A stretch of 64,000 bases of DNA from an uncultured Bacteroidales bacterium (GTDB lineage Bacteria > Bacteroidota > Bacteroidia > Bacteroidales > Bacteroidaceae), in assembly GCA_902801325.1 (NCBI GenBank), contig CADCHQ010000001.1, positions 310,001 through 374,000 of the forward strand, written 5' to 3'. Below are positions 1 to 64,000 of this stretch, piece by piece (the first letter of the stretch is position 1; the number at the start of each line of letters is the position of its first letter). A model generated the notes under the pieces. That model was not told the DNA's origin and did not search any database. It saw only the letters and a program-made list of their open reading frames with translations. The translations under genes were made by a program, and so were the position numbers.

Positions 1-2301
1 TACGAAGCCGTAGCTAAAGCCCTGAGTCGTGCCACATTGGAATACCGTATCTCCAACGCTACAGGCAGTGTGCCAACCGTTACCACTGAACCCTTTGTGC
101 CTACAGGTGTAACCATCGCCTTAGGCCGACTGACAGTGAGGGGAACGGCCAAGGAGCGTGGTTTCTGCTGGAGTACGGAACCCGAACCAACTATCTTCGA
201 TAACCGTTCAACGCGATACTTCTCTAATAATGGCAACATCTACTGCATGGAGCACATGCAACCGGCAACCATCTATTACGTTCGTGCCTATGCCATCACA
301 TCGGGTTGGCAGGTGGCGTACGGCGATGTGGTGAAGATTGCTACTTTGCCCAAGGGAAACGTTACCACATCCTACGACAATGCAGGCGACGAGCAGACGA
401 ACTTCCGCATTGGCTCGGCAGTGAACGAAGTTAAGTGGCTCTACGACAATCTGTCCAACATCCGAGGCTTTAACCTGAGTGTGCACTACGTTCCAGGTTC
501 GGGTGCAGGCGGTGGAACGGCCGACTGTTCGTATGGCGGTTGGATGCGTGTAAGCCAGAATGTGCCTTACCAGCAGACAGGAACTATATTGCATGAGACG
601 AATCACGGCGTTGGCGTAGGAACGACAGGGGAGTGGTACAACAACTCTAACTTGCGTGCCGAGACCAGTCGTGGCCTTTGGTTAGGTCCAAGAGCAAATC
701 AGGTGATAAAGTTCCTGCAGAACGATGCTTCGGCAACGCTTACGGGTGACAACACCCACATGTGGCCTTATGGCATCAATGGTGCACACGAGGACACTTA
801 CAATCCCGAGAGCACCATTCTGTATTATGGTAATGTGTTCACCACACATGCTTTGCATCATGACGGCCTCATTTGTTCGTCGAGTGTCGGCTTTGCCACA
901 CCTGCCTACGTGTTCCAGCAGGTCGACAACCAGAAGTATTTCCTGACTAGTGAGGACGCAGGTAATGTCAACTTCCTGACTATGACCTCAACGGGGGCAT
1001 TGAAGATGCAACCCTACGATGCCGAGCAGGCAGACGCCTTTGCATGGTATATCTCGTACGATCCTAAAACCTCATACTACATCTTCCAAAACGTAGGTAC
1101 AGGTCGCTATCTTACTTACAACAGCGGGTTCAAGGGAGTGACGCGCACTACACCCGCTTCTTCCGACAAGTTCCATCTATTGCCTGCCCGTGAGGCCACA
1201 ACGATGGACAAGTTCACGGCTACGGGATATTGGATAACCTACAATAAGGGAGCCAATACACTGCAGGCTAATGATGCCAAAGCTTCCTCCAAGGCTCTTG
1301 ACTTCTCGAACGCAGCTACAAGCCAGCGCTGGCTCTTCCTCACCGAAGACCAAATGACTGCCTACAACGATGCTGTAATTGGTGTCGAGATGGATAAACT
1401 GAATGAACTGATTGCAAACGTACAAAAGGTTATGGCCACTCCTCATGTGGCTCAAGCCGAGGAAGACGAAGTTTCGGCAATTGACAGCGAATTGAACGAC
1501 GTCGTTGAGGCTATTGTTGCAGCGAAGGAAGGCTACAAGACACCTGGCGATGTATCAGCAGGTATCAGTGAATTGGAGACCGCCCTCATGCAGTTCTTGG
1601 GTAAAGTGAGTGCAACAACGGTTAATAATCCCTTCGACCTCACCTTCTTGCTCGTCAATCCGGGCCTTGATGGAAATGAAGGTTGGAGTACGGCTGCCAC
1701 TAACACCTATTCTTGCAGTGAGTTCTATGAGAAGACGTTCGACTTCAATCAGACCACGAAGCAAAAGATGCCAGCAGGAACCTATGAACTACGCGTGCAA
1801 GCCTTCCAGCGTCCTGGCTCTGCCGACGACACCTATACCGACTTTGTCACTAACGGCACAGACAACGTGAAGACCGTTATCTATATGAAGTCTAAGAGTC
1901 AGAAGGTGAAGAATATCTGGGTCGATGCCCAAGCAAAGAGTCTCGGAGGCAACAGCAGCAATAAGAATGGGAAATATGTTCCCAACAACATGCTTGCAGC
2001 TTCGAAGTGGTTCGCAGCAGGGCATTACGACAATAGTGTCGTCCTGAAGACTGCTGCATTAGCAACCATGAAGGTGGGCATAAGACTGACTTCCAACGTC
2101 GAAAAGGATTGGACCTGCTTCGACAACTTCCGTCTGCTGTATTATGGAATCCATGAGGTAGACGAGGTAACGCCCGTCGAAGACATTCTCAATCCTCAGT
2201 CTTCAGGCCTCAAACAATATTATGACCTCAGTGGACGCCGCGTTAGCAATCCCACTCGAGGCTTGTACATCGTGAACGGAAAGAAAGTGTATGTGAAATA
2301 A
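1..2301 (+). CDS. Secreted metallopeptidase-like protein with T9SS-type C-terminal tail (5' partial)
   Basis: The reading frame is open to the left edge of the window, so the N-terminus and signal peptide are missing. Numbering from the TTG at position 37, residues 1-105 look like an Ig or fibronectin-type beta domain. Residues 110-250 contain HETNH (186-190), an HExxH zinc-peptidase signature followed by a Gly-rich stretch. Residues 290-430 resemble a ricin/beta-trefoil-like carbohydrate-binding region (repeated YFLTS, RYLTY patterns). Residues 440-530 are helical and FIVAR-like, and a further beta domain precedes the tail. The last about 25 residues (YDLSGRRVS...YIVNGKKVYVK) match the sorting tail seen also at 46965. 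I infer a protein exported by the type IX system and perhaps anchored to the surface, acting on host or dietary glycoprotein. The protease activity is inferred from HExxH only. Confidence 0.72.
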   Translation, partial: YEAVAKALSRATLEYRISNATGSVPTVTTEPFVPTGVTIALGRLTVRGTAKERGFCWSTEPEPTIFDNRSTRYFSNNGNIYCMEHMQPATIYYVRAYAITSGWQVAYGDVVKIATLPKGNVTTSYDNAGDEQTNFRIGSAVNEVKWLYDNLSNIRGFNLSVHYVPGSGAGGGTADCSYGGWMRVSQNVPYQQTGTILHETNHGVGVGTTGEWYNNSNLRAETSRGLWLGPRANQVIKFLQNDASATLTGDNTHMWPYGINGAHEDTYNPESTILYYGNVFTTHALHHDGLICSSSVGFATPAYVFQQVDNQKYFLTSEDAGNVNFLTMTSTGALKMQPYDAEQADAFAWYISYDPKTSYYIFQNVGTGRYLTYNSGFKGVTRTTPASSDKFHLLPAREATTMDKFTATGYWITYNKGANTLQANDAKASSKALDFSNAATSQRWLFLTEDQMTAYNDAVIGVEMDKLNELIANVQKVMATPHVAQAEEDEVSAIDSELNDVVEAIVAAKEGYKTPGDVSAGISELETALMQFLGKVSATTVNNPFDLTFLLVNPGLDGNEGWSTAATNTYSCSEFYEKTFDFNQTTKQKMPAGTYELRVQAFQRPGSADDTYTDFVTNGTDNVKTVIYMKSKSQKVKNIWVDAQAKSLGGNSSNKNGKYVPNNMLAASKWFAAGHYDNSVVLKTAALATMKVGIRLTSNVEKDWTCFDNFRLLYYGIHEVDEVTPVEDILNPQSSGLKQYYDLSGRRVSNPTRGLYIVNGKKVYVK

Positions 2302-2477
2302 GACCTATGCCTTATGCAACTCGAACCTATATTCGATGCGACTCGAACCTATGTTCGATTGTCCTCGAGCCTATGTTCGATGCGTCTCGAACCTAAGGCC
2401 TTCGCACGGAGGGCCTAAGGGCTTCCGACGGAAGGCATAAGGCTTAAATCAATAAGACATAAATTCAAAACCCCTCA
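2302..2477 (+). repeat. 22-bp phased intergenic array A (8 units)
   Basis: Directly after the TAA stop of the preceding gene, eight units follow at exact 22-bp steps. The first C of the CCTA or CATA core is at 2304, 2326, 2348, 2370, 2392, 2414, 2436 and 2458. Units 2-4 carry the dyad TCGAA-N6-TTCGA (or TCGAG). Later units drift to GGCCTAAGGG and GGCATAAGG but keep the phase. It fills almost the whole gap to the next start codon at 2490. No coding potential or clear promoter is seen. The same family is found at 19819, 35887, 43417 and 53017. Confidence 0.85.
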
Positions 2478-2489
2478 GTTCTAAATCAA

Positions 2490-4148
2490 ATGGCCAACGA
2501 AATTAATATCCGCTGTAAGAACACGGGCAAGACCTTCCCCATGCCCTTGGGATGTTCCTTGAAGGAAGTGTATGAGCAATCAGGCGTAACCATGAATCAT
2601 GGCCCTGTTTGCGCAAGCATCAACAACAAAGTGCAAGGACTCAACTACCGCTTCTATAATAGCAAGGATGTGGAACTCCTCGACATGACTACTGCCGATG
2701 GTATGCGCACCTACACCCACACCCTTTTCTTCGTTCTGGCCAAAGCCGTTGAAGATATCTTTCCTGAGGGTCGACTCATCATCGGAGCCCCCATCTGCCG
2801 CGGATTCTATTGCGAACTCTATATCGGTCGGCCCATCGAGCCAGCCGATGTAGCTCGCATCCGCCAGCGCATGCAGGAAATAGTCGATGCCGACATGCCC
2901 ATCCATCGCATCCAATGCCCCATTGAGGACGCCATACAAATCTTCCGCCAGCGAGGCATGGAGAGCAAGGCGCAGCTGCTTGAGAGCCAGGGCAACCTCT
3001 ATTCCTACTACTATCAGTTGGACGAGACCATCGATTTCTTCTACAGCTGTCTGCTCACCCACACCAGCCAGATCTACCTCTTCGACCTCATGCCGCTGGA
3101 CGAAGGTATGCTCTTGCGCGTTCCCTCACGCAAGAATCCTTCTTTGCTTGAGCCTCTTGAACCGCAAGAGAAGAAGTTGGGCGTCTTCCGTGAGTATCAT
3201 CGTTGGCAGCACTTTATGGGCGTGCGTAATGCTGGCGAGGTGAATGCTGCCATTCGAGCTGGTAAGGCCTCCGAACTCATCAACATTGCTGAGGCTCTGC
3301 AAGAACGCAAGCTGCATAACATTACCGATGAAATCGTGGAACGAGGTGCTAAGATAGTGCTTATAGCAGGTCCGAGCAGTAGTGGCAAGACAACTACCAG
3401 TAAGCGTATCGCCATTCTGTTGATGGCTTGCGGTTTGCATCCCCATACATTGTCGACGGACAACTATTTTGTCAATCGTGTCGATACACCGCTCGACGAA
3501 AAGGGAGAATATGACTTCGAGTGCATAGAAGCCGTTGATACTGCCTTCTTCAATAAGCAGATGAATGCCTTGCTTAATGGCGAGGAAATAGAGCTTCCGC
3601 GTTATGACTTCCCTTCGGGCGAACGCAAGTTCGAAGGCAATCGCTTGCAGATAGGAGCCGACGATGTCATCATTCTCGAGGGTAATCACGCGCTTAACCC
3701 CATAATGTCGCAACTCATCCCGGAAGATAAGAAGTATCGCATTTATGTCTCCGCTCTTACGACTATAGCCCTCGATGACCATAATTTCGTGCCTACGGAC
3801 GACATCCGTCTCTTGCGCCGTCTCTTGCGCGATTGCCGTTATCGTGGTTATTCTGCACTTGAGACCATTCGTCGTTATCCCTCTGTCAGTCGAGGCGAGG
3901 AAAAGTGGATATTCCCCTTCCAGGAAACAGCCGATGCCACTTTCAATTCCGCTCTCCTTTACGAACTCAACGTTATTCGTGAGCAAGTAATGCCTATCCT
4001 CGAACAGGTAAGTGAGCGTGAGCCGGAATATAGCGAGGCTTCTCGCCTTCGCAAGTTCTTGCGCTATTTCCTTCCTGTTCCTGCTCGTCAGGTTCCGCCC
4101 ACCTCACTCCTACGCGAGTTCTCTGGTGGCAGTTCGTTTAAATACTAA
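2490..4148 (+). CDS. Nucleoside (uridine-type) kinase with TGS and ThrRS-like N-terminal domains
   Basis: A 552-residue protein in three parts. Residues 1-60 form a TGS domain like that of threonyl-tRNA synthetase. Residues about 65-210 resemble the ThrRS second additional domain. A C-terminal uridine kinase/phosphoribulokinase-type domain carries the P-loop GPSSSGKTT near residue 293, the STDNYF segment and the LEGNHALN (Walker B-like) segment. This fusion is common in Bacteroidetes and is usually annotated as a nucleoside kinase. It should phosphorylate uridine or cytidine in pyrimidine salvage; the role of the ThrRS-like half is not known to me. ATG start at 2490, 12 bp after the phased repeat array. 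Length is normal for the family. Confidence 0.9.
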   Translation: MANEINIRCKNTGKTFPMPLGCSLKEVYEQSGVTMNHGPVCASINNKVQGLNYRFYNSKDVELLDMTTADGMRTYTHTLFFVLAKAVEDIFPEGRLIIGAPICRGFYCELYIGRPIEPADVARIRQRMQEIVDADMPIHRIQCPIEDAIQIFRQRGMESKAQLLESQGNLYSYYYQLDETIDFFYSCLLTHTSQIYLFDLMPLDEGMLLRVPSRKNPSLLEPLEPQEKKLGVFREYHRWQHFMGVRNAGEVNAAIRAGKASELINIAEALQERKLHNITDEIVERGAKIVLIAGPSSSGKTTTSKRIAILLMACGLHPHTLSTDNYFVNRVDTPLDEKGEYDFECIEAVDTAFFNKQMNALLNGEEIELPRYDFPSGERKFEGNRLQIGADDVIILEGNHALNPIMSQLIPEDKKYRIYVSALTTIALDDHNFVPTDDIRLLRRLLRDCRYRGYSALETIRRYPSVSRGEEKWIFPFQETADATFNSALLYELNVIREQVMPILEQVSEREPEYSEASRLRKFLRYFLPVPARQVPPTSLLREFSGGSSFKY

Positions 4149-4150
4149 TA

Positions 4151-4183
4151 AAGGTTTAACGTTTAAGGTTTAACGTTTAATGG
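4151..4183. repeat. Left heptad repeat before the four-helix-bundle gene
   Basis: Two tandem copies of a 14-bp unit (AAGGTTTAACGTTT) lie between the kinase stop and the next start. Its reverse complement closely matches the repeat at 4552-4592 on the other side of the small gene, so the gene sits between inverted repeats. The basic period is 7 bp. Confidence 0.7.
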
Positions 4184-4192
4184 TATTTTATA

Positions 4193-4573
4193 ATGGAAAA
4201 GCATTTTGCCTTTGAAAGTTTAGATGCATACAAATATGCTCGCTTATTAGTACGAGACATTTATCAACTTCAAAATTGCTTCCCGAAAGAAGAAAAATAT
4301 GCTTTGGGAGATCAAATAAGACGTTCCGCTACTTCAATAACCAGCAATATTGCAGAGGGTAGTGGGCGTAGTTCCATCCGAGAGAAGATTCATTTCATAG
4401 AGATAGCTTTTGGCTCTATGACTGAAAGCTTCAGTCAACTGCAGAATGCCCAAGATTTGGGATATATAGAAGAGAAGGATGTTGAGCAAATACGGCCCTC
4501 TTTTAATAAAGTTGCAGCATACCTTTCGGCTCTCCGTAACTCCTACGAAAGAACCTTAACCGTTAAACCTTAA
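4193..4573 (+). CDS. Four-helix-bundle protein (23S rRNA intervening-sequence / S23 family)
   Basis: A 126-residue protein that matches the family by its FESLDAYKYARLL start, the DQIRRSATSITSNIAEGSGR signature near residues 42-61, and a C-terminal helix with EK.DVEQI. Family members form pentameric four-helix bundles; they occur as IVS-encoded proteins inside 23S rRNA genes, as Avd proteins of diversity-generating retroelements, and as lone chromosomal genes. No rRNA or reverse transcriptase is near, so this is the lone type with unknown function. The last residues (TLTVKP) and the stop codon are encoded by the right-hand repeat. This suggests the gene arrived together with, or was trimmed by, the repeats. 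Confidence 0.85.
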   Translation: MEKHFAFESLDAYKYARLLVRDIYQLQNCFPKEEKYALGDQIRRSATSITSNIAEGSGRSSIREKIHFIEIAFGSMTESFSQLQNAQDLGYIEEKDVEQIRPSFNKVAAYLSALRNSYERTLTVKP

Positions 4574-4592
4574 CCGTTAAACATTAAACATT
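4552..4592. repeat. Right heptad repeat overlapping the end of the four-helix-bundle gene
   Basis: Heptads of the type AACCTTA/ACCGTTA (twice) and AACATTA (twice). The repeat encodes the last codons of the preceding gene and ends just before the Fur-family start at 4595. It is inverted relative to 4151-4183. Confidence 0.7.
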
Positions 4593-4594
4593 AT

Positions 4595-5008
4595 ATGGAC
4601 CTCGAACATAGGCTTGAGCATCGTGGGGTTAAGCTTACCGCTATGCGTCTGCTTGTCTATCAGGAGTTGGAACAGGCTCATCGTCCTTTGTCCCTGCGTG
4701 AACTTGAAGATAGAATGCAGACCGCCGAGCGTAGCACAATTTTCCGAACACTCACACTCCTCCTTCAGCATCATCTTATCCATGCAATCGAGGATGGTAG
4801 TGGTTCCTTGCGTTATGAGGTATGCGATGGTGATGAAGAGTGCACGCTTGATGACCAGCATATCCACTTCTATTGCGAACGTTGTCACCGCACCTTTTGC
4901 CTTCATGATAAAAAAATCCCTCAGGTATCTCTACCCGAGGGATTCCAAATATCCTCTATTAATTATATGATTAAAGGCCTGTGCCCGAGTTGTAATATAA
5001 AGGGTTAA
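4595..5008 (+). CDS. Fur-family metalloregulator
   Basis: A 137-residue Fur/Zur/Per-type repressor. The N-terminal winged helix covers residues 1-80 (LTAMRLLVYQEL, then the recognition-helix region AERSTIFRTLTLL). The metal-binding dimerisation half has the DDQHIHFYCERC segment with CxxC at about 95-98 and a second CxxC (CPSC) at the C-terminus, a structural zinc site. It most likely senses iron or zinc; the sequence does not tell which. It converges on queC with only 5 bp between the two stop codons. Part of its coding sequence (4907-4944) also reads as a terminator for the opposite strand. Confidence 0.88.
   Translation: MDLEHRLEHRGVKLTAMRLLVYQELEQAHRPLSLRELEDRMQTAERSTIFRTLTLLLQHHLIHAIEDGSGSLRYEVCDGDEECTLDDQHIHFYCERCHRTFCLHDKKIPQVSLPEGFQISSINYMIKGLCPSCNIKG
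4907..4944 (-). terminator. Rho-independent terminator of queC, inside the fur-family coding sequence
   Basis: Read on the minus strand, the stem AATCCCTC (4944-4937) pairs with GAGGGATT (4922-4915) around a 14-nt loop. It is followed by a run of seven T (about 4916-4908). It lies 70-105 bp past the queC stop codon and codes on the plus strand for the conserved Fur segment KKIPQVSLPEGF. Confidence 0.75.
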
Positions 5009-5013
5009 CTTTT

Positions 5014-5673
5014 TTACTCTTTATAGATCGTTGGGTCATCGATCCCTGCTTCAGCAAGTGCTTCACGCCTTTCAACACATGTACCGCACTTGCCACAATG
5101 CACCTCACCACCCTTATAGCAACTCCACGTTTCGGCATAGTTCAAGCCTAAAGCCTTTCCATGTCGTGCAATGTCCCCTTTTGTAAGGTTCGTATATGGA
5201 GCATATATGCTGATGTGGTCATAGGTTCCTTCTTGCGTTGCCATGCTCATGGCCTTGACAAAGCCCTCACGACAATCTGGATAAATAGTATGGTCACCTG
5301 CGTGGTTTGCTAACATCAGTCGCTTTAGACCTCTGCTCTCTGCCAATCCACACGCAATTGCCAGCATTATACCATTACGGAATGGCACCACTGTCGAACG
5401 CATATTCTCATCATCATACCTTCCTTCGGGAATATCCTCTCCTCCTGTCAACAGCGACGACTCAAAGTACTTCGTCATGAAGTCCATCTCAATTACGATA
5501 TGTTCAATGCCCAACCGCTCGCAATGCATCTTTGCCAGAGGTATCTCTTTAGCCCCGTGCTTTGCTCCATAATCGAACGTCACCGCCAGTGCTATCTCAT
5601 CCTTGTACTCGTACAACATCGTCGTCGAGTCCATTCCTCCCGAAATCACTATTAAAGCATCTTTTCTTTCCAT
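5014..5673 (-). CDS. queC: 7-cyano-7-deazaguanine synthase QueC
   Basis: A 219-residue member of the adenine nucleotide alpha-hydrolase superfamily. The ATP-binding SGGMDST motif is at residues 11-17, and the zinc site of QueC is formed by Cys residues in WSCYKG...HCGKCGTC near residues 185-199. QueC converts 7-carboxy-7-deazaguanine to preQ0 with ATP and ammonia, a step in queuosine synthesis. No other queuosine gene is adjacent. Its transcript probably ends in the terminator at 4907-4944. Confidence 0.95.
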   Translation of the reverse strand: MERKDALIVISGGMDSTTMLYEYKDEIALAVTFDYGAKHGAKEIPLAKMHCERLGIEHIVIEMDFMTKYFESSLLTGGEDIPEGRYDDENMRSTVVPFRNGIMLAIACGLAESRGLKRLMLANHAGDHTIYPDCREGFVKAMSMATQEGTYDHISIYAPYTNLTKGDIARHGKALGLNYAETWSCYKGGEVHCGKCGTCVERREALAEAGIDDPTIYKE

Positions 5674-5748
5674 ATTGCTCTTTTTTCGCCTTTCGAATTG
5701 ACATAAATCAAGAAAAGCTCATATTTTCACATAAAATTGTTACTTTCT

Positions 5749-5779
5749 CTTGCAGAGTTGCAGAAAACCCGTACCTTTG
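5749..5779 (+). promoter_or_regulatory. Bacteroidetes-type promoter of a small RNA
   Basis: CTTG at 5749-5752, a 19-bp spacer, then TACCTTTG at 5772-5779, which fits the Bacteroidetes -33/-7 pattern. No protein gene lies downstream on this strand before the terminator at 5825, so the transcript is expected to start near 5786 and be very short. Confidence 0.7.
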
Positions 5780-5785
5780 TACCAG

Positions 5786-5852
5786 TGTTTTTCATGGTAT
5801 TAGATTTAAGGTTAATGAAAGATTGGTTGTCGTGAGACAACCTTCTTTTTTT
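5786..5852 (+). ncRNA. Candidate small RNA of about 65 nt
   Basis: The stretch is bounded by the promoter at 5749-5779 and the hairpin terminator at 5825-5853. It holds a 13-codon reading frame (ATG 5794, TGA 5833-5835, MVLDLRLMKDWLS) that stops inside the terminator loop, so a leader peptide is an alternative. From memory, similar text (ATGGTATTAGATTTAAGG followed by a GGTTGTC hairpin) recurs in Bacteroidales genomes; I could not verify this. The exact ends are inferred. Confidence 0.55.
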
Positions 5853-5853
5853 A
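5825..5853 (+). terminator. Hairpin terminator with GTGA loop
   Basis: GGTTGTC (5825-5831), loop GTGA, GACAACC (5836-5842), then TTC and eight T. The same GTC-GTGA-GAC apex ends the tRNA-Asn transcript at 46831. The stem could also slow transcripts leaving the glycan operon on the other strand, although the T tract there is poor. Confidence 0.85.
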
Positions 5854-7092
5854 TATCCCTTTTTCAACTGCTTTTTGGTATAAAGCAACTACCTGCTTAG
5901 TCTTATTCTCCCACGAAAGTTCTTTTGCTCTGATGGTACAATTCTTACTCATTTCCTTCAGGACCTCACGATGGTGATAGAGATACTCTATTATCTCAGC
6001 AAAGTCTTTTATTGATTGCTGTGGGCTTGTGAGGGGGACTCTTATTCCCACCTTGTCGTTTACGGAATCCCCATGCCCACATGTATCAAAACAAAGCACA
6101 GGCAATCCATTTCCAATAGCTTCCAATACGACATGTGGGGTTCCCTCTGCTACACTTGTAAAGAATAGGATATCTGCCTCATGCATGTATTCTTGGACAC
6201 GCTCATGCGTCACTTTACCATGAAAGAAGCATCGTTCACTTACGTTAAGTGCATTAGCCTGCTGGACATAATCAGATGTATCCCCGCCTCCAACTATATG
6301 GAGACATATATTTTGATTATGCGTTTCTGCAAGACTGCTGATAGCCAATCCCAATTGTTTTCGGAAATCCATCTTTCCTACCCACAGAAGATTGAGGTTC
6401 CCCTTCTCTTCTTTTCCTACATAATCCTTAGCCTGTTGTGAAGGATATGTTCCAGTCTCATTAACTAGAATAGTGTTTACTCCAAGATACTTCTTCAAAC
6501 TCTGTTGAGAGTTAGATGATGCTGCTAGAATATAAGATGCTTGATGAGCTGCATTATAAACACGCTTATTATGCTTCAACTGCCATTGTGTGATTTCGTT
6601 TTTTAGTCGAAGGAAGAACCTCATTGACAATGATGCACTTTGGGCATAGCTCATAGGGAAGTGATCCTTAGCATCAATGGGCCCCCACACGAATGGAATG
6701 CCCGTTTCTTTACTCACCTGCCACAAATAACCAGGTTCCCGGAATCCTATCATATTCAGTTGGTGCAATACATCAATTGACTCTTTCAGGCATATTTCTC
6801 GTGCGATGTCAGCCGTCCGTTTCTGCCATTTCCTATAATACCAATAAAAGCGCCAATCCCCCTGATTCCAACACATCCTTCTCACCTTGTCTGGTACAGG
6901 ATTATAATAGAAATGCATATTTTTTCCCTGGGGAATTTCTCCTACGACCTTCTCTATGCGGTCTCGGAATTCCCCTTCAGTCACGATGTGCAACTCACAA
7001 TACTGAGCAAGATTCACACACCAGTTCCAAGCCATCCCTGGTTCACTTCCCATATTGGGACAGCATGCATACGCGTTAATGAAGATTTTCAT
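5851..7092 (-). CDS. Glycosyltransferase family 4 (last gene of glycan operon)
   Basis: A 413-residue GT-B glycosyltransferase. The N-terminal acceptor domain starts MKIFINAYACCPNMGSEPG. The donor-binding half has NLLWVGKMDFRKQ and the GT4 signature ADILFFTSVAEGTPHVVLEA with the EGTP/E-x7-E pattern. The start at 7092 is chosen because the protein then begins with the typical hydrophobic strand and overlaps the upstream gene by 17 nt; an upstream extension of 18 codons is less likely. It should add a hexose-type sugar from a nucleotide donor to the lipid-linked glycan on the cytoplasmic face of the membrane. Specificity cannot be read from the sequence. Confidence 0.85.
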   Translation of the reverse strand: MKIFINAYACCPNMGSEPGMAWNWCVNLAQYCELHIVTEGEFRDRIEKVVGEIPQGKNMHFYYNPVPDKVRRMCWNQGDWRFYWYYRKWQKRTADIAREICLKESIDVLHQLNMIGFREPGYLWQVSKETGIPFVWGPIDAKDHFPMSYAQSASLSMRFFLRLKNEITQWQLKHNKRVYNAAHQASYILAASSNSQQSLKKYLGVNTILVNETGTYPSQQAKDYVGKEEKGNLNLLWVGKMDFRKQLGLAISSLAETHNQNICLHIVGGGDTSDYVQQANALNVSERCFFHGKVTHERVQEYMHEADILFFTSVAEGTPHVVLEAIGNGLPVLCFDTCGHGDSVNDKVGIRVPLTSPQQSIKDFAEIIEYLYHHREVLKEMSKNCTIRAKELSWENKTKQVVALYQKAVEKGI

Positions 7093-8110
7093 ATATGCGA
7101 CATTGTTCTCTATCAATTTCCTCGGCAGAAAAATGTTCCTCCACAAAATTGTACGAATAATCAGCCAACTGCCTTCTCAAGCTCTCGCTATCCATCAACC
7201 TAATCAATTGATCTGCTAATCCCCGAGCATCTCCAAAGTCAAAGGTCAACGCATTCTTCCCCTCCTCAAGCACATCAGGTAAACCACCCACCGGAGTCGT
7301 CACCACGCAGATGTCATGTTCCCAGGCTTCAAGCACCACCATCGGGAAGCCCTCCTGATACGAACACATACAAAAGATGGAAGCCTCTTCAAAATAATTC
7401 TCTTTTTCCTTCCCCACTAGATATCCCGTAAACTGAACCGAATCCTGCAGTCCCATATCCTCTGCCATTCTTTTGAATCGTTCAACCTCTCCATTACCAA
7501 GAATAGCGACTCTCCACTCAGGATATTCCTCATGAATCATATCCCATGCCTTCAGCAACACATTGGGAGCCTTATTGTCATTCAGGAACCCAACCATAAT
7601 GATAAGTTTCTGCTTGCATCCCCAATCCGCCTTCTCCACATGTGTGCTTGGGTTATAAAGCACCGCAGTTGGGACCTTAACATCGGAGAAATTCTCATCA
7701 AACAAGGCCTTCCACTTTTTTGCCAGCAAAACAACCAAGTCCGAACGATTAAGACACCATTTGAAGAGTCCATTCTTCGTATGTTCAGCCAACTGATTCC
7801 CCATGTGGATATGCATGATTATCTTCTTCCTCCCAATCCTGGCCAGAAGGAATATGGGCAACTGTATAATCAGGCAAATCCTGTCAGGCACCGTATGGAA
7901 ATGTATAATGTCATAGCGCCAGATGATGCACAAGGCTATAAAATAAGATTTCAGCGCATACCACACCTTCCATGCGTAGTTGCGCTGAATCTGAGTTCCG
8001 AGCCAGCAACAATTAAACTCTTTCCACGCGGGCAGCGACTCCAGGGTCCGGATGACCGTCGCCACTCCTCCCCTGCTCTCCCTCGCAGAGCCCACCATCA
8101 TTACTTTCAT
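7076..8110 (-). CDS. Glycosyltransferase family 4
   Basis: A 344-residue GT4 protein. It begins MKVMMVGSARESRGGVATV, a donor-site Gly-rich loop typical of the family, and carries KLIIMVGFLNDNKAP and the signature EASIFCMCSYQEGFPMVVLEA. The ATG at 8110 is preferred to a TTG three codons upstream. Its 5' end overlaps the polymerase gene by 98 bp, far more than the 1-20 bp overlaps elsewhere in this operon. The role is glycan chain assembly; donor and linkage are unknown. Confidence 0.84.
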   Translation of the reverse strand: MKVMMVGSARESRGGVATVIRTLESLPAWKEFNCCWLGTQIQRNYAWKVWYALKSYFIALCIIWRYDIIHFHTVPDRICLIIQLPIFLLARIGRKKIIMHIHMGNQLAEHTKNGLFKWCLNRSDLVVLLAKKWKALFDENFSDVKVPTAVLYNPSTHVEKADWGCKQKLIIMVGFLNDNKAPNVLLKAWDMIHEEYPEWRVAILGNGEVERFKRMAEDMGLQDSVQFTGYLVGKEKENYFEEASIFCMCSYQEGFPMVVLEAWEHDICVVTTPVGGLPDVLEEGKNALTFDFGDARGLADQLIRLMDSESLRRQLADYSYNFVEEHFSAEEIDREQCRIYENLH

Positions 8111-9296
8111 GCTGAGCAATTTCTTTAGGTTGATATTTTAATGTTCCGATACATATTCCCAGTAACATAAAATATCCCATACCCTTACCCGACAAGTACG
8201 ATGTATCCGCCACACTTTCCAACGCCAAGCACATCATACACATCAGTGCCACCTTATAGTATCGGTCATCCATAATCATTTTCACACTCCTCCACCTTCG
8301 CATCCAAAAGAGGATGAAAAGGAGCACGCCTACAATGCCAAACTCAGCAAGGGTTGGATAGAAGGCGTCGGCAATAAAGCCTCTCATTTTAGGATTTAAC
8401 CCCCAGATCTCACTTAACCCATATTTATAATATAATGGAGAATAATGTACTGATGCTGCATTAGTCGCGAAAGTTCCAAGTCCACTTCCAAATGGGATAT
8501 TATCCTTAAATATAATAGTCATTGCTGTTTTATAAGTTGCTGGTCGAGCACGCATATCTTCAGTCCGTTCTTCATCAAATCCTTCCACATAATAGACATT
8601 AAATTTTTCCCATGTGAAATATAAAACAGCTAGAACTAGTAGGGCCAATTGTGTAATCCTTTTAAGAGATGTTATTTGCCGAATTTTACCCTTTAAGAAA
8701 TAAAAAATAGCCACAAAAACCACATACTCGCCAAAAAACTTCGATTTTCCAGTCAGTAAACCAAAAGTCACTATCGCTAATGTAATCCATGTATTTATTC
8801 TACTTTTTTTACTAGACAGGTAGTAAAACATTCCAAACATCAATGCCATCTGACCAATAACAGGACTATTTTCACGTTCAAAAGAAATCGATATTCCTCC
8901 TGAAAATAAACGATAAAAATATACCACATACACCATCAACATCATGAATAGTACCCATTTCTTTTGCTTTTTAGTAAACAATGGTGCCAATTGCCAAGTA
9001 CAATAAAAAATGAGATATGGTCGTACTTGTTGTTGGAAGTCTAGCAATGCCGCAGCGCTGGTATTGTTTTTTATTACATGAGCCCAGACCAAATAAAACA
9101 CCATAATTACAACATATAGGTACAATTCCTCTTTCGCAGTTTTATTACTCCACTTACGATATAACGCCCATGTAAAGACTACAAGTCCAAGTGTCAGGAA
9201 CTCATCTATATAATCGTTAACCTGATCATAGAATGCCAAACAAAAAGGGAAATATAGCATCCAAAACAATGTATAAAATTTATTAATAATACCCAT
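8013..9296 (-). CDS. O-antigen/capsule polymerase-like membrane protein (Wzy/ligase family)
   Basis: A 427-residue, very hydrophobic protein with about ten to twelve membrane segments and a large periplasmic loop near residues 230-300 containing IPFGSGLGTFATN. The GxGxGTF pattern is typical of O-antigen ligase/polymerase domain proteins. It probably polymerises repeat units at the periplasmic face. The last about 35 residues (after YQPKEIAQHESN) are Gly/Arg/Asp-rich and not membrane-like, and they are read from DNA that also codes the start of the next glycosyltransferase. The natural stop may have been lost. Confidence 0.75.
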   Translation of the reverse strand: MGIINKFYTLFWMLYFPFCLAFYDQVNDYIDEFLTLGLVVFTWALYRKWSNKTAKEELYLYVVIMVFYLVWAHVIKNNTSAAALLDFQQQVRPYLIFYCTWQLAPLFTKKQKKWVLFMMLMVYVVYFYRLFSGGISISFERENSPVIGQMALMFGMFYYLSSKKSRINTWITLAIVTFGLLTGKSKFFGEYVVFVAIFYFLKGKIRQITSLKRITQLALLVLAVLYFTWEKFNVYYVEGFDEERTEDMRARPATYKTAMTIIFKDNIPFGSGLGTFATNAASVHYSPLYYKYGLSEIWGLNPKMRGFIADAFYPTLAEFGIVGVLLFILFWMRRWRSVKMIMDDRYYKVALMCMMCLALESVADTSYLSGKGMGYFMLLGICIGTLKYQPKEIAQHESNDGGLCEGEQGRSGDGHPDPGVAARVERV

Positions 9297-9298
9297 CT

Positions 9299-9856
9299 TT
9301 ATTTATTATATAAAAGTTGCTCGTGGCTTTCTATTTCTTTTTCAGTAAATCTCCTCCTCAGTACTCTGGCTGGAACGCCGCCAGCAATACTATAGGGTGG
9401 AATTGGTTTTGTAACGACTGCCCCAGCCGCTATAACAGAACCTCGTCCAATAGTTACCCCCTTCAATATGGTAACATTAGCTCCACACCATACATCATCT
9501 TCAATTATCACTGGTTGATCATTCTCTGGTAACTTATCCACATTATCTACAATGTAGTTTCCCAACACATCTATCCGATGGTCACCAGTAATAATAGTTG
9601 GCCGTGGTCCAAAAACCACTTTCTTCCCAATTATCAAAGGCGCTTCGGTACAATAGAAAACACTCCCCTTGGGAATACTGGTATAGTCCCCAATTGAAAG
9701 GTTCCATAATCCTTTGAAATCACAATGTAAAGGACGCAAATAAACTCCTCTCCCACAATATTTCATGGCTCTCTTATAGAATATACATAATAACTTATCA
9801 ATAAGGAATAATGGGACAGCAACTATTCGAATTATTATTTCAAATATTCTTTTCAT
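9299..9856 (-). CDS. Hexapeptide-repeat (left-handed beta-helix) acetyltransferase
   Basis: A 185-residue protein with isoleucine-patch hexapeptide repeats from residue about 55 to 165 (VIIEDDVWCGANVTILKGV, IGRGSVIAAGAVV) and the closing IAGGVPARVLRRR typical of WcaF/CysE-like sugar O-acetyltransferases. It uses acetyl-CoA and probably acetylates a sugar of the glycan before polymerisation. A short hydrophobic stretch near residues 8-25 may hold it at the membrane. It ends 2 bp before the polymerase start and overlaps the upstream GT32 gene by 4 nt. Confidence 0.87.
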   Translation of the reverse strand: MKRIFEIIIRIVAVPLFLIDKLLCIFYKRAMKYCGRGVYLRPLHCDFKGLWNLSIGDYTSIPKGSVFYCTEAPLIIGKKVVFGPRPTIITGDHRIDVLGNYIVDNVDKLPENDQPVIIEDDVWCGANVTILKGVTIGRGSVIAAGAVVTKPIPPYSIAGGVPARVLRRRFTEKEIESHEQLLYNK

Positions 9857-10617
9857 TTCTCAAATGGTATTTGAAGCCACTGGTATTTATTTCTTGCCCA
9901 AGTCTTTTGTCCAACCTTATATATTCCCTTTAGTAAGTATCTGGGCAATCTCTCCTTTAAAGACTTACATCCCTTCTGTTCTTTTGCCCAAGAACCTGCA
10001 TAATTATGTGCACAAAAACTCTTCTTAGTTTTCTTAACCTCTATTTCATCACGTGAGTTAAAGAATCCCCCATCAAATACATATATCTTCTTAGGCTCCA
10101 TTACATAAGGACAACTCTGACTTAGCTTATAGAACTTATATTTTCTTTTGACTAAGACATGATGAAATCGTACAGGTAACTCCATCATATCAAAAGTGCC
10201 ATCAGCTTTTATGAACGATTTACCTTCATATTCATCTAAAATTTCTTTAATCCAAGGGCAACCTTTTTCTGCACCTATTATGGCAGCTTCAAATCCTCCT
10301 ATTTGGTCATGACCAATAAAATAAGGCAATGAAAGCAATTCATCAAAACTCTTATATACAAGAACATCTGAATCTAGGTAAATTCCACCATAGTTATATA
10401 GGGCATATAAGCGAATATAGTCTGCAGCAAAAGCATATTTCTTCGCCTCAAAAGCTTGTTTAGTCCACAACGTTGAATTAATTTCAAAACGTTTTGTGTC
10501 CCATAGCCAAACTTCATAATTTGGAAGATGCGTTTTCCATGTATTTAAACACTCTTGTATTTCAGGAGGATATGGATCCCCAGATAACCAACATAGGTGG
10601 ATGATTTTCGGTATCAT
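9853..10617 (-). CDS. Glycosyltransferase family 32 (DXD sugar-binding type)
   Basis: A 254-residue GT32-like protein. It begins MIPKIIHLCWLSGDPYP, the characteristic start of the family. AADYIRLYALYNYGGIYLDSDV near residues 83-104 contains the DxD metal/nucleotide-sugar motif (DSD). GT32 enzymes transfer mannose, galactose or GalNAc in capsule and LPS synthesis. It sits in the operon with a 4-nt overlap to the next gene and 3 bp to the previous one. Confidence 0.88.
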   Translation of the reverse strand: MIPKIIHLCWLSGDPYPPEIQECLNTWKTHLPNYEVWLWDTKRFEINSTLWTKQAFEAKKYAFAADYIRLYALYNYGGIYLDSDVLVYKSFDELLSLPYFIGHDQIGGFEAAIIGAEKGCPWIKEILDEYEGKSFIKADGTFDMMELPVRFHHVLVKRKYKFYKLSQSCPYVMEPKKIYVFDGGFFNSRDEIEVKKTKKSFCAHNYAGSWAKEQKGCKSLKERLPRYLLKGIYKVGQKTWARNKYQWLQIPFEK

Positions 10618-10620
10618 ATC

Positions 10621-11556
10621 TTAAACCCTATAATTATTATTTCTTAAGTAGTTCATAATCTCTTTTATACGCACCGACCAATCTGCTTTCGCAAGTGCAA
10701 CTTGACGATTCTTATCAACCAAGTCCTGAAAATCTCCTATATGCTGCAGAATATCCTGAATCTGTCCATTGGGATTATTCTTATCTAAGTTGATTACTGG
10801 GTCATAGCCTATCAACTCTATTAGCTCTCGAGGCGCACGCCCCACCATGACAATGCGAGAAAGCATATTCTCCCAATAGCGCTGAGTCAGAGTCTCAACA
10901 TTTCCTGCAATCTCTGGATTTGTGTCACATCGCGGCAAGGCCAGCGTGATTTTGGTATCTCCCAATGCTTGGAAGAGTTCCTCGTCTGAGAATATAAACT
11001 TTCCATTCACTTTGGTACAAACATGATGAACGCTTTCTGGAAGAGCCACCTTGAAGACAGCCTCATTTGAGCGACCGAATTCCAAGAAATCAATACTACG
11101 TTCTGTCAAAGATTTGCCTTCTGTATATTTATGAATGTCAATCCCCTCTGTAATAGTCAAAATCTTCATCTTCGGAAAACGCTTTTGAATGCGTTCTGCA
11201 TTCTGACGAGATGTAAAAATAGCTGTCTTTACTTGATGTTTCTTTAACCACGTACTCATTCTGTTGTCCAAACACGGCCAACAATCCCAGACAAGAGGCA
11301 CAATTTCATATCGGGCATAGTCTGGAAACGAATCCAATTTCCGAGTTATTGGTTCTATAAAACGTAGTCTGGCCTCTTTTTCGCTTTTGGGGAATAGGGG
11401 CAGTTCATGTTTATAGGCCCATCCCTTCAGTCGTCCCCAGGGATAACGGGATGGTGCAGTCTCACCTCCCATTTTCTTCCAGGCATCATATGCTCCTTTT
11501 TTAAAGTTTATTATACCTTTATGCACCAAAGGTTCTACAGCGACAACCTGTTTCAT
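10621..11556 (-). CDS. Glycosyltransferase-like protein of a glycan locus
   Basis: A 311-residue soluble protein. I do not recognise a precise family. The segment KTAIFTSRQNAERIQKRFP followed by MKILTITEGID, and later RYWENMLSRIVMVGRAP, resemble the donor-binding half of GT-B enzymes. A VPLVWDCWP motif stands at residues 86-94. The position between GT32 and a GT-A enzyme, with ATGA coupling to the upstream gene, supports a role in glycan assembly. Confidence in the class is moderate; the reaction is unknown. Confidence 0.55.
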   Translation of the reverse strand: MKQVVAVEPLVHKGIINFKKGAYDAWKKMGGETAPSRYPWGRLKGWAYKHELPLFPKSEKEARLRFIEPITRKLDSFPDYARYEIVPLVWDCWPCLDNRMSTWLKKHQVKTAIFTSRQNAERIQKRFPKMKILTITEGIDIHKYTEGKSLTERSIDFLEFGRSNEAVFKVALPESVHHVCTKVNGKFIFSDEELFQALGDTKITLALPRCDTNPEIAGNVETLTQRYWENMLSRIVMVGRAPRELIELIGYDPVINLDKNNPNGQIQDILQHIGDFQDLVDKNRQVALAKADWSVRIKEIMNYLRNNNYRV

Positions 11557-12620
11557 CGTTTCAACATCCTTTTTGCTTTTGCAAATGCTCGAACGGCATA
11601 ATCATAAGGGAGAGTGGCATAAATATAGGTCTTGGCCGCCCATATCCCCACATGTTCCATCAGCCATAGTAACAGGTGTGTTTTTCTCATTTGCGATGGA
11701 GAGCGATAGTCAAAGTCATTCAATCTTCGTCTGTTTTCTTCAAGATATGTGCCATCATTCAACCTTATCTCAAAACTAGCAGACTCATCAATGGGTTGTT
11801 CGGCATAGTTGTATGTGCAAGCAGTTCTCCCATCCAATTGAACAATATCCTGACAATACAGCCCACTGCCATCAAAACCGTGATTCTGAACTTTAGAGAT
11901 TATTGGAGAGACAAAATATTTTCCATCGACAGCCAAATAAGCCCTCATACCGATATCCGTGCATTTGGACATGAGCCCTGCACGCGAAGGCAATAATGCC
12001 GCTCGGATGTACTCTTTCAGGCACGCATCTATCATTCGGAGATACCTCTTGCTCCTTATAACCTCTGTTAATTTCTGTAGCATCCCACCTGAATATATGT
12101 ACGGCCTGTAGTCGTCACTCTTCTTTCTCCATGTACCACGCCCCCATGTGGAAGCATTAAAGTCTTGGCGCATACAAGAAGCATCCTTTGATGCCTTCCA
12201 ATCCACGGGGTAGGAATAACCTGTCACGCATACCACGTTGGGGTCATCTTCAAATGCTTCCAAACATTTATCCATGTATTCGATGAAATTCGGAGATACT
12301 TCCAAATCATCCTCTAAACTGATACATCGGTCATAACCTTGATTGTAGATACGATGAATAAGGTCTGCTGAATTATTAAATGCCCCATAGTTCTCTGTTC
12401 TCTTGATTACATGAAATGCTGAAAAAACAGAAAAATCCCCTGTACCTACGTAATCACAGATTTCTTGCCACCCTCTACGATATTTCTCGTTTGGGGGATA
12501 GTCTAAACCCACAAAGACTTCAGTATATTTCGCCCATGAGTTCTGTTTAAGGCTTTCTATGAGTCGAATGAAATGATTAGACCTACATAAAGTAGGAATT
12601 CTAATGGGGGCGTATTTCAT
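11553..12620 (-). CDS. GT-A fold glycosyltransferase (paralogue of the gene at 15148)
   Basis: A 355-residue protein beginning MKYAPIRIPTLCRSNHF. Residues about 88-105 (YDRCISLEDDLEVSP) hold the acidic EDD-x-V/L motif of GT-A enzymes, and WGRGTW precedes a region similar to the gene at 15148. The two share start (xxAPIxxxTxxRxxH), the EDDL motif, the FxxYMxxxLE segment and an NHGFDGSG/GIDGSGTH signature. They resemble the GNT-I-like group of bacterial capsule transferases. The start at 12620 is chosen over an ATG 27 codons upstream because it aligns with the paralogue. Confidence 0.72.
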   Translation of the reverse strand: MKYAPIRIPTLCRSNHFIRLIESLKQNSWAKYTEVFVGLDYPPNEKYRRGWQEICDYVGTGDFSVFSAFHVIKRTENYGAFNNSADLIHRIYNQGYDRCISLEDDLEVSPNFIEYMDKCLEAFEDDPNVVCVTGYSYPVDWKASKDASCMRQDFNASTWGRGTWRKKSDDYRPYIYSGGMLQKLTEVIRSKRYLRMIDACLKEYIRAALLPSRAGLMSKCTDIGMRAYLAVDGKYFVSPIISKVQNHGFDGSGLYCQDIVQLDGRTACTYNYAEQPIDESASFEIRLNDGTYLEENRRRLNDFDYRSPSQMRKTHLLLWLMEHVGIWAAKTYIYATLPYDYAVRAFAKAKRMLKR

Positions 12621-12701
12621 GTTGATGTGTTTAAATATTGAATTACCCTGCATGGGTTCTCTGCAGAATATCGCGATGTCAATTCCTTTAGGACAATGCA
12701 T

Positions 12702-12842
12702 CTATATGGTTTTGTAATTGTCATAATTAGCGTTAACGTTTTCATTTACATTGTTGACCCAGACCTCATATGCCTGAGTTTTAAACGTTATCCCACCCTC
12801 ATGCTTGTAAGGGACAACGGCTTTAATTATTATCCCTATCTA
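12702..12842 (-). pseudogene. Possible 3' remnant of a lost glycan gene
   Basis: Between two glycosyltransferase genes, the minus strand has about 45 codons free of stops with natural amino-acid usage (IKAVVPYKHEGGITF, then AYEVWVNNVNEN) and a TAG stop at 12704-12702. No start codon is available, because a TAG in the same frame lies just upstream. I read it as the tail of a deleted gene; it could also be chance. Confidence 0.3.
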
Positions 12843-14088
12843 TGCCGATTTGGTATGTTCCTAAAAGTTTTTTAACAATCTTATCCTTATCATGCCTTAC
12901 TATTGCCTGCTTCTTGGCAATGTTACCTATTTGCACATTCAATTCAATGTTTAAACTGAGTCCTTGGATATAATAAGCTCCCATATAAGGATCGGTTGCA
13001 GGGAACAAAAGGCCTGTTTTTTTGTGTTCAACCATAGATGGAGTTCCTCCAACATTTGTCGCAACAACAGGAATCCCGAGAATTTGTGCTTCAGCCACGC
13101 TATTAGGGCTATTTTCTATGTACGATGGGTGAACATAGAGCGTAGTGTTAAGCAATGCATCCCGAAGTTTTCGTGCTGAAGCCACACCACGGAGATTAAC
13201 ATTTACCTCATTGTGCCTTATCCTAGTATGCTTTTCCCAAAACTTTGGAGATACATTTCCATACACATCCCAGTCAAACTCCATTCCCAACTCATTTTTT
13301 AGAATATTGGCAATCTTCAAAATCAAATCAAAACCTTTATATAGAGGTTGAGATATTATGGTCATGATTGTCGTTCGTATTGGAATTGTTCTCTCTGTAG
13401 CTTCATAAAAAACAGGACGTAAAATTTCTCCTCCATGATGGTACTGTGCTTGCGGCGCTAACAATTGCATTGCTGCCTTATCCCATTCTGTTCGTCCTAT
13501 CACATGGGAGACGGCCTTCAATATCTCTTTCTCTCGATGGCAACTGCGCCTCCAATATACCAACTCCTGAAAATTTGCATAAGCCTTCTTAAAACTCCTA
13601 TCCTTCCAAATATACTGCCAGTACGATACTCCTGGTGGTAGAAATATATATATAGAAAGAGAGAGAAGTCCTTGTAAATGGAGAACAACAGGAAACCCTT
13701 TGGCTGCAATAGCAGACAGCCCTACATATAGTTCTGATCCAAAAACTTCTATTACATCGGGTTTGAAATCATGAATAACTTTTTTAAACCTATTAATATA
13801 ATAAGGCCAAAGTATCTCGTCACGCTTTACATCTTTATAGTAAATAAGATCCAGGAACTTATCTTTTACATATTTTTGATGATGCGGAACAGGGTAATAA
13901 ACGACTCCTTCCTGTTCCACCTTTTCAGGCTGGCCATTGCCACAGAAGCATATTCCCAATTCTATGTCCTTTCTATTGGAAAATTCGTTCTGCAGAGAAG
14001 ACATCCAGCCCCCCCCATTATAACCTTTCTGAGCAACTTGAGGGTACTTATATTTCGCTGAATTTGTTGAGAACCAAAGGACACGCAT
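12823..14088 (-). CDS. Glycosyltransferase family 4
   Basis: A 421-residue GT-B protein. It begins MRVLWFSTNSAKYKYPQV and has an N-terminal domain with GYNGGGWMSSL near residues 23-33. The C-terminal donor half has TIMTIISQPLYKGFDLI and LYVHPSYIENSPNSVAEA, the GT4 signature with ENSPN in place of EGxP, as in many capsule enzymes. The ATG overlaps the following acyltransferase stop by one base. The substrate is unknown. Confidence 0.86.
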   Translation of the reverse strand: MRVLWFSTNSAKYKYPQVAQKGYNGGGWMSSLQNEFSNRKDIELGICFCGNGQPEKVEQEGVVYYPVPHHQKYVKDKFLDLIYYKDVKRDEILWPYYINRFKKVIHDFKPDVIEVFGSELYVGLSAIAAKGFPVVLHLQGLLSLSIYIFLPPGVSYWQYIWKDRSFKKAYANFQELVYWRRSCHREKEILKAVSHVIGRTEWDKAAMQLLAPQAQYHHGGEILRPVFYEATERTIPIRTTIMTIISQPLYKGFDLILKIANILKNELGMEFDWDVYGNVSPKFWEKHTRIRHNEVNVNLRGVASARKLRDALLNTTLYVHPSYIENSPNSVAEAQILGIPVVATNVGGTPSMVEHKKTGLLFPATDPYMGAYYIQGLSLNIELNVQIGNIAKKQAIVRHDKDKIVKKLLGTYQIGIDRDNN

Positions 14089-15137
14089 TATATTTTATTT
14101 AGAATTTTCAATGATACAAAGCGTAAGATAGAAGCGGCAAGCATTACCGCACAAATATATACACTTGCCGTTAGAAGCACGTATTTCTCAAAATGTAAAT
14201 TATATCTCCCAATAATAATGAAAAAAACTGAGGCTACAAAATAATGGATAAAATACATGTACATGCTTATGTCTCCAAAACGACGCCAAAAATTATGATA
14301 AAAAACCTTTTGTAATAATGAATCTTTTATGATACATGATGACAAAATTAGAGGAATAAAAAAAAGTAATAGATAATCATAATTCCCATTTGCACTTACA
14401 ATAAGCACTATTCCTAACAAGGAAATTGCCGCACTAAGCCCAATAAACTTTTTATATTTTCGAAATAGGAATTCCTTACGATTTAGTACATAAGCGAGAA
14501 GAATTCCGATACCCATCTCAGAAACTCCTCTTACACATCTAGAATAAAACCCGGGAATATGCGTAGAATTTGCAAAAGAATGCGTTCCATTCTGTAATAA
14601 ATAACTAATCCCCCAAAAAGAAATAGCTGGAATAATTATTGATATTGCAAAATGATTGTAGTTCCTTAATAAAGAGTATAAAAATGCGCCTGCGAGCAGT
14701 AGTATGCTTATAAACCAAATTGGACCATTAATATCATATATTTCTGTGAGTCCTAAACCTTGACAGAAGAAAACTTCATGTACATGTGTAAAGTACTTAT
14801 TTAAAATTCCATCAGGAGAAAAATCAGAAATATACAAGTATTGTTTTCTGTCCAATAAAATTAACAAAAATATAGAAATAAGAAGTGGCGGGTAAAATCT
14901 TTTTATTTTGTTTAACGTAAAATCTATTGTTCCTAAATCTGGGTGGCTAATATATGATATATATAAAAAAAATCCTGATAAAATAAAAAAGAACTCGACT
15001 CCGATATAACCATTATGTATAAATGTTGCAATGCTTCTAAAATGCCACAAGCATATAATGCAAGTAAAGAAAAAACGCATTGTTTCAATGGCGTTGTTCT
15101 TTTGATGGCAATAATTAACATTTGATTCAATTGTCAT
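14088..15137 (-). CDS. Acyltransferase 3 family membrane protein (distal module)
   Basis: A 349-residue integral membrane protein with about ten helices. The family markers are the N-terminal ETMRFFFTCIICLWHFRS (the His near residue 33 fits the catalytic H of OafA-like enzymes) and GVEFFFILSGFFLYI. It probably O-acetylates the glycan using a cytoplasmic acyl donor. The region is strongly AT-rich, unlike the core genes, which suggests transfer. The start may be 15137 or eight codons earlier at 15161. Confidence 0.83.
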   Translation of the reverse strand: MTIESNVNYCHQKNNAIETMRFFFTCIICLWHFRSIATFIHNGYIGVEFFFILSGFFLYISYISHPDLGTIDFTLNKIKRFYPPLLISIFLLILLDRKQYLYISDFSPDGILNKYFTHVHEVFFCQGLGLTEIYDINGPIWFISILLLAGAFLYSLLRNYNHFAISIIIPAISFWGISYLLQNGTHSFANSTHIPGFYSRCVRGVSEMGIGILLAYVLNRKEFLFRKYKKFIGLSAAISLLGIVLIVSANGNYDYLLLFFIPLILSSCIIKDSLLQKVFYHNFWRRFGDISMYMYFIHYFVASVFFIIIGRYNLHFEKYVLLTASVYICAVMLAASILRFVSLKILNKI

Positions 15138-15147
15138 TCTGGTAAAC

Positions 15148-16068
15148 CTATTTATAATCAATACCTATTAAACGCCTAACAAAAGACTTAAACTCATCGT
15201 AATACCATTGTATGCTAATAGTCTGCCCCTGCCTATAAAACCTAGCGAAAGCTTCAAACATCTTTTTGTCCTCGACTACACTAATATCTAATACAGGAAT
15301 ACTCGTCTTTGACAAAACCATGTTAGCAAATTTATAATTTCCTCGGCCACAATGTGTCCCTGATCCATCTATTCCAGTTTGTATCGCCATTGAGCGACCT
15401 GGGAAAAGGATTAATTTGTTAGCCAAAAAAGAGGACGCGTAGAATCTGACCGCCCATGAGTCAATAAGTCCTACTTTCTGACAATAAAGCATCCCATAGA
15501 AATTACTCGAGTTTTTAATATTGAAACTCTTTTTCTTCCAACGAATCTTCTTCAAAAGGGTTCGCGCATCCGGATTAAACAAGTCCCATCCACGTTTCCA
15601 TGTTGCCCACCCCCAGCATGCAAAATAGCGAAGGAAGAAAGTTTCTGGTGCTTCACAACCTACTGGGTTGAGAAATGCGGAAATTGCAGAAACCCTATCA
15701 TTGTCTGCATATTTTTCCAAAGCTTCATTCATGTATTGCAGGAAAAAGGGAGATAAAATAAGGTCATCTTCTACAACAATAACTCGGCCATATTGGTTGA
15801 CTACTTCTGTGATTCCGGCAATCAAACTATTTGACAATCCTTGATTATTCTCATGCTCGACAATATGAATCGATTTGAAACCTGTAATAGAACGAATATA
15901 TCTACGGTTTTCTTCTACGGCTTCACGTTTAGTTTCTGTCTTGGGACCATCCGAAAAGATAAAAAGATCAGACTGGGCAGATTCTTTATTATTCAAAAGG
16001 GATTTAATTGCCGACCGTGTATGATCTGCACGTGAATATGTAAATAATGCGATGGGGGCGAATTGCAT
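15148..16068 (-). CDS. GT-A fold glycosyltransferase (GNT-I-like group)
   Basis: A 306-residue enzyme. MQFAPIALFTYSRADHT is a typical start, GRVIVVEDDLILSP holds the EDD metal/nucleotide site near residues 95-100, and FACWGWATWKRGW and GIDGSGTHCG are conserved in this capsule transferase group. It is a paralogue of the gene at 11553. It lies 2 bp after the upstream transferase. Donor and acceptor are unknown. Confidence 0.8.
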   Translation of the reverse strand: MQFAPIALFTYSRADHTRSAIKSLLNNKESAQSDLFIFSDGPKTETKREAVEENRRYIRSITGFKSIHIVEHENNQGLSNSLIAGITEVVNQYGRVIVVEDDLILSPFFLQYMNEALEKYADNDRVSAISAFLNPVGCEAPETFFLRYFACWGWATWKRGWDLFNPDARTLLKKIRWKKKSFNIKNSSNFYGMLYCQKVGLIDSWAVRFYASSFLANKLILFPGRSMAIQTGIDGSGTHCGRGNYKFANMVLSKTSIPVLDISVVEDKKMFEAFARFYRQGQTISIQWYYDEFKSFVRRLIGIDYK

Positions 16069-16070
16069 GA

Positions 16071-17072
16071 TTATCGTAATATTTTGCGCTTTACTCTATA
16101 ATATAAATTTACAACATATATAAGTTTGTCCAAGCACCAATGCATTCCCTTACTTTCACGATAAGCCTTGCCTAACACTACGTAAAACCTAGAAAAAAGA
16201 AAATAGGTTTCATCCCTGCCCACCAACATGGAGGGAGTTTTGAACGTTGACTTACAGTTTTTAATAAGTTCTGCTGTCTCTTCTGATATTCTACAATCTT
16301 GGCGAATTCGTTTGTATATGGCCTTACTGCAATAAGGAGAATAATCAAGGTTTGGAGTAAACGAAGAACGCATATGCCAAAAATGAACGATTTTTGCATC
16401 GTAGAAATACTCAATCGACATGGCAACCTGACAGTTATATACATCTGGTAGGCACTCGATGATGTAACCATAACTTTTGTCCGTACACAACAAAGCGCGT
16501 TGGTCCGAACTATTACCCTTGTTAAAGGCTGAATGTTTCCAATTGGAATTCCAGTGTTCAAAGAACTCTCTTGTTAGTGCATTGTCACGAACAAACATAC
16601 AGCCTGAATTGAACCAATACGGGCTATCACATACATCAACATCAAATATGCGTTTTACATCTTTGTAGGTATAGTCATAGAACAAATGCTGCTTGAATGG
16701 CCCATGTAATTCAGGAACCATAGCAATGTTTTCAACAGGAAGGGAATCTACGTCATCTAATGGTTTCGTTATGACGGTATCTGTGTCGATGAATAAGAAA
16801 TCTCCATCTATCAAATTCCTGATTGATGTCTTGATTTCACGCGAACGAAATTTTCCAGAATAGTCCTCTGGTACGGTAATAATTTTCACCTCACTGATAA
16901 GCGAGAGCATTGGAGGAAGTGAGTGAATTCTCTCTGCTGTTGGTGTATCCGCTAACACCAGCACCTTGTCTTTTGGGTGGAACTGGCGTAATGAGTAAAG
17001 CGAAACCCAAAGTTCTTCAAGGTAATAATCCTTTTCTGAACTTACTAAAACATATACAATCTGTGTTTTCAT
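16071..17072 (-). CDS. GT8-like nucleotide-sugar transferase
   Basis: A 333-residue protein. IVYVLVSSEKDYYLEEL opens a Rossmann-like GT-A domain. DGDFLFIDTDTVI near residues 89-101 contains the DxD motif (DTD), and WFNSGCMFVRD is typical of GT8/nucleotide-diphospho-sugar transferases. VHFWH near residue 230 may supply the second metal ligand. It has ATGA coupling to the TupA-like gene upstream. A retaining hexosyltransferase is likely. Confidence 0.8.
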   Translation of the reverse strand: MKTQIVYVLVSSEKDYYLEELWVSLYSLRQFHPKDKVLVLADTPTAERIHSLPPMLSLISEVKIITVPEDYSGKFRSREIKTSIRNLIDGDFLFIDTDTVITKPLDDVDSLPVENIAMVPELHGPFKQHLFYDYTYKDVKRIFDVDVCDSPYWFNSGCMFVRDNALTREFFEHWNSNWKHSAFNKGNSSDQRALLCTDKSYGYIIECLPDVYNCQVAMSIEYFYDAKIVHFWHMRSSFTPNLDYSPYCSKAIYKRIRQDCRISEETAELIKNCKSTFKTPSMLVGRDETYFLFSRFYVVLGKAYRESKGMHWCLDKLIYVVNLYYRVKRKILR

Positions 17073-17977
17073 TTTGTTGCTAGAGGAAGAGTTATTTTGT
17101 CACCCATAATCCTAAGTGCTTCTTGAGTATAGTCCCCTATAAGTCCTGCCCGACTAGTAAAAGTTAGTTCTCCGAAATAAATTTTCCCCTGTATTTCGTA
17201 AAGATCACATCTTACTTGTGGAAAAGGTTGGGATAATCTTTTTGCATAATCTAACATTCCTTTTAAATTTTTAGGCTTTGCAACATCAACGTTATTGCGA
17301 AATTTTTCAGACATAAAATGATTTAAGCGATGCCACTCTGTATCAAATAAATTTCCATTTAATTCATGTGTTTCAATAACTCTGTCAGAGGTTGTCCAGA
17401 TATAGCAGGGTTCACCATTGAAGCACCAAACTTTATAGTCAACAGGATGCGCGTGGGCACCATCCTCTAATAGTTCCTCACAAATAATACATGGTTTAAT
17501 ATTTAAATAATGAGGTTCTGCAAGTTCCCAACCGAAAGGTGTATCCAAATTTCTTTGCAGCCTTTTTATTATGGATTCTCTATCAATTACACTCTTGTCC
17601 CTAACAATAATGATTCCACCACATCCATGATTAGTTTTAAGAACAAATTTATTGGGTAATGCATCGAAATCTATATTTTCTGCTTTTTCCCAAACCCCAT
17701 ATAACTGCACTAAAATTTCTTCACAACCACATTCTTTTATGTATTCCCGGACACGATATTTATCGGCACATTTCGTCCACAAAGACGTGTCTGTATTAAA
17801 AGAAAGCCAATTAATTTTCTCATTCAAGTCTTTAGGATCCTTCCAGTTTATATTATTATGAAATTTTTTATAGTACAATATATCTTTCAACTTTTTAGGA
17901 TTGTGGTACATGAGATATTCCATGTAATACTTTCTTATAGACCAATATAAGCGACGGAAAGGATGTAGAAAATTCAT
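17069..17977 (-). CDS. TupA-like ATP-grasp protein of glycan loci
   Basis: A 302-residue protein of the TupA-like ATP-grasp family. The markers are DLNEKINWLSFNTD, KFVLKTNHGCGG (ATP-binding lysine and Gly-rich loop) near residues 112-123, and PVDYKVWCFNGEP. Family members lie in capsule and teichuronopeptide loci and are thought to make amide bonds, for example between uronic acid and amino acid; many databases name them glycosyltransferases. It could attach the amino compound made by the upstream module. This is inference from context. Confidence 0.78.
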   Translation of the reverse strand: MNFLHPFRRLYWSIRKYYMEYLMYHNPKKLKDILYYKKFHNNINWKDPKDLNEKINWLSFNTDTSLWTKCADKYRVREYIKECGCEEILVQLYGVWEKAENIDFDALPNKFVLKTNHGCGGIIIVRDKSVIDRESIIKRLQRNLDTPFGWELAEPHYLNIKPCIICEELLEDGAHAHPVDYKVWCFNGEPCYIWTTSDRVIETHELNGNLFDTEWHRLNHFMSEKFRNNVDVAKPKNLKGMLDYAKRLSQPFPQVRCDLYEIQGKIYFGELTFTSRAGLIGDYTQEALRIMGDKITLPLATK

Positions 17978-18013
17978 GTCAATAACTCGTATGTAAATTG
18001 TTATATTCCAAAA

Positions 18014-19549
18014 CTATTTGCTTAATATCTTCGATATCTGATTTCGAACTTTGGCTCGTTCCCCACTTGTCAAGCCTATTCCATAAACCAAAATAGAAGT
18101 AAACGAAAAACATAAACCAATAGCTACTATTTTTATCCAAGAAATATCAACTCCAATTTGAGAATAGAGAAAAAGAATTATTCCCATAATTAATGCTATC
18201 ATCGCAGGTCTTTTATATGCTTCCTTGACATAACACCATGAATCAAAATGTAGTATTTTCTTAACCAATATCAACTGAATTATTCTCTGCATTAAATCTG
18301 CAACGATGAACAAAACAAGTAACGAATATTCTGAGTATCCTAGTTTAAATAATACATATCCTATGGGGATGCATGCTAAAAAAAATGAACTAATATTGAT
18401 TTTGAACCATTTCAATTTTCCTCCTGCACTCACAAGTTGACCAATGCCACCACCTGACAAAGAAACTCCTAAAAGAATCATATTAATTCTGCAAAAAGTG
18501 AGAACGCCAGGAGGAACAACACCCAACCAAAGGTGTAATACAAAATCCAATTCTATATACAAGGGAAAAAAGGCAAGTTCGAAAAGCAGTAACGCCACTC
18601 TGCCAAGTTTGTTTACGATGTATTGGCATCGCTGAAAGTTTCCTGCACTATACGCCTGAATAGTCTGAGGGGCAGATGCCGCGTCAAAAAACACGGAAAA
18701 CGCATTTATCTGGCGATTTACAGTTCTGCTTACTGCATAAGCGCCATTTACCGCTGTACCAAAAAATGAGTTAAGCAATAAGTCACTTCCAGAAGAACGA
18801 GCCATGAACGAAATCGTGGACAATAAGTTCCACCCACCAAATGACAAGACGGGTTTATAGTATTCCCAACCCTTGATTAGTTTCAGTTTTACAATTCCCG
18901 GCCAGCGTTTTGCTCCAACCCAGTGATAAACCACAAATGTATTAACGGTTGTAAGACTTAAAAGAACCGCATATAACCGCAAGGGATAAGAGCCCGTGTA
19001 TAATTGTAGCATTAATACACAAAAGAGTTTGATAAACAGATTTAGTATGTTCATCGCCGTTGTAAAGAAGAAATCCTCATGGGCATTGAACAAACTGGCA
19101 AAGGGACTATTCATTATCCCCAGACAAACCGTAATAATAGAAATTTGATATACAAAAACCGCATCGGGAAGTTTGCCTTCTGGCACGACCAAAAAATGAT
19201 AGACATAATACAAGCCTACTGTTTCAGCCAAGACAAAAATAATCAAGGCTAAAATTGTATGTAAAGAAAGATTTATGTTGAAAACCTTATTTACGTCTCC
19301 ATCTTCCTTACCCATTTCCACATTTAGGAATCTGGAAGTGGCTGATGACAATGAACCTGAAACAAAAGTGAACATTGCCAAGACTCCTCCCACAACACTG
19401 AATATACCAAAATCTGAAACACCTAATACTTGCAGCACTATACGTGACATGTATAGACCTAACACCAATGATATAAACTGATGAGTATAAAGGTAGAGAG
19501 TATTCTTTGCTATTCTTTTGTTAGCAGCACTTGTAGAATCTTTTCTCAT
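18014..19549 (-). CDS. Wzx-like polysaccharide flippase
   Basis: A 511-residue protein with about 12 to 14 hydrophobic helices of the MATE/MOP polysaccharide transporter superfamily. It begins with NTLYLYTHQFISLVLGLYMSRI and has the NSPFASLFNAHEDF and VNRQINAFS segments common in Bacteroidetes capsule flippases. It moves undecaprenyl-linked repeat units to the periplasm. The ATG at 19549 is favoured over one 14 codons upstream because the family normally starts just before the first helix. It is the first gene after the promoter at 19697. Confidence 0.85.
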   Translation of the reverse strand: MRKDSTSAANKRIAKNTLYLYTHQFISLVLGLYMSRIVLQVLGVSDFGIFSVVGGVLAMFTFVSGSLSSATSRFLNVEMGKEDGDVNKVFNINLSLHTILALIIFVLAETVGLYYVYHFLVVPEGKLPDAVFVYQISIITVCLGIMNSPFASLFNAHEDFFFTTAMNILNLFIKLFCVLMLQLYTGSYPLRLYAVLLSLTTVNTFVVYHWVGAKRWPGIVKLKLIKGWEYYKPVLSFGGWNLLSTISFMARSSGSDLLLNSFFGTAVNGAYAVSRTVNRQINAFSVFFDAASAPQTIQAYSAGNFQRCQYIVNKLGRVALLLFELAFFPLYIELDFVLHLWLGVVPPGVLTFCRINMILLGVSLSGGGIGQLVSAGGKLKWFKINISSFFLACIPIGYVLFKLGYSEYSLLVLFIVADLMQRIIQLILVKKILHFDSWCYVKEAYKRPAMIALIMGIILFLYSQIGVDISWIKIVAIGLCFSFTSILVYGIGLTSGERAKVRNQISKILSK

Positions 19550-19696
19550 TTTTGACAAAAATAATGTGCAGATATTACTATGGCGCTTCAAGAATCGCGT
19601 AAGGGCGTAGTTCTTAAAGAGTTATGACATTCCTGGACGAAATTGTGTGCCAGAGACTGTTCCTGCATTCGATAAGATCATTCCTAAAGGAATGTG

Positions 19697-19704
19697 CAAA
19701 GGTA
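19697..19704 (-). promoter_or_regulatory. Promoter -7 box for the distal glycan module
   Basis: Minus strand TACCTTTG at 19704-19697 fits TAnnTTTG; no good -33 TTTG is seen. It would give a leader of about 140 nt that holds a small perfect hairpin (CATTCC-TTTA-GGAATG, 19680-19695), a possible control point before the flippase gene. Confidence 0.5.
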
Positions 19705-19818
19705 CGGCTTTTAGCTGAAATATGGAAATTCTTAGGGAAGTATTTGATGATTAATATAATTAATAGCTATTTGCTCCTCTTCAGTTAGTAGCTGAGGCGA
19801 AAGATTCTAAAGCCTGCG

Positions 19819-19972
19819 GACATAGGTTGGTCGATTTTCGAGGAACCATTTACCAATCATCACGAATTTACTTACCAATGATGAGCCGATGATTGGTACA
19901 ATGATCAAGCCATCATTGGTAAGTAATTTTTCGATGATTGGGAACTAATAGGCCGAAACAATGAAATAGCCC
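19819..19972. repeat. 22-bp phased intergenic array E, diverged form
   Basis: The first unit (GACATAGGTTGGTCGATTTT from 19819) matches the plus-strand form of array B. The next five units keep 22-bp steps but have turned into TTACCAAT/ATTGGTAA words. A perfect 13-bp inverted repeat, CTTACCAATGATG (19871-19883) against CATCATTGGTAAG (19911-19923), lies inside. It is followed by the small palindrome ATGAAAT-AGCCC-ATTTCAT. It occupies the gap between the opine dehydrogenase gene and the flippase promoter; the rest of 19592-20127 shows nothing I can name. Confidence 0.65.
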
Positions 19973-19997
19973 ATTTCATCGACATTTATTTCACCCC

Positions 19998-20102
19998 ATG
20001 AAGGCTGAAGAACAGTGGGATAGAGCCCCCAGCATCCCTGGTATGGTGCACAAGAAAACTATCCGTGGCGAGGTATATCTACTGAGAGCTGTGAAGGGGT
20101 GA
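19998..20102 (+). CDS. Possible 34-residue small ORF or gene remnant
   Basis: ATG at 19998, TGA at 20100-20102. The product includes IPGMVHKKTIRGEVYLLRAV, whose composition looks protein-like. It lies alone, against the direction of all neighbours, in the 536-bp gap between the two glycan modules. I do not recognise it. It could be the tail of a lost gene. Low confidence. Confidence 0.22.
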   Translation: MKAEEQWDRAPSIPGMVHKKTIRGEVYLLRAVKG

Positions 20103-20127
20103 ATATAAGTTTAAGAGGATATTCTTT

Positions 20128-21375
20128 TTATTCCCCTTTCAGATAAGAGATTATTTCTTCTGAACTAAAATCAGACAAGTTTCGCCCGACAGCCCTCGCA
20201 TCCACGCCAAATCGTGCATTATACATATCTATAATACTCGTGCACACTGATGCGTCAATATTAAGCATATGGGCGAGAGCTTCAAAGACAACAAGGCCTG
20301 TTGGAATATCCTCTGTTACGTAGCGTAACTGAGGCACTGAATTCTTTTGATAGGTTGGCGTTCGGCCTATGGCAGCGCTTAAAGATTCTCCTTCAATGCG
20401 AACAACGCCATAAGTAATGTCCAACCAATGCTGGGCTGAAATCACACAATTGTCCAGAAATTCCGTAAATTCTTTTCGGATACGACGTAGAATATCTATA
20501 TCATCAGCACTTTCTTCTTCAAGTGCCCTCAGGCCATTTGTCAATTTGCGCCATATATCCTCTCGGGGATTTTCTTTTAAGCCAAAGGTACGAATACCAA
20601 GAGCCTTGGCAATTTGTAATCGCACTTGGTCTATCTGCTCAAGGACTTCTCCCACTTCGGGACGTGCTGCAATACCATCCATGTAGAATGAGAATAATTC
20701 ACCAGCAGCCTTCCGCCGTTCAATCTCATCAATGTTCAACATGTATGTAGCACAATGGAAAACCGCACCAATATTATTCAAGGATGTTAATGCGGGCACA
20801 GTAGTAAGGGCGGCCTGTGGAAACATTTCACGAATCATATCCACCTGTTTCTTATTTAAGTCGCCTTCCAGTGAAGCAATGAAGGTGCGCTTCCTTCGCT
20901 TAATCAGCGCCACTTCTGGTTTAGGAGCCTTACAAGAGTATGGGCAAGTGGAAAGACAAACGATAGGATAACGTTCGCCAATAATCCTCCACATATAAGG
21001 TGATGCTACTGAACGTGAGGGCGATAATATTAATGGAATCCTTCGTCGCCAAATTCCTCTCTCACTCATCAGCCTTACCGCCTCTTCATGAAAATTGGAA
21101 GGCAAAGCAACGATAACCAAATCAGAATTGGTTACCATATACTCCAAATCCTCTGTCACACTGCTTTTTCCGAGGGTTACAAATCGCGACATTTCGTGGT
21201 TGGAGTTTTCAGGACGTTCCAAATAAAGTCCACCTAAGCGATGGATGGTGTCCAAAACTTCTTTTCCATGTTCTGTAGGCCTAGTATAGCCAATTACATT
21301 ATAACCTTTGGCTAAATAATCTGCCAGATAAGCGCGCCCACTTTGTGAACTAATACCATAAATTCCTATTGTCAT
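20128..21375 (-). CDS. Opine (octopine/nopaline-type) dehydrogenase family protein
   Basis: A 415-residue protein. The N-terminal Rossmann domain begins MTIGIYGISSQSGRAYLAD with the dinucleotide-binding glycine loop. SDLVIVALPSNFHEEAV and the C-terminal helical domain with NNIGAVFHCATYMLN match the NAD/NADP octopine/nopaline dehydrogenase family. The conserved His in VFHC is in the expected catalytic region. Such enzymes reductively join the amino group of an amino acid to a 2-oxo acid, giving a secondary amine dicarboxylate (opine). Here it is the last gene of a ten-gene module and overlaps the acyltransferase stop by ATGA. I infer that it makes an N-carboxyalkyl amino acid used on the glycan or as a small metallophore-like product; neither is shown. 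Confidence 0.78.
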   Translation of the reverse strand: MTIGIYGISSQSGRAYLADYLAKGYNVIGYTRPTEHGKEVLDTIHRLGGLYLERPENSNHEMSRFVTLGKSSVTEDLEYMVTNSDLVIVALPSNFHEEAVRLMSERGIWRRRIPLILSPSRSVASPYMWRIIGERYPIVCLSTCPYSCKAPKPEVALIKRRKRTFIASLEGDLNKKQVDMIREMFPQAALTTVPALTSLNNIGAVFHCATYMLNIDEIERRKAAGELFSFYMDGIAARPEVGEVLEQIDQVRLQIAKALGIRTFGLKENPREDIWRKLTNGLRALEEESADDIDILRRIRKEFTEFLDNCVISAQHWLDITYGVVRIEGESLSAAIGRTPTYQKNSVPQLRYVTEDIPTGLVVFEALAHMLNIDASVCTSIIDMYNARFGVDARAVGRNLSDFSSEEIISYLKGE

Positions 21376-22376
21376 ATAATTCTATTTGTTTTTTTACCCA
21401 GAAGAAATGGGAAATATTTTATCGAAAAAGAAATCAAACAAGAACTTATTGCCATAATAACTATTGCCAACAACATAGAGGACCATGACCTCATTTGAAT
21501 CCCAAAACTTATGCCATCAATCATGGCAACATGAAGTGCTAATATTAAAATAGTTCCCGTTGAAATTATTTCAATGTATTTGTTATTTCGGGTACAAATA
21601 TCTGAAATATAATACATTATAATATACGACATTATAAAACTGACTCCGTAATACAACAAGATATCGTGCCCTACAGCACATGTAAAAACATTTACTCTTC
21701 CATTGAATTTCCCTATAATAACTGCTCCTGCAAATAGCATAAAAATGAAACCATTACGTATTATGCTCAAATGTACTTTATTGGGAATATCTAACCAATT
21801 ATTCCGATTCAAATAATAACCGAAAACAAATGAAGGTGTACAAATACATGTCGTTGCCCATTGGAAATAATCGGGTTCCCCATCAAGTGGTAAATGATGT
21901 GTATAAAAAAGTATTATGCTAATTAATATGGTACATACTGCCAATAAACCATAATATCTCTCATTAACCAAAGAACAAACGATACGCATTATGAAGAGAG
22001 AAACCAAGAACCATAATGGAGAAAAGTATCTCACCGGAAATACATAATTACATAAAAAATTTTTTTGAATCATATTCCATTCAAAATCACCGACTACGAA
22101 TGCAACTAATAACAATAACGTATTAAAGCATAAATAGGGAATCAAAAGAGAATTAACAGACCTAGAGAACTCTTTTTTGAAAGATTTTCGTTTAAAAAGG
22201 AAACCTGATAATATGAAAAAGTAAGTCATGTGAAACATATATATCAAAGGTTTACCATGAAGCACTCGCATATGACCAAGAACAACCAGGAAGATTCCTA
22301 TTGCTTTGGCCCAATCCATCCAAACAATTCGCTTTGGTGAAGGGGAAGAATAATTATTATATGATATTTCATTCAT
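21372..22376 (-). CDS. Acyltransferase 3 family membrane protein (amino-acid module)
   Basis: A 334-residue protein with about ten membrane helices. The markers are MDWAKAIGIFLVVLGHMRV (catalytic His near residue 34) and YMFHMTYFFILSGFLFKR of OafA/WecH-type acyltransferases. The ATG at 22376 is preferred to a TTG four codons upstream and overlaps the CapA-like stop by 8 nt. It is probably an O- or N-acetylation enzyme for the same product as its neighbours. Confidence 0.83.
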   Translation of the reverse strand: MNEISYNNYSSPSPKRIVWMDWAKAIGIFLVVLGHMRVLHGKPLIYMFHMTYFFILSGFLFKRKSFKKEFSRSVNSLLIPYLCFNTLLLLVAFVVGDFEWNMIQKNFLCNYVFPVRYFSPLWFLVSLFIMRIVCSLVNERYYGLLAVCTILISIILFYTHHLPLDGEPDYFQWATTCICTPSFVFGYYLNRNNWLDIPNKVHLSIIRNGFIFMLFAGAVIIGKFNGRVNVFTCAVGHDILLYYGVSFIMSYIIMYYISDICTRNNKYIEIISTGTILILALHVAMIDGISFGIQMRSWSSMLLAIVIMAISSCLISFSIKYFPFLLGKKTNRII

Positions 22377-23445
22377 GGTTAGCAGCAATCATAATCGGAC
22401 AGTCTTCCTCGGCCATCTGAGTTATTCCAAGTCCTATTTCATTGAAAGAAACCTTACATACATTAACAATATACTTCTTGATAGCCTTATCGCTTATTTC
22501 TAAATGAAAAATGTTTGAGAATTCAGCATTAACTCCATCAACCCAATATCCCTCGCCTGGAGCAAAAGAGAAATTTCCCAAAGCTGATGCTATTATGCAC
22601 TTACCCTGCTTATAAATAGGCAATACCCTATGCGCATGATTACATACAATTGCATCTGCTCCTGCTTCTGCTATAATATTAAAAAGATGTTGTGTGTATG
22701 CTCCTACTTTACTATTAAACTGACCTCCACTATGCAAGCACATAATCACTATATCTGCCTCCAACCGTGATTTTCGAATATTTTCAAGCATTGCTTTCTC
22801 CAATTCTGCATTACGTTTACTCTCCACTTCATAGTCAGCAACACAATCCTCCAGGATACCACGCTTTTTCTTAGGTCGCAGTCTTTTGGGAATTATACCC
22901 AAAATGATTCTTTTCCATAAAGGTCGATAGTTGGGCATATCTTGAGGTCGAGTCAGGTTGACCAGGTATTCTTTACCACAAGGTATCAAGTTCCCATTAG
23001 AACTAGAATTGGTCCCATATGTATAGGCTAAAAATGCGACTTTAGTTCCTTCGAAGTCTTTGACAAGATAGGGCGGATCTTCAGGTAAAGACCTCGTCCC
23101 AGTATAATCCATTCCATTTTCTTTGATTTTCTGAATAGTCCTCAACAAACCAGCCTCTCCTCTATCCAGACAATGATTGTTGGCTGTCGTAAGCAAACTA
23201 AAACCGGCATCCTTTAATGCCCTCAAAAATTCATCTGGTGTATTGAAACTTGTATCATCATGAGTATAGCCCGCCCTTTTCCCAGAGCATGTGGTTTCAA
23301 AACTACCTATTACATAATCGGATTTCTCAAATATGGGCTTTACACGTTCAAAGATAGGGGAATAGTCATAACTCCCATCAGGTTTTCGACAAAGTCTGTC
23401 CTGACTCTGATAACAGAGAATATCACCGGTAAATGTTATACGCAT
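22369..23445 (-). CDS. CapA-like metallophosphatase (PGA_cap family)
   Basis: A 358-residue protein with the ordered motifs of the CapA/poly-gamma-glutamate capsule group of calcineurin-like phosphoesterases: ITFTGDILC (residues 3-11), GSFETT (47-52), TANNHCLDRGEAGL near 85-98, MCLHSGGQF near 235 and CNHAHRVLP near 268. No signal peptide is seen, so it should act in the cytoplasm, unlike membrane-anchored CapA of Bacillus. In poly-gamma-glutamate systems CapA works with the ligase CapB, which is absent here; the three ATP-grasp proteins may replace it. Its presence supports an amino-acid amide product. Confidence 0.82.
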   Translation of the reverse strand: MRITFTGDILCYQSQDRLCRKPDGSYDYSPIFERVKPIFEKSDYVIGSFETTCSGKRAGYTHDDTSFNTPDEFLRALKDAGFSLLTTANNHCLDRGEAGLLRTIQKIKENGMDYTGTRSLPEDPPYLVKDFEGTKVAFLAYTYGTNSSSNGNLIPCGKEYLVNLTRPQDMPNYRPLWKRIILGIIPKRLRPKKKRGILEDCVADYEVESKRNAELEKAMLENIRKSRLEADIVIMCLHSGGQFNSKVGAYTQHLFNIIAEAGADAIVCNHAHRVLPIYKQGKCIIASALGNFSFAPGEGYWVDGVNAEFSNIFHLEISDKAIKKYIVNVCKVSFNEIGLGITQMAEEDCPIMIAANHE

Positions 23446-23447
23446 AA

Positions 23448-24290
23448 CTATTTATTTTGGAAGTGGGCGCCATAACCTTTATCTTTATTTAGGGAATCAA
23501 TATAGTCCATTTCGGAAGCACTAAGTTCGAAATCAAAGACATCAAGATTTTGGCGGATTCGCTCAGCATTAGTGGAACGAGGTATGGTTACAATTCCTTG
23601 CTGAACAATCCAACGCAAGATTACTTGGCCAACAGTTTTTCCATACTCCTTGGCAATAGTCTGTAAATTCACATTGTTCATTATCTCCGAGACAAGGTTT
23701 CCACGTCCAAAAGGAGAATATGCCTCTACTTGTATTCCCTTCTCTTTACAAAAACTAAGAATAGGCTTCATCGTGTTGAATGGATGCAGTTCTATTTGGT
23801 TTATCATCGGGTATTCTCCACATTCTTGATAAAGAGTCTGTAGTTCATGCACATCGAAGTTTGAAACACCGATAGCATTCACTTTCCCGTCTCGATACAA
23901 CCGTATCAATTCGCTGTAAGCTTTCGCATAGTGTTTGAAAGGAGAATGGAGTAAATAGACGTCTATATGGTCTGTTCTGAATTTCTTACAAGCCTTCCTA
24001 TAGGCAGACTTTACGGAGAGACGATCCAAATATAGGAATCTGCGCTTTCCAATATACTGAATGCCTTGGATTTTTGACGTAAGAATCACATTCTCACGTC
24101 GTAGAATTCCTTTACTGAGACACAATCCGATATCTGCCTCATTCTTGTATAGAAAAGCAGAATCATAAAGTTGATAGCCGGCTTCAGCTGTCACACATAA
24201 TGCAGACTCCAGTCCCTCACCACGTAAGGGAAAAGTTCCGAAACCTATCATCGGAAGTTTAAAACCATTACGTAGTGTTACATATTCCAT
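23448..24290 (-). CDS. Aldo/keto reductase
   Basis: A 280-residue NAD(P)H-dependent (alpha/beta)8 reductase. The full set of family motifs is present: GFGTFPLRGEGL, YDSAFLYKNEADIG (catalytic Asp and Tyr), TSKIQG (catalytic Lys), DVYLLHSPF (catalytic His), AIGVSNFDVHEL and the C-terminal IPRSTNAERIRQNLDVFDF. It reduces an aldehyde or ketone to an alcohol. The start overlaps the ATP-grasp stop by one base (TGATG). It probably tailors the amino or sugar compound made by this module. Confidence 0.9.
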   Translation of the reverse strand: MEYVTLRNGFKLPMIGFGTFPLRGEGLESALCVTAEAGYQLYDSAFLYKNEADIGLCLSKGILRRENVILTSKIQGIQYIGKRRFLYLDRLSVKSAYRKACKKFRTDHIDVYLLHSPFKHYAKAYSELIRLYRDGKVNAIGVSNFDVHELQTLYQECGEYPMINQIELHPFNTMKPILSFCKEKGIQVEAYSPFGRGNLVSEIMNNVNLQTIAKEYGKTVGQVILRWIVQQGIVTIPRSTNAERIRQNLDVFDFELSASEMDYIDSLNKDKGYGAHFQNK

Positions 24291-25255
24291 CAGATATAGG
24301 ATTTCAGTATTTCATATTTGGGGATTCCATCACAGGTTTGGGTACATTGCCCTGGACAATAGTTGCCTTCAATCAATTCAAATCCAGTCGGTGTAACCAC
24401 TACATCCCAACCAACGTAGCGGGCATTTGGCATAACCTGACATACATCCTTAATATATTCTTCTAACTTATCTGCGAACGGAATTTTAAATCCGCGTAAC
24501 TTTATGCCACTCACCGGGTGTACTTCGTACCAAATCCCCTTGGGGTTGAATCCTGCATTATCCACCTCACCCGTTTCCATATTAACATGGCACATCATAC
24601 CACCACTATGACAATTACTTACAATTGTTTTTGTCGTGCCAATCATAAGCAAAACATTCAGCAAATGGAAAGCGCCCTTGCTGTCAAGGCAAGTCTCAAC
24701 TCGAAGGGTATTTACAGAATCGGGATTGATACGCTTTATGTCGGGATGATTTACGATTACCTCTTCAATCATGAATTTCTCTCCTCCACGCATTTCCCCT
24801 ATTAGCCAATCAACCTTAGATTTGTCTATCACCTGTACACCTATCCCCCAAGTCGAACTATTAGGCTTTACTACTACCTGGCCATGTTTTTCAATGAAGT
24901 CACTAACATCCTGCTCACTAACATCAGGGCTCCACAACCAATCACGGGTTACAAACTTCGAGAAACGTTTGCTGAACAAATGCTTTTCTGTCAGTGTAAT
25001 GAAAGAATCTGTATCATAAAAATATTTCATAAAAATCTGTTTGTTACGCTGCGTAACAAACAATTTTCGTTCCTCTGCAGGGTGTTTGTAGAGTTCAAGA
25101 GAAATATAGTCCTCGGGAATAGCACCATACTTAAAAAAGCAAAAAAGCACATCAAAATAATACACCACCTTATATTTACGATAAGAGGGTGGTAACAATT
25201 CAAGGATGTTCCAAGCCTCAGCGAGGAGCTTTAGTAATTTCTTAATACGCCTCAT
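24290..25255 (-). CDS. Sugar-transfer-associated ATP-grasp protein
   Basis: A 321-residue protein of the ATPgrasp_ST family. VVVKPNSSTWGIGVQVID gives the ATP-binding lysine and loop near residues 120-137. FMIEEVIVNHPD, then INPDSVNTLRVETC, and the metal-binding end FELIEGNYCPGQ follow. Members stand in capsule loci and are expected to make an amide bond between a carboxylate and an amine. It is the third of three ATP-grasp proteins in this operon, with 4-nt and 1-nt overlaps to its neighbours. Confidence 0.82.
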   Translation of the reverse strand: MRRIKKLLKLLAEAWNILELLPPSYRKYKVVYYFDVLFCFFKYGAIPEDYISLELYKHPAEERKLFVTQRNKQIFMKYFYDTDSFITLTEKHLFSKRFSKFVTRDWLWSPDVSEQDVSDFIEKHGQVVVKPNSSTWGIGVQVIDKSKVDWLIGEMRGGEKFMIEEVIVNHPDIKRINPDSVNTLRVETCLDSKGAFHLLNVLLMIGTTKTIVSNCHSGGMMCHVNMETGEVDNAGFNPKGIWYEVHPVSGIKLRGFKIPFADKLEEYIKDVCQVMPNARYVGWDVVVTPTGFELIEGNYCPGQCTQTCDGIPKYEILKSYI

Positions 25256-27108
25256 AAGATATTATTATTAATATTATTAATCCTCTCTTTTTCTGTGATT
25301 ATTCTCGGATTTGTATAGTCATCCACTACATTTATCATTCCATATTTCATTGGTTTGGTGATGAAATCCCCCCTATATTTCTTGTTAATGATGCCCGGTG
25401 CAGACATAAGTTTACGCTCAATGGCTGTGGCAAGGACATCTTCGTCACCCAAATACGGGGCGATATGCTCAAGGGGACATGGTTTATACTGCGGATGCAA
25501 TTTGGCGATTTCGTTAACAAGATAAGAACTCTCTCTAATCAGGTAATCTCGTCGCTCATGTACGATGGGGACATCCACCTCCTTCATGATGTCTGGCTTG
25601 TGGTCGCGAAATATGCGCACAGCACGACGAATGAGTTTTGAACTGTCAATTATGTCCGCCGGACGTGCTGCATAATTAGCCTCACAATAACTTACGATGT
25701 GTATAATATGTGGTTCCATACACATCTGGAGGAACGTGCTACGAGCCAGTTGCCACCTTGCATGGTTCATGTCTGCACTCAACGATTCGATGCCCGTTCG
25801 AGTCTCACGATAAATGGGCGCAGGATGAATTCGTCCCAGAGAAATGCGCCGTGCCATCTCCAAACCTGCCTGCATTTTGGCTAAATCAGCATAGTCGCCC
25901 GTTTCCTTTGGCTTATTAAATTGCATCTGCAGCACCATGTTTCCCACGCCACACATTGTCATCACAGCGCTGATAAGAGCATAACTTGTTACAATTATAG
26001 TGTCATGCGCCCAACGCGATGACCATTGGTTGGGGTCATTCATTTCTACGGGAATACCCTGCTTTGCTAATTCCCGAACAGCGGCAAAATGCTCCCTGAT
26101 ATTCGAACGAACATCTGCAGGACCACGCCCGTCCAGCTCATTAAACCAAAATAGCGGAACAGCTTGATGCACACCCTTCAGCATCCCTGCATCTAAGCAC
26201 TGATGAACGAAGTTGACCAAATCCACGACATGGCAGTAGGGCTTTACACCTGGGTAGTTCCCTCGACGTGAAGCCTGAAAGATGGTCACCAAATCCTGAA
26301 AGGTCTTATATGGTACCCCCCCATCATTCTTCAGTATTTCGAACATCTCAGGATGACCGAAATAACGTTGTGACAAATCAGAAGAACCTAATGAAAGCTC
26401 GTCCAGCACCCGCGCCTCAGCAAGTTCCTTGATTCCCTCTACTGTAGGCTTGATGTCAGGTGCAGGAATTCCAAAGTGACTACGAAGCACAGGCATGGGG
26501 CTCTCCTTAATACGAATAGTGTAGTCACCCACAGCTTCAACGGAAGGAATGGGCAACGGGGGCTCATTCTTATAATCATCCCCACGAATGGCCTCATCTG
26601 CCAATTGGTCAAGCAGTTCTATCCCTTTGGGAACCAATTCTTCATAAACCTTCTGAATGACGTCCTCACGATTCTGCACGATGTCAAACAAGTCAACATT
26701 CTCCGCAATTTTTTCACGTATGTTCGGGGAATCCTGAATGAGAATAACAGGCAAGGGTAACTCGTGAACTTTTTGCTTTAGTATTTGTATGGTCTTCGGC
26801 AGACCTGAAAAGAAGATCTTCACGTCATCGCCCTTTTTGATAAGCCCTGACGTGGAAAAATAGTTTATCACTTTGAATAACTCATGCACTGCAACGTCTG
26901 CATTCTGGCGATAGCTTAGCCCAACGTATCTGGGTTTGTATCTATCTATAGCCTCATAGAATGCAGTATAGTCAAGCGAGGGTGATAATATAAGACTCTG
27001 CACTCCACCCATTGCAGCAATTTTGCTTGCATTGTGCATCCCCTCTGTATGAGGATCATTTGCCAATGAGGATGCTACAAAAAGTCTATTACGCTCGTTT
27101 GTGGGCAT
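25252..27108 (-). CDS. Cobalamin-binding glutamate-mutase-like protein (fused B12 and catalytic-domain type)
   Basis: A 618-residue protein. Near its N-terminus DPHTEG (residues 18-23) matches the DxHxxG motif whose His is the lower ligand of cobalamin. 41 residues later comes SYR in the place of SxL, and then SGLP in the place of the GG motif; spacing and order fit B12-binding domains of mutases. Residues about 170-600 (VLDELSLGSSDLSQRYFG, PYCHVVDLVNFVH) look like a large barrel, similar in style to the epsilon subunit of glutamate (methylaspartate) mutase, with a helical tail. No CxxxCxxC radical-SAM motif is present. The ATG at 27108 gives a 20-nt overlap with the upstream gene. I infer a carbon-skeleton rearrangement of an amino acid, for instance glutamate to 3-methylaspartate; the substrate is not shown. 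Confidence 0.62.
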   Translation of the reverse strand: MPTNERNRLFVASSLANDPHTEGMHNASKIAAMGGVQSLILSPSLDYTAFYEAIDRYKPRYVGLSYRQNADVAVHELFKVINYFSTSGLIKKGDDVKIFFSGLPKTIQILKQKVHELPLPVILIQDSPNIREKIAENVDLFDIVQNREDVIQKVYEELVPKGIELLDQLADEAIRGDDYKNEPPLPIPSVEAVGDYTIRIKESPMPVLRSHFGIPAPDIKPTVEGIKELAEARVLDELSLGSSDLSQRYFGHPEMFEILKNDGGVPYKTFQDLVTIFQASRRGNYPGVKPYCHVVDLVNFVHQCLDAGMLKGVHQAVPLFWFNELDGRGPADVRSNIREHFAAVRELAKQGIPVEMNDPNQWSSRWAHDTIIVTSYALISAVMTMCGVGNMVLQMQFNKPKETGDYADLAKMQAGLEMARRISLGRIHPAPIYRETRTGIESLSADMNHARWQLARSTFLQMCMEPHIIHIVSYCEANYAARPADIIDSSKLIRRAVRIFRDHKPDIMKEVDVPIVHERRDYLIRESSYLVNEIAKLHPQYKPCPLEHIAPYLGDEDVLATAIERKLMSAPGIINKKYRGDFITKPMKYGMINVVDDYTNPRIITEKERINNINNNIL

Positions 27109-28396
27109 AGTCTTCAAAGATTTTCTGCAGTTTAGTTTTAATAAACATCTCGTTCCCCTCTGTATCACGTACCGACAAATGGTTTATGATGTATCCTATG
27201 GTTTCCGCCAGTTGTTCTTGATTTGTGGCCACGACACTGATACGACACAGAAGTTGGAACAGAGTTCCGAGGTGCTCTGGTTCAATGGTATCCCCTACAC
27301 CTAATTTCCATGAAACGGCATAGACTTGTGGCAGTTGCTCAATGTCTTCCATCCCAACAATTTCGGCTATCGTACCCTGACGCAAGGGGACTGTAATACT
27401 ACACATGGCATGCCCATCCATATACGGGTCTATACGATTCTCTTCTTGCTCATCACACATCTTCCCGGTAAGGGCGAAACGCACCATCATGCGCAATTCG
27501 TTAGTGTTTGTAGCTATCTCTGTCATCTTATAGGTTTGTCCGCCGCTAAGCCGAAGTCCCATTTCGTAAAAGAAGATGCCTTCTGGTGTCCAGAAAGACT
27601 CCATAAACAGAGCCCCATTCCTTACCCCTACACGATGAAACATGTTCCTCACCTTTGCGTCAAGTGTGCTTATGTATTCATCTGTATGCTTAGATGGATA
27701 AAATGCTGCAGCTGTGATGAGGGCCTTCCCCCGAGTGTCATCTAGTACATATCGATCTCCAACGGCTTGTAGATGTATTTTTCCATCAATCGCAATATAT
27801 CTAACACTCATGGAGGTACCTCCATTTTGGATAAATTTCTCAATGATAACATGCTTCGACGGAGAGTAACTTAAAGCATGCTCTATGGCTTGAGGGTATT
27901 CAAGGGGACTATCACAGTATGTTATCCCACGAGCCCCACTATTATCAACTGGCTTGATAATTATGGCATTCTTCTCAGAAAGATTAGTTGGGTCAAAAGT
28001 TACAGCGTCATATTCGGGAACCGTCGGTACGCCGTTTTCCTTACACATGTGCTTAAATTTGTCTTTATCAATAGCTTTCTCGAAAGCTTCCCGACTTGCA
28101 TAATATGGCAATCCATTTATCTCACACAGATGTTGATAATGCAACAGATAGGAATCGGTAAAGGACGTAAATACTCCATCAACCTGATGCTCTTTTATTC
28201 TCTGCGAAAGAGTGTCATAGTCAGAAATACTGACATCCCAATATTCATCGGCCAGCAGTTTCGCAGGCGATTGTTGTGGGGTATTCCAATCCGTCACGAT
28301 TGTATATGCGCCAAGGTCTTTAGCAGCCCTAACAATGTCACAGGACAAAGCATTTCCACCTAATATGAGGAGCTTTTTATTATTTAGTTCTTTCAT
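27089..28396 (-). CDS. ATP-grasp ligase (carbamoyl-phosphate-synthase-like fold), second copy
   Basis: A 435-residue ATP-grasp enzyme. The N-terminal pre-ATP-grasp domain begins KKLLILGGNALSCDIVRAA. The ATP site has AIIIKPVDNSGARGITY near residues 145-161 and VIIEKFIQNGGTS. The metal-binding end has GIFFYEMGLRLSGGQTYKM, with the conserved Glu and Arg. It is similar in plan to the gene at 29340, so these may be two ligases acting in series. ATGA overlap with the PLP gene. The expected reaction is ATP-driven amide formation between an acyl carboxylate and an amine. Confidence 0.82.
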   Translation of the reverse strand: MKELNNKKLLILGGNALSCDIVRAAKDLGAYTIVTDWNTPQQSPAKLLADEYWDVSISDYDTLSQRIKEHQVDGVFTSFTDSYLLHYQHLCEINGLPYYASREAFEKAIDKDKFKHMCKENGVPTVPEYDAVTFDPTNLSEKNAIIIKPVDNSGARGITYCDSPLEYPQAIEHALSYSPSKHVIIEKFIQNGGTSMSVRYIAIDGKIHLQAVGDRYVLDDTRGKALITAAAFYPSKHTDEYISTLDAKVRNMFHRVGVRNGALFMESFWTPEGIFFYEMGLRLSGGQTYKMTEIATNTNELRMMVRFALTGKMCDEQEENRIDPYMDGHAMCSITVPLRQGTIAEIVGMEDIEQLPQVYAVSWKLGVGDTIEPEHLGTLFQLLCRISVVATNQEQLAETIGYIINHLSVRDTEGNEMFIKTKLQKIFEDYAHKRA

Positions 28397-29343
28397 GTTA
28401 CAATCATGTTAGCAATTTCCTTCATTTCCTCTTCACCATACCTTTGGTCAACGGGCAGGGGTGTCAGGTTCTGCATGAGCTGGTATTCAATAGAACCACT
28501 TTCTGCCCAATCTGCAACATTCGGCCAATAGCAGGCTACAAAGATTTTGTTTTTTATCAAATTCTCTCTCAGACCGTCTGCCGCCGAAAAATAGGGATAT
28601 ATCATAGGGACGGCATCAGGTTCCAGGGTAAGGGTCAGCTGATTGGACTGCCCCAATGCTTGGTGCAGATATTCAAAATTATTTCGGCGCTGTCGGGCAG
28701 CCTGTTTGTAATTGATGGACTGCATAAGACGCTTTGTCAACATCGACATGCGGCGGATGGGAAGTCCAGACATCGCCTCCTCTGTTTTGGAAAAGTCTGC
28801 ATAGCCAGCCTCAGGACCGAGGTCTATGCGTTTGAGCAAGGCCGTCATACGGTCATAGGAAGAATCTTGGTCTAACTTAGAATCTGCTTGTGCATCTGTG
28901 TATAGGTATGCTCCATCGGGCACCCCAAAGAACTTACGGCAGGTATAAAAAGTGTCGATTCCATCAATCGGTTTAGCAAAAAAAGCCTGTGTGTTATCTA
29001 TGATGAGACACTGGCCATAATGCTGTGCCAATTGCTCTGCGTAACGTTGCTTAAGGCCAAAGTAGTTGGTGTAGAGCAAGACCTCAGTGGTGGATAGTTC
29101 TATGTCTTCGCCAATCTCAAACTGCAGGTCAATGTGATAGAATTGATACCCGATGTGTAGCCGCTGAATAGGTTCGAGGACTGCCTCACACGTATAATAG
29201 GGAATGTATATCTTACTTGGCTTACGGCAACGAAGAAGATACTCCAGGCAATTGCGTCCATTGTTCAGCCTGACACCCTCTGAATGATATTCTTCATACC
29301 TGGGGAGCTCCAAAGAAAAGTATCCACCAATCGCCTCTTTCAT
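28393..29343 (-). CDS. Short PLP-dependent aminotransferase-like protein (DegT-related)
   Basis: A 316-residue type-I-fold PLP protein. RNCLEYLLRCRKPSKIYIPYYTC is the usual opening around the cofactor pocket. LIIDNTQAFF supplies the PLP-pyridine Asp. TFYTCRKFFGVPDGAYLY near residue 133 supplies the Schiff-base Lys (CRKFFG). It is shorter than full DegT enzymes (about 370-400). The start at 29343 gives an ATGA overlap with the upstream gene. It may transfer the amino group to a sugar or 2-oxo acid. Loss of activity cannot be excluded. Confidence 0.68.
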   Translation of the reverse strand: MKEAIGGYFSLELPRYEEYHSEGVRLNNGRNCLEYLLRCRKPSKIYIPYYTCEAVLEPIQRLHIGYQFYHIDLQFEIGEDIELSTTEVLLYTNYFGLKQRYAEQLAQHYGQCLIIDNTQAFFAKPIDGIDTFYTCRKFFGVPDGAYLYTDAQADSKLDQDSSYDRMTALLKRIDLGPEAGYADFSKTEEAMSGLPIRRMSMLTKRLMQSINYKQAARQRRNNFEYLHQALGQSNQLTLTLEPDAVPMIYPYFSAADGLRENLIKNKIFVACYWPNVADWAESGSIEYQLMQNLTPLPVDQRYGEEEMKEIANMIVT

Positions 29344-30548
29344 GCCAATACAATCTTCAACCAATCCTGCTGTGTAGCCAATGCCTGCTCTAAATCCTGC
29401 TGAGAATTGAATCTCATGACCAAAGTACCAATGGCATCATTGGCTCCATTGAATCCCTCTACATGGTCACCGCGTTTCACCCATAAGTCCGTCTGTACGA
29501 CACTTTCTTGGTAAGCTTCCTTTTCAATCCGCAGTTCACGGAATGTTCCCGATTGTTCGGTATGCAAGATAATCTCTGCCCAACAACCATTATAGGGCAA
29601 CTGTTCGACATCATCCACCGGCAATCCTACGGCCCCACGAACGGCATTCCCAATTAAATCAATGCCCGTAGCAAAACGTAGCATCTCGGCCAGTCTGTTT
29701 CCACCTCCACGGGGAGAAACCTCCATGATGTAGGGTACACCATTTGTCCCCACGCGCGTTTCAACATTATAAATGGATGTCTGCATTTGCAACAGAGTGA
29801 GCAAACGCTGTATTTCAGAAGTGAGTTCCTGCTCCTGCGCTTTCGTGAAAGTGGAAGGCCAACTATATGCAGAGGGAGTGTAGGGATTGGGGGCATCCGT
29901 GTCGAAACGCTGGGCGGAGAAGGAGACGAACTTGAGTTTGCCCTCAACGGAGAAACAATCCGTATCGGACGAGCAACCTTCCTTCTCGATAAACTCTTCC
30001 ACGATGATGCGACCAGAGATGGAATTTTCCATAGCCCATTCCAAAGCCGGACGCAGTTGGTCTAAGGTATCGACTCTTGTGACACCCTTACTACCAGCAG
30101 AATCGGTTGGTTTGATAATGCAAGGCCAAGGCATCCATGCCACTTCATTCATAGCCTCCTCTACAGAGTCATACCCCTTAGCCTTAGGAACCTTGAAACC
30201 ATTTTGGGTCAGGAACTGACGGAAACGGTCTTTATTTTGTAAGATGCACACCGAATCATAAGGCCCGAAAGCAGGGAGATGCATTTGTTCCTGAACATAA
30301 GCCGCGGTCATTACACCTGGGTCAACGGCAAAAGACATGATGCCATCAATATGTAATTCCTGTGCCAACTTCAGTACTGCATCCTTATCCACAATGCTCA
30401 CATTGTGATATTCATCGGAATATTGATGCGCAATATTGGTGGGTATGTAGTCAACGGTGATGACATATATGCCCAATTTGTGCGCTGCTTCTATAACTGG
30501 TAGCAAATAGCGCAGGCCACCCAGTAGCATCAGTTTCTTCTGTCTCAT
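29340..30548 (-). CDS. ATP-grasp ligase (carbamoyl-phosphate-synthase-like fold), first copy
   Basis: A 402-residue protein. KKLMLLGGLRYLLPVIEAA opens the pre-ATP-grasp domain. PCIIKPTDSAGSKGVTRV near residues 141-158 and RIIVEEFIEKEG give the ATP site. VPYIMEVSPRGGGNRL gives the metal ligands, with Glu and Arg-Gly-Gly. This fold makes amides in amino-sugar acylation, siderophore and peptide assembly. It is coupled by ATGA to both neighbours, so balanced expression with the DegT enzyme is likely. Confidence 0.84.
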   Translation of the reverse strand: MRQKKLMLLGGLRYLLPVIEAAHKLGIYVITVDYIPTNIAHQYSDEYHNVSIVDKDAVLKLAQELHIDGIMSFAVDPGVMTAAYVQEQMHLPAFGPYDSVCILQNKDRFRQFLTQNGFKVPKAKGYDSVEEAMNEVAWMPWPCIIKPTDSAGSKGVTRVDTLDQLRPALEWAMENSISGRIIVEEFIEKEGCSSDTDCFSVEGKLKFVSFSAQRFDTDAPNPYTPSAYSWPSTFTKAQEQELTSEIQRLLTLLQMQTSIYNVETRVGTNGVPYIMEVSPRGGGNRLAEMLRFATGIDLIGNAVRGAVGLPVDDVEQLPYNGCWAEIILHTEQSGTFRELRIEKEAYQESVVQTDLWVKRGDHVEGFNGANDAIGTLVMRFNSQQDLEQALATQQDWLKIVLA

Positions 30549-31657
30549 TTTTCCACAATTGCATTGATTATCCTCTCCACATCCTCTTCGCTCAGGGCAT
30601 GGTGCATGGGCAGGCAGATGACCTCGTCAGCCATCTTGTGGGCCACGGGCAGATTCTCGGGGGCTGCACTGGGCAGACCACGATAGGTGCTGAACTCACT
30701 GATGAGAGGATAGAAATAACGACGGCCGAGGATCCCCTGAGACTTCATCTTGAAGTAGAGTTCATCACGGGTCATGCCGTATTTTTCTGCATCCACAAAG
30801 ATGGGGAAATAGGAGTAGTTGTGCTTGACACCGGGCAGGTCGTCCCAGAAGGTGATGCCTTCTACGTCGCGCAAAGCTTCACGATATCGGATGGCAACCT
30901 GGTGGCGGGCTTCGATGGCAGCATCCACCTGACGCAGGTTGAGCAGACCATAGGCACTGCGAATCTCGTCCATCTTGGAATTGATACCCGGACCTACGAC
31001 TTCCGTTTCTCCTGCAAAACCGAAATTCTTCAGGTAGTCGATGCGTTTCTTGGTCTGTTCATCGTGCATGACCATGGCGCCACCTTCAATAGTGTTATAA
31101 ACTTTAGTGGCGTGGAAACTCAATGTGGACATGTCGCCTGCATTCAGGATGCTTTCCCCATTCACTTCTACACCAAAGGCATGGGCGGCATCGTAAATAA
31201 CCTTTAATCCATATTTGTCTGCAATCGCCTGGATTGCATCGACATTGCAGGGTTTGCCATAAACATGAACTGGCATGATGGCAGTAGTGCGAGGGGTGAT
31301 TGCAGCTTCAATCTTATTTGGGTCGATACACCCCGTTTCCCACTCGATATCAACAAAGACAGGTTTGATATTATTCCACCAAAGTGAGTGAGTAGTAGCT
31401 ACAAAGCTATAAGGTGTAGTGATAACCTCTCCTGTAATTCTAAGGGCTTGCAGGGCCGTAATTAGAGGAAGGGTGCCGTTGGTGAAAAGACTTACATATG
31501 GAACCTTAAGGTATTCAGCTAAAGCCGTTTCTAATCTACGGTGAAAGGAACCATTGTTCGTAATCCACTTGCTATCCCATATTTCCTTCAACAATTCATT
31601 GAATTCGTTCAAATCGGGAAGAAGTGGAGAAGTTACAGTTATTTGGTTTGCTTCCAT
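30545..31657 (-). CDS. DegT/DnrJ/EryC1/StrS sugar aminotransferase
   Basis: A 370-residue PLP enzyme of the nucleotide-sugar aminotransferase family. LFTNGTLPLITALQAL, then TTPYSFVATTHSLWW, VIYDAAHAFG (PLP Asp) and STLSFHATKVYNTIEGGA (Schiff-base Lys) are all intact, and length is normal. It resembles VioA-type enzymes that make 4-amino-4,6-dideoxy sugars from a dTDP-4-keto sugar with glutamate as donor. It is the first gene of the 26-kb minus-strand glycan locus, about 17 bp from a good promoter box. The amino sugar it makes is a natural acceptor for the following ATP-grasp ligases. Confidence 0.9.
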   Translation of the reverse strand: MEANQITVTSPLLPDLNEFNELLKEIWDSKWITNNGSFHRRLETALAEYLKVPYVSLFTNGTLPLITALQALRITGEVITTPYSFVATTHSLWWNNIKPVFVDIEWETGCIDPNKIEAAITPRTTAIMPVHVYGKPCNVDAIQAIADKYGLKVIYDAAHAFGVEVNGESILNAGDMSTLSFHATKVYNTIEGGAMVMHDEQTKKRIDYLKNFGFAGETEVVGPGINSKMDEIRSAYGLLNLRQVDAAIEARHQVAIRYREALRDVEGITFWDDLPGVKHNYSYFPIFVDAEKYGMTRDELYFKMKSQGILGRRYFYPLISEFSTYRGLPSAAPENLPVAHKMADEVICLPMHHALSEEDVERIINAIVEK

Positions 31658-31673
31658 ATATGCATATTTTCGG

Positions 31674-31681
31674 CAAAGGTA
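31674..31681 (-). promoter_or_regulatory. Promoter -7 box of the glycan locus
   Basis: Minus strand TACCTTTG at 31681-31674, only 16 bp before the ATG at 31657, implies a very short leader of about 10 nt. The -33 region is inside the heptad repeat and has no clean TTTG. Confidence 0.6.
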
Positions 31682-31687
31682 CGAATA

Positions 31688-31757
31688 AAAGTTTAAAGGT
31701 AAAAGTTTAATGGGTTAAAAGTTTAATGGGTTAAAAGTTTAACCGTTTTAAAAGCTA
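31688..31757. repeat. AT-rich repeat between rnhB and the glycan promoter
   Basis: Tandem words of the type AAAAGTTTAATGGGTT (16 bp, two copies plus variants) fill the space between rnhB and the glycan locus. They belong to the same TTTAA-word class as 4151, 4552 and 43796. Confidence 0.65.
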
Positions 31758-31766
31758 TTTTAAGGA

Positions 31767-32369
31767 CTAAAAATCCAATTCTAATTGTGTGGGAGGTAGG
31801 AGTTGGAAGGTGAGGCGGTGGTAGGGAGTGGTGCCGTATTTGCGGATGGCTTCACGATGAATGGGGGCAGGATAGCCTTTGTTTGAGTCCCAATGATATT
31901 GGGGATATTCCTGATGAATCTTGAGCATGTAGTCATCACGATAGGTCTTTGCCAAAATAGAGGCGGCGGCAATACTCATGTAGGTGGCATCACCCTTGAC
32001 GACGGTGGTGTGGGGGATGTCCTCGTAAGGCATGAAATGATTGCCATCAATGAGTAGGTGCTGAGGGCGTATCTTCAACTGTGCAACAGCCCTGTGCATG
32101 GCGAGAATGGAAGCCCGAAGAATGTTAATTTTATCGATTTCATCGGCAGAAACGACTCCAACAGCCCAGGCTAATGCTTCACGTTCGACGACCTCTCGAA
32201 GGGCATAGCGTTGCTTTTCAGACAGTTGTTTGGAATCATTCAAAAGGTCGTTGCTGAAATCCTGTGGAAGGATTACGGCGGCAGCATATACAGGACCAGC
32301 CAGGCATCCACGACCGGCTTCGTCACAGCCGGCTTCGATTCTTCCTTCTTGTAAATAGGGTTTGAGCAT
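31767..32369 (-). CDS. rnhB: Ribonuclease HII
   Basis: A 200-residue RNase [22 protein letters not shown] carries the first acidic active-site residues (DEAGRG). LIDGNHF has the next Asp, [16 protein letters not shown] follows, and [16 protein letters not shown] closes the family pattern. It nicks RNA-DNA hybrids, including single ribonucleotides in DNA. The ATG at 32369 is chosen over an upstream start because the protein then has the normal N-terminus; it lies 41 bp past the sufS stop. It is the last gene of the long rimP-suf run. Confidence 0.93.
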
Positions 32370-32410
32370 TATCTTTAGGCTGCGATGGTATCGCAGCGTA
32401 CTTAACAAGA

Positions 32411-33721
32411 TTAAAACATTTGTTGGATGCGGAGGATGGCGGATACAAGGGCGTCTACTTCCTCGCGGGTATTATAGAGGGCAAAGGAAGCGCGACAAGT
32501 GCCCTCAATACCGAGACGATGCATGAGGGGTTCGGCACAGTGATGGCCCGTACGAATGGCTATACCGAGGCGGTCGAGGAGAGTGCCCATGTCTAAATGG
32601 TGGATAAAAGCCCCTTTCCCTGCTCCCCCCGTGGAAGGGAGAGATACTAAGAAGCTAATTACGGCATCATGTTGGTTGATATCCTTAGGGCCGAATATCT
32701 TCATACCTGGAATCTCCATCATGCGTTTCATGGCATAGGCTGTTAGGTCTTTCTCGTGAGACTCAATAACATCAAGGCCAATAGAACTAACATAATCGAG
32801 CGCTTTGGCTAAGCCAGTGCTTGCCACGTAGTCGGGTGTACCGGCTTCAAACTTATAAGGAAGGTCATTGAAGGTGGTATGCTCGAAGGTGACTGTCTTT
32901 ATCATCTCACCTCCACCCATATATGGAGGTAGTTTCTCGAGCCATTCTTCCTTTCCATAAAGTACGCCTATGCCTGTGGGACCATAAATCTTATGCCCAC
33001 TGAAAGCAAAGAAATCACAGTCGAGGTCTTGCACATCGACACGGAAGTGAGGAGTACTTTGTGCTCCATCGATGAGAACGGGTACACCATGAGCATGGGC
33101 TATGCGAATGATATCCTTAATGGGATTGATGGTTCCGAGCACATTGCTGACATGGGTGAGACTAACGATACGAGTCTTCTCATTGAAAAAATCATCGATT
33201 CCATCGAGAATTAGTTCGCCTTCATCGCTAATCGGAATAACACGGATCTTTATGCCTTGTCTCGCTTGAACGAGTTGCCAAGATACGATGTTTGCATGGT
33301 GCTCCATCTCGGTGATGAGCACTTCATCGCCCTCTTTCATGAATGCTTGTCCGAAACATGAGGCTACAAGGTTGATGCTCTCCGTGGTTCCACGGGTAAA
33401 GATGATTTCATTGGTGCTGCGGGCATTCAGGAAACGACGTACCGTTTCGCGAGCCTGTTCATGAAGATCCGTAGCTTGTTGTGAAAGGAAGTGGACACCC
33501 CGATGTACGTTGGCATTAACATTATAATATTCGTCTGTCATAGCCTCAACAACGCAACGCGGTTTCTGCGTTGTGGCGGCATTATCCAGATAGACGAGGG
33601 GATATTTATCGTATATCTTGCGGCCCAGGATGGGGAAGTCAGAGCGAATTCCGACCCCTCTTCCAACCTCCCCCGAGGGGGAGGAGAGTTCGCTAAAACT
33701 ATATATTTTCTTCTTTACCAT
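32411..33721 (-). CDS. sufS: Cysteine desulfurase SufS, with two in-frame repeat insertions
   Basis: A 436-residue type II cysteine desulfurase. [33 protein letters not shown], the PLP lysine in [17 protein letters not shown] and the catalytic Cys in [11 protein letters not shown] are intact. It is about 25-30 residues longer than usual. [12 protein letters not shown] (residues 13-24) and [12 protein letters not shown] (near residues 374-385, before the active-site Cys loop) are both encoded by GC-rich palindromic repeats and do not belong to the family pattern. It supplies persulfide sulfur to SufBCD; no sufE or sufU is next to it. It overlaps nothing and starts 63 bp past sufD. Confidence 0.95.
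32609..32645 (-). repeat. GC-rich palindromic repeat G1, in frame inside sufS
   Basis: On the minus strand CTCTCCCTTCC, a 2-nt turn, then GGGGGGAG followed by GGG and GGGG runs. It encodes [12 protein letters not shown] within the C-terminal domain of SufS. Same plan (palindrome, then a G-run tail) as 33652, 33751 and 63778. Confidence 0.7.
33652..33690 (-). repeat. GC-rich palindromic repeat G2, in frame at the SufS N-terminus
   Basis: On the minus strand CTCCTCCCCC-TC-GGGGGAGG followed by a tail ending GAGGGGTCGG. It encodes [12 protein letters not shown] just before the native start of the fold (IRSDFPIL). It is an inverted copy of G3 at 33751. Confidence 0.75.
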
Positions 33722-33750
33722 ATTATTATCTTTTTGCCAATACTATGCTC

Positions 33751-33783
33751 CCTCCCCTCGGGGAGGGTAAGGGGTCGGGGTCT
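33751..33783 (+). repeat. GC-rich palindromic repeat G3 between sufD and sufS
   Basis: On the plus strand CTCCCTCCCC-TC-GGGGAGGG followed by TAAGGGGTCGGGG. The right half has four G-runs and fits a G-quadruplex pattern. On the sense (minus) strand it can pair with G2, placing the sufS start codon in the loop. Confidence 0.75.
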
Positions 33784-33784
33784 C

Positions 33785-35128
33785 CTATTTACACAATTTA
33801 CATCCTTCGCATTTCGAAAGTTCACCGCGAAAGCGCTTTTCAACTAGATAGTGGAGGCGATCGCGTAGCGGTTCGAGGGTTATGCTATCCAAGACTTCAC
33901 CAACGAAGGCAAATTTTAGAAGCATTCGAGCCTCGCTTTCTGGAATGCCACGTTGGCGCATGTAGAATAGGGCTTGTTCGTTAAGTTGTCCCACTGTGCT
34001 TCCATGCGAGCACTTAACGTCATCAGCATAAATTTCCAGCATAGGTTGGGTGTACATGCGAGCCGTATCAGTAGCACAGAGGTTGGCATTGGTTTCTTGT
34101 GAAATCGTCTTTTGTGCCCCTTCGCGTACCAAAACTCGTCCGGCAAAAGCTCCTACAGCCTCTCCGTCGAGTACATATTTATATAGTTCTGTGCTTTGAC
34201 AATTGGGTACACGGTGGTCAATAAGTGTATTGTTGTCAACATGCTGTTGCTTATCGGCAACGACACAACCATACATTCGCGTTTCGGCATATTCACCACT
34301 CAGAGTTACATCGGTTCGGTTGCGTGTAAGTCCATTATGCAGGGTAATGCTGTCGATGGTGGCTGTGCTTGAGCGTTGCTGATCGACATAAGTGTTGGCA
34401 AACCGATGGTTTTTCACATGCGTCTCCTCTAGTTCGTAGAGTTCGAGGTGGGCGTTTTCGCCAACATATATCTCACTTATCTGTGTTGCAAGGAATTGAT
34501 GGTCATCTAAGGCGTGGTCACAGAAAAGAACCTTTACCTCTGCACCTTCCTCCACAACGATGAGCACACGTCGGTTTACCATCAGGTCAACGTCGGCTCG
34601 TAGGATATTGATAATCTGTATGGGACGGTCTACGACCACGCCCTTTGGCACATGGATGAAAAGCCCATCTTGACAGAACATCGTGTTTAGTGCATTCAGT
34701 CCGTCTTTACTCGTTCGAGCCAATCGACCATAATATTTCTCGATGAAATGGGGATTTTCTGTTGCGGCTTGTGCTAATGACATCACTTGGACACCTTCGG
34801 GAAGGGAAGCATGAGGCAAAGCTTTGTCATAGAAGCGGTCGTTAACCACAAAATAAAGAGAAGTACTGAGGTTGGGGACATCGCAACGAAATACCTCATA
34901 AGGGTCAACGGGAATGTCGATATGCCGCAGATTAAGTCCATAGTCAGGCGCAAAAGCTTTGGCTACATCGGTATATTTGTATCGCTCCAGTTTCTGGGTA
35001 GGGAAACCCAAACGCTGAAAGTCAACGAAAGCCTGTTCGCGAATATCATTCAGCACGGAAGCTGAATGTTCGCAAATCATCTTGCGGCATTCATTATACA
35101 AATCGATATATTGTTGCTCGGCAGCCAT
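33785..35128 (-). CDS. sufD: Fe-S assembly scaffold protein SufD
   Basis: A 447-residue SufB/SufD-family protein with a helical N-terminal part (LGFPTQKLERYKYTD, the usual W/Y-K-YTD motif), then the long right-handed beta-helix. It ends LSKCEGCKLCK, a CxxCxxC-like tail common in Bacteroidetes SufD. SufD pairs with SufB and SufC in the SufBC2D scaffold. SufC starts 2 bp upstream, and G3 separates it from sufS. Confidence 0.93.
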   Translation of the reverse strand: MAAEQQYIDLYNECRKMICEHSASVLNDIREQAFVDFQRLGFPTQKLERYKYTDVAKAFAPDYGLNLRHIDIPVDPYEVFRCDVPNLSTSLYFVVNDRFYDKALPHASLPEGVQVMSLAQAATENPHFIEKYYGRLARTSKDGLNALNTMFCQDGLFIHVPKGVVVDRPIQIINILRADVDLMVNRRVLIVVEEGAEVKVLFCDHALDDHQFLATQISEIYVGENAHLELYELEETHVKNHRFANTYVDQQRSSTATIDSITLHNGLTRNRTDVTLSGEYAETRMYGCVVADKQQHVDNNTLIDHRVPNCQSTELYKYVLDGEAVGAFAGRVLVREGAQKTISQETNANLCATDTARMYTQPMLEIYADDVKCSHGSTVGQLNEQALFYMRQRGIPESEARMLLKFAFVGEVLDSITLEPLRDRLHYLVEKRFRGELSKCEGCKLCK

Positions 35129-35130
35129 TC

Positions 35131-35877
35131 CTATGCCTCCTGTATGAATTGGTCGAATCCCGACTCCTCAATCATCGTGGCTACTTCGGGACCGCCCGTA
35201 TGTACAATCTGCCCACCAATGAGCACATGTATGATGTCGGGCTTTAGATAGTCAAGCAAGCGCTGGTAGTGTGTGATGACTAATGCACTTGTCTCGGGTT
35301 TCCGGAGTTTGTTGAAGCCTTCGGCTACAATACGCAATGCGTCTACATCAAGACCAGAGTCGGTTTCATCCAAAATAGCGAAGGTCGGTTCAAGCATAGC
35401 CATCTGGAAGATTTCGTTACGTTTCTTCTCTCCCCCCGAAAAACCTTCATTAACCGAACGATTGGCCAGTTTGTTATCCAGTTCCACAATCTTCCGGCGT
35501 TCACGCATCAATTTCAGGAACTCTGTGGCAGGAATTGGCTCAAGGCCTTGTGCCTTTCGTTTGGCATTAAGAGCCGCACGCATGAAGTTGTTCATCGATA
35601 CTCCAGGGATTTCGACTGGTTGCTGAAACGATAGGAATATTCCTTCGTGAGCACGCTCCTCAGGACTCATCGACAAGAGGTCCTTACCGTTGAAGGTAAT
35701 GCTTCCTTGTGTGACCTCGTAAGCAGGATGTCCGACGATGATGTTCGACAGAGTCGACTTTCCTGCCCCGTTCTGTCCCATCAAAGCATGCACCTCTCCA
35801 TCGTGAATGGTGAGATTGATTCCCTTTAGTATTTCCTTGCCGTTAATGCTGGCATATAAGTTTCGTATTTCGAGCAT
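35131..35877 (-). CDS. sufC: Fe-S assembly ATPase SufC
   Basis: A 248-residue ABC-type ATPase: Walker A GQNGAGKST near residues 34-42, Q-loop QQPVEIPG, signature FSGGEKKRNE, Walker B FAILDETDSGLDVD and the switch His in ALVITHYQR. It powers the SufBCD scaffold. It is separated from sufB by a 119-bp gap that is filled mainly by phased array B, an unusual layout inside a suf operon. Confidence 0.96.
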   Translation of the reverse strand: MLEIRNLYASINGKEILKGINLTIHDGEVHALMGQNGAGKSTLSNIIVGHPAYEVTQGSITFNGKDLLSMSPEERAHEGIFLSFQQPVEIPGVSMNNFMRAALNAKRKAQGLEPIPATEFLKLMRERRKIVELDNKLANRSVNEGFSGGEKKRNEIFQMAMLEPTFAILDETDSGLDVDALRIVAEGFNKLRKPETSALVITHYQRLLDYLKPDIIHVLIGGQIVHTGGPEVATMIEESGFDQFIQEA

Positions 35878-35886
35878 GATTGGATG

Positions 35887-35996
35887 TTATAATTTAAAGA
35901 CTTAGGCGTTATGTAAAACGAACTTAGGTATGATGTTAATCGAACATAGGCACGATGCTAATCGAACATAGGCATGAGTTGAATTGAACATAGGCA
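35887..35996 (-). repeat. 22-bp phased array B inside the suf operon (5 units)
   Basis: On the minus strand the array begins at the base after the sufB TAA stop. The core CCTA(T/A) recurs with its first C at 35994, 35972, 35950, 35928 and 35906, exactly 22 bp apart. Unit text is TGCCTATGTTCGATT plus seven variable bases. It is the same family and same sense as arrays A and C. Confidence 0.85.
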
Positions 35997-37451
35997 TTAT
36001 CCGACAGCGCCTTCGAGGCTTACGCCAAGAAGCTTTTGGGCTTCGACTGCAAATTCCATTGGGAGTTTATTTAGCACATCCTTTGCATAACCATTGACAA
36101 TGAGTCCGACAGCATCCTCAAGAGGAATGCCGCGTTGGTTGCAATAGAAGAGTTGATCCTCGGAGATTTTGCTTGTTGTGGCTTCGTGCTCCACCACAGC
36201 GGTTGGGTTCTGCACGTCCATATAAGGGAACGTATGTGCTCCGCACTGTGAACCCAGCAACAGCGAGTCGCAAGAGGAATAGTTGCGGGCTCCATCAGCA
36301 TGTTTGCCCACTTTCACCAATCCGCGATAGGCATTCTGGCTTCGGCCTGCACTGATACCTTTACTTATAATAGTGCTCTTGGTGTCTTTTCCCAAGTGTA
36401 TCATCTTCGTACCCGTGTCGGCTTGCTGATAGTTATTGGTAAGAGCCACACTATAGAACTCGGCTTGCGAACCGTCGCCAGAAAGCACACAACTGGGATA
36501 CTTCCAAGTGATGGCACTACCTGTTTCTACTTGTGTCCAAGATAGTCGGCTATTTCGACCTCGCAGGTGACCTCGCTTTGTCACAAGATTCAAGACGCCG
36601 CCCTTACCGTCCTTGTCGCCTGGATACCAATTTTGAACTGTTGAGTACTTAACCTCAGCTCGTTCCAAAACGACAATCTCCACGATAGCAGCATGCAGTT
36701 GATTCTCGTCGCGCATAGGAGCTGTGCATCCTTCGAGATAGGATACATACGAGTCGTCATCGGCCACGATAAGTGTGCGTTCAAACTGCCCCGTCCCTCG
36801 TGCATTGATGCGGAAGTAGGTGCTCAATTCCATCGGGCAACGAACGCCCTTGGGAATATAGACGAAAGAACCATCGGAGAACACGGCCGAATTAAGAGCA
36901 GCAAAGAAATTGTCGCGATAGGGGACAACCGTACCTAGATATTGTCGAACAAGGTCGGGGTGCTCGTGAACAGCTTCGGTGATGGAGCAGAAGATGATTC
37001 CTTTTTCCTTTAGTCGCTCACGGAAGGTAGTTTTTACAGAAACGCTATCCATAACGGCGTCAACTGCCATACCACTCAGTGCCAAACGCTCTTCCAAAGG
37101 AATGCCCAATTTATCGAAGGTCTTCATCAACTCTGGGTCGATTTCTTTCGATGAATTGGACGTTTTTTGTGCAGTGGGATCTGCATAGTAGGAGATGTCC
37201 TGATAATCGATAGGAGGCATATTGAGATGCCCCCATGTGGGTCCCTTTAAGGTCTGCCAGTAACGGAAGGCCTTTAGTCGGAATTCGAGTAACCAGTCAG
37301 GCTCGCCTTTCTTTTCCGAGATAAGGCGAACAACATCCTCATTCAGACCTTTCTCAATGATATCGGTATGTACGTCGGTGGTGAAACCGTATTCGTATTT
37401 CTTGTCCGCGATCTCGCGAACGATATCCATACCATTATTTTTCTCCTCCAT
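35997..37451 (-). CDS. sufB: Fe-S assembly scaffold protein SufB
   Basis: A 484-residue protein. It has the typical N-terminus ([20 protein letters not shown]), [27 protein letters not shown] and the beta-helix with [18 protein letters not shown] and [16 protein letters not shown] (conserved Cys). SufB holds the nascent cluster. The start at ATG 37451 is set by AGGAGG at 37463-37458, six bases upstream, inside the cvpA-like coding sequence; a TTG two codons earlier is less likely. It overlaps the upstream gene by 17 nt. Confidence 0.96.
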
Positions 37452-37887
37452 CTTCAACCTCCTTACTTACATCAGGGAAAAGCAAACCTGGTACAGCCTC
37501 CAACACTTTTACGACTGGATTCTCCTCCAACTTATTCTTTGCCTCACGCACATAGTCTATGGCAAGTATGACACAACCAATGAGGAAGGCATATTTGAGG
37601 AATCCCGCTGCTGCTCCAAGTAATCTGTTGAGTGTGTTTACTACGATAATCTTATCGATTACCTTAGTAACGAGCCAGGCTATCATACCAAGGACCAGAG
37701 GAATACCTATCCATATAAGCAGGAACCCCAATACGCCCACTTCGGCTCGCTTATAATATTCATATGCAATGAAAAAGCCGAGGAAGAAGCCAAAGAAGGA
37801 GATGACCTCCTTCACTAAGCCATTCTTCCAGCCCCTGAATGCACCGTAAAGCAATACGGCAAGACATAAAAGCTCAATCATTCGCAT
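37435..37887 (-). CDS. CvpA family membrane protein
   Basis: A 150-residue protein with four hydrophobic helices. The family marker is [32 protein letters not shown], then [11 protein letters not shown] and [16 protein letters not shown]. CvpA-type proteins are inner-membrane proteins linked to colicin V production or envelope stress; function is poorly known. It stands between infB and sufB, and its end carries the sufB ribosome-binding site. Confidence 0.87.
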
Positions 37888-37894
37888 TTCGGAT

Positions 37895-37965
37895 TATGGT
37901 AAAAGGTTTAAGGATTAAGGACTTTCGGCAATAGCCTTAGTCCCTAGCCCTTAATCTTTAATCCA
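37895..37965. repeat. Heptad repeats in inverted halves between infB and the cvpA-like gene
   Basis: Minus strand heptads GATTAAA/GATTAAG/GGCTAGG/GACTAAG face CCTTAAT/CCTTAAA/CCTTTTA, making an imperfect stem in the infB-cvpA gap. No T tract follows, so it is not a classical terminator. Confidence 0.5.
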
Positions 37966-37966
37966 A

Positions 37967-40777
37967 TTACAACTTCGCCTTAATCTCGATTTCCTGGAAG
38001 GTCTCGAGGATATCGCCTTCGCGTAGGTCGTTGTAGTTAACAAGCGAGATACCGCACTCGAAGTTGGTGGTAACCTCCTTCACGTCGTCCTTGAAACGCT
38101 TCAGGGCATTGATTTCACCTGTATGTACAACGATTCCGTCGCGAATAACACGGGCCTTGTTGGTGCGACTGACCTTACCCTCAATAACGTAAGCACCTGC
38201 AACGGTACCCACCTTTGAGATGTGGTAAACCTGACGCACCTCGACCTGAGCCGTAACTTCTTCCTTGATTTCGGGAGAAAGCATACCCTCCATTGCATCA
38301 CGCACTTCCTCGATAGCATCGTAAATGACGCTGTAAGTGCGGATGTCGACTCCTTCCTGCTCGGCCAACTTGCGGGCAGCACCCGAAGGACGGACTTGGA
38401 AGGCTACGATAATGGCATCTGAAGCTGCAGCCAAGTTAACGTCGTTCTCGCTAATCTGACCTACGCTCTTCTGAATAACATTGACCTGAATCTTCTCTGT
38501 AGAGAGCTTCAGCAGAGCATCACTGAGGGCTTCGATAGAACCGTCCACGTCACCCTTGACGATAATGTTCAGTTCCTTGAAGTTGCCTAATGCAATACGA
38601 CGGCCAATTTCGTTCAAGTCGACACGTTTCATAGTGCGTATGCCTTGTTCACGGGCCAGCTGTTCGCGCTTGTTGGCAATCTCACGAGCCTCTTGGTCTG
38701 TATCCATAACATGGAATGCATCACCTGCTGTCGGTGCTCCATTCAAGCCCAAGATAGTTGCTGCCTGCGAGGGACCAATCTCCTTAACGCGCTGACCACG
38801 TTCATTGAACATAGCCTTGATGCGGCCATAGTTGGTTCCAGCCAGCATGATATCACCTACGCGCAAGGTTCCGTTACTGCAAAGAACGGTGGCTACATAA
38901 CCTCTACCCTTATCGAGCGAAGATTCGATGACTGTTCCAGTTCCTTTGCGGTTGGGATTAGCTTTTAGGTCAAGCATTTCAGCCTCCAATAGAACCTTCT
39001 CGAGCAGTTCCTGAACGCCAATACCCTTCTTTGCACTGATGTCCTGGCTTTGGTACTTTCCACCCCAATCCTCGACGAGGAAGTTCATCTGTGCCAGATG
39101 CTCCTTGATCTTTTCAGGATTTGCGGCAGGTTTATCAATCTTGTTGATAGCAAAGACAATAGGCACATTGGCAGCCATAGCATGGTTGATGGCCTCCTTC
39201 GTTTGGGGCATAATGTCGTCATCGGCGGCCACAATGATAATGGCAATGTCGGTAACCTGAGCACCACGAGCACGCATAGCGGTGAAAGCCTCGTGACCAG
39301 GAGTATCGAGGAAGGTCACATGGCGACCGTCGTCAAGAGTCACGTTGTACGCACCTATGTGCTGTGTGATACCACCGGCTTCACCGGCGATGACATTGGT
39401 TCGTCGGATGTAGTCGAGCAAAGATGTCTTACCATGATCGACATGTCCCATCACGGTTACGATAGGAGCACGGGGTTGCAGATCCTCTTCACTGTCCTCT
39501 GCCTCAACTACAGCTTCGCTGACTTCTGCACTTACATATTCAGTAGTGTAGCCATATTCTTCGGCAATGAGGTTAATGGTTTCTGCATCCATGCGCTGGT
39601 TGATGCTGACCATGATACCGATGGACATACATGTACCAATAATCTTCGTTACGGGTACATTCATCATCGTTGCCAGTTCGTTGGCGGTAACAAACTCGGT
39701 AAGCTTCAGTACTTTGCTCTCGGCGGCCTGCTGTTCCAGTTCCTCCTCCATACCTTGGCGGATAGCATCGCGCTTTTCACGGCGATACTTAGCGCCCTTA
39801 CCCAGTTTGTTGTCCTTATTTGTGAGTCGAGCCAGTGTCTCGCGTACCTGCTTGGCCACTTCCTCATCGCTTACCTCCTGTGGAAGAACGGTTTGTTTGG
39901 GCTGGTTCTTCTTTTTCTTCTTACCCTGGCCCTGACCTTGCTGTTGGTTGTTGGCCTGCTGTTGCTTATTGCGGTTCTGGTTGTTGACAACCTGCTGCTG
40001 GTTTGCGACAGCATTCACATCGACACGCTGCTGCCCGATACGTGCACGCTTCTTCTTGTCGCCTTGCTTCTCCTCACGTTCCTTGCGCTTCTCTTCCTTC
40101 GATTTCTTCTTGGGACGAGTGCTCTGGTTCATGGCAGAGAGGTCGATGTGACCTTTTACGGTAAGTGAGGGTGCGGTGACGTTCTCCTTATTGAGACGGA
40201 ACACACCATCCTCAGCTACGTCGCCGATGGCAGGTTTTTCCTTCTTGCGTGGCTTCTCGGCAGGTTTAGCTTCGGTCTGTTCCTGTGGAACAACTTCTTC
40301 TGATACAGCGGGCTGAGGCTCTATGTTCTCAACCACGGGTTCTGGCTTAGTTTCAACCACGGTCTTAACCTCTTTGGGCTTAGTCTCAACCTTAGCCTCG
40401 ACTTTGGGTTCAGCCTTCGGCTCTTCGGCTGGTTTTGGTTCAGGCTTAGCCTTAGGTTTGGGCTTATCCAAATCTATCTTACCCACAACCTTGGGACCAT
40501 TGACATTGACCTGGGTTGTTTCTGCCATTACCTCCTCGCGACGACTGGCACGCTCTTTCTCTTTGTTGCTCTGACGCAGTTGCTGCATCTCTGTAACTTC
40601 TTTGCGCAGGACTTTGTCGGGGCTAAACTCCTTGAGCAACAGTTCGTACTGTTCGTCGGAGATACGGCTGTTAGGATTTGCCTCCACTTCCGTGAAGCCT
40701 TTCTTTTGCAGGAACTCGACGGCTGTCTGCAGTCCTACATTACATTCTTTGGTTGCTTTATTTAGTCGTATGCTCAT
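37967..40777 (-). CDS. infB: Translation initiation factor IF-2
   Basis: A 936-residue IF-2. Residues 1-60 form an N-terminal IF2 helical domain. Residues 90-330 are a long low-complexity part, first Pro/Glu/Lys and then Lys/Arg/Gln-rich. The second IF2_N region follows ([18 protein letters not shown]). The GTPase domain has GHVDHGKT near residue 446, DTPGHEAF and NKIDKP, and domains II-IV follow. It brings initiator tRNA to the 30S subunit. It is expressed in the classical order rimP-nusA-infB. Confidence 0.97.
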
Positions 40778-40783
40778 CTTATT

Positions 40784-40948
40784 TGAATCAAAAATTAAAA
40801 ATTAAAAATTAAAAATTGAATTAAAAGATAAAAACTAATCGACGCTATCGCCTATGCGACACAGCACATGCCGGCTTTATCCTCACACATTTATCTTTTA
40901 ATCTTTATCTTTTTCACTCACTTTTATCTTTATCTTTTAATTTTTATC
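40784..40948. repeat. AT-rich heptad repeats between nusA and infB
   Basis: Tandem AAAATTA heptads (40789-40832), and at 40884-40948 further TTTTATC/TTTTAAT words in inverted sense. A short GC-rich piece (CGCCTATGCGAC...ATGCCGGC) lies between them. These fill the 171-bp nusA-infB gap. A word of the same class is found in frame in the protein at 61321. Confidence 0.65.
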
Positions 40949-42226
40949 TCATCCTTCCTCTTCTTCACCGTCCTCGAACTCAGCTGCAAGGATGCGCAAT
41001 GTCTCGTCTACGGTCTCTTCTTCGAGGTCGGCCTCCTTGATAATCAGTTCGCGTGGAGCTTTCAGAACTTGTTGGGCAGTATTCAGACCTATCTTCTTCA
41101 GTTCTTCGATTACCCATGGTTCGATTTCATCGGCAAACTCGTCGAGTGCAACGTCCTCTTCCTCCGACTCGTTCAGTTCACGGAATACGTCGATGGTATA
41201 GCCTGTGAGCATGGAAGCCAACTTGATGTTAGCGCCACCCTTACCGATGGCTAGACTTACCTGGTCGGGATCGAGGAACACCTCGGCGCGATGCTCTTCC
41301 TCATGCAATTCTACACGATTGACCGTAGCAGGACTCAGTGCACGAGTGATAAAGAGTTGGGGATTGGTGGTGTAATTGAGTACGTCGATGTTCTCGCCAC
41401 GCAACTCACGCACGATCCCATGTACGCGACTACCCTTGACTCCGACACATGCACCTACGGGGTCGATGCGGTCGTCGTAGCTCTCCACTGCCACTTTAGC
41501 ACGTTCGCCAGGAATGCGAGCCACGCGGTGGATGGTGATGAGTCCATCATTGATTTCTGGCACTTCGGCCTCCATCAGACGACGAAGGAAATCGGGAGTC
41601 GTACGGCTCAGGATGATTTTGGGATTGTTATTGGCATTGTCAACGCGCAGGATGCAAGCCCTCACGGTTTCGCCCTTGCGGAAGAAGTCGCCGGGAATCT
41701 GCTCCTGTTTCGGCAACAAAAGTTCGTTGCCTTCGTCGTCAAGCAACAACAGTTCGCGCTTCCACACCTGATAGCACTCAGCTGCAATAATCTCGCCTAC
41801 GCGATCCTTGTACTGATTGTACAGGGTGTCGTGCTCCAGTTCCAGAATACGGCTGGCCAAGGTCTGGCGCAACGTAAGGATGCTGCGACGGCCGAAAGAG
41901 GCAAAGTCAACCTGCTGGCTCACTTCCTCACCCACTTCATAGTCGTCTTCAATCTTACGGGCATCCGACAGGCTGATTTCACGCTGAGGATCAGTTACCT
42001 CGCCATCCTCAACAACGGTGCGGTTGTGATAGATTTCAAAGTCACCCTTGTCTGGGTTTACAATTACGTCGTAGTTATCGTCCGACCCATAGGTCTTGGC
42101 AATAACACTGCGGAAGCATTCTTCGAGCACGCTCACCAGAGTGGCGCGGTCGATGTTCTTCGTTTCCTTAAATTCTGCGAAGGAGTCAATCAAGTTTACT
42201 CCCTCTGCTGCTTTTTTTGTAGCCAT
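40949..42226 (-). CDS. nusA: Transcription termination/antitermination protein NusA
   Basis: A 425-residue NusA with N-terminal RNA-polymerase-binding domain (residues 1-130), S1 domain (about 135-200), and two KH domains (SRTTPDFLRRLMEAEVPEI, GVKGSRVHGIVRELRGENID, IGKGGANIKLA). It ends in a Glu-rich acidic tail with no AR repeats, as usual in Bacteroidetes. It modulates pausing, termination and antitermination. Confidence 0.96.
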   Translation of the reverse strand: MATKKAAEGVNLIDSFAEFKETKNIDRATLVSVLEECFRSVIAKTYGSDDNYDVIVNPDKGDFEIYHNRTVVEDGEVTDPQREISLSDARKIEDDYEVGEEVSQQVDFASFGRRSILTLRQTLASRILELEHDTLYNQYKDRVGEIIAAECYQVWKRELLLLDDEGNELLLPKQEQIPGDFFRKGETVRACILRVDNANNNPKIILSRTTPDFLRRLMEAEVPEINDGLITIHRVARIPGERAKVAVESYDDRIDPVGACVGVKGSRVHGIVRELRGENIDVLNYTTNPQLFITRALSPATVNRVELHEEEHRAEVFLDPDQVSLAIGKGGANIKLASMLTGYTIDVFRELNESEEEDVALDEFADEIEPWVIEELKKIGLNTAQQVLKAPRELIIKEADLEEETVDETLRILAAEFEDGEEEEG

Positions 42227-42254
42227 CTTTATATTTATTATTTATTTATTTACC

Positions 42255-42285
42255 ATTTATCTCTCCCACAGGGAGAGTCAGATAG
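42255..42285. repeat. GC-rich palindromic repeat G4 between rimP and nusA
   Basis: CTCTCCC-ACA-GGGAGAG followed by TCAGATAGGGAC on the plus strand, in the 64-bp rimP-nusA gap. It is shorter than G1-G3 but of the same design. Confidence 0.65.
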
Positions 42286-42290
42286 GGACT

Positions 42291-42758
42291 TTACTTCACC
42301 TTGATAAGGTACTTGGTGTACGCAATTTCGTCGTAAGTGAAGTTAATGTTGACAAGTTCCTTTCGTGCGCGCTTAGCGCCTTCAGGCTTAACTTTCTGTT
42401 CCACTTCCATTGTGAAACCTTCGTCGTTCACTTCCACGAGTATGCCTTGATACTTGTGTCCGTCGCGAGTTTGCGTTTCTACGGGTTCGCCAATGTGTAT
42501 TTCCCACTGACGGCGTACGCGGAAGGGTTGTCCCAGACCTGCACTGCCCACTTCCAGTTCGAAGTCTTCCTCGTCGCGGTTCAGTCGGCCCTCGATGAAA
42601 CGGCTCAGTTCGGCACAGTCTTCAATCCATACGCCTTCGGCATGGTCGATGGTCACCACAATGCAGTTGTCGGCACTCACGGTCGCGTCAACCAGGAAGT
42701 AGTCTTTGTCCTGAAGCCACTCGTTAACCACACTCTCTACAAGTTTCTTGTCTATCAT
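42291..42758 (-). CDS. rimP: Ribosome maturation factor RimP
   Basis: A 155-residue RimP. The first domain has VNEWLQDKDYFLVDATVSADN and the CAELSRFIEGRLNRDEEDFELEVGSAGLGQPF core, and the C-terminal SH3-like domain follows. It helps 30S maturation. It is the first gene of the rimP-nusA-infB run and lies about 55 nt after a promoter and leader hairpin. Confidence 0.93.
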   Translation of the reverse strand: MIDKKLVESVVNEWLQDKDYFLVDATVSADNCIVVTIDHAEGVWIEDCAELSRFIEGRLNRDEEDFELEVGSAGLGQPFRVRRQWEIHIGEPVETQTRDGHKYQGILVEVNDEGFTMEVEQKVKPEGAKRARKELVNINFTYDEIAYTKYLIKVK

Positions 42759-42782
42759 TTCTCTTGTTTTAATTTAACGAAG

Positions 42783-42812
42783 AGTGAGGAACCTCTCTGG
42801 CTCCTCACTTTC
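42783..42812 (-). promoter_or_regulatory. Leader hairpin before rimP
   Basis: In the rimP leader AGTGAGGA pairs with TCCTCACT around a loop of about 11-12 nt. There is no T run, so it is more likely an RNA stability or protein-binding element than a terminator. Function is unknown. Confidence 0.45.
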
Positions 42813-42820
42813 AACGGGTG

Positions 42821-42852
42821 CAAAGGTAGTATAAATAATGGAAATATGCAAA
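42821..42852 (-). promoter_or_regulatory. Promoter of the rimP-nusA-infB-suf run
   Basis: Minus strand TTTG (42852-42849), 20-bp spacer, TACCTTTG (42828-42821). Start of transcription is expected near 42815, giving a leader of about 55 nt. Confidence 0.8.
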
Positions 42853-42900
42853 TTTTGGAGCGTCGAATTTAGATACGTCCTCATTTCTTATCTTTTTTGT

Positions 42901-42931
42901 TTTGTCTTATGCAATAAACCGCGTAACTTTG
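42901..42931 (+). promoter_or_regulatory. Promoter of the small lipoprotein gene
   Basis: TTTG (42901-42904), 19-bp spacer, TAACTTTG (42924-42931), divergent from the rimP promoter. The ATG is at 42966. Confidence 0.8.
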
Positions 42932-42965
42932 TGCTTATATATATGCAAGTCTTAAAAAATAGAAT

Positions 42966-43403
42966 ATGAAAAAACTGGTGGTTTTGATGCTTTCCGTTAT
43001 TATGCTGGCATCGTGCAGTGACATGCCAGATGGCGCGTGGGACCCTTTCAAATGGGATAAGAAGGAATATAAGAATGTTAGTGCCGAAGGCGCTACATTG
43101 GTGTCGACATTAAAGAACTACGGAACCTGCTGGCTTGAGGGTACCACGATGGACAGCATTTGCTATCATGGGGGAAGTATACACCATACAGAGGAGGACG
43201 ATTCTACTTATTATGACCATCCCGACGGCACGCGACACTACATGTGCAAGAATCCGCGTCTGGATGTGAAGATAGAAGGCAAGAAGGTAACGATGGTGGT
43301 AGCTCCGAATCCCGACCCTGTTCCACACACATTCTATGTCGAATTAAGTTATATGGATTGCTTTGGTCCTGGCATTAAGATAGAACAAAAAGCTAGAAAG
43401 TAG
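42966..43403 (+). CDS. Small secreted lipoprotein of unknown function
   Basis: A 145-residue protein with a signal peptide and lipobox (VLMLSVIMLASCSD, Cys at residue 17), so it should be lipid-anchored. The mature part has short repeated beta-strand patterns (ATLVSTLKNYGTCWLEGT, VTMVVAPNPDPVPHTFYVEL), perhaps one Ig-like domain, plus three Cys residues. I do not recognise the family. It has its own promoter and is followed by phased array C. Confidence 0.75.
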   Translation: MKKLVVLMLSVIMLASCSDMPDGAWDPFKWDKKEYKNVSAEGATLVSTLKNYGTCWLEGTTMDSICYHGGSIHHTEEDDSTYYDHPDGTRHYMCKNPRLDVKIEGKKVTMVVAPNPDPVPHTFYVELSYMDCFGPGIKIEQKARK

Positions 43404-43416
43404 TTGGTTAAATAAC

Positions 43417-43636
43417 GAGCTTAGGTTCGAAGTGCATCGAACCTATATTCGATGTGCATCGTGCCTATGTTCGAAGTGCATCGAACCTATATTCGAGGCT
43501 CATAAGACTTAAGTCCGATTTCCGAAGACATTAGGCCTTCCGTCCGAGGGCCTGAGAGATTAATACAGAAGACCTAAGAGATTCCACCGGAACCCCTAAT
43601 GCTTGAAATGGCAAAGCCTGCGAGCCCGAAAGGTCA
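43417..43636 (+). repeat. 22-bp phased intergenic array C (about 10 units)
   Basis: It starts about 15 bp after the lipoprotein stop. Cores CTTA/CCTA/CCTG recur with their first C at 43420, 43442, 43464, 43486, 43508, 43530, 43551, 43573, 43595 and 43617, so 22 bp apart with one 21-bp step. The first four units are near perfect TCGAAccTATATTCGA types; later ones keep only the phase. The order of unit types (TCGAACC first, then AGGCCTTCC...GAGGGCCTGAG) repeats that of array A. Confidence 0.85.
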
Positions 43637-43643
43637 AGTAATA

Positions 43644-43775
43644 TTACGGTTGTGCGGGGACGGGCATGCTCCAATACAGGAACAATCCTACCATAAGCAT
43701 AACCATGATGGCTAAGGCGGCAATACCGAGGAGAAAGCCTCGATTGGCATTACGAATGTTACGACGGCGGTGCAT
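43644..43775 (-). CDS. 43-residue single-span membrane protein
   Basis: ATG at 43775, TAA at 43646-43644. The product starts with a basic stretch, MHRRRNIRNANRGF, followed by one hydrophobic helix of about 22 residues (LGIAALAIMVMLMVGLFLYW) and a short tail MPVPAQP. The positive-inside pattern and natural codon use support a real small inner-membrane protein. It lies 82 bp past the S41 protease in the same direction, with heptad repeats between. Function is unknown. Confidence 0.6.
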   Translation of the reverse strand: MHRRRNIRNANRGFLLGIAALAIMVMLMVGLFLYWSMPVPAQP

Positions 43776-43795
43776 TTCTTAAATTGAAGATTGAA

Positions 43796-43857
43796 GATTG
43801 AAAACTAACCCGTTAAACGATAAACATTAAACGTTAAACATTAAACGTTAAACTTTA
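43796..43857. repeat. Heptad repeats downstream of the S41 protease gene
   Basis: Seven-base units CGTTAAA/CGATAAA/CATTAAA repeated about six times up to the protease stop codon. They are the same class as 4151 and 4552. Confidence 0.7.
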
Positions 43858-45513
43858 TCAAGGCTTAAGTATTTTACGATAGCGTTCTTCGTCGCGGAGG
43901 AGTTCGACTGCTTGGTCAAAGACCTTATCGTTGCGAAGCAGGTGCTGAGTGCGACCTCGCTGATAGTAATAACGGCTGACGATTTCATCCTCGACATAAG
44001 GACGGATGAGGTCGCGTTGGCGCAGAAGTTCACCTTCGAGATCAGGACGCAGACGTGCTTCCAAACTGTCGAAAGCGGCTTCTGCCCCTTCATAGCACCC
44101 TTCAAGTCGTGCTGCCTCGCGCAGGACCTTCATCACCTCATCAGTACGACGATGGCTCTCGAACTTACTCTCTGCCATGTGTCTGACAAAGTTGTCATAA
44201 TCCTCATCGGAAAGGACAAATTCATCGGCAGGCGCAATGGTGGGATGTTCGTGGCGGTATTGGGTAACATAGGCCATCATCTCATCGCTCTGCATCGCGT
44301 CATAGACGAGTGACGAAAGACTGTCTTGCTGGCTTTCAACATCGGGTTTAATGCCGCCTCCGTCACGAACGGGACGCCCACCTCGTGTGTAAAAGACATT
44401 CGTGAGGGAGTCGGGAACAGTGCCAACACGCCCATCGGCAGTTAGGTGCCGATAGTCGTAGGCCTGAATGCAACGACCCGATGGAATGTAGTATCGCGAT
44501 ACGGTGAGTTTGAGATTACCGCGATCGGGAACCTCATGTATGGCTTGAACGAGTCCCTTGCCATAGGTGCGAGTGCCCATAATAACAGCACGGTCCATGT
44601 CTTGAAGGCTTCCGCTCAGAATCTCTGCGGCTGAGGCAGAACTGCCGTTGACGAGGACGACGATGGGCGTAATGGTATCGAGCGGTTCGCTTGTGGTAAA
44701 GTATTCACGGTTGGAGGAAGCCAGTTTGCCTTTGGTATATACAACTTTCTGGCCCTTTTGAACGAAGAGGTTCACGATATTGACTGCCTCATCGATGGCA
44801 CCCCCGGGATTGTCGCGAAGGTCAAGTACAAGTCGGTGCATACCTTGGGAACGCAGGTCGGTAAAGGCGTGACGCACAATCTGTGTGGAGCCTGTGGTGA
44901 AGTTGGCCAGGTATATGTACCCAATGCTGTCTGCAACCATACCGTAGTAAGGAATGGTAGGAGTTTGAATGGTCTTACGGGTTATGCGGAACGTGAGAGG
45001 GCTTGATTTGCCCATGCGCTTTACGCGTAACTGCAAGCTGGTTCCTGGCTCGCCGCGAAGCATAGTGCTGACTTCATCTGTAGGCTTTTTCAACACGTCC
45101 ACTTCATCGATGCTCAGGATGATGTCGCCTGCTTCCACGCCAGCCAACTGGGCAGGGCTGCCTTCATAAGGCTCGATTATCATGGCGCGTTCCTCTTTCT
45201 GATTGTAACGAATAATGCTACCAATGCCGGCATACTTACCAGTGGCCATCTGGCGCAATTCATCGTCATCTTCAGGATAATATTGTGTGAAGGGATCGAC
45301 ATGGGAAAGCATCGACTTAATGGCCCAATGTATGGTGGTATCGGCCGAGAGCGTGTCGACATAATAAAGGTCGAGTCGGCGATATATGTCATCGAATAGT
45401 TCCAGATGACGACTAATTTCGGCGTTATGACTCTCTGACTTCTGAGAGAAGACAGGTGAGAAGTGAGAGGCGAGGGGTGAGAGAATAAGTAAGGTAAGTA
45501 AGAAACGCTTCAC
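43858..45513 (-). CDS. C-terminal processing protease (S41 family)
   Basis: A 551-residue periplasmic protease: N-terminal signal peptide (MKRFLLTLLILSPLA...FSQ), helical region, PDZ domain near residues 85-170 (GIGSIIRYNQ...GVEAGDIILSIDEVDV), and S41 core with LVLDLRDNPGGAIDEAV. The catalytic Ser is in VNGSSASAAEILSG, and the Lys lies 25 residues later in RTYGKGLVQ. A C-terminal helical extension follows. It cleaves proteins near their C-termini in the envelope. The DNA for the signal-peptide end is a low-complexity CTCTCACTTCTCACC-type run, which may be another repeat taken into coding. Confidence 0.93.
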   Translation of the reverse strand: MKRFLLTLLILSPLASHFSPVFSQKSESHNAEISRHLELFDDIYRRLDLYYVDTLSADTTIHWAIKSMLSHVDPFTQYYPEDDDELRQMATGKYAGIGSIIRYNQKEERAMIIEPYEGSPAQLAGVEAGDIILSIDEVDVLKKPTDEVSTMLRGEPGTSLQLRVKRMGKSSPLTFRITRKTIQTPTIPYYGMVADSIGYIYLANFTTGSTQIVRHAFTDLRSQGMHRLVLDLRDNPGGAIDEAVNIVNLFVQKGQKVVYTKGKLASSNREYFTTSEPLDTITPIVVLVNGSSASAAEILSGSLQDMDRAVIMGTRTYGKGLVQAIHEVPDRGNLKLTVSRYYIPSGRCIQAYDYRHLTADGRVGTVPDSLTNVFYTRGGRPVRDGGGIKPDVESQQDSLSSLVYDAMQSDEMMAYVTQYRHEHPTIAPADEFVLSDEDYDNFVRHMAESKFESHRRTDEVMKVLREAARLEGCYEGAEAAFDSLEARLRPDLEGELLRQRDLIRPYVEDEIVSRYYYQRGRTQHLLRNDKVFDQAVELLRDEERYRKILKP

Positions 45514-45526
45514 GACAAATCTTGTT

Positions 45527-46516
45527 TTAGTTTTTACTTAGAATGGCTTTCGCCTCTTGTCGGATTCTATCCCAAACGGAGTCGGACAAGCGGGTGCCTA
45601 TAACTTGGATGATGTTTTGCGACAAGAGGGTTCCCATATGCAGGCAATTTTCGAGTGACGCACCGTGTGAATAGGCATAAAGGAAACCGCCGGCGAAGAA
45701 GTCGCCTGCTGCAGTCGTATCTACAACATCGACGCGTTGACCGGGTACGAAAGCTTCTATGCCGTCTTGCATGGCTGAGGCTCCACGCTTACCCAATTTC
45801 ACTACAGCTACCCGAGCCATCGAGGCTATCTCATGGAGCGCCTCTTCAGGTGCTTTTCCTTCGGTGAAAGCGGCACTTTCTTCCTCGTTGGCAAAGACAA
45901 TATCGATGTATTCCGTAACTAAATTGCGAAGCAACTCGAGATTATCAGTAACCACATTGTAACTGGCTAGGTCGATGCTTGTCTGCAATCCCAATTGCTT
46001 GGCAGTGCGACAGACTTTACGGATAAGGTCGTGATTCTGCACCAGATAGCCTTCGATGTGGATAATCTGGTACCCTTCGAATAGTTGAGGTGTGATATCG
46101 TCTGCCGACAATTGGGCGGCTACACCCAGATGGGTGGCAAAGGTTCGTTCGGCATCTGGTGTGATGAACGTATTGGCTACACCGCTCAAACCTTGACGCG
46201 TGATAAGGCGGGCATCGATGCCTGTTGCTTGGCAGTTGTCACAGAAGAAACATCCTGTTTCGTCATCGGACACACATCCAATGAACCCCGGATGGGCTCC
46301 CAAGTTGGCCAATGCAAGCATGGCATTGCCTGCACTACCTCCAGTGGCACGGGTTGGAGCGAGTTCCTTCATTCGCAAGGAAAGTTGCATTAGAGTTTTG
46401 TCATCGATAAGCTGCATCCCACCTTTGGGCAGTCCCAAGTCTGAGAGCTGGGAATCGCTGTCGAGGCGAACTAAAACATCGACCAAGGCATTGCCTATAC
46501 CAATAATTCTGTCCAT
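45527..46516 (-). CDS. PfkB-family carbohydrate/adenosine kinase
   Basis: A 329-residue ribokinase-fold kinase. GIGNALVDVLVRLD opens it, GGSAGNAMLALANLG is the first PfkB signature (substrate glycine pair), and VDTTAAGDFFAGGFLYAYSHG is the second with the catalytic Asp. It resembles the adenosine/sugar kinase group of Bacteroidetes; substrate is uncertain. It lies 13 bp before the S41 protease. Confidence 0.9.
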   Translation of the reverse strand: MDRIIGIGNALVDVLVRLDSDSQLSDLGLPKGGMQLIDDKTLMQLSLRMKELAPTRATGGSAGNAMLALANLGAHPGFIGCVSDDETGCFFCDNCQATGIDARLITRQGLSGVANTFITPDAERTFATHLGVAAQLSADDITPQLFEGYQIIHIEGYLVQNHDLIRKVCRTAKQLGLQTSIDLASYNVVTDNLELLRNLVTEYIDIVFANEEESAAFTEGKAPEEALHEIASMARVAVVKLGKRGASAMQDGIEAFVPGQRVDVVDTTAAGDFFAGGFLYAYSHGASLENCLHMGTLLSQNIIQVIGTRLSDSVWDRIRQEAKAILSKN

Positions 46517-46533
46517 AGAAACTTAATTTGCTG

Positions 46534-46541
46534 CAAAAATA
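46534..46541 (-). promoter_or_regulatory. Promoter -7 box of the kinase-protease pair
   Basis: Minus strand TATTTTTG at 46541-46534 fits TAnnTTTG and lies 18 bp before the ATG. No good -33 box is seen in the AT-rich stretch. Confidence 0.45.
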
Positions 46542-46606
46542 CAATATTTTTTCGCTTTCTCGTACATTTTTTATTCTTTAATTTTTTTAAATTTAATTTT
46601 TTGTTG

Positions 46607-46614
46607 TACCTTTG
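46607..46614 (+). promoter_or_regulatory. Promoter -7 box of the tRNA-Asn pair
   Basis: TACCTTTG at 46607-46614, 36 bp before the first tRNA, after a T-rich stretch. Confidence 0.65.
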
Positions 46615-46649
46615 CATTCGCATTTGCGAAAACTCTCTGTGGAGAGCCT

Positions 46650-46723
46650 GCTTCAGTAGCTCAGTTGGTTAGAGCACCTGACTGTTAATCAGGGGGTCGT
46701 TGGTTCAAGCCCATCCTGAAGCG
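46650..46723 (+). tRNA. tRNA-Asn (GTT), copy 1
   Basis: 74 nt. The acceptor stem GCTTCAG/CTGAAGC is perfect with discriminator G. The D arm is GCTC...GAGC, and the anticodon arm CCTGA-CTGTTAA-TCAGG gives anticodon GTT. The T loop is TTCAAGC; the T stem has one U-U mismatch. CCA is not encoded. Confidence 0.95.
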
Positions 46724-46751
46724 CGTAATAGTTTTAAGGGTTAATATAATT

Positions 46752-46825
46752 GCTTCAGTAGCTCAGTTGGTTAGAGCACCTGACTGTTAATCAGGGGGTC
46801 GTTGGTTCAAGCCCATCCTGAAGCG
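46752..46825 (+). tRNA. tRNA-Asn (GTT), copy 2
   Basis: Identical to copy 1, starting 102 bp later, and transcribed from the same promoter. A recent tandem duplication or gene-converted pair. Confidence 0.95.
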
Positions 46826-46830
46826 CAGAA

Positions 46831-46859
46831 AACCTTAGTCGTGAGACTGAGGTTTTTTG
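46831..46859 (+). terminator. Terminator of the tRNA-Asn operon
   Basis: AACCTTAGTC (46831-46840), GTGA loop, GACTGAGGTT, then six T. Ten base pairs with one G-U. Confidence 0.9.
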
Positions 46860-46900
46860 ATTTATATAGGGTTTACCTCTTTTATATTACGCGCACGCGT

Positions 46901-46940
46901 AAGAAAAATCGCCTGCCTCGGCAATCCGAAGCAGGCGATT
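46901..46940 (-). terminator. Terminator of the large secreted-protein gene
   Basis: Minus strand AATCGCCTGC (46940-46931) and GCAGGCGATT (46916-46907) form a 10-bp stem followed by TTTCTT. It lies 25 bp past the stop codon at 46965. Confidence 0.82.
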
Positions 46941-46964
46941 CGTTATTTATGACTTTTAGGTTTA

Positions 46965-47615
46965 TTACTTAATGAAAACCTTTTTGCCATTGACAATGTA
47001 AATACCACCCTTCATGGCTTCGCTTACACGACGGCCAGTGAGGTCGTAAATAACAGCATTCTCAAGGTTAGCATCAACGCCCTTGATACCAACACCACCA
47101 GGATGGAAGTATTCCTCCAGAGCAGCCAGTGCCTCGGTGGGATCGAAGTCTGCAGCCTCAACCATGTAGTAGAGGTTACCTGGGTCAGCTGTCATCCATG
47201 TGTTGATGACGTATCCGTAAGGATCGTTACCATTCGTGTTGAAACCATAGTTGGTTCCGTCAACTGTGAAGTAAGCGAGGAAGTACGGATCGGTCTTAGC
47301 CTCCAGGATGATAGCATCATCGGTTCCATGAGTAGGTTCGTCAGCCAAAGGACCACGAGCGCCTTCGGGCGATGCGGAGACATCAAACGTCATGAACTTG
47401 CCATCAGCAATGCTATAGAGGTAATAGTGATCCTCATAGTTGATGATAGCGAACTGACCAGCCTCTGCACCATTGAGTGAACCGTGAGCCGTCGAAGCTA
47501 CATAACCGTCCTTCGTGAGCAGAGCACCACGATCGCAACGGATGGTGTAAGCCTTCTCATTGCTCAGGTCGTCCAGTGAGTGAACAACACCCTCCTTGAA
47601 GGTACGCGTAGTCAT
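46965..47615 (-). CDS. C-terminal fragment of the broken secreted protein (3/3)
   Basis: 216 residues without signal peptide. LSNEKAYTIRCDRGALLT and YLYSIADGKFMTF form a ricin/lectin-like beta-trefoil piece also seen in fragment 1 (LSNNKCYIVYNKRAAW). It ends VIYDLTGRRVSEAMKGGIY and VNGKKVFIK, the type IX-like sorting tail shared with the protein at 1-2301. Its apparent ATG overlaps the preceding fragment in another frame, consistent with a frameshift and not with an independent gene. Confidence 0.7.
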   Translation of the reverse strand: MTTRTFKEGVVHSLDDLSNEKAYTIRCDRGALLTKDGYVASTAHGSLNGAEAGQFAIINYEDHYYLYSIADGKFMTFDVSASPEGARGPLADEPTHGTDDAIILEAKTDPYFLAYFTVDGTNYGFNTNGNDPYGYVINTWMTADPGNLYYMVEAADFDPTEALAALEEYFHPGGVGIKGVDANLENAVIYDLTGRRVSEAMKGGIYIVNGKKVFIK

Positions 47616-49809
47616 AAGCGAAGCTTGAAGTCATCTCTTCAGGAACATTAACTTCACTGTTAGCATCCTGCTTCTTGGTTACGGTGCTGATAGCGTCTGT
47701 ACCATCGGCGTCATAGAGAGCATAAGTAACATTGATAGTTGTTACGGGGCCTTCCAACTGCCATACAAAGGTCTTGTCATAACTGTACTGAGGAACAACA
47801 GCATCCTCGACAGCCCATGTCCAGTATGTTCTGCCTGCGTCGTTCCAACTGCTTGTGCCGTCGGTTACGTTGCAAGAACGGATAGCATACTTGCCATCTG
47901 TCAGGAAGAGTACCTGAGCTTCCCAGTCATTGCGATCGCCATTTGTGGTAGCAAAGGCACCAGGTGTCAGATTGGCAACGTTGTTGCTCAGAGGAGGATT
48001 GGTGAATCTCTTTGAGCCACTGTCAATCTTCCAACCATATTGCTTGTATGCGCCACCAGTTACTTTCTTGAAGGTAAAGATACCACCTTCGTCAACAGAG
48101 TCAGATAGTTTACCTGCTACGGTTACGTAGTACTTCTGGCCGTCAACCTCGGTGAAGATGCGATAGTCCTTACCGTCTTCAATAGCAGCAATAGCACGAT
48201 CGTAAGCAGCATCTTCCTCTGTGGTAGCCTTGAAGTTGACATTCTTGAAGCTGAGCCAGCTGATGTTGTTATCCTCAGCAACGTTCAGGTTAATCTTCAA
48301 GATGCCGTCCTCGGCAACATTACCATAAGCCTTGAACTCAGCCAGATAGAACTGGGTTGTGCCAACTTGCTTACCAGCAGCAACGTCTTCTGCTCCTTCG
48401 CCGTTCACATCGAGGGTAATGCCGTATGCAGGAGCAGTGTAGCCATTCTTTGCACGAACACGTGCCCAAACGCTTACTTCATAGTATCCGGGTTCAATGT
48501 CGGTCATGGTTGCGGTCAGAGTTGCTTTGCCTAACGATTGGTCATCGCCAGTCCAGTACTCGAAGAACGGAACCTTGAAGTTAGAACCGTCGCTTTCGCC
48601 TTCAATTGACCATGTGTTGATGTACAGAGAAGTGGTAAAGTCCTTAGCCTGAACTTCGTTGATAGTCCAAGCGGAGAGCAACAGGTCGTCGGCAACCTTT
48701 GTAGCATCGTGATGCCAGCCAGTTACTACCAGAGGATTCTCAAATGCACTAGCCTCGGCTCTTGTCAAGGTGCCGTCAGTGTACTTGCCCTCTGCCTCAG
48801 CAATGTAAGCCTCGTAAGCGGCCTTAGCTTCAGCAGTGTAAACATTGGTAGAAGCTAATAGAGTCTTGGCAGCAGCTAACTTCGGAGCAATTTCTACGCA
48901 AATATCACCCGTCTCGATAGCAGCCTTCAAAGTCTCAATAGCAGCTTTCAGAGCCTCTTCGGTATTCTCAACTTCGGCGGTCTCCGTCAGTGCATTCTCC
49001 AGAACGCCAGCTGCGATTTCTGTTACATATTCGTTAGCCTTCAGTTCCTCTGCCTTAGCGCGGAGTTCGTTAACCTGTGCAATCAGAGCGGCGAACTTGA
49101 CGTTGTTGATGTCGGCGTCAGCACCATAGTACTTAACCTGGAAGTTATCCCAGATACACCACAGGTTCGTGTTACCTTCAAGCTTAGCGCCAATGTTCAG
49201 CGTGCCGTCGGTAACTTGAACATAGATAGGTTCGATGGTGTACAGACCGTTGGTGAAGGAGTTGGAAGCGTCGGTCATCGAGTTTTCAGAACCGGTCTTC
49301 AAGGGGAATGTCTTTGTTTCCTCGTTTGCGAAGAATACGGGCAGGTTCTCATTGTCATCACCGTCCTGACGATAGAAGCCCTGAGCGGTAATTGCATAAA
49401 CTCCGTTAGGTGCCTCTACGCTCTGGCTTACTGTAAATACAGAGTGGAAGGACTCGGCATTGTTGTTGGTGTTGTTACCACCAGAGAGGTTCTTGTTGGT
49501 GTCTTCGGTAGCGTTGGCCAGAGCAGCCTTAGCCTCCTCGAGGGTAACGATAGTCCACTGTGCGTTGGGATCGTCGGCATTGGTCAGACCCTTGCCAAGA
49601 ACTGTGCTATTGCCATCATAGCCATAGAATCCACCGTCGGCGGCATTGGCAATGGTGAAGTTGCCATTAGCCAACTTGGAGATTGCGAGAGCAATGGGTG
49701 AGCCATTGTCCATGTAGTCGCCATTGAAGTAGTACTGTGTACCACCATTGTTAACCTGAGACTCCAGCTTATACTGGCCTTCGGGCATGTCGGTGGGATC
49801 GAACTTCAC
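47557..49809 (-). CDS. Middle fragment of the broken secreted protein (2/3)
   Basis: About 750 residues. The frame is open upstream of the first ATG (continuing back to about 49869), so the ATG at 49809 is not a real start. It contains a beta domain with QYYFNGDYMDNGSPIALAIS, a helical FIVAR-like region (AEELKANEYVTEIAAGVLENAL), a carbohydrate-binding-like beta domain and a ricin-like piece. The last about 12 residues (GGCCSLTGRPEQ) are out of frame relative to the next fragment. Confidence 0.65.
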   Translation of the reverse strand: MKFDPTDMPEGQYKLESQVNNGGTQYYFNGDYMDNGSPIALAISKLANGNFTIANAADGGFYGYDGNSTVLGKGLTNADDPNAQWTIVTLEEAKAALANATEDTNKNLSGGNNTNNNAESFHSVFTVSQSVEAPNGVYAITAQGFYRQDGDDNENLPVFFANEETKTFPLKTGSENSMTDASNSFTNGLYTIEPIYVQVTDGTLNIGAKLEGNTNLWCIWDNFQVKYYGADADINNVKFAALIAQVNELRAKAEELKANEYVTEIAAGVLENALTETAEVENTEEALKAAIETLKAAIETGDICVEIAPKLAAAKTLLASTNVYTAEAKAAYEAYIAEAEGKYTDGTLTRAEASAFENPLVVTGWHHDATKVADDLLLSAWTINEVQAKDFTTSLYINTWSIEGESDGSNFKVPFFEYWTGDDQSLGKATLTATMTDIEPGYYEVSVWARVRAKNGYTAPAYGITLDVNGEGAEDVAAGKQVGTTQFYLAEFKAYGNVAEDGILKINLNVAEDNNISWLSFKNVNFKATTEEDAAYDRAIAAIEDGKDYRIFTEVDGQKYYVTVAGKLSDSVDEGGIFTFKKVTGGAYKQYGWKIDSGSKRFTNPPLSNNVANLTPGAFATTNGDRNDWEAQVLFLTDGKYAIRSCNVTDGTSSWNDAGRTYWTWAVEDAVVPQYSYDKTFVWQLEGPVTTINVTYALYDADGTDAISTVTKKQDANSEVNVPEEMTSSFAYDYAYLQGGCCSLTGRPEQ

Positions 49810-49826
49810 GAACTCGGGATTAGCAA

Positions 49827-52718
49827 TCAGAGAAGCACGTGTGCCCCAGTCGTTGCCAGCACCCCAGTAGTGGTATATTCAAATACAGCAGGTTCGGGAG
49901 CGGGTTCAGCCTCAGTCAGGTAAACCACAAACTTCGTGATTTGTGCACGACCTTCGCTGATGACAAATGTGGTAGTCTGAGCATCCAAACCACTAACTTC
50001 GTTGGGTACATTAACCTCAAATGCCTGGCCTTCGCCACCTTCGGGAGTCAATACGCTGCTTCCGTCGGGGGTGTTGCTTGCCGTCAGGGCATAGCCCGTG
50101 ATGTGATAGCCTTCAGAAGCTGTCAGCGTGTAGGTTACGCCGGCAGGGCCGAAATGCATGCCATTGGCAACATTGATGCCGCTGGTGGCTGTAAGTGTTA
50201 GACCAGGATTCTCCTGGGTTGATGTCCAAGTTGCAGCCCAACCGCTCTCGGTGAGAGGATCACCGGCAGCGTTGTAGTATGTGCCATGCTCCTTGTCCAC
50301 CAGGATTTCAATGGCCACTGTACCAGCCTGAGCTGCAGCAAATGTCTCTTCGGCAGCCTTCAGGGTTTCGAGAGCAGCAGTCATTTCCTCATCGGTCTTG
50401 CCTAGTTGCTCCTTAGCAGCAGCGATAGCAGCCTGGAACTCTTCCTTGCCGTCTTCCTTCTCGGCAGCAGCAAGTTGCTCTTCGGCGGTTGCTATCTCAG
50501 CCTCGAGAGCTACATAAGCCTCAGAGTGCTCAGCCTCAACCTTAGCGATGGTCCAGTATGCCTTGTCGCCAGACTTAGCAACGGACTTGTCGGTGTAGCA
50601 AGCCGAACCGTCTGTCTCACCGTCAGTAGCAATCATACCTTTGACTTCGTCAAGTGTGTAATAAATGACACCGTCAATATCAACGGGAGTGGGGTTGATA
50701 ATCATCTTCTTCTCTGCGTTGGCAGACATGGTCCAGTTGTTTGTTCCGGCAAAGCCTACGGCACCTTCCTCATTAATGAGATAGTAGCCACCTTCGCCAG
50801 CCTCAAACGTGAAGGCCTGAGCTGTCTCAGAGATCATAACCTTGTCGTTAGCAGCATCCAAAGCCAGATACAGTCCACTAGACTTCTGCTGGAATGTGTA
50901 AGTAGCATCGGCTTCAGGTCCAACCTTTGCATCGGCATAAGCCTCAACGGCAGTAGCCAAAGCAGCCTTAGCCTCCTCCAGTTCCTCAGCAGTAGCCTCA
51001 GTATTGTCGGCAACAGCCTGAGCGGCAGCAACAGCAGCAGCGAAGGTGTCGTATTCGGCTTCAGGAATCAAGAACAAGCCTTCACCTATGCCAGCCTTTG
51101 CCTCAACAACCTTATCGGCCTCAGCCAAAGCGGCCTTAAGCTCGGCGCGTACTACCTCTGCATTGGTGGTAGTCTCAATCTTGACACAGTCGATGAACAG
51201 ATGAGGAGCTGAGCCTGAACCTGCATTGTTTTGAATTCCGAGAGATAACACACCTGCTGTAGGCTCTATAAGGGAGAAGGTAATAACCTCGTTGTACCAT
51301 TCACCTACAGGATACTGTAAGGTCTTAGCTAAATACTTAGTGCCATCTGCAGCAATAAAGCCCATCAAATTCTGGGTGAGCGTGTTCGTGCCAGCTGTGT
51401 TCATTACAGGAATAGTGAGCACATAGTTGCCAGCAGGAAGAATCACCTTTTGAGTATATTGTACGATAGCGTTGTCGCCGCCCCATACACTAATCATACC
51501 CAAGGCATTCTTTCCCTCGGAGTTTTCAGGTCCAGCAGCAGGAGCCTTGTAGTCGGTACCGCCTATCCAAGCTGAACTGCCATAGGCAAGCACGCCTGCA
51601 GCCTTTTGGTCGAGAGCACCACGATCGGAACCTTCATAAACATTGTCGGTAACATTTAGCACACTCCATCCTTCAACAGGTTGTGCACCAAAATAGGTCG
51701 TGCTGTTCTTCGCCATGTCTTTTGCATAGGTGCAGATACCATTGTCTATAGGAGTACTTTCCTCGAAATCGAGGTTCTTTGGCTCTGCGGTAGAAGGATC
51801 GAGAACAGCCAAGGCCTCGAAGGGATCGAAATCTGCGGCCTCAATGATGGCGTTGGCGTTACCGTCGTCAACAGTTGTCCAACTATCAATCAACATTTGT
51901 TTAGAACCATTAACGTTGACGTTGTGAGAGTCATCAAACTTAAAGAACCAAGGATAGTCAGCCACACCTGATTCAACAATCTGTACGGGGTCGGGATCGC
52001 CCAAAGTGTTGTCCTTGGTCAGGAAAGCCTTGGCGTTGACGCTGTAGATGTAGTAGTTGTCTTCGAATGTGATGATTGCAAAGCGCTGACTAACAGCTTC
52101 ACGGTCAAGGTTTGCACCATTACCTTTAGTGGCTCCATCGGCAACGTTCCATGCGGCACGTTTGTTGTAAACGATGTAGCACTTGTTGTTCGAGAGATCG
52201 GCAAGGTCTGTTACGTAAACGGGAGGAACATAGTTCTCGTCTACTGCTACTGTAATAACAAACTCCGACAAGGATACTTCCTTGTTGGGACCTGCCAATG
52301 TGAAAGAGGCAGTGGCTTTGTCATTACCAGTTACTTCAACCGATACGCCAGGTCCTTCGATAGTGATAGGATCTTGGCCGGAAGGTGTAATTGTAACACC
52401 TGCTTCAGTTGCTTCAGAGGCCCAAAAACTATAGCCTTTGACCAAATAGCCTGCAGGGGCTTCAATTGTGAATACCGCCGACTGAGATGAACCGGAAGCA
52501 ATGCCTCCGGTGGCAGCATTCATGTTGTTAACACCAACGCTGAATGTCACCTGTGGCTCAGTTGTAGATACCCACTTACTGCACCAACCGCTCGTCATGG
52601 CACTACCGCTGCGGTAGAACGTTCCCGTCGCCACATCGTAAGTAACCGTGATGTCTTCAGCCTTGATACCCACTGCTGTCATCAACAGAGAGCACAAGAG
52701 AAATAAAAACTTTTTCAT
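49827..52718 (-). CDS. N-terminal fragment of the broken secreted protein (1/3)
   Basis: 963 residues. A clean signal peptide (MKKFLFLLCSLLMTAVGIKA) is followed by a beta domain, a ricin-like region, a CBM-like jelly roll (near 330-520) and Ala/Glu-rich FIVAR-like helical repeats (near 530-620 and 755-830). A second copy of the first beta domain follows (HGTYYNAAGDPLTESGWAA, like GTFYRSGSAMTSGW). The last about 13 residues (TTGVLATTGAHVLL) look out of frame. A surface adhesin or glycan-binding protein is likely. Confidence 0.72.
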   Translation of the reverse strand: MKKFLFLLCSLLMTAVGIKAEDITVTYDVATGTFYRSGSAMTSGWCSKWVSTTEPQVTFSVGVNNMNAATGGIASGSSQSAVFTIEAPAGYLVKGYSFWASEATEAGVTITPSGQDPITIEGPGVSVEVTGNDKATASFTLAGPNKEVSLSEFVITVAVDENYVPPVYVTDLADLSNNKCYIVYNKRAAWNVADGATKGNGANLDREAVSQRFAIITFEDNYYIYSVNAKAFLTKDNTLGDPDPVQIVESGVADYPWFFKFDDSHNVNVNGSKQMLIDSWTTVDDGNANAIIEAADFDPFEALAVLDPSTAEPKNLDFEESTPIDNGICTYAKDMAKNSTTYFGAQPVEGWSVLNVTDNVYEGSDRGALDQKAAGVLAYGSSAWIGGTDYKAPAAGPENSEGKNALGMISVWGGDNAIVQYTQKVILPAGNYVLTIPVMNTAGTNTLTQNLMGFIAADGTKYLAKTLQYPVGEWYNEVITFSLIEPTAGVLSLGIQNNAGSGSAPHLFIDCVKIETTTNAEVVRAELKAALAEADKVVEAKAGIGEGLFLIPEAEYDTFAAAVAAAQAVADNTEATAEELEEAKAALATAVEAYADAKVGPEADATYTFQQKSSGLYLALDAANDKVMISETAQAFTFEAGEGGYYLINEEGAVGFAGTNNWTMSANAEKKMIINPTPVDIDGVIYYTLDEVKGMIATDGETDGSACYTDKSVAKSGDKAYWTIAKVEAEHSEAYVALEAEIATAEEQLAAAEKEDGKEEFQAAIAAAKEQLGKTDEEMTAALETLKAAEETFAAAQAGTVAIEILVDKEHGTYYNAAGDPLTESGWAATWTSTQENPGLTLTATSGINVANGMHFGPAGVTYTLTASEGYHITGYALTASNTPDGSSVLTPEGGEGQAFEVNVPNEVSGLDAQTTTFVISEGRAQITKFVVYLTEAEPAPEPAVFEYTTTGVLATTGAHVLL

Positions 52719-52796
52719 GCGATTTTGATTTAGTTAATAATTAAGGTTAATTAAAAATTGGTTCGTTTTTAGCGTGTTATAAACACATAATCGGGA

Positions 52797-52827
52797 CAAA
52801 ATTAAGAAAAATTTCACATAAAGCAAG
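52797..52827 (-). promoter_or_regulatory. Promoter of the large secreted-protein gene
   Basis: Minus strand CTTG (52827-52824), 19-bp spacer, TAATTTTG (52804-52797); a leader of about 70 nt. Confidence 0.7.
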
Positions 52828-53016
52828 TCTTTTACCTCTTTTTTTTGCGTATGCGTGCACAATTAATGTTATAATCGACAGACTTTGCAAGGGTTTTTTA
52901 TTGTTCAGAAATGATAAAAATTGCCCATTTCATCGATGTTTTTCCTTCTTGCACATAGGTTTGAGAAATGTTTGTCGCATATTTAACAGTCCTTTATATC
53001 ATAGGGATTCATTTTC

Positions 53017-53148
53017 CTTTACCCATTCGCCTACCATCGAACCCTTATTCGTTTGCTCTCGAACCCTTATTCGAGTGTCATCGAGCCCTTGTTCGATTGC
53101 CCTCGAATGCTTGTTCGTTGTTCTTCGAACAAATATTTGTTTGCGGAT
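53017..53148 (+). repeat. 22-bp phased intergenic array D (6 units)
   Basis: Units start at 53017, 53039, 53061, 53083, 53105 and 53127, each exactly 22 bp. The best two read GAACCCTTATTCG plus nine variable bases. Same TCGAA-N6-TTCGA dyad as arrays A and C but with CCCTTA in place of CCTATA. It lies in the 560-bp divergent gap; the rest of that gap holds the two promoters and AT-rich DNA. Confidence 0.85.
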
Positions 53149-53204
53149 GGATAATCCTCGGAGACAGATGATTAAAGCAAAAAGGAAAGAAGATTGGGGC
53201 AAAA

Positions 53205-53236
53205 TTTGGTATTTCGCTCCGTTTGCACTATCTTTG
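53205..53236 (+). promoter_or_regulatory. Promoter of the TonB-dependent receptor operon
   Basis: TTTG (53205-53208), 20-bp spacer, TATCTTTG (53229-53236), 42 bp before the ATG. Confidence 0.8.
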
Positions 53237-53278
53237 TAGTGGAAAAGAATACATTATTAATTATAAAGGACCACATTT

Positions 53279-56029
53279 ATGCAAAAACAATTCCGTATGC
53301 TCATGACTGCAGTGCTTGTGGGAGTGGCTTCGATGGCAAGCTCGCAGACTGTAATCAAGGGTAAGTTGGTGGATGCCGAGAACGGCGAGCCACTGATTGG
53401 TGCGCAAGTACGCATCGTAGGTGAGAAGACTGCGACAGTGTCGAATGCCGACGGCGACTTCACTTTGCAAAATCCCAATCGCCGTCGCGAGATCACTGTG
53501 TCGTATCTGGGTTATAAAGGCCAGAACTTCAGTGTAAGCCGTTCAGGAGAGATGGGCCTGCTGGGTCTGTCGCCCGATGAAATCTCTTTGGAAGGTGTGA
53601 CGGTTACGGGTACGATGGCTTTCGACCGCAAGACCCCTGTTGCTCTGTCGAACGTGACTATTGAGGAGATAGAAGAGAAACTCGGTGGACAAGAGTTCCC
53701 AGAAATCATGAAGACCACCCCTGGCGTACATGCTAATAAGCAAGGTGGTGGATGGGGAGACTCGGAAATCTACATGCGTGGTTTCGACAACACTAACGTG
53801 GCAACGATGGTGAATGGTGTCCCCATGAACGATATGGAATATGGAACCGTATACTGGAGCAACTGGGCAGGCATCAGCGATGTGGCAAAGATCATACAGA
53901 CTCAGCGTGGACTTGGTGCCTCGAAAGTGAGTGCACCCAGTGTGGGCGGTACCATCAACATCATCACCAAGACGCTCGACCAGAAGCGTGGCGGTAGTGT
54001 AGCCTATCAGATGGGTAATAACGGTGCCAACAAGATTTCCTTCAATGTGTCGACAGGCATGAGCAAGAAGGGATGGGGTATGACATTGCTGGGTGCCCGT
54101 ACGTGGGGTGACGGTTATGTGCGTGGTACTGACTACTCGGGTTATACCTGGTTTGCCAGCATCGCCAAGCGATTCAACGAACATCACACTCTGTCGTTCA
54201 CGGGCTTTGGTACAATACAAGAACACGGACAGCGCAGTTCGAGTGCGAACTATGGGCCATTGACTATTGCCGAGTGGGCTCGCGTTCGCCAACAGTATGG
54301 TGACAAGAACTACCAGTACAACTCCACGTTCGGATACCTGAATGGCGAAGCCTATAACATGGCTCGTAATAAGTATCACAAGCCCCAACTCTCACTCAAC
54401 CACGACTGGACCATTAATGATCGCAGTTCGCTCTCGACGGCTTTGTACATGAGTATCGGACGCGGAAATGGTTCGACAGCCGAAGGTCATGGGGCAGGAG
54501 CATACACAGACTTTTACGGTGTGACGAACGGCGTAGTGAAGAATGATTTTCGCACAGCCGACGGCTATTTCGACTACGATGCCCTTGTACAGCGTAATGC
54601 TGAGAGCCAGGAAGGTTCACTGCTGGCTCTGTGTAAGAGCGTCAACGACCATCTGTGGACAGGCGTGCTTTCCACTTATAAGAACAAGCTCAACGATGAT
54701 TGGGACATTTATGGTGGTCTGGATTTCCGTTGGTATCGTGGTGACCATTCTACAAAGATTACTAATCTTCTGGGTGGTCGTTACTTTATGGACGACCAAG
54801 ACCGCTCGACCGTCAATCCACAGAACAACCCTGCTGCCAGTGATCCCAACTGGGTGTACAAGAAACTGTATGTGGGCGACAAAGTCTATCGTGACTTCTC
54901 GGGCTATACCGTACAGGAAGGCGTCTTTGGTCAGGCCGAATATAATCATGGACCCATTGCCGCTTATGTCAATGGTGCTTTGAACAACACAACGATGTGG
55001 CGTTACGACCGTTTCTACTACGAAAAGGCACAGGCCAAGAGCGATATTGCCAATTTCCTGGGCGGAAACATTAAGGGAGGCGCTAACCTGAACCTCAATG
55101 ACTACCACAATGTATTCCTGAATGTGGGTTACATCAGCCGTGCGCCCAAGTTCGGTGCAGCATTCATGAACAACACCAAGAGCAACTATCTGAACAAGGA
55201 TGCTAAGAACGAGAAGATCGTTTCGCTGGAATTTGGCTATGGTTGGCAATGCCGCTGGGCCAATGTGAAGGTTAATGGCTATTACACCCGTTGGATGGAC
55301 AAGTCAATGACCAAATACCTGACGCTTGATAATCAGGAAACGGGTTACATGAACATGACAGGCGTTGATGCCAACCACATGGGTGTAGAACTCGAAGCCA
55401 AGTTCTATCCCGCCAAGTGGGTAGAAATTAGAGGAATGTTCTCACTGGGTAACTGGAAGTGGGACGGAATTGGCGAGGGTTACGTCTATGACGAACATGC
55501 CAATGCCGTGAATGCTGCTGGCCAGGTGGTTGAACCCTTCTCGACAGACCATGCTCAAGCCCGTGTTAATCTTGATGGTATCCGCGTAGGAGGTTCTGCA
55601 CAAACGACAAGTTCTGTTAGTGTTGACTTCAAACTGGGTCAAGTGCTTGGTTTGCCTGAGGGTCAACAACTGAAGATTGGTGGCGACTGGGTTTACTATG
55701 GTCGCAACTATAGTTATTATTCACTTAGCGGAAGCAATATCACCATTAAGCAGAATACCACAACTGGCGAATGGACAACAACACGTCCGCAAGATCCTTG
55801 GAAGATTCCATCGGCAAGTCAGGTCGATCTCCATGCCTCGTATAAGTTCAATATGGGCAAATACTTCGATGCTACCCTGAGTGGTGTCATTAACAACCTA
55901 TTCGACTACAAGTACATAGGCAAGGCTTATAACAGCAGTACCAGTACGGCAGTGGCTAGCGAGGACAACGTCTACGTTTACTACCAGTTCGGCCGTACCT
56001 ATACAATAAGACTGAAACTTAATTTCTAA
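53279..56029 (+). CDS. TonB-dependent outer-membrane receptor
   Basis: A 916-residue receptor: signal peptide (residues 1-22), carboxypeptidase-like regulatory beta domain (IKGKLVDAENGEPLIGAQV..., 24-100), plug domain (105-230: ALSNVTIEEIEEKLGG, YMRGFDNTNVATMVNGVPMND, GGTINIITK), then a 22-strand-type barrel. It ends YTIRLKLNF with the terminal aromatic residue needed for barrel insertion. It lacks the typical SusC plug text, so it probably takes up a metal chelate, vitamin or peptide and not a starch-like glycan. No cobalamin riboswitch is seen upstream. The next gene is a surface lipoprotein, probably its partner. Confidence 0.93.
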   Translation: MQKQFRMLMTAVLVGVASMASSQTVIKGKLVDAENGEPLIGAQVRIVGEKTATVSNADGDFTLQNPNRRREITVSYLGYKGQNFSVSRSGEMGLLGLSPDEISLEGVTVTGTMAFDRKTPVALSNVTIEEIEEKLGGQEFPEIMKTTPGVHANKQGGGWGDSEIYMRGFDNTNVATMVNGVPMNDMEYGTVYWSNWAGISDVAKIIQTQRGLGASKVSAPSVGGTINIITKTLDQKRGGSVAYQMGNNGANKISFNVSTGMSKKGWGMTLLGARTWGDGYVRGTDYSGYTWFASIAKRFNEHHTLSFTGFGTIQEHGQRSSSANYGPLTIAEWARVRQQYGDKNYQYNSTFGYLNGEAYNMARNKYHKPQLSLNHDWTINDRSSLSTALYMSIGRGNGSTAEGHGAGAYTDFYGVTNGVVKNDFRTADGYFDYDALVQRNAESQEGSLLALCKSVNDHLWTGVLSTYKNKLNDDWDIYGGLDFRWYRGDHSTKITNLLGGRYFMDDQDRSTVNPQNNPAASDPNWVYKKLYVGDKVYRDFSGYTVQEGVFGQAEYNHGPIAAYVNGALNNTTMWRYDRFYYEKAQAKSDIANFLGGNIKGGANLNLNDYHNVFLNVGYISRAPKFGAAFMNNTKSNYLNKDAKNEKIVSLEFGYGWQCRWANVKVNGYYTRWMDKSMTKYLTLDNQETGYMNMTGVDANHMGVELEAKFYPAKWVEIRGMFSLGNWKWDGIGEGYVYDEHANAVNAAGQVVEPFSTDHAQARVNLDGIRVGGSAQTTSSVSVDFKLGQVLGLPEGQQLKIGGDWVYYGRNYSYYSLSGSNITIKQNTTTGEWTTTRPQDPWKIPSASQVDLHASYKFNMGKYFDATLSGVINNLFDYKYIGKAYNSSTSTAVASEDNVYVYYQFGRTYTIRLKLNF

Positions 56030-56050
56030 TCTGTAATGGATATTTGTGCT

Positions 56051-57601
56051 ATGAAAACTAAGAATATATTGCATTCAGTATCATACCTTTGTGGTCTCAG
56101 TCTCCTTTGCATGCTCGGCGCATCTTGCGAAGACTATACCGAACACAACTTTGGTACACCCGAAGAGTTGTATCAGGCTCAACAAGTCAATAGCTTTACT
56201 TTCGAACTGACACCTCAACAGTATCAGGACATTGCCTCGAATGCCGATAACAAAGCCTTGGCTGCTTTAGACGAAACTGGCGTCACCAGTCAGCATCTGC
56301 AGTGGGTGGGCGAGAACGGCTGTTTCGTTGGTAATATCAGTCCGCAGGAGTACTTGCCTGCCCTGCTGAAGAATTTGGTAGGCACCAGTCAGTATTATAG
56401 CCTGACCGATGGTTCAAGCATTACGGTTCAATACCGTCAAGGCGAAATCGTCAACGATGACGCTTTTGTTCCTAACACAGGCGAATTGACGGAAGAGGGT
56501 AAATACCTGCTTGTTCCCGTTGGAATGGAACAAAGTATTGCCCACTCTGGTGAAGGAAAGGCCTATGGTTACTTGCTGCTGGCAGGAAGCAAACCCGATT
56601 TAGTTCCTGACTTAGTGGATCGTGTCGACGAGCAAACCATTCGTGCCGATGCTGTAGCCGATGGCTATACTTATTCGTTTGAGAAGGATGGAGACGAATG
56701 GCTTATTGCCAATCCGTTCGAACAATATCTCTACATGAAAGGAACCTATGCCAGTTTCAACTACATCGATGATTTAGGCGATCTTGAAGATGAACAATGG
56801 CCCAATTGGACAATAACCTACAAACAGGCCGACCAGACCTATGACATTACGAACACTGGCACCATGAAGACCATGCGCTTTACTACACAGTATAATAATG
56901 TGGGTGCTTATGATCTTTCTACAATGGAGTCGACTGAAGGATATCTGGGACTGCAAATCTACAAGCGTGTAGAGGGCGCCATCGAAGGTGTTGAGGTTTC
57001 CGATGAACTACAGGAGATAACCTTTACCCTCGAGGATGGCGAATGGCAGGCTAAGGGAGATTACCTGAATATGGAATTGCTCGGCGGTAACAGTCTGACG
57101 GATATGGATGCTGTTTACCAAGCCACAGGTTGGAGCGTAGAGTACAAGGGAAGCATTGGCGACCTTACTTACGTTTGGCGTTACGATAGCCAGTATGGTC
57201 TCAGGGCATCGGCCTTCAAGTCAAGCACTTATTATCCCACGGACGCATGGGCTATCAGTCCTGCTATGAACCTGAAGAAGGCCGTGAAACCAATCTTCAC
57301 CTTCGAACAAGCGCAGAAGTATGCAGGTTCACCCGTTCAGGATTATCTGCAAGTGTGGGTAAGCACAGACTTTGCCGGCCGCGGAGGCTTGGAATCTGCC
57401 ACATGGACCAATGTCACTGATTTGGTTGAAGGCACATGGCCCGATGGGTCAGACTGGACCTACTATCCAATGTCCATCGACATGAGTCAGTTTGCAGGTA
57501 ACAAGAACGTTTGTGTTGCTTTCCGCTATATTTCAACCGATGCTGTAGCAGCAACATGGGAAGTTAAGAATGTTGTTTGTCGCGAAGCAGAAGAAGAGTA
57601 A
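56051..57601 (+). CDS. Surface lipoprotein, choice-of-anchor-J-like, partner of the receptor
   Basis: A 516-residue lipoprotein. The signal peptide ends in the lipobox LGASC (Cys near residue 25) and is followed by EDYTEHNFG, acidic residues typical of lipoprotein surface export in Bacteroidetes. The C-terminal domain (DAWAISPAMNLKKAVKPIFTF..., VWVSTDFAGRGG, CVAFRYIS) matches the jelly-roll choice-of-anchor J style. The start is put at 56051 because the signal peptide then begins MKTKNI; an ATG five codons upstream is possible. It lies close after the receptor gene and is probably a substrate-binding lid. Confidence 0.8.
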   Translation: MKTKNILHSVSYLCGLSLLCMLGASCEDYTEHNFGTPEELYQAQQVNSFTFELTPQQYQDIASNADNKALAALDETGVTSQHLQWVGENGCFVGNISPQEYLPALLKNLVGTSQYYSLTDGSSITVQYRQGEIVNDDAFVPNTGELTEEGKYLLVPVGMEQSIAHSGEGKAYGYLLLAGSKPDLVPDLVDRVDEQTIRADAVADGYTYSFEKDGDEWLIANPFEQYLYMKGTYASFNYIDDLGDLEDEQWPNWTITYKQADQTYDITNTGTMKTMRFTTQYNNVGAYDLSTMESTEGYLGLQIYKRVEGAIEGVEVSDELQEITFTLEDGEWQAKGDYLNMELLGGNSLTDMDAVYQATGWSVEYKGSIGDLTYVWRYDSQYGLRASAFKSSTYYPTDAWAISPAMNLKKAVKPIFTFEQAQKYAGSPVQDYLQVWVSTDFAGRGGLESATWTNVTDLVEGTWPDGSDWTYYPMSIDMSQFAGNKNVCVAFRYISTDAVAATWEVKNVVCREAEEE

Positions 57602-57641
57602 TCCTAATACAATTGGAAAGTATAGATAATCCGAAGAAACA

Positions 57642-58595
57642 TTGAACATTATTGATTTAATCAACAATAAGACCAGCGTTCCATTCTCCTTCGAGGTGCT
57701 TCCACCTTTGAAGGGGACTGGAACGGAAGGCCTGTTCCAGACCATCGACCAGTTGCGTCAGTTTCAGCCGCGATACATTAATATTACGGCCCATCGCAGT
57801 GAATATGTTTATCGTGAATTGCCCAATGGACTGATGCAACGCTTGCGCGTGCGTCGTCGTCCAGGCAGTATTGCTATTGCCGCAGCTATACAACGGCGCT
57901 ATGACATTCCCGTCGTTCCTCATCTTGTATGCAGTGGTAACACTCGGGAAGATTTGGAATACACGCTTATAGACTTGCAGTTTTTGGGTATCAGCGACTT
58001 ATTAATTCTGCGAGGGGATAAAGCTAGGGATGAAAAGAAATTTGAACCCACAGGAGACGGCCCGAGTCATGCAACGGAACTCATCGAACAAGTAAACCGA
58101 TTCAATCAAGGTGAATTCTATGATGGTTCTCCCATATCAAATCCTGGTCCTCAATTCCATTTTGGTGTGGCATGCTATCCTGAGAAACATGAGGAGGCCG
58201 CCAATTTGGAAGCCGACATGGAAGTCTTGAAACGCAAGGTCGATATGGGAGCAGAATATGCTGTAACGCAGCTGTTCTATGACAATCAGAAGTATTTCCG
58301 CTTTCTGGCTCGTGCTCGTGAGATGGGTATTACTATTCCCATTATACCTGGCATTAAGCCACTTACCAAGCGTGGTCAGCTCAGCATGATACCGAAGACC
58401 TTCCATTGCGACTTGCCCGAGCCTTTGAATAAGGATGTTCTTCGTTGCCAAACCGATGAGCAAGTGCGCCAAGTGGGCATAGAATGGGCAGTCAATCAGT
58501 GTCAAGAGTTATTGCGGCAGGGTGTGCCTAACCTGCATTTCTACACAGTAGGAACTGCAGACAGCATTAAAGAAATAGCGAAGAGAATATATTAA
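57642..58595 (+). CDS. metF: 5,10-methylenetetrahydrofolate reductase
   Basis: A 317-residue flavoprotein. It starts at a TTG (INNKTSVPFSFEVLPPLKG is the normal N-terminus), then VPHLVCSGNTREDLEYTLIDL, LLILRGDKA, FHFGVACYPEKHEEA, AVTQLFYDN and IPIIPGIKPL. It reduces methylene-THF to methyl-THF for methionine synthesis. Complete; the TTG start may lower translation. Confidence 0.95.
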   Translation: MNIIDLINNKTSVPFSFEVLPPLKGTGTEGLFQTIDQLRQFQPRYINITAHRSEYVYRELPNGLMQRLRVRRRPGSIAIAAAIQRRYDIPVVPHLVCSGNTREDLEYTLIDLQFLGISDLLILRGDKARDEKKFEPTGDGPSHATELIEQVNRFNQGEFYDGSPISNPGPQFHFGVACYPEKHEEAANLEADMEVLKRKVDMGAEYAVTQLFYDNQKYFRFLARAREMGITIPIIPGIKPLTKRGQLSMIPKTFHCDLPEPLNKDVLRCQTDEQVRQVGIEWAVNQCQELLRQGVPNLHFYTVGTADSIKEIAKRIY

Positions 58596-58597
58596 AT

Positions 58598-59713
58598 ATG
58601 CAGATAATCGGACAGGAAGAAACGTTACGTCAACTGACCACGATGGTTGATCAAGGACGATTGCCTCACGCCCTCATGCTTTTTGGTCCTGCAGGGTCTG
58701 GGAAACTGGCTATTGCCCTTGCGTTGGCTCGCTATATTCTTTGTCAGCATCCTCAAAACGGAGAACCCTGTCAGCAATGTCCTGCTTGCCATATGACAGC
58801 CCAGTGGGCTCATCCCGATCTCCACTTCTCTTTCCCTCTCTTCAAGCAAAAACCCAATGACCAGCCTATTAGTGACGACCATATTACTGAATGGCGTGAA
58901 CAAATCAGTAGGACTCCCTATTTTACTGCCAACGATTGGCTGGCCGACTTGCAAGGTGAGAATCAACAATTGCAAATCTATGTGAGTGAAAGTGATGCCT
59001 TGCAACACAAACTTTCACTCAAACCCAGTCAGGGAGGTTGTCGTGTTGTTATCATATGGTTGCCTGAGAAGATGCCACCACCCACTGCCAACAAACTGCT
59101 GAAACTCATTGAGGAACCTCCTTCGCGTACCCATTTCATCATGGTTTCGCAAGAACCTGAGCAAGTACTTGGAACCATTCTCAGTCGAACACAACGGCTA
59201 CGGGTGCCCGCCTTAAGTGAGGAAGTCATTGCCCAGGCGCTCGTGGAGCATCATGGCTTGGCACAGGAGGATGCACAAAATTTGGCGCATATAGCACAAG
59301 GCAGTTATACCGAAGCCTTGTCTCTCGTGCAAGCCACTGCCGACCAGCATGAGTTTTTCGATCTTTTCGTTCAACTTATGCGCCTTTGTTATATGCGTAA
59401 GGCTAAGGAAATGCGACAATGGGCTGACGATGTAGCCTCTTTGGGACGTGAACGTCAGAAACACATGCTTGAATATTGCCAACGATTGGTGCGTGAGAAC
59501 TTTATACACAACTTCCGAAATTCTCAACTCAACTATATGACTGTCGAAGAACAGGCCTTTGCCAAGAACTTCGCACGCTTCATCAACGAACGCAATGTGA
59601 TTCCTCTTATGGAAGAACTCGCCACCTGTCAGGCAGAAATTGAACAAAATGTCAATGCGAAGATGGTCTTCTTTGACCTTGCCCTTAAAGTGGTAGTATT
59701 ACTTAAACGTTAA
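58598..59713 (+). CDS. holB: DNA polymerase III delta-prime subunit
   Basis: A 371-residue clamp-loader protein. The Walker A-like GPAGSGK is near residues 30-36, followed by a Cys-rich zinc module (CQHP..GEPCQQCPACH), RVVIIWLPEKMPPPTANKLLKLIEEPP and FIMVSQEPEQVLGTILSRTQRL (sensor 1 and SRC-like motif SRTQ). It belongs to the replisome clamp loader. It lies 2 bp after metF. Confidence 0.92.
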   Translation: MQIIGQEETLRQLTTMVDQGRLPHALMLFGPAGSGKLAIALALARYILCQHPQNGEPCQQCPACHMTAQWAHPDLHFSFPLFKQKPNDQPISDDHITEWREQISRTPYFTANDWLADLQGENQQLQIYVSESDALQHKLSLKPSQGGCRVVIIWLPEKMPPPTANKLLKLIEEPPSRTHFIMVSQEPEQVLGTILSRTQRLRVPALSEEVIAQALVEHHGLAQEDAQNLAHIAQGSYTEALSLVQATADQHEFFDLFVQLMRLCYMRKAKEMRQWADDVASLGRERQKHMLEYCQRLVRENFIHNFRNSQLNYMTVEEQAFAKNFARFINERNVIPLMEELATCQAEIEQNVNAKMVFFDLALKVVVLLKR

Positions 59714-59749
59714 CACCTAATCAGCGCTAAGCGCTTTAAACATAATAAA

Positions 59750-60847
59750 ATGGAATACGAATATAAATGCGGCAATTGCCAGCGTGGACTCTCTGCCAGT
59801 GGATGTGGAAAAGACGAATGCCAACTCAACGTCCATGATTATCTGGCAGACTTGCCCGACAATCAAGCCGCAACAGACCTCGTTGAAGTGCAATTCAAGA
59901 ACACCCGTAAGGGATTCTACCATAACGACAACCATCTTCATCTTCAGAAAGGTGACATCGTAGCTGTTGAGGCTTCTCCAGGTCACGACATAGGTATTGT
60001 CACCCTTACAGGTCGACTTGTTCCCCTGCAAATGAAGAAGGCTTACCTTAAACCTGGTGAGGAACTTAAACGCATCTATCGTATTGCACGTCCTACTGAT
60101 ATGGAGAAATACCGCGAAGCCAAGGCACGTGAACATAGTACGATGATACAGTCTCGACAAGCTGCAAAGGAACTCGGATTGGAAATGAAGATAGGTGATG
60201 TTGAGTATCAGGGCGATGGCAATAAGGCCATCTTCTACTACATTGCCGAAGGTCGTGTCGATTTCCGTCAACTCATTAAGGTGTTGGCAGAGATGTTTCA
60301 CGTTCGCATCGAGATGCGACAGATTGGTGTGCGACAAGAAGCTGGTCGTATTGGTGGCTTTGGCCCTTGCGGTCGCGAGCTTTGTTGTGCCACCTTCATC
60401 CGTTCTTTCCAAAGTGTAGGCACTGCAGCTGCTCGCTTTCAGGATGTGAGCCTCAATCCCCAGAAGTTGGCAGGCCAGTGTGCCAAACTTAAGTGCTGCA
60501 TGAATTATGAGGTTGACCAGTACATTGAGGCTGGCCGTCGTCTGCCCAGTCGCGAAGTCGTTCTGCAAGTCATGGACGGTGATTACTATTATTTTAAAGC
60601 CGACATCCTTTCAGGTCAAGTCACCTATAGCAGCGACAAACACCTTGCTGCCAATTTAACCACCATACCTGCCCAGCGAGCTCTTGACATTATAGAAATG
60701 AATCGTCGAGGCGAGAAACCGAACTCGTTGGAGGAGGGTGGAAGAAAGGCTGCTCCCCGTCCCATCGACCTTGCCGCTCAGGACGACCTTCATCGCTTCG
60801 ACAAGAAGAAAAAGAAAAAACGCAAACCCAGAGGCGATCAGCCATGA
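59750..60847 (+). CDS. PSP1/RicT-family protein
   Basis: A 365-residue protein. The PSP1 core has LVEVQFKNTRKGFYHN, GDIVAVEASPGHDIGIV, then VDFRQLIKVLAEMFHVRIEMRQIGVR. The conserved Cys set GFGPCGRELCC and CAKLKCCMNYE may hold an Fe-S cluster, as in Bacillus RicT. It has an extra Cys-rich N-terminus (CGNCQRGLSASGCGKDEC) and a basic C-terminal tail. In Bacillus RicT acts with RicA and RicF in RNA processing; the role in Bacteroidetes is not established. ATGA overlap with gldH. Confidence 0.9.
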   Translation: MEYEYKCGNCQRGLSASGCGKDECQLNVHDYLADLPDNQAATDLVEVQFKNTRKGFYHNDNHLHLQKGDIVAVEASPGHDIGIVTLTGRLVPLQMKKAYLKPGEELKRIYRIARPTDMEKYREAKAREHSTMIQSRQAAKELGLEMKIGDVEYQGDGNKAIFYYIAEGRVDFRQLIKVLAEMFHVRIEMRQIGVRQEAGRIGGFGPCGRELCCATFIRSFQSVGTAAARFQDVSLNPQKLAGQCAKLKCCMNYEVDQYIEAGRRLPSREVVLQVMDGDYYYFKADILSGQVTYSSDKHLAANLTTIPAQRALDIIEMNRRGEKPNSLEEGGRKAAPRPIDLAAQDDLHRFDKKKKKKRKPRGDQP

Positions 60848-61317
60848 AGTCAGCAAACGCCCTTCGATTACGATATTTAGCCTTATTCGTTACAGTCGTC
60901 ATCCTATTTGTCGCCTGTGACACAACCACGCCATATCACCATTATGAGCCTTTATCTTCTGATGGATGGGCTCGTACTGATACTCTTCATTTCCAGCTGC
61001 CCCCAGCACCCAGTCAAGGCATGTATACCCTCTATGTTGGCTTACGCTGGTCTCCTCAGTTCCCTTACGAAGGATTTTGGCTTGTGGTTGATACTCAAAG
61101 TCCCTTCTTTCATACGGACACACTATATTTCCATACAGCTCAGCCCGATGGCCTGTCCACAGGTCAAGGTATAAGGCTTCGGCAATCGGAACAACCTCTT
61201 TTTCGTATAGCCCTTCAGGAAGGTCAATCAATATCAGTCAATTTGCGTCACATCATGCACCGTGAAGTGCTTCCCGCGCTTTCTGATGTGGGAGTACGCA
61301 TGGAAAAAGTCCGATAA
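60844..61317 (+). CDS. gldH: Gliding motility lipoprotein GldH
   Basis: A 157-residue lipoprotein with signal peptide and lipobox (VVILFVACD, Cys near residue 23), then ARTDTLHFQLPP, LYVGLRWSPQFPYEGFWLVVD and the closing ALSDVGVRMEK typical of GldH. GldH is part of the Gld set described in gliding Bacteroidetes, but it is widely kept in non-gliding gut species. It follows ricT-like by a 4-nt overlap. Confidence 0.87.
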   Translation: MKSANALRLRYLALFVTVVILFVACDTTTPYHHYEPLSSDGWARTDTLHFQLPPAPSQGMYTLYVGLRWSPQFPYEGFWLVVDTQSPFFHTDTLYFHTAQPDGLSTGQGIRLRQSEQPLFRIALQEGQSISVNLRHIMHREVLPALSDVGVRMEKVR

Positions 61318-61320
61318 TAA

Positions 61321-64000
61321 ATGAAGAGATTAAGCCTCATACTGATACTGCAATTGTTCGTTGCATTTGCTTGGTCGCAGAATGATACCACATTCTGTGC
61401 TAGAATCGTTGAGGCGGAATCTGATGAACCCATACCTTTGGTTGGCGTTTATGTTGCCAACGATAATACCACCCTCACCAACTTTGAAGGCGAATTTTGC
61501 ATTACTGCCCAACCGGACGACACCATCCGCTTTTCCTGTGCCGGACGCAAGACGCTCTACATCAGAGCCGACCAACTGCCGGCGACCATCAAGATGGAAA
61601 TGCTTGCCAGTTCATTGTCGGAGGTGACCGTGAAGGGTTACGAAGGCACGTTGATGCAAATCTCAAAGAAGATGGAGAAGGCCTTCAATAGTAAACGACG
61701 GAAAACGTCGCGATACTTTTATCGGCAAACTCAGGTAATAGGATTATGGCAAGATATTGTGGAGGCATTTGTTGATGCGAAGTCGAGTGTCAACTTGAGA
61801 GACCTCCAGTTTGTGAGTGGGCGACATGGCAGTCTTACGCGTCAACAATGGGAGAAGTCGGGCATTAGCTATATGAACCTTCATCATGTGATGGAGCTAG
61901 GTCCAATGACGCGAGAGGCACATTTCTGGAACTCCCTTCTTGCACCGCTTATTAGTAAGGAAGACTTTGGGAAGAACCTTAGAGCCGCCAATGGCAAGAT
62001 ATTTGATGTAAACTCAAAGTTCTTCGGCTATGATTACTACCAGCGGGTTTATAACATCTCGATAACAAACCTCGATGACGAGGACGGACAGCATCTCTAC
62101 CGTATCGATTTGGCGCGTCGTGAAGACTTGCAGACGGTTTTCCCGCTCATGACTGGTACACTCTATGTCGATCGTTCCTCCCTGCGCGTGATGGCCTTTG
62201 ACGGAAAGGTGGAGAACCTGACCATAGAGTTCCGACGTACTGAATTGGAAAGCCCGCTAATGGCTCCTGTTGCCCTCAACTTCCACATCGACTATCGCTA
62301 TGATCATGACTATCCTGAAGTGGCCGATTTGGGTATGCATGTAGAGTTTTCGCATTTCATGAGTCGCACTTTAGTGTTCAATGTCGAAGAACAAAAGAAT
62401 GTCAAGAAGAGTAATAAGAAGTCCAAGGCCGAGGCTGGGGAGAACATGTTGGTTGGCATTGCCAAGGTTGGCTATGATTCTATCTTTTGGGCCAACAACG
62501 AAGTTATTAAGCGTACTGCCGACGAGCAACGTATAGCCCAGAATACAGTTGAACGTGAACAAGCAGTTATCGATTCGGCACATGCAGCTCGTCAGGCCTT
62601 GCCTCCATTGGAGCGACTAACCGATCGCCTAACACGCTTTGGACAAGCTGTTCCTCAGGAAAAGGTCTTTGTACAGATGGACAACACCTGCTATTTTCTT
62701 GGAGACACCATCTGGTTCTCAGCATTTACTCGTCGTACAGACATCGGAAAGCCCAGCCGAATCAGTCGTGTGCTTTACGTTGAGCTGTTGAACCATGATG
62801 GATATCTTGTCGAACGCAAGTTGGTGGAGATGCTCCATGGACGCGGTAGTGGATATTTTGCATTGCCCGACACCCTGTATAGTGGATATTTTGAGTTGCG
62901 AGCTTATACCAAATGGCAACTCAACTGGGGACAAACGGAACACAACCATGTCAAAGAGACTGAGGACAGGTTTTTTAATAAGGCGATGGCTCAGGAATAC
63001 TTCCGTGACTATGAAAAACTTTATAGCAGAGTCTTTCCCGTCTATGACAAGCCCAGAGAACAAGGCGACTTTGTTCGTGATATGACGCTTCGTCCTTTGC
63101 GTCGTCAGTTCAAAAACGAAGCACCTCCTCCCGAACTTATGCTCTCCCTCTTTCCAGAAGGTGGAAACGTTGTGGTTGGTATGCCTTGTCGAGTGGCCTT
63201 CGAGGCTGCACTCTCCGATGGGGAGTATTGCGAAGGGACGGTGTCCCTTCTAATGAAAAATGAAAAAATAAAAATTAAAAATGATGAGAATGAGGACGTG
63301 ACTGAGGTGATGACGGAGAACAGAGGCCGAGGGGCGTTCACCTTCACGCCTGAGGAAGGAAAGTCCTACGAAGCCGTATTCACTTCATCGGATGGTAAGA
63401 CGGCTAAGCAGAAGATAAAGGACATAGGGAAGGAGGGTGTCAGTCTGCAAGTCAATCGACAAGGTGACGAATGGGTGTTCAACATTCACACGAACCTCGA
63501 GAAACCATTAGGCCTTACTATTATGCACGAAGGGGTAACATCCCGCTTCGCTCAAATTAAAAATGAAAAAATAAAAATTAAAAATGAGGAGTTAAATGGA
63601 GGAATCAATCAGGTAACCATCTTCGACGAGGAAGGTCGCGTGTGGGCCGATCGGCTATTCTTCGTCACCAAGCCTGAACTGACAAAACCGACCATTGCCG
63701 TTTCGGGACTGAAAGAAGAATATAAGCCGTTCGAGCCCATCGTACTCGATGTCAAATGTCAAGTGGAAAATGTAAATACTCCCCTCCTTAACAGGGAGGG
63801 GACGGGGGTGAGTCTAGCCGTTCGCGATGCAGTCCATCAGGATAATACCTTCGACTCGGGTAATATCATGACGGAGATGCTTCTTTCATCTGAGATTAAG
63901 GGTTTCGTTCCCCAGCCCGAATGGTTCTTTGAGATAGATGATAACGAGCATCGCCGAGGTCTTGACTTGCTCATGATGACACAAGGTTGGCGTCGCTTCT
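61321..64000 (+). CDS. Large surface protein with carboxypeptidase-like and MG2-like domains (3' partial)
   Basis: ATG at 61321, three bases after gldH; open to the window end (over 890 residues). Signal peptide MKRLSLILILQLFVAFAWSQ. Residues 21-100 are a carboxypeptidase-regulatory-like beta domain (ARIVEAESDEPIPLVGVYV). A Bacteroidetes-specific region follows, then macroglobulin-like MG2 domains (QMDNTCYFLGDTIWFSAFTR). LDLLMMTQGWRRF near the end is typical just before or inside a TonB-plug-like part. Three stretches are in-frame repeats: KNEKIKIKN twice (63252-63288, 63553-63591) and TPLLNREGTGVS (63778-63814). These are absent from the family pattern and are probably surface loops. Confidence 0.82.
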   Translation, partial: MKRLSLILILQLFVAFAWSQNDTTFCARIVEAESDEPIPLVGVYVANDNTTLTNFEGEFCITAQPDDTIRFSCAGRKTLYIRADQLPATIKMEMLASSLSEVTVKGYEGTLMQISKKMEKAFNSKRRKTSRYFYRQTQVIGLWQDIVEAFVDAKSSVNLRDLQFVSGRHGSLTRQQWEKSGISYMNLHHVMELGPMTREAHFWNSLLAPLISKEDFGKNLRAANGKIFDVNSKFFGYDYYQRVYNISITNLDDEDGQHLYRIDLARREDLQTVFPLMTGTLYVDRSSLRVMAFDGKVENLTIEFRRTELESPLMAPVALNFHIDYRYDHDYPEVADLGMHVEFSHFMSRTLVFNVEEQKNVKKSNKKSKAEAGENMLVGIAKVGYDSIFWANNEVIKRTADEQRIAQNTVEREQAVIDSAHAARQALPPLERLTDRLTRFGQAVPQEKVFVQMDNTCYFLGDTIWFSAFTRRTDIGKPSRISRVLYVELLNHDGYLVERKLVEMLHGRGSGYFALPDTLYSGYFELRAYTKWQLNWGQTEHNHVKETEDRFFNKAMAQEYFRDYEKLYSRVFPVYDKPREQGDFVRDMTLRPLRRQFKNEAPPPELMLSLFPEGGNVVVGMPCRVAFEAALSDGEYCEGTVSLLMKNEKIKIKNDENEDVTEVMTENRGRGAFTFTPEEGKSYEAVFTSSDGKTAKQKIKDIGKEGVSLQVNRQGDEWVFNIHTNLEKPLGLTIMHEGVTSRFAQIKNEKIKIKNEELNGGINQVTIFDEEGRVWADRLFFVTKPELTKPTIAVSGLKEEYKPFEPIVLDVKCQVENVNTPLLNREGTGVSLAVRDAVHQDNTFDSGNIMTEMLLSSEIKGFVPQPEWFFEIDDNEHRRGLDLLMMTQGWRRF
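63252..63288 (+). repeat. AT-rich heptad repeat in frame, copy 1
   Basis: AAATGAA/AAAATAA/AAATTAA-type heptads encode KNEKIKIKN. The same text recurs at 63553, and its words occur in the intergenic repeat at 40789. Confidence 0.75.
63553..63591 (+). repeat. AT-rich heptad repeat in frame, copy 2
   Basis: Nearly identical to copy 1 over more than 30 bp and in the same reading frame, giving the same KNEKIKIKN peptide about 100 residues later. Confidence 0.75.
63778..63814 (+). repeat. GC-rich palindromic repeat G5 in frame
   Basis: CTCCCCTCC-TTAACA-GGGAGGGG followed by ACGGGGGTG, encoding TPLLNREGTGVS. Same design as G1-G4. Confidence 0.75.

Follow-up and report, generated by a model that had tools for sequence, protein, structure and literature searches.

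Intergenic arrays with a 22-bp pitch and differing sequences in a Bacteroidales genus

Arrays in the window and in its genome

The window, a stretch of 64,000 nucleotides from an uncultured Bacteroidales bacterium, contains four arrays (A, C, D and E; Table 1) that are genuine and far beyond chance. Identity at lag 22 over the tabulated coordinates is 0.64 in A, 0.74 in C, 0.57 in D and 0.61 in E, compared with maxima of 0.415, 0.509, 0.387 and 0.468, respectively, over all lags between 5 and 60 when each was dinucleotide-shuffled 1000 times. The unit in all four is TCGAA-CCTATR-TTCGA-N6, with degenerate copies, in agreement with the motif TCGAA-N6-TTCGA with core CCTA(T/A) given in a sequence-only reading of the window. 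At A, D and several other loci of this genome the TCGAA units pass in phase into other types, for example GGAAGGCCTAAGG plus N9, and loci L017 and L018 also hold TTGTACAA, with steps of ~22 bp. The cores had been thought to lie on one face of the DNA, which holds only approximately, since 10.5 bp per turn gives a drift of ~34 degrees with each 22-bp unit.

Table 1. Arrays and other features of the window, with the tracts reported by TRF
Feature	Position	Strand	Description	Neighbouring ORFs	TRF
Array A	2302-2477	none	TCGAA-CCTATR-TTCGA units, then in-phase GGAAGGCCTAAGG-type units	Stop of ORF 37-2301 (+) immediately before; ORF 2490-4148 (+) after	2303-2395 and 2392-2443, period 22
Array C	35887-35996	none	Degenerate units	sufB-like ORF 35997-37457 (-) and sufC-like ORF 35131-35877 (-); array in the gap between them	35903-35997
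Array D	43417-43636	none	TCGAA-type units, then drifted in-phase units	Convergent: ORF 42966-43403 (+); ORF 43858-45513 (-), S41-type peptidase	43426-43496
Array E	53017-53148	none	TCGAACCCTTATTCG units and variants	5' of TonB-receptor-like ORF 53279-56029 (+; NCBIfam matches below cut-off); overlaps mechanically called 112-aa ORF 52901-53239	53025-53117
FopS sRNA family of Bacteroidetes	5785-5855	+	Rfam match, 84 bits (gathering score 56)		
Two adjacent tRNA-Asn genes	46650-46724 and 46752-46826	+	One anticodon		
7-bp TTAAACG-type repeat arrays	4151-4180, 4552-4593 and 43811-43857		In or near gaps; repeat at 43811 changed in the yak sister (see below)		

A fifth array claimed in the same reading, B (19819-19972), did not hold up as a member of the family. 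Its lag-22 identity is only 0.39, with higher values at lags 56 and 60; shuffles give P=0.03 for periodicity at any lag, and TRF assigns period 23 to part of it. Array B is instead a single long imperfect inverted repeat with a strong predicted fold on both strands.

Autocorrelation across the window (threshold at least 38/66) gives 305 scan windows at lag 22 and 192 at lag 44, with none at lags 20 and 23, 3 at lag 21, 40 at lag 14 and 36 at lag 16. The pattern extends through the 3.38-Mb genome, where a strict pattern of two units matches 26 times (17 forward and 9 reverse) and its reversed control never. Over 400 kb outside the window, on contigs 3 and 4, which were picked with foreknowledge of pattern matches there, lag 22 is again the strongest (1644 scan windows; lag 44, 1159; lag 20, 12; lag 23, 0). 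A 22-bp peak is therefore present beyond the sites first noticed; together with the phase kept at aligned places in sister genomes (see below), this excludes chance as their source. Lags 14 (697) and 21 (552) are elevated too on these contigs, perhaps because of 7-bp repeats.

Distribution among relatives

A search of genome contigs, which possibly excluded the window's own or very close records, found the two-unit pattern in 20 stretches, all from the MAG 'Bacteroidaceae bacterium' RGIG10155 from yak rumen. Most aligned pieces of this yak sister are 78-95% identical to our genome. Nine of its 20 array rows could be aligned, and all nine carry array units in our genome, at loci of which five had been fetched for holding arrays and four lie in the window or on contig 3. 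A ~48-bp module (GTTCTTGCTCCGTTTCTCTACGCAAGC...) lies within the 22-bp arrays of our genome at L007, L009 and L013, and a variant of it occurs in the yak array L191.

Differences between the two genomes amount to 62/168 in spacers, 35/280 in arms, 17/168 in centres and 815/5907 in flanks, the flanks including coding sequence. Arm divergence is thus about equal to the flank rate, and the spacers lie well above it, which indicates exchange of units. In the yak sister, array D is shorter by one 22-bp unit and by one additional base.

Array C, whose neighbours match SufB and SufC above the NCBIfam cut-offs, is absent from the two relatives nearest in SufC, and the other 29 sufC loci retrieved showed no array at lag 22, which counts against a strictly conserved role.

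The family had been described as built on this motif, which is not its essential trait: relatives use other cores at equal pitch. None of 24 same-genus genomes contains TCGAA-CCTATR-TTCGA, and it has a single match in same-order genomes (1/16). Pitch-22 arrays with units that differ between genomes nevertheless number 27, in 14 of 27 same-genus genomes (624,041 bases; samples taken regardless of arrays, with three samples placed at known arrays omitted), compared with one in 232,086 bases from 16 other families. Many of the relatives' units are dyadic by eye, such as GTTGGCCAAC, ACCAGTGACTGGT and GCAGAAAC..GTTTCTGC. Certain words are found in more than one species; genomes G012, G043 and G070 all contain CACGTTAAGTTT, for instance. 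Six comparable gaps (three and three) between distant same-genus species have no array on either side.

A row of four TTAA spaced 22 bp apart is present in 58 of the 139 same-genus genomes, with the highest counts in G012 (108) and G024 (93), and among the listed places several other genomes show different flanking words. The reversed control of this TTAA search is not a clean null, since several genomes match it (28 in G059, 18 in G049), possibly through AATT-centred 22-bp arrays. The TTAA-pattern matches in G068 are near-alike over 70 bp at several places and look more like a recent mobile repeat. A separate repeat family with a strong 41-bp period was seen at L223 in G048 and L237 in G084 (190 and 135 scan windows at lag 41).

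Constraint between sister species

G012 holds 53 arrays in 394,965 bases. Sorted by in-phase units, its 39 TTAA-class arrays include 26 with four, 6 with three, 5 with five and 2 with six. A limited vocabulary of words, common to many loci, makes up the half-sites (CCATTAT 59, CCTTTCC 26, GCATTAT 24 and others). When these 39 arrays were compared with the available sequence of G024, a sister species and thus not an independent sample, 13 aligned with both flanks, 25 aligned by a single flank and one failed to align. Each of the 13 is an array in G024 too. The alignment is free of internal gaps for 11 of them; of the other two, one shows a gap of a single base and the other a gap of 22 columns at the array end. 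Indels number 1 in 946 bp inside arrays and 4 in 1765 outside, a difference too small to carry weight. The sequence-only reading had named loss of the phase at these gaps in related strains as a sign of chance or neutral drift. The phase is kept in both pairs of sisters (9 yak rows, 13 G012/G024 arrays).

Substitutions between G012 and G024 were placed in the 22-bp frame for 11 arrays, from a search that itself demanded TTAA. They affect 4/172 positions at GG/CC, 4/172 at the next constrained positions, 17/86 at -3/6, 12/86 at -6/9 and 43/172 in the spacer, against 257/1765 in noncoding flanks; a search from the G024 side gives a similar picture (flank 199/1065). The result is a two-fold-symmetric footprint, with rates of ~2% in half-sites, 25% in spacers and 15% in noncoding flanks. 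Such dyad-symmetric conserved half-sites with free spacers, the design of an operator array, were found in G012/G024 only. Some of the changes form clustered blocks, as if words had been swapped. Double-deviant cores are 0/149 in G012 and 1/87 in G024, with 5.8 expected in each, as if one good half-site were needed per unit. This rule was not seen in our genome's own class, which has 15 double deviants where 15.8 are expected. Several of these tests were selected after inspection of the data.

Neutral or selfish minisatellites, which change size by slippage or unequal exchange and keep their period by exchange between units without any protein, would account for part of this. They would fit the whole unit gained or lost in array D, the replacement of spacers faster than flanks in comparison with the yak sister, the positive similarity that neighbouring units show at certain positions, and the young, near-identical arrays at L163, L169 and L176 in other genomes. 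They would not predict a single pitch common to unrelated sequences, a dyad-symmetric footprint, four units in most G012 arrays (26/39) or half-site words common to many loci. The common pitch and the footprint are unexplained by a purely neutral satellite, and we regard this explanation as a serious but somewhat unlikely one.

A dispersed mobile repeat with an internal 22-bp structure, whether MITE-, REP- or PINSR-like, would agree with the many copies and the words that they have in common, with the more A/T-rich terminal words in G012, and with the ~48-bp module repeated within several of our genome's own arrays. We consider it improbable. The Y1_Tnp/RAYT profile (PF01797) has no match at E<=0.001 in our genome, which is 94.66% complete, whereas the control matched 5 of 14 genomes. 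There is no sign of target-site duplication, since the ends of the 44 arrays with four units in G012 and G024 have no excess of direct repeats; the mean longest flank word in common is 4.36 against 4.21 in shuffles (sd 0.14). Copies in G012 are mostly combinations of words rather than near-identical, and none of the sister loci that could be aligned (13 and 9) is an empty site.

Among 21 arrays of our genome that lie between two called ORFs, window included, 12 are in convergent, 8 in tandem and 1 in divergent gaps; the background, 123 gaps no shorter than 100 bp, has 25, 66 and 32 (convergent excess 12/21 vs 25/123, P=4e-5). Two further arrays are inside called ORFs. In 418,554 bases of G012, 45 arrays have a called ORF on either side (14 in divergent, 9 in convergent and 22 in tandem gaps) and 11 lie within called ORFs; relative to the 106 gaps that reach 100 bp (33, 21 and 52) these 45 arrays have no orientation bias, which fits the expectation for a reader of double-stranded DNA. 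Asymmetric units in tandem gaps are oriented 9 sense and 6 antisense to the genes in G012, and 11 and 5 in G024, numbers on which we base no directional claim. Spacing along the chromosome is not consistently regular: regularity is strong on G012 contig 15 (CV 0.44 vs 0.84 at random, P=3e-4) and not seen on its contig 1 (0.79 vs 0.78), nor on our genome's contigs 3 and 4 (1.07 and 1.17 vs 0.85 and 0.81).

The preference for convergent gaps in our genome would suit an RNA element, that is, repeated mini-hairpins in a transcript such as terminators, and arrays A, D and E do fold better than their shuffles. Array C does not, and 14 of the 45 G012 arrays sit in divergent gaps. Rfam has three matches above gathering score in the window and none in the arrays. 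Of the double deviants in our genome's own class 2 are compensated, which is not beyond expectation. In G012 the dyad pairs are less complementary than shuffled pairs, with 22/149 vs 49.5 at -6/9 and 45 vs 59.6 at -3/6, and the spacer dyad 9/16 is complementary in 21/110 vs 38.7; this was repeated in G024, which as the sister species adds little independence. Letters facing each other across the dyads thus tend not to pair, and this speaks against RNA hairpins, although the anti-complementarity could also arise if one arm of each type were preferred per unit. The co-transcriptional mini-hairpins offered in the sequence-only reading are not supported, given the fold of array C, the lack of compensation beyond expectation and the anti-complementarity, and we hold them to be highly improbable.

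Proposed operator arrays and comparison with known systems

The pattern itself, meaning the arrays, their pitch and their spread in the genus, is well supported. To explain it we favour, at about even odds, phased operator arrays for one or more cooperative DNA-binding proteins whose specificity changes between species. Each 22-bp unit is a predicted dimer site of a candidate DNA-binding protein, and neighbouring dimers would touch and form a short filament on the DNA. Turnover of tandem repeats, by gain or loss of whole units and replacement of spacers, would supply variation that binding then filters. Operator arrays together with unit turnover would jointly cover the pitch, the symmetry, the free spacers, the stability in sisters and the species-specific letters. 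Here we infer protein binding, cooperativity, and changes of specificity both between species and between the site classes of one genome. Among the possibilities first suggested, a protein along the DNA with selection on spacing would fit best, and the pitch together with the place and phase kept in sisters speaks for it.

Candidate roles are chromosome organisation and the marking of transcription-unit ends. We think it unlikely, though worth stating, that the genus has a chromatin-like system with a conserved pitch, in which the letters of dozens to hundreds of arrays are rewritten as binders shift in specificity. If so, bacteria would have a counterpart to rapidly evolving satellite DNA and the proteins that bind it.

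Repeat families are usually recognised by sequence. In this one it is the pitch and the dyad design that are conserved, with letters that vary from species to species, and the family therefore escapes searches by homology. A binder, if there is one, would be a chromosome protein that is abundant and evolves fast in a large Bacteroidales-type group. If there is none, some mutational process must have the 22-bp step built into it, and that would call for an explanation.

In the open-licence literature we recognised no paper describing 22-bp intergenic arrays of varying sequence. REP/BIME elements with RAYT are imperfect palindromes arrayed between genes, with many arrays in a genome, and the present arrays resemble them in both respects; they differ in that no RAYT-type gene was found and that several sequences keep one fixed pitch of 22 bp. 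In plasmid iterons and phased operator arrays, protein sites recur about two helical turns apart, as the present units do. Iterons are tied to one origin and a known Rep protein, whereas these arrays recur along the chromosome and their binder is only predicted.

BrickBuilt of Porphyromonas gingivalis is described as a minisatellite MITE with a 23-nt repeat of one consensus and terminal inverted repeats (PMC4596501). It is similar in its short tandem repeats at many dispersed loci of a Bacteroidales genome (PMC4596501). The arrays described here differ from it in their pitch of 22 and their species-differing sequences, and no end duplication was found in them. PINSR of Prevotella intermedia and P. 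nigrescens is, in the description drawn on, a clade-specific 188-bp intergenic repeat with one consensus and 177 and 184 copies, without terminal inverted repeats and with most places common to strains (PMC4755523). That description gives a single 188-bp consensus and reports no 22-bp phase; the likeness to our arrays lies in being intergenic, clade-specific and present in many copies, most of them at places that strains share (PMC4755523).
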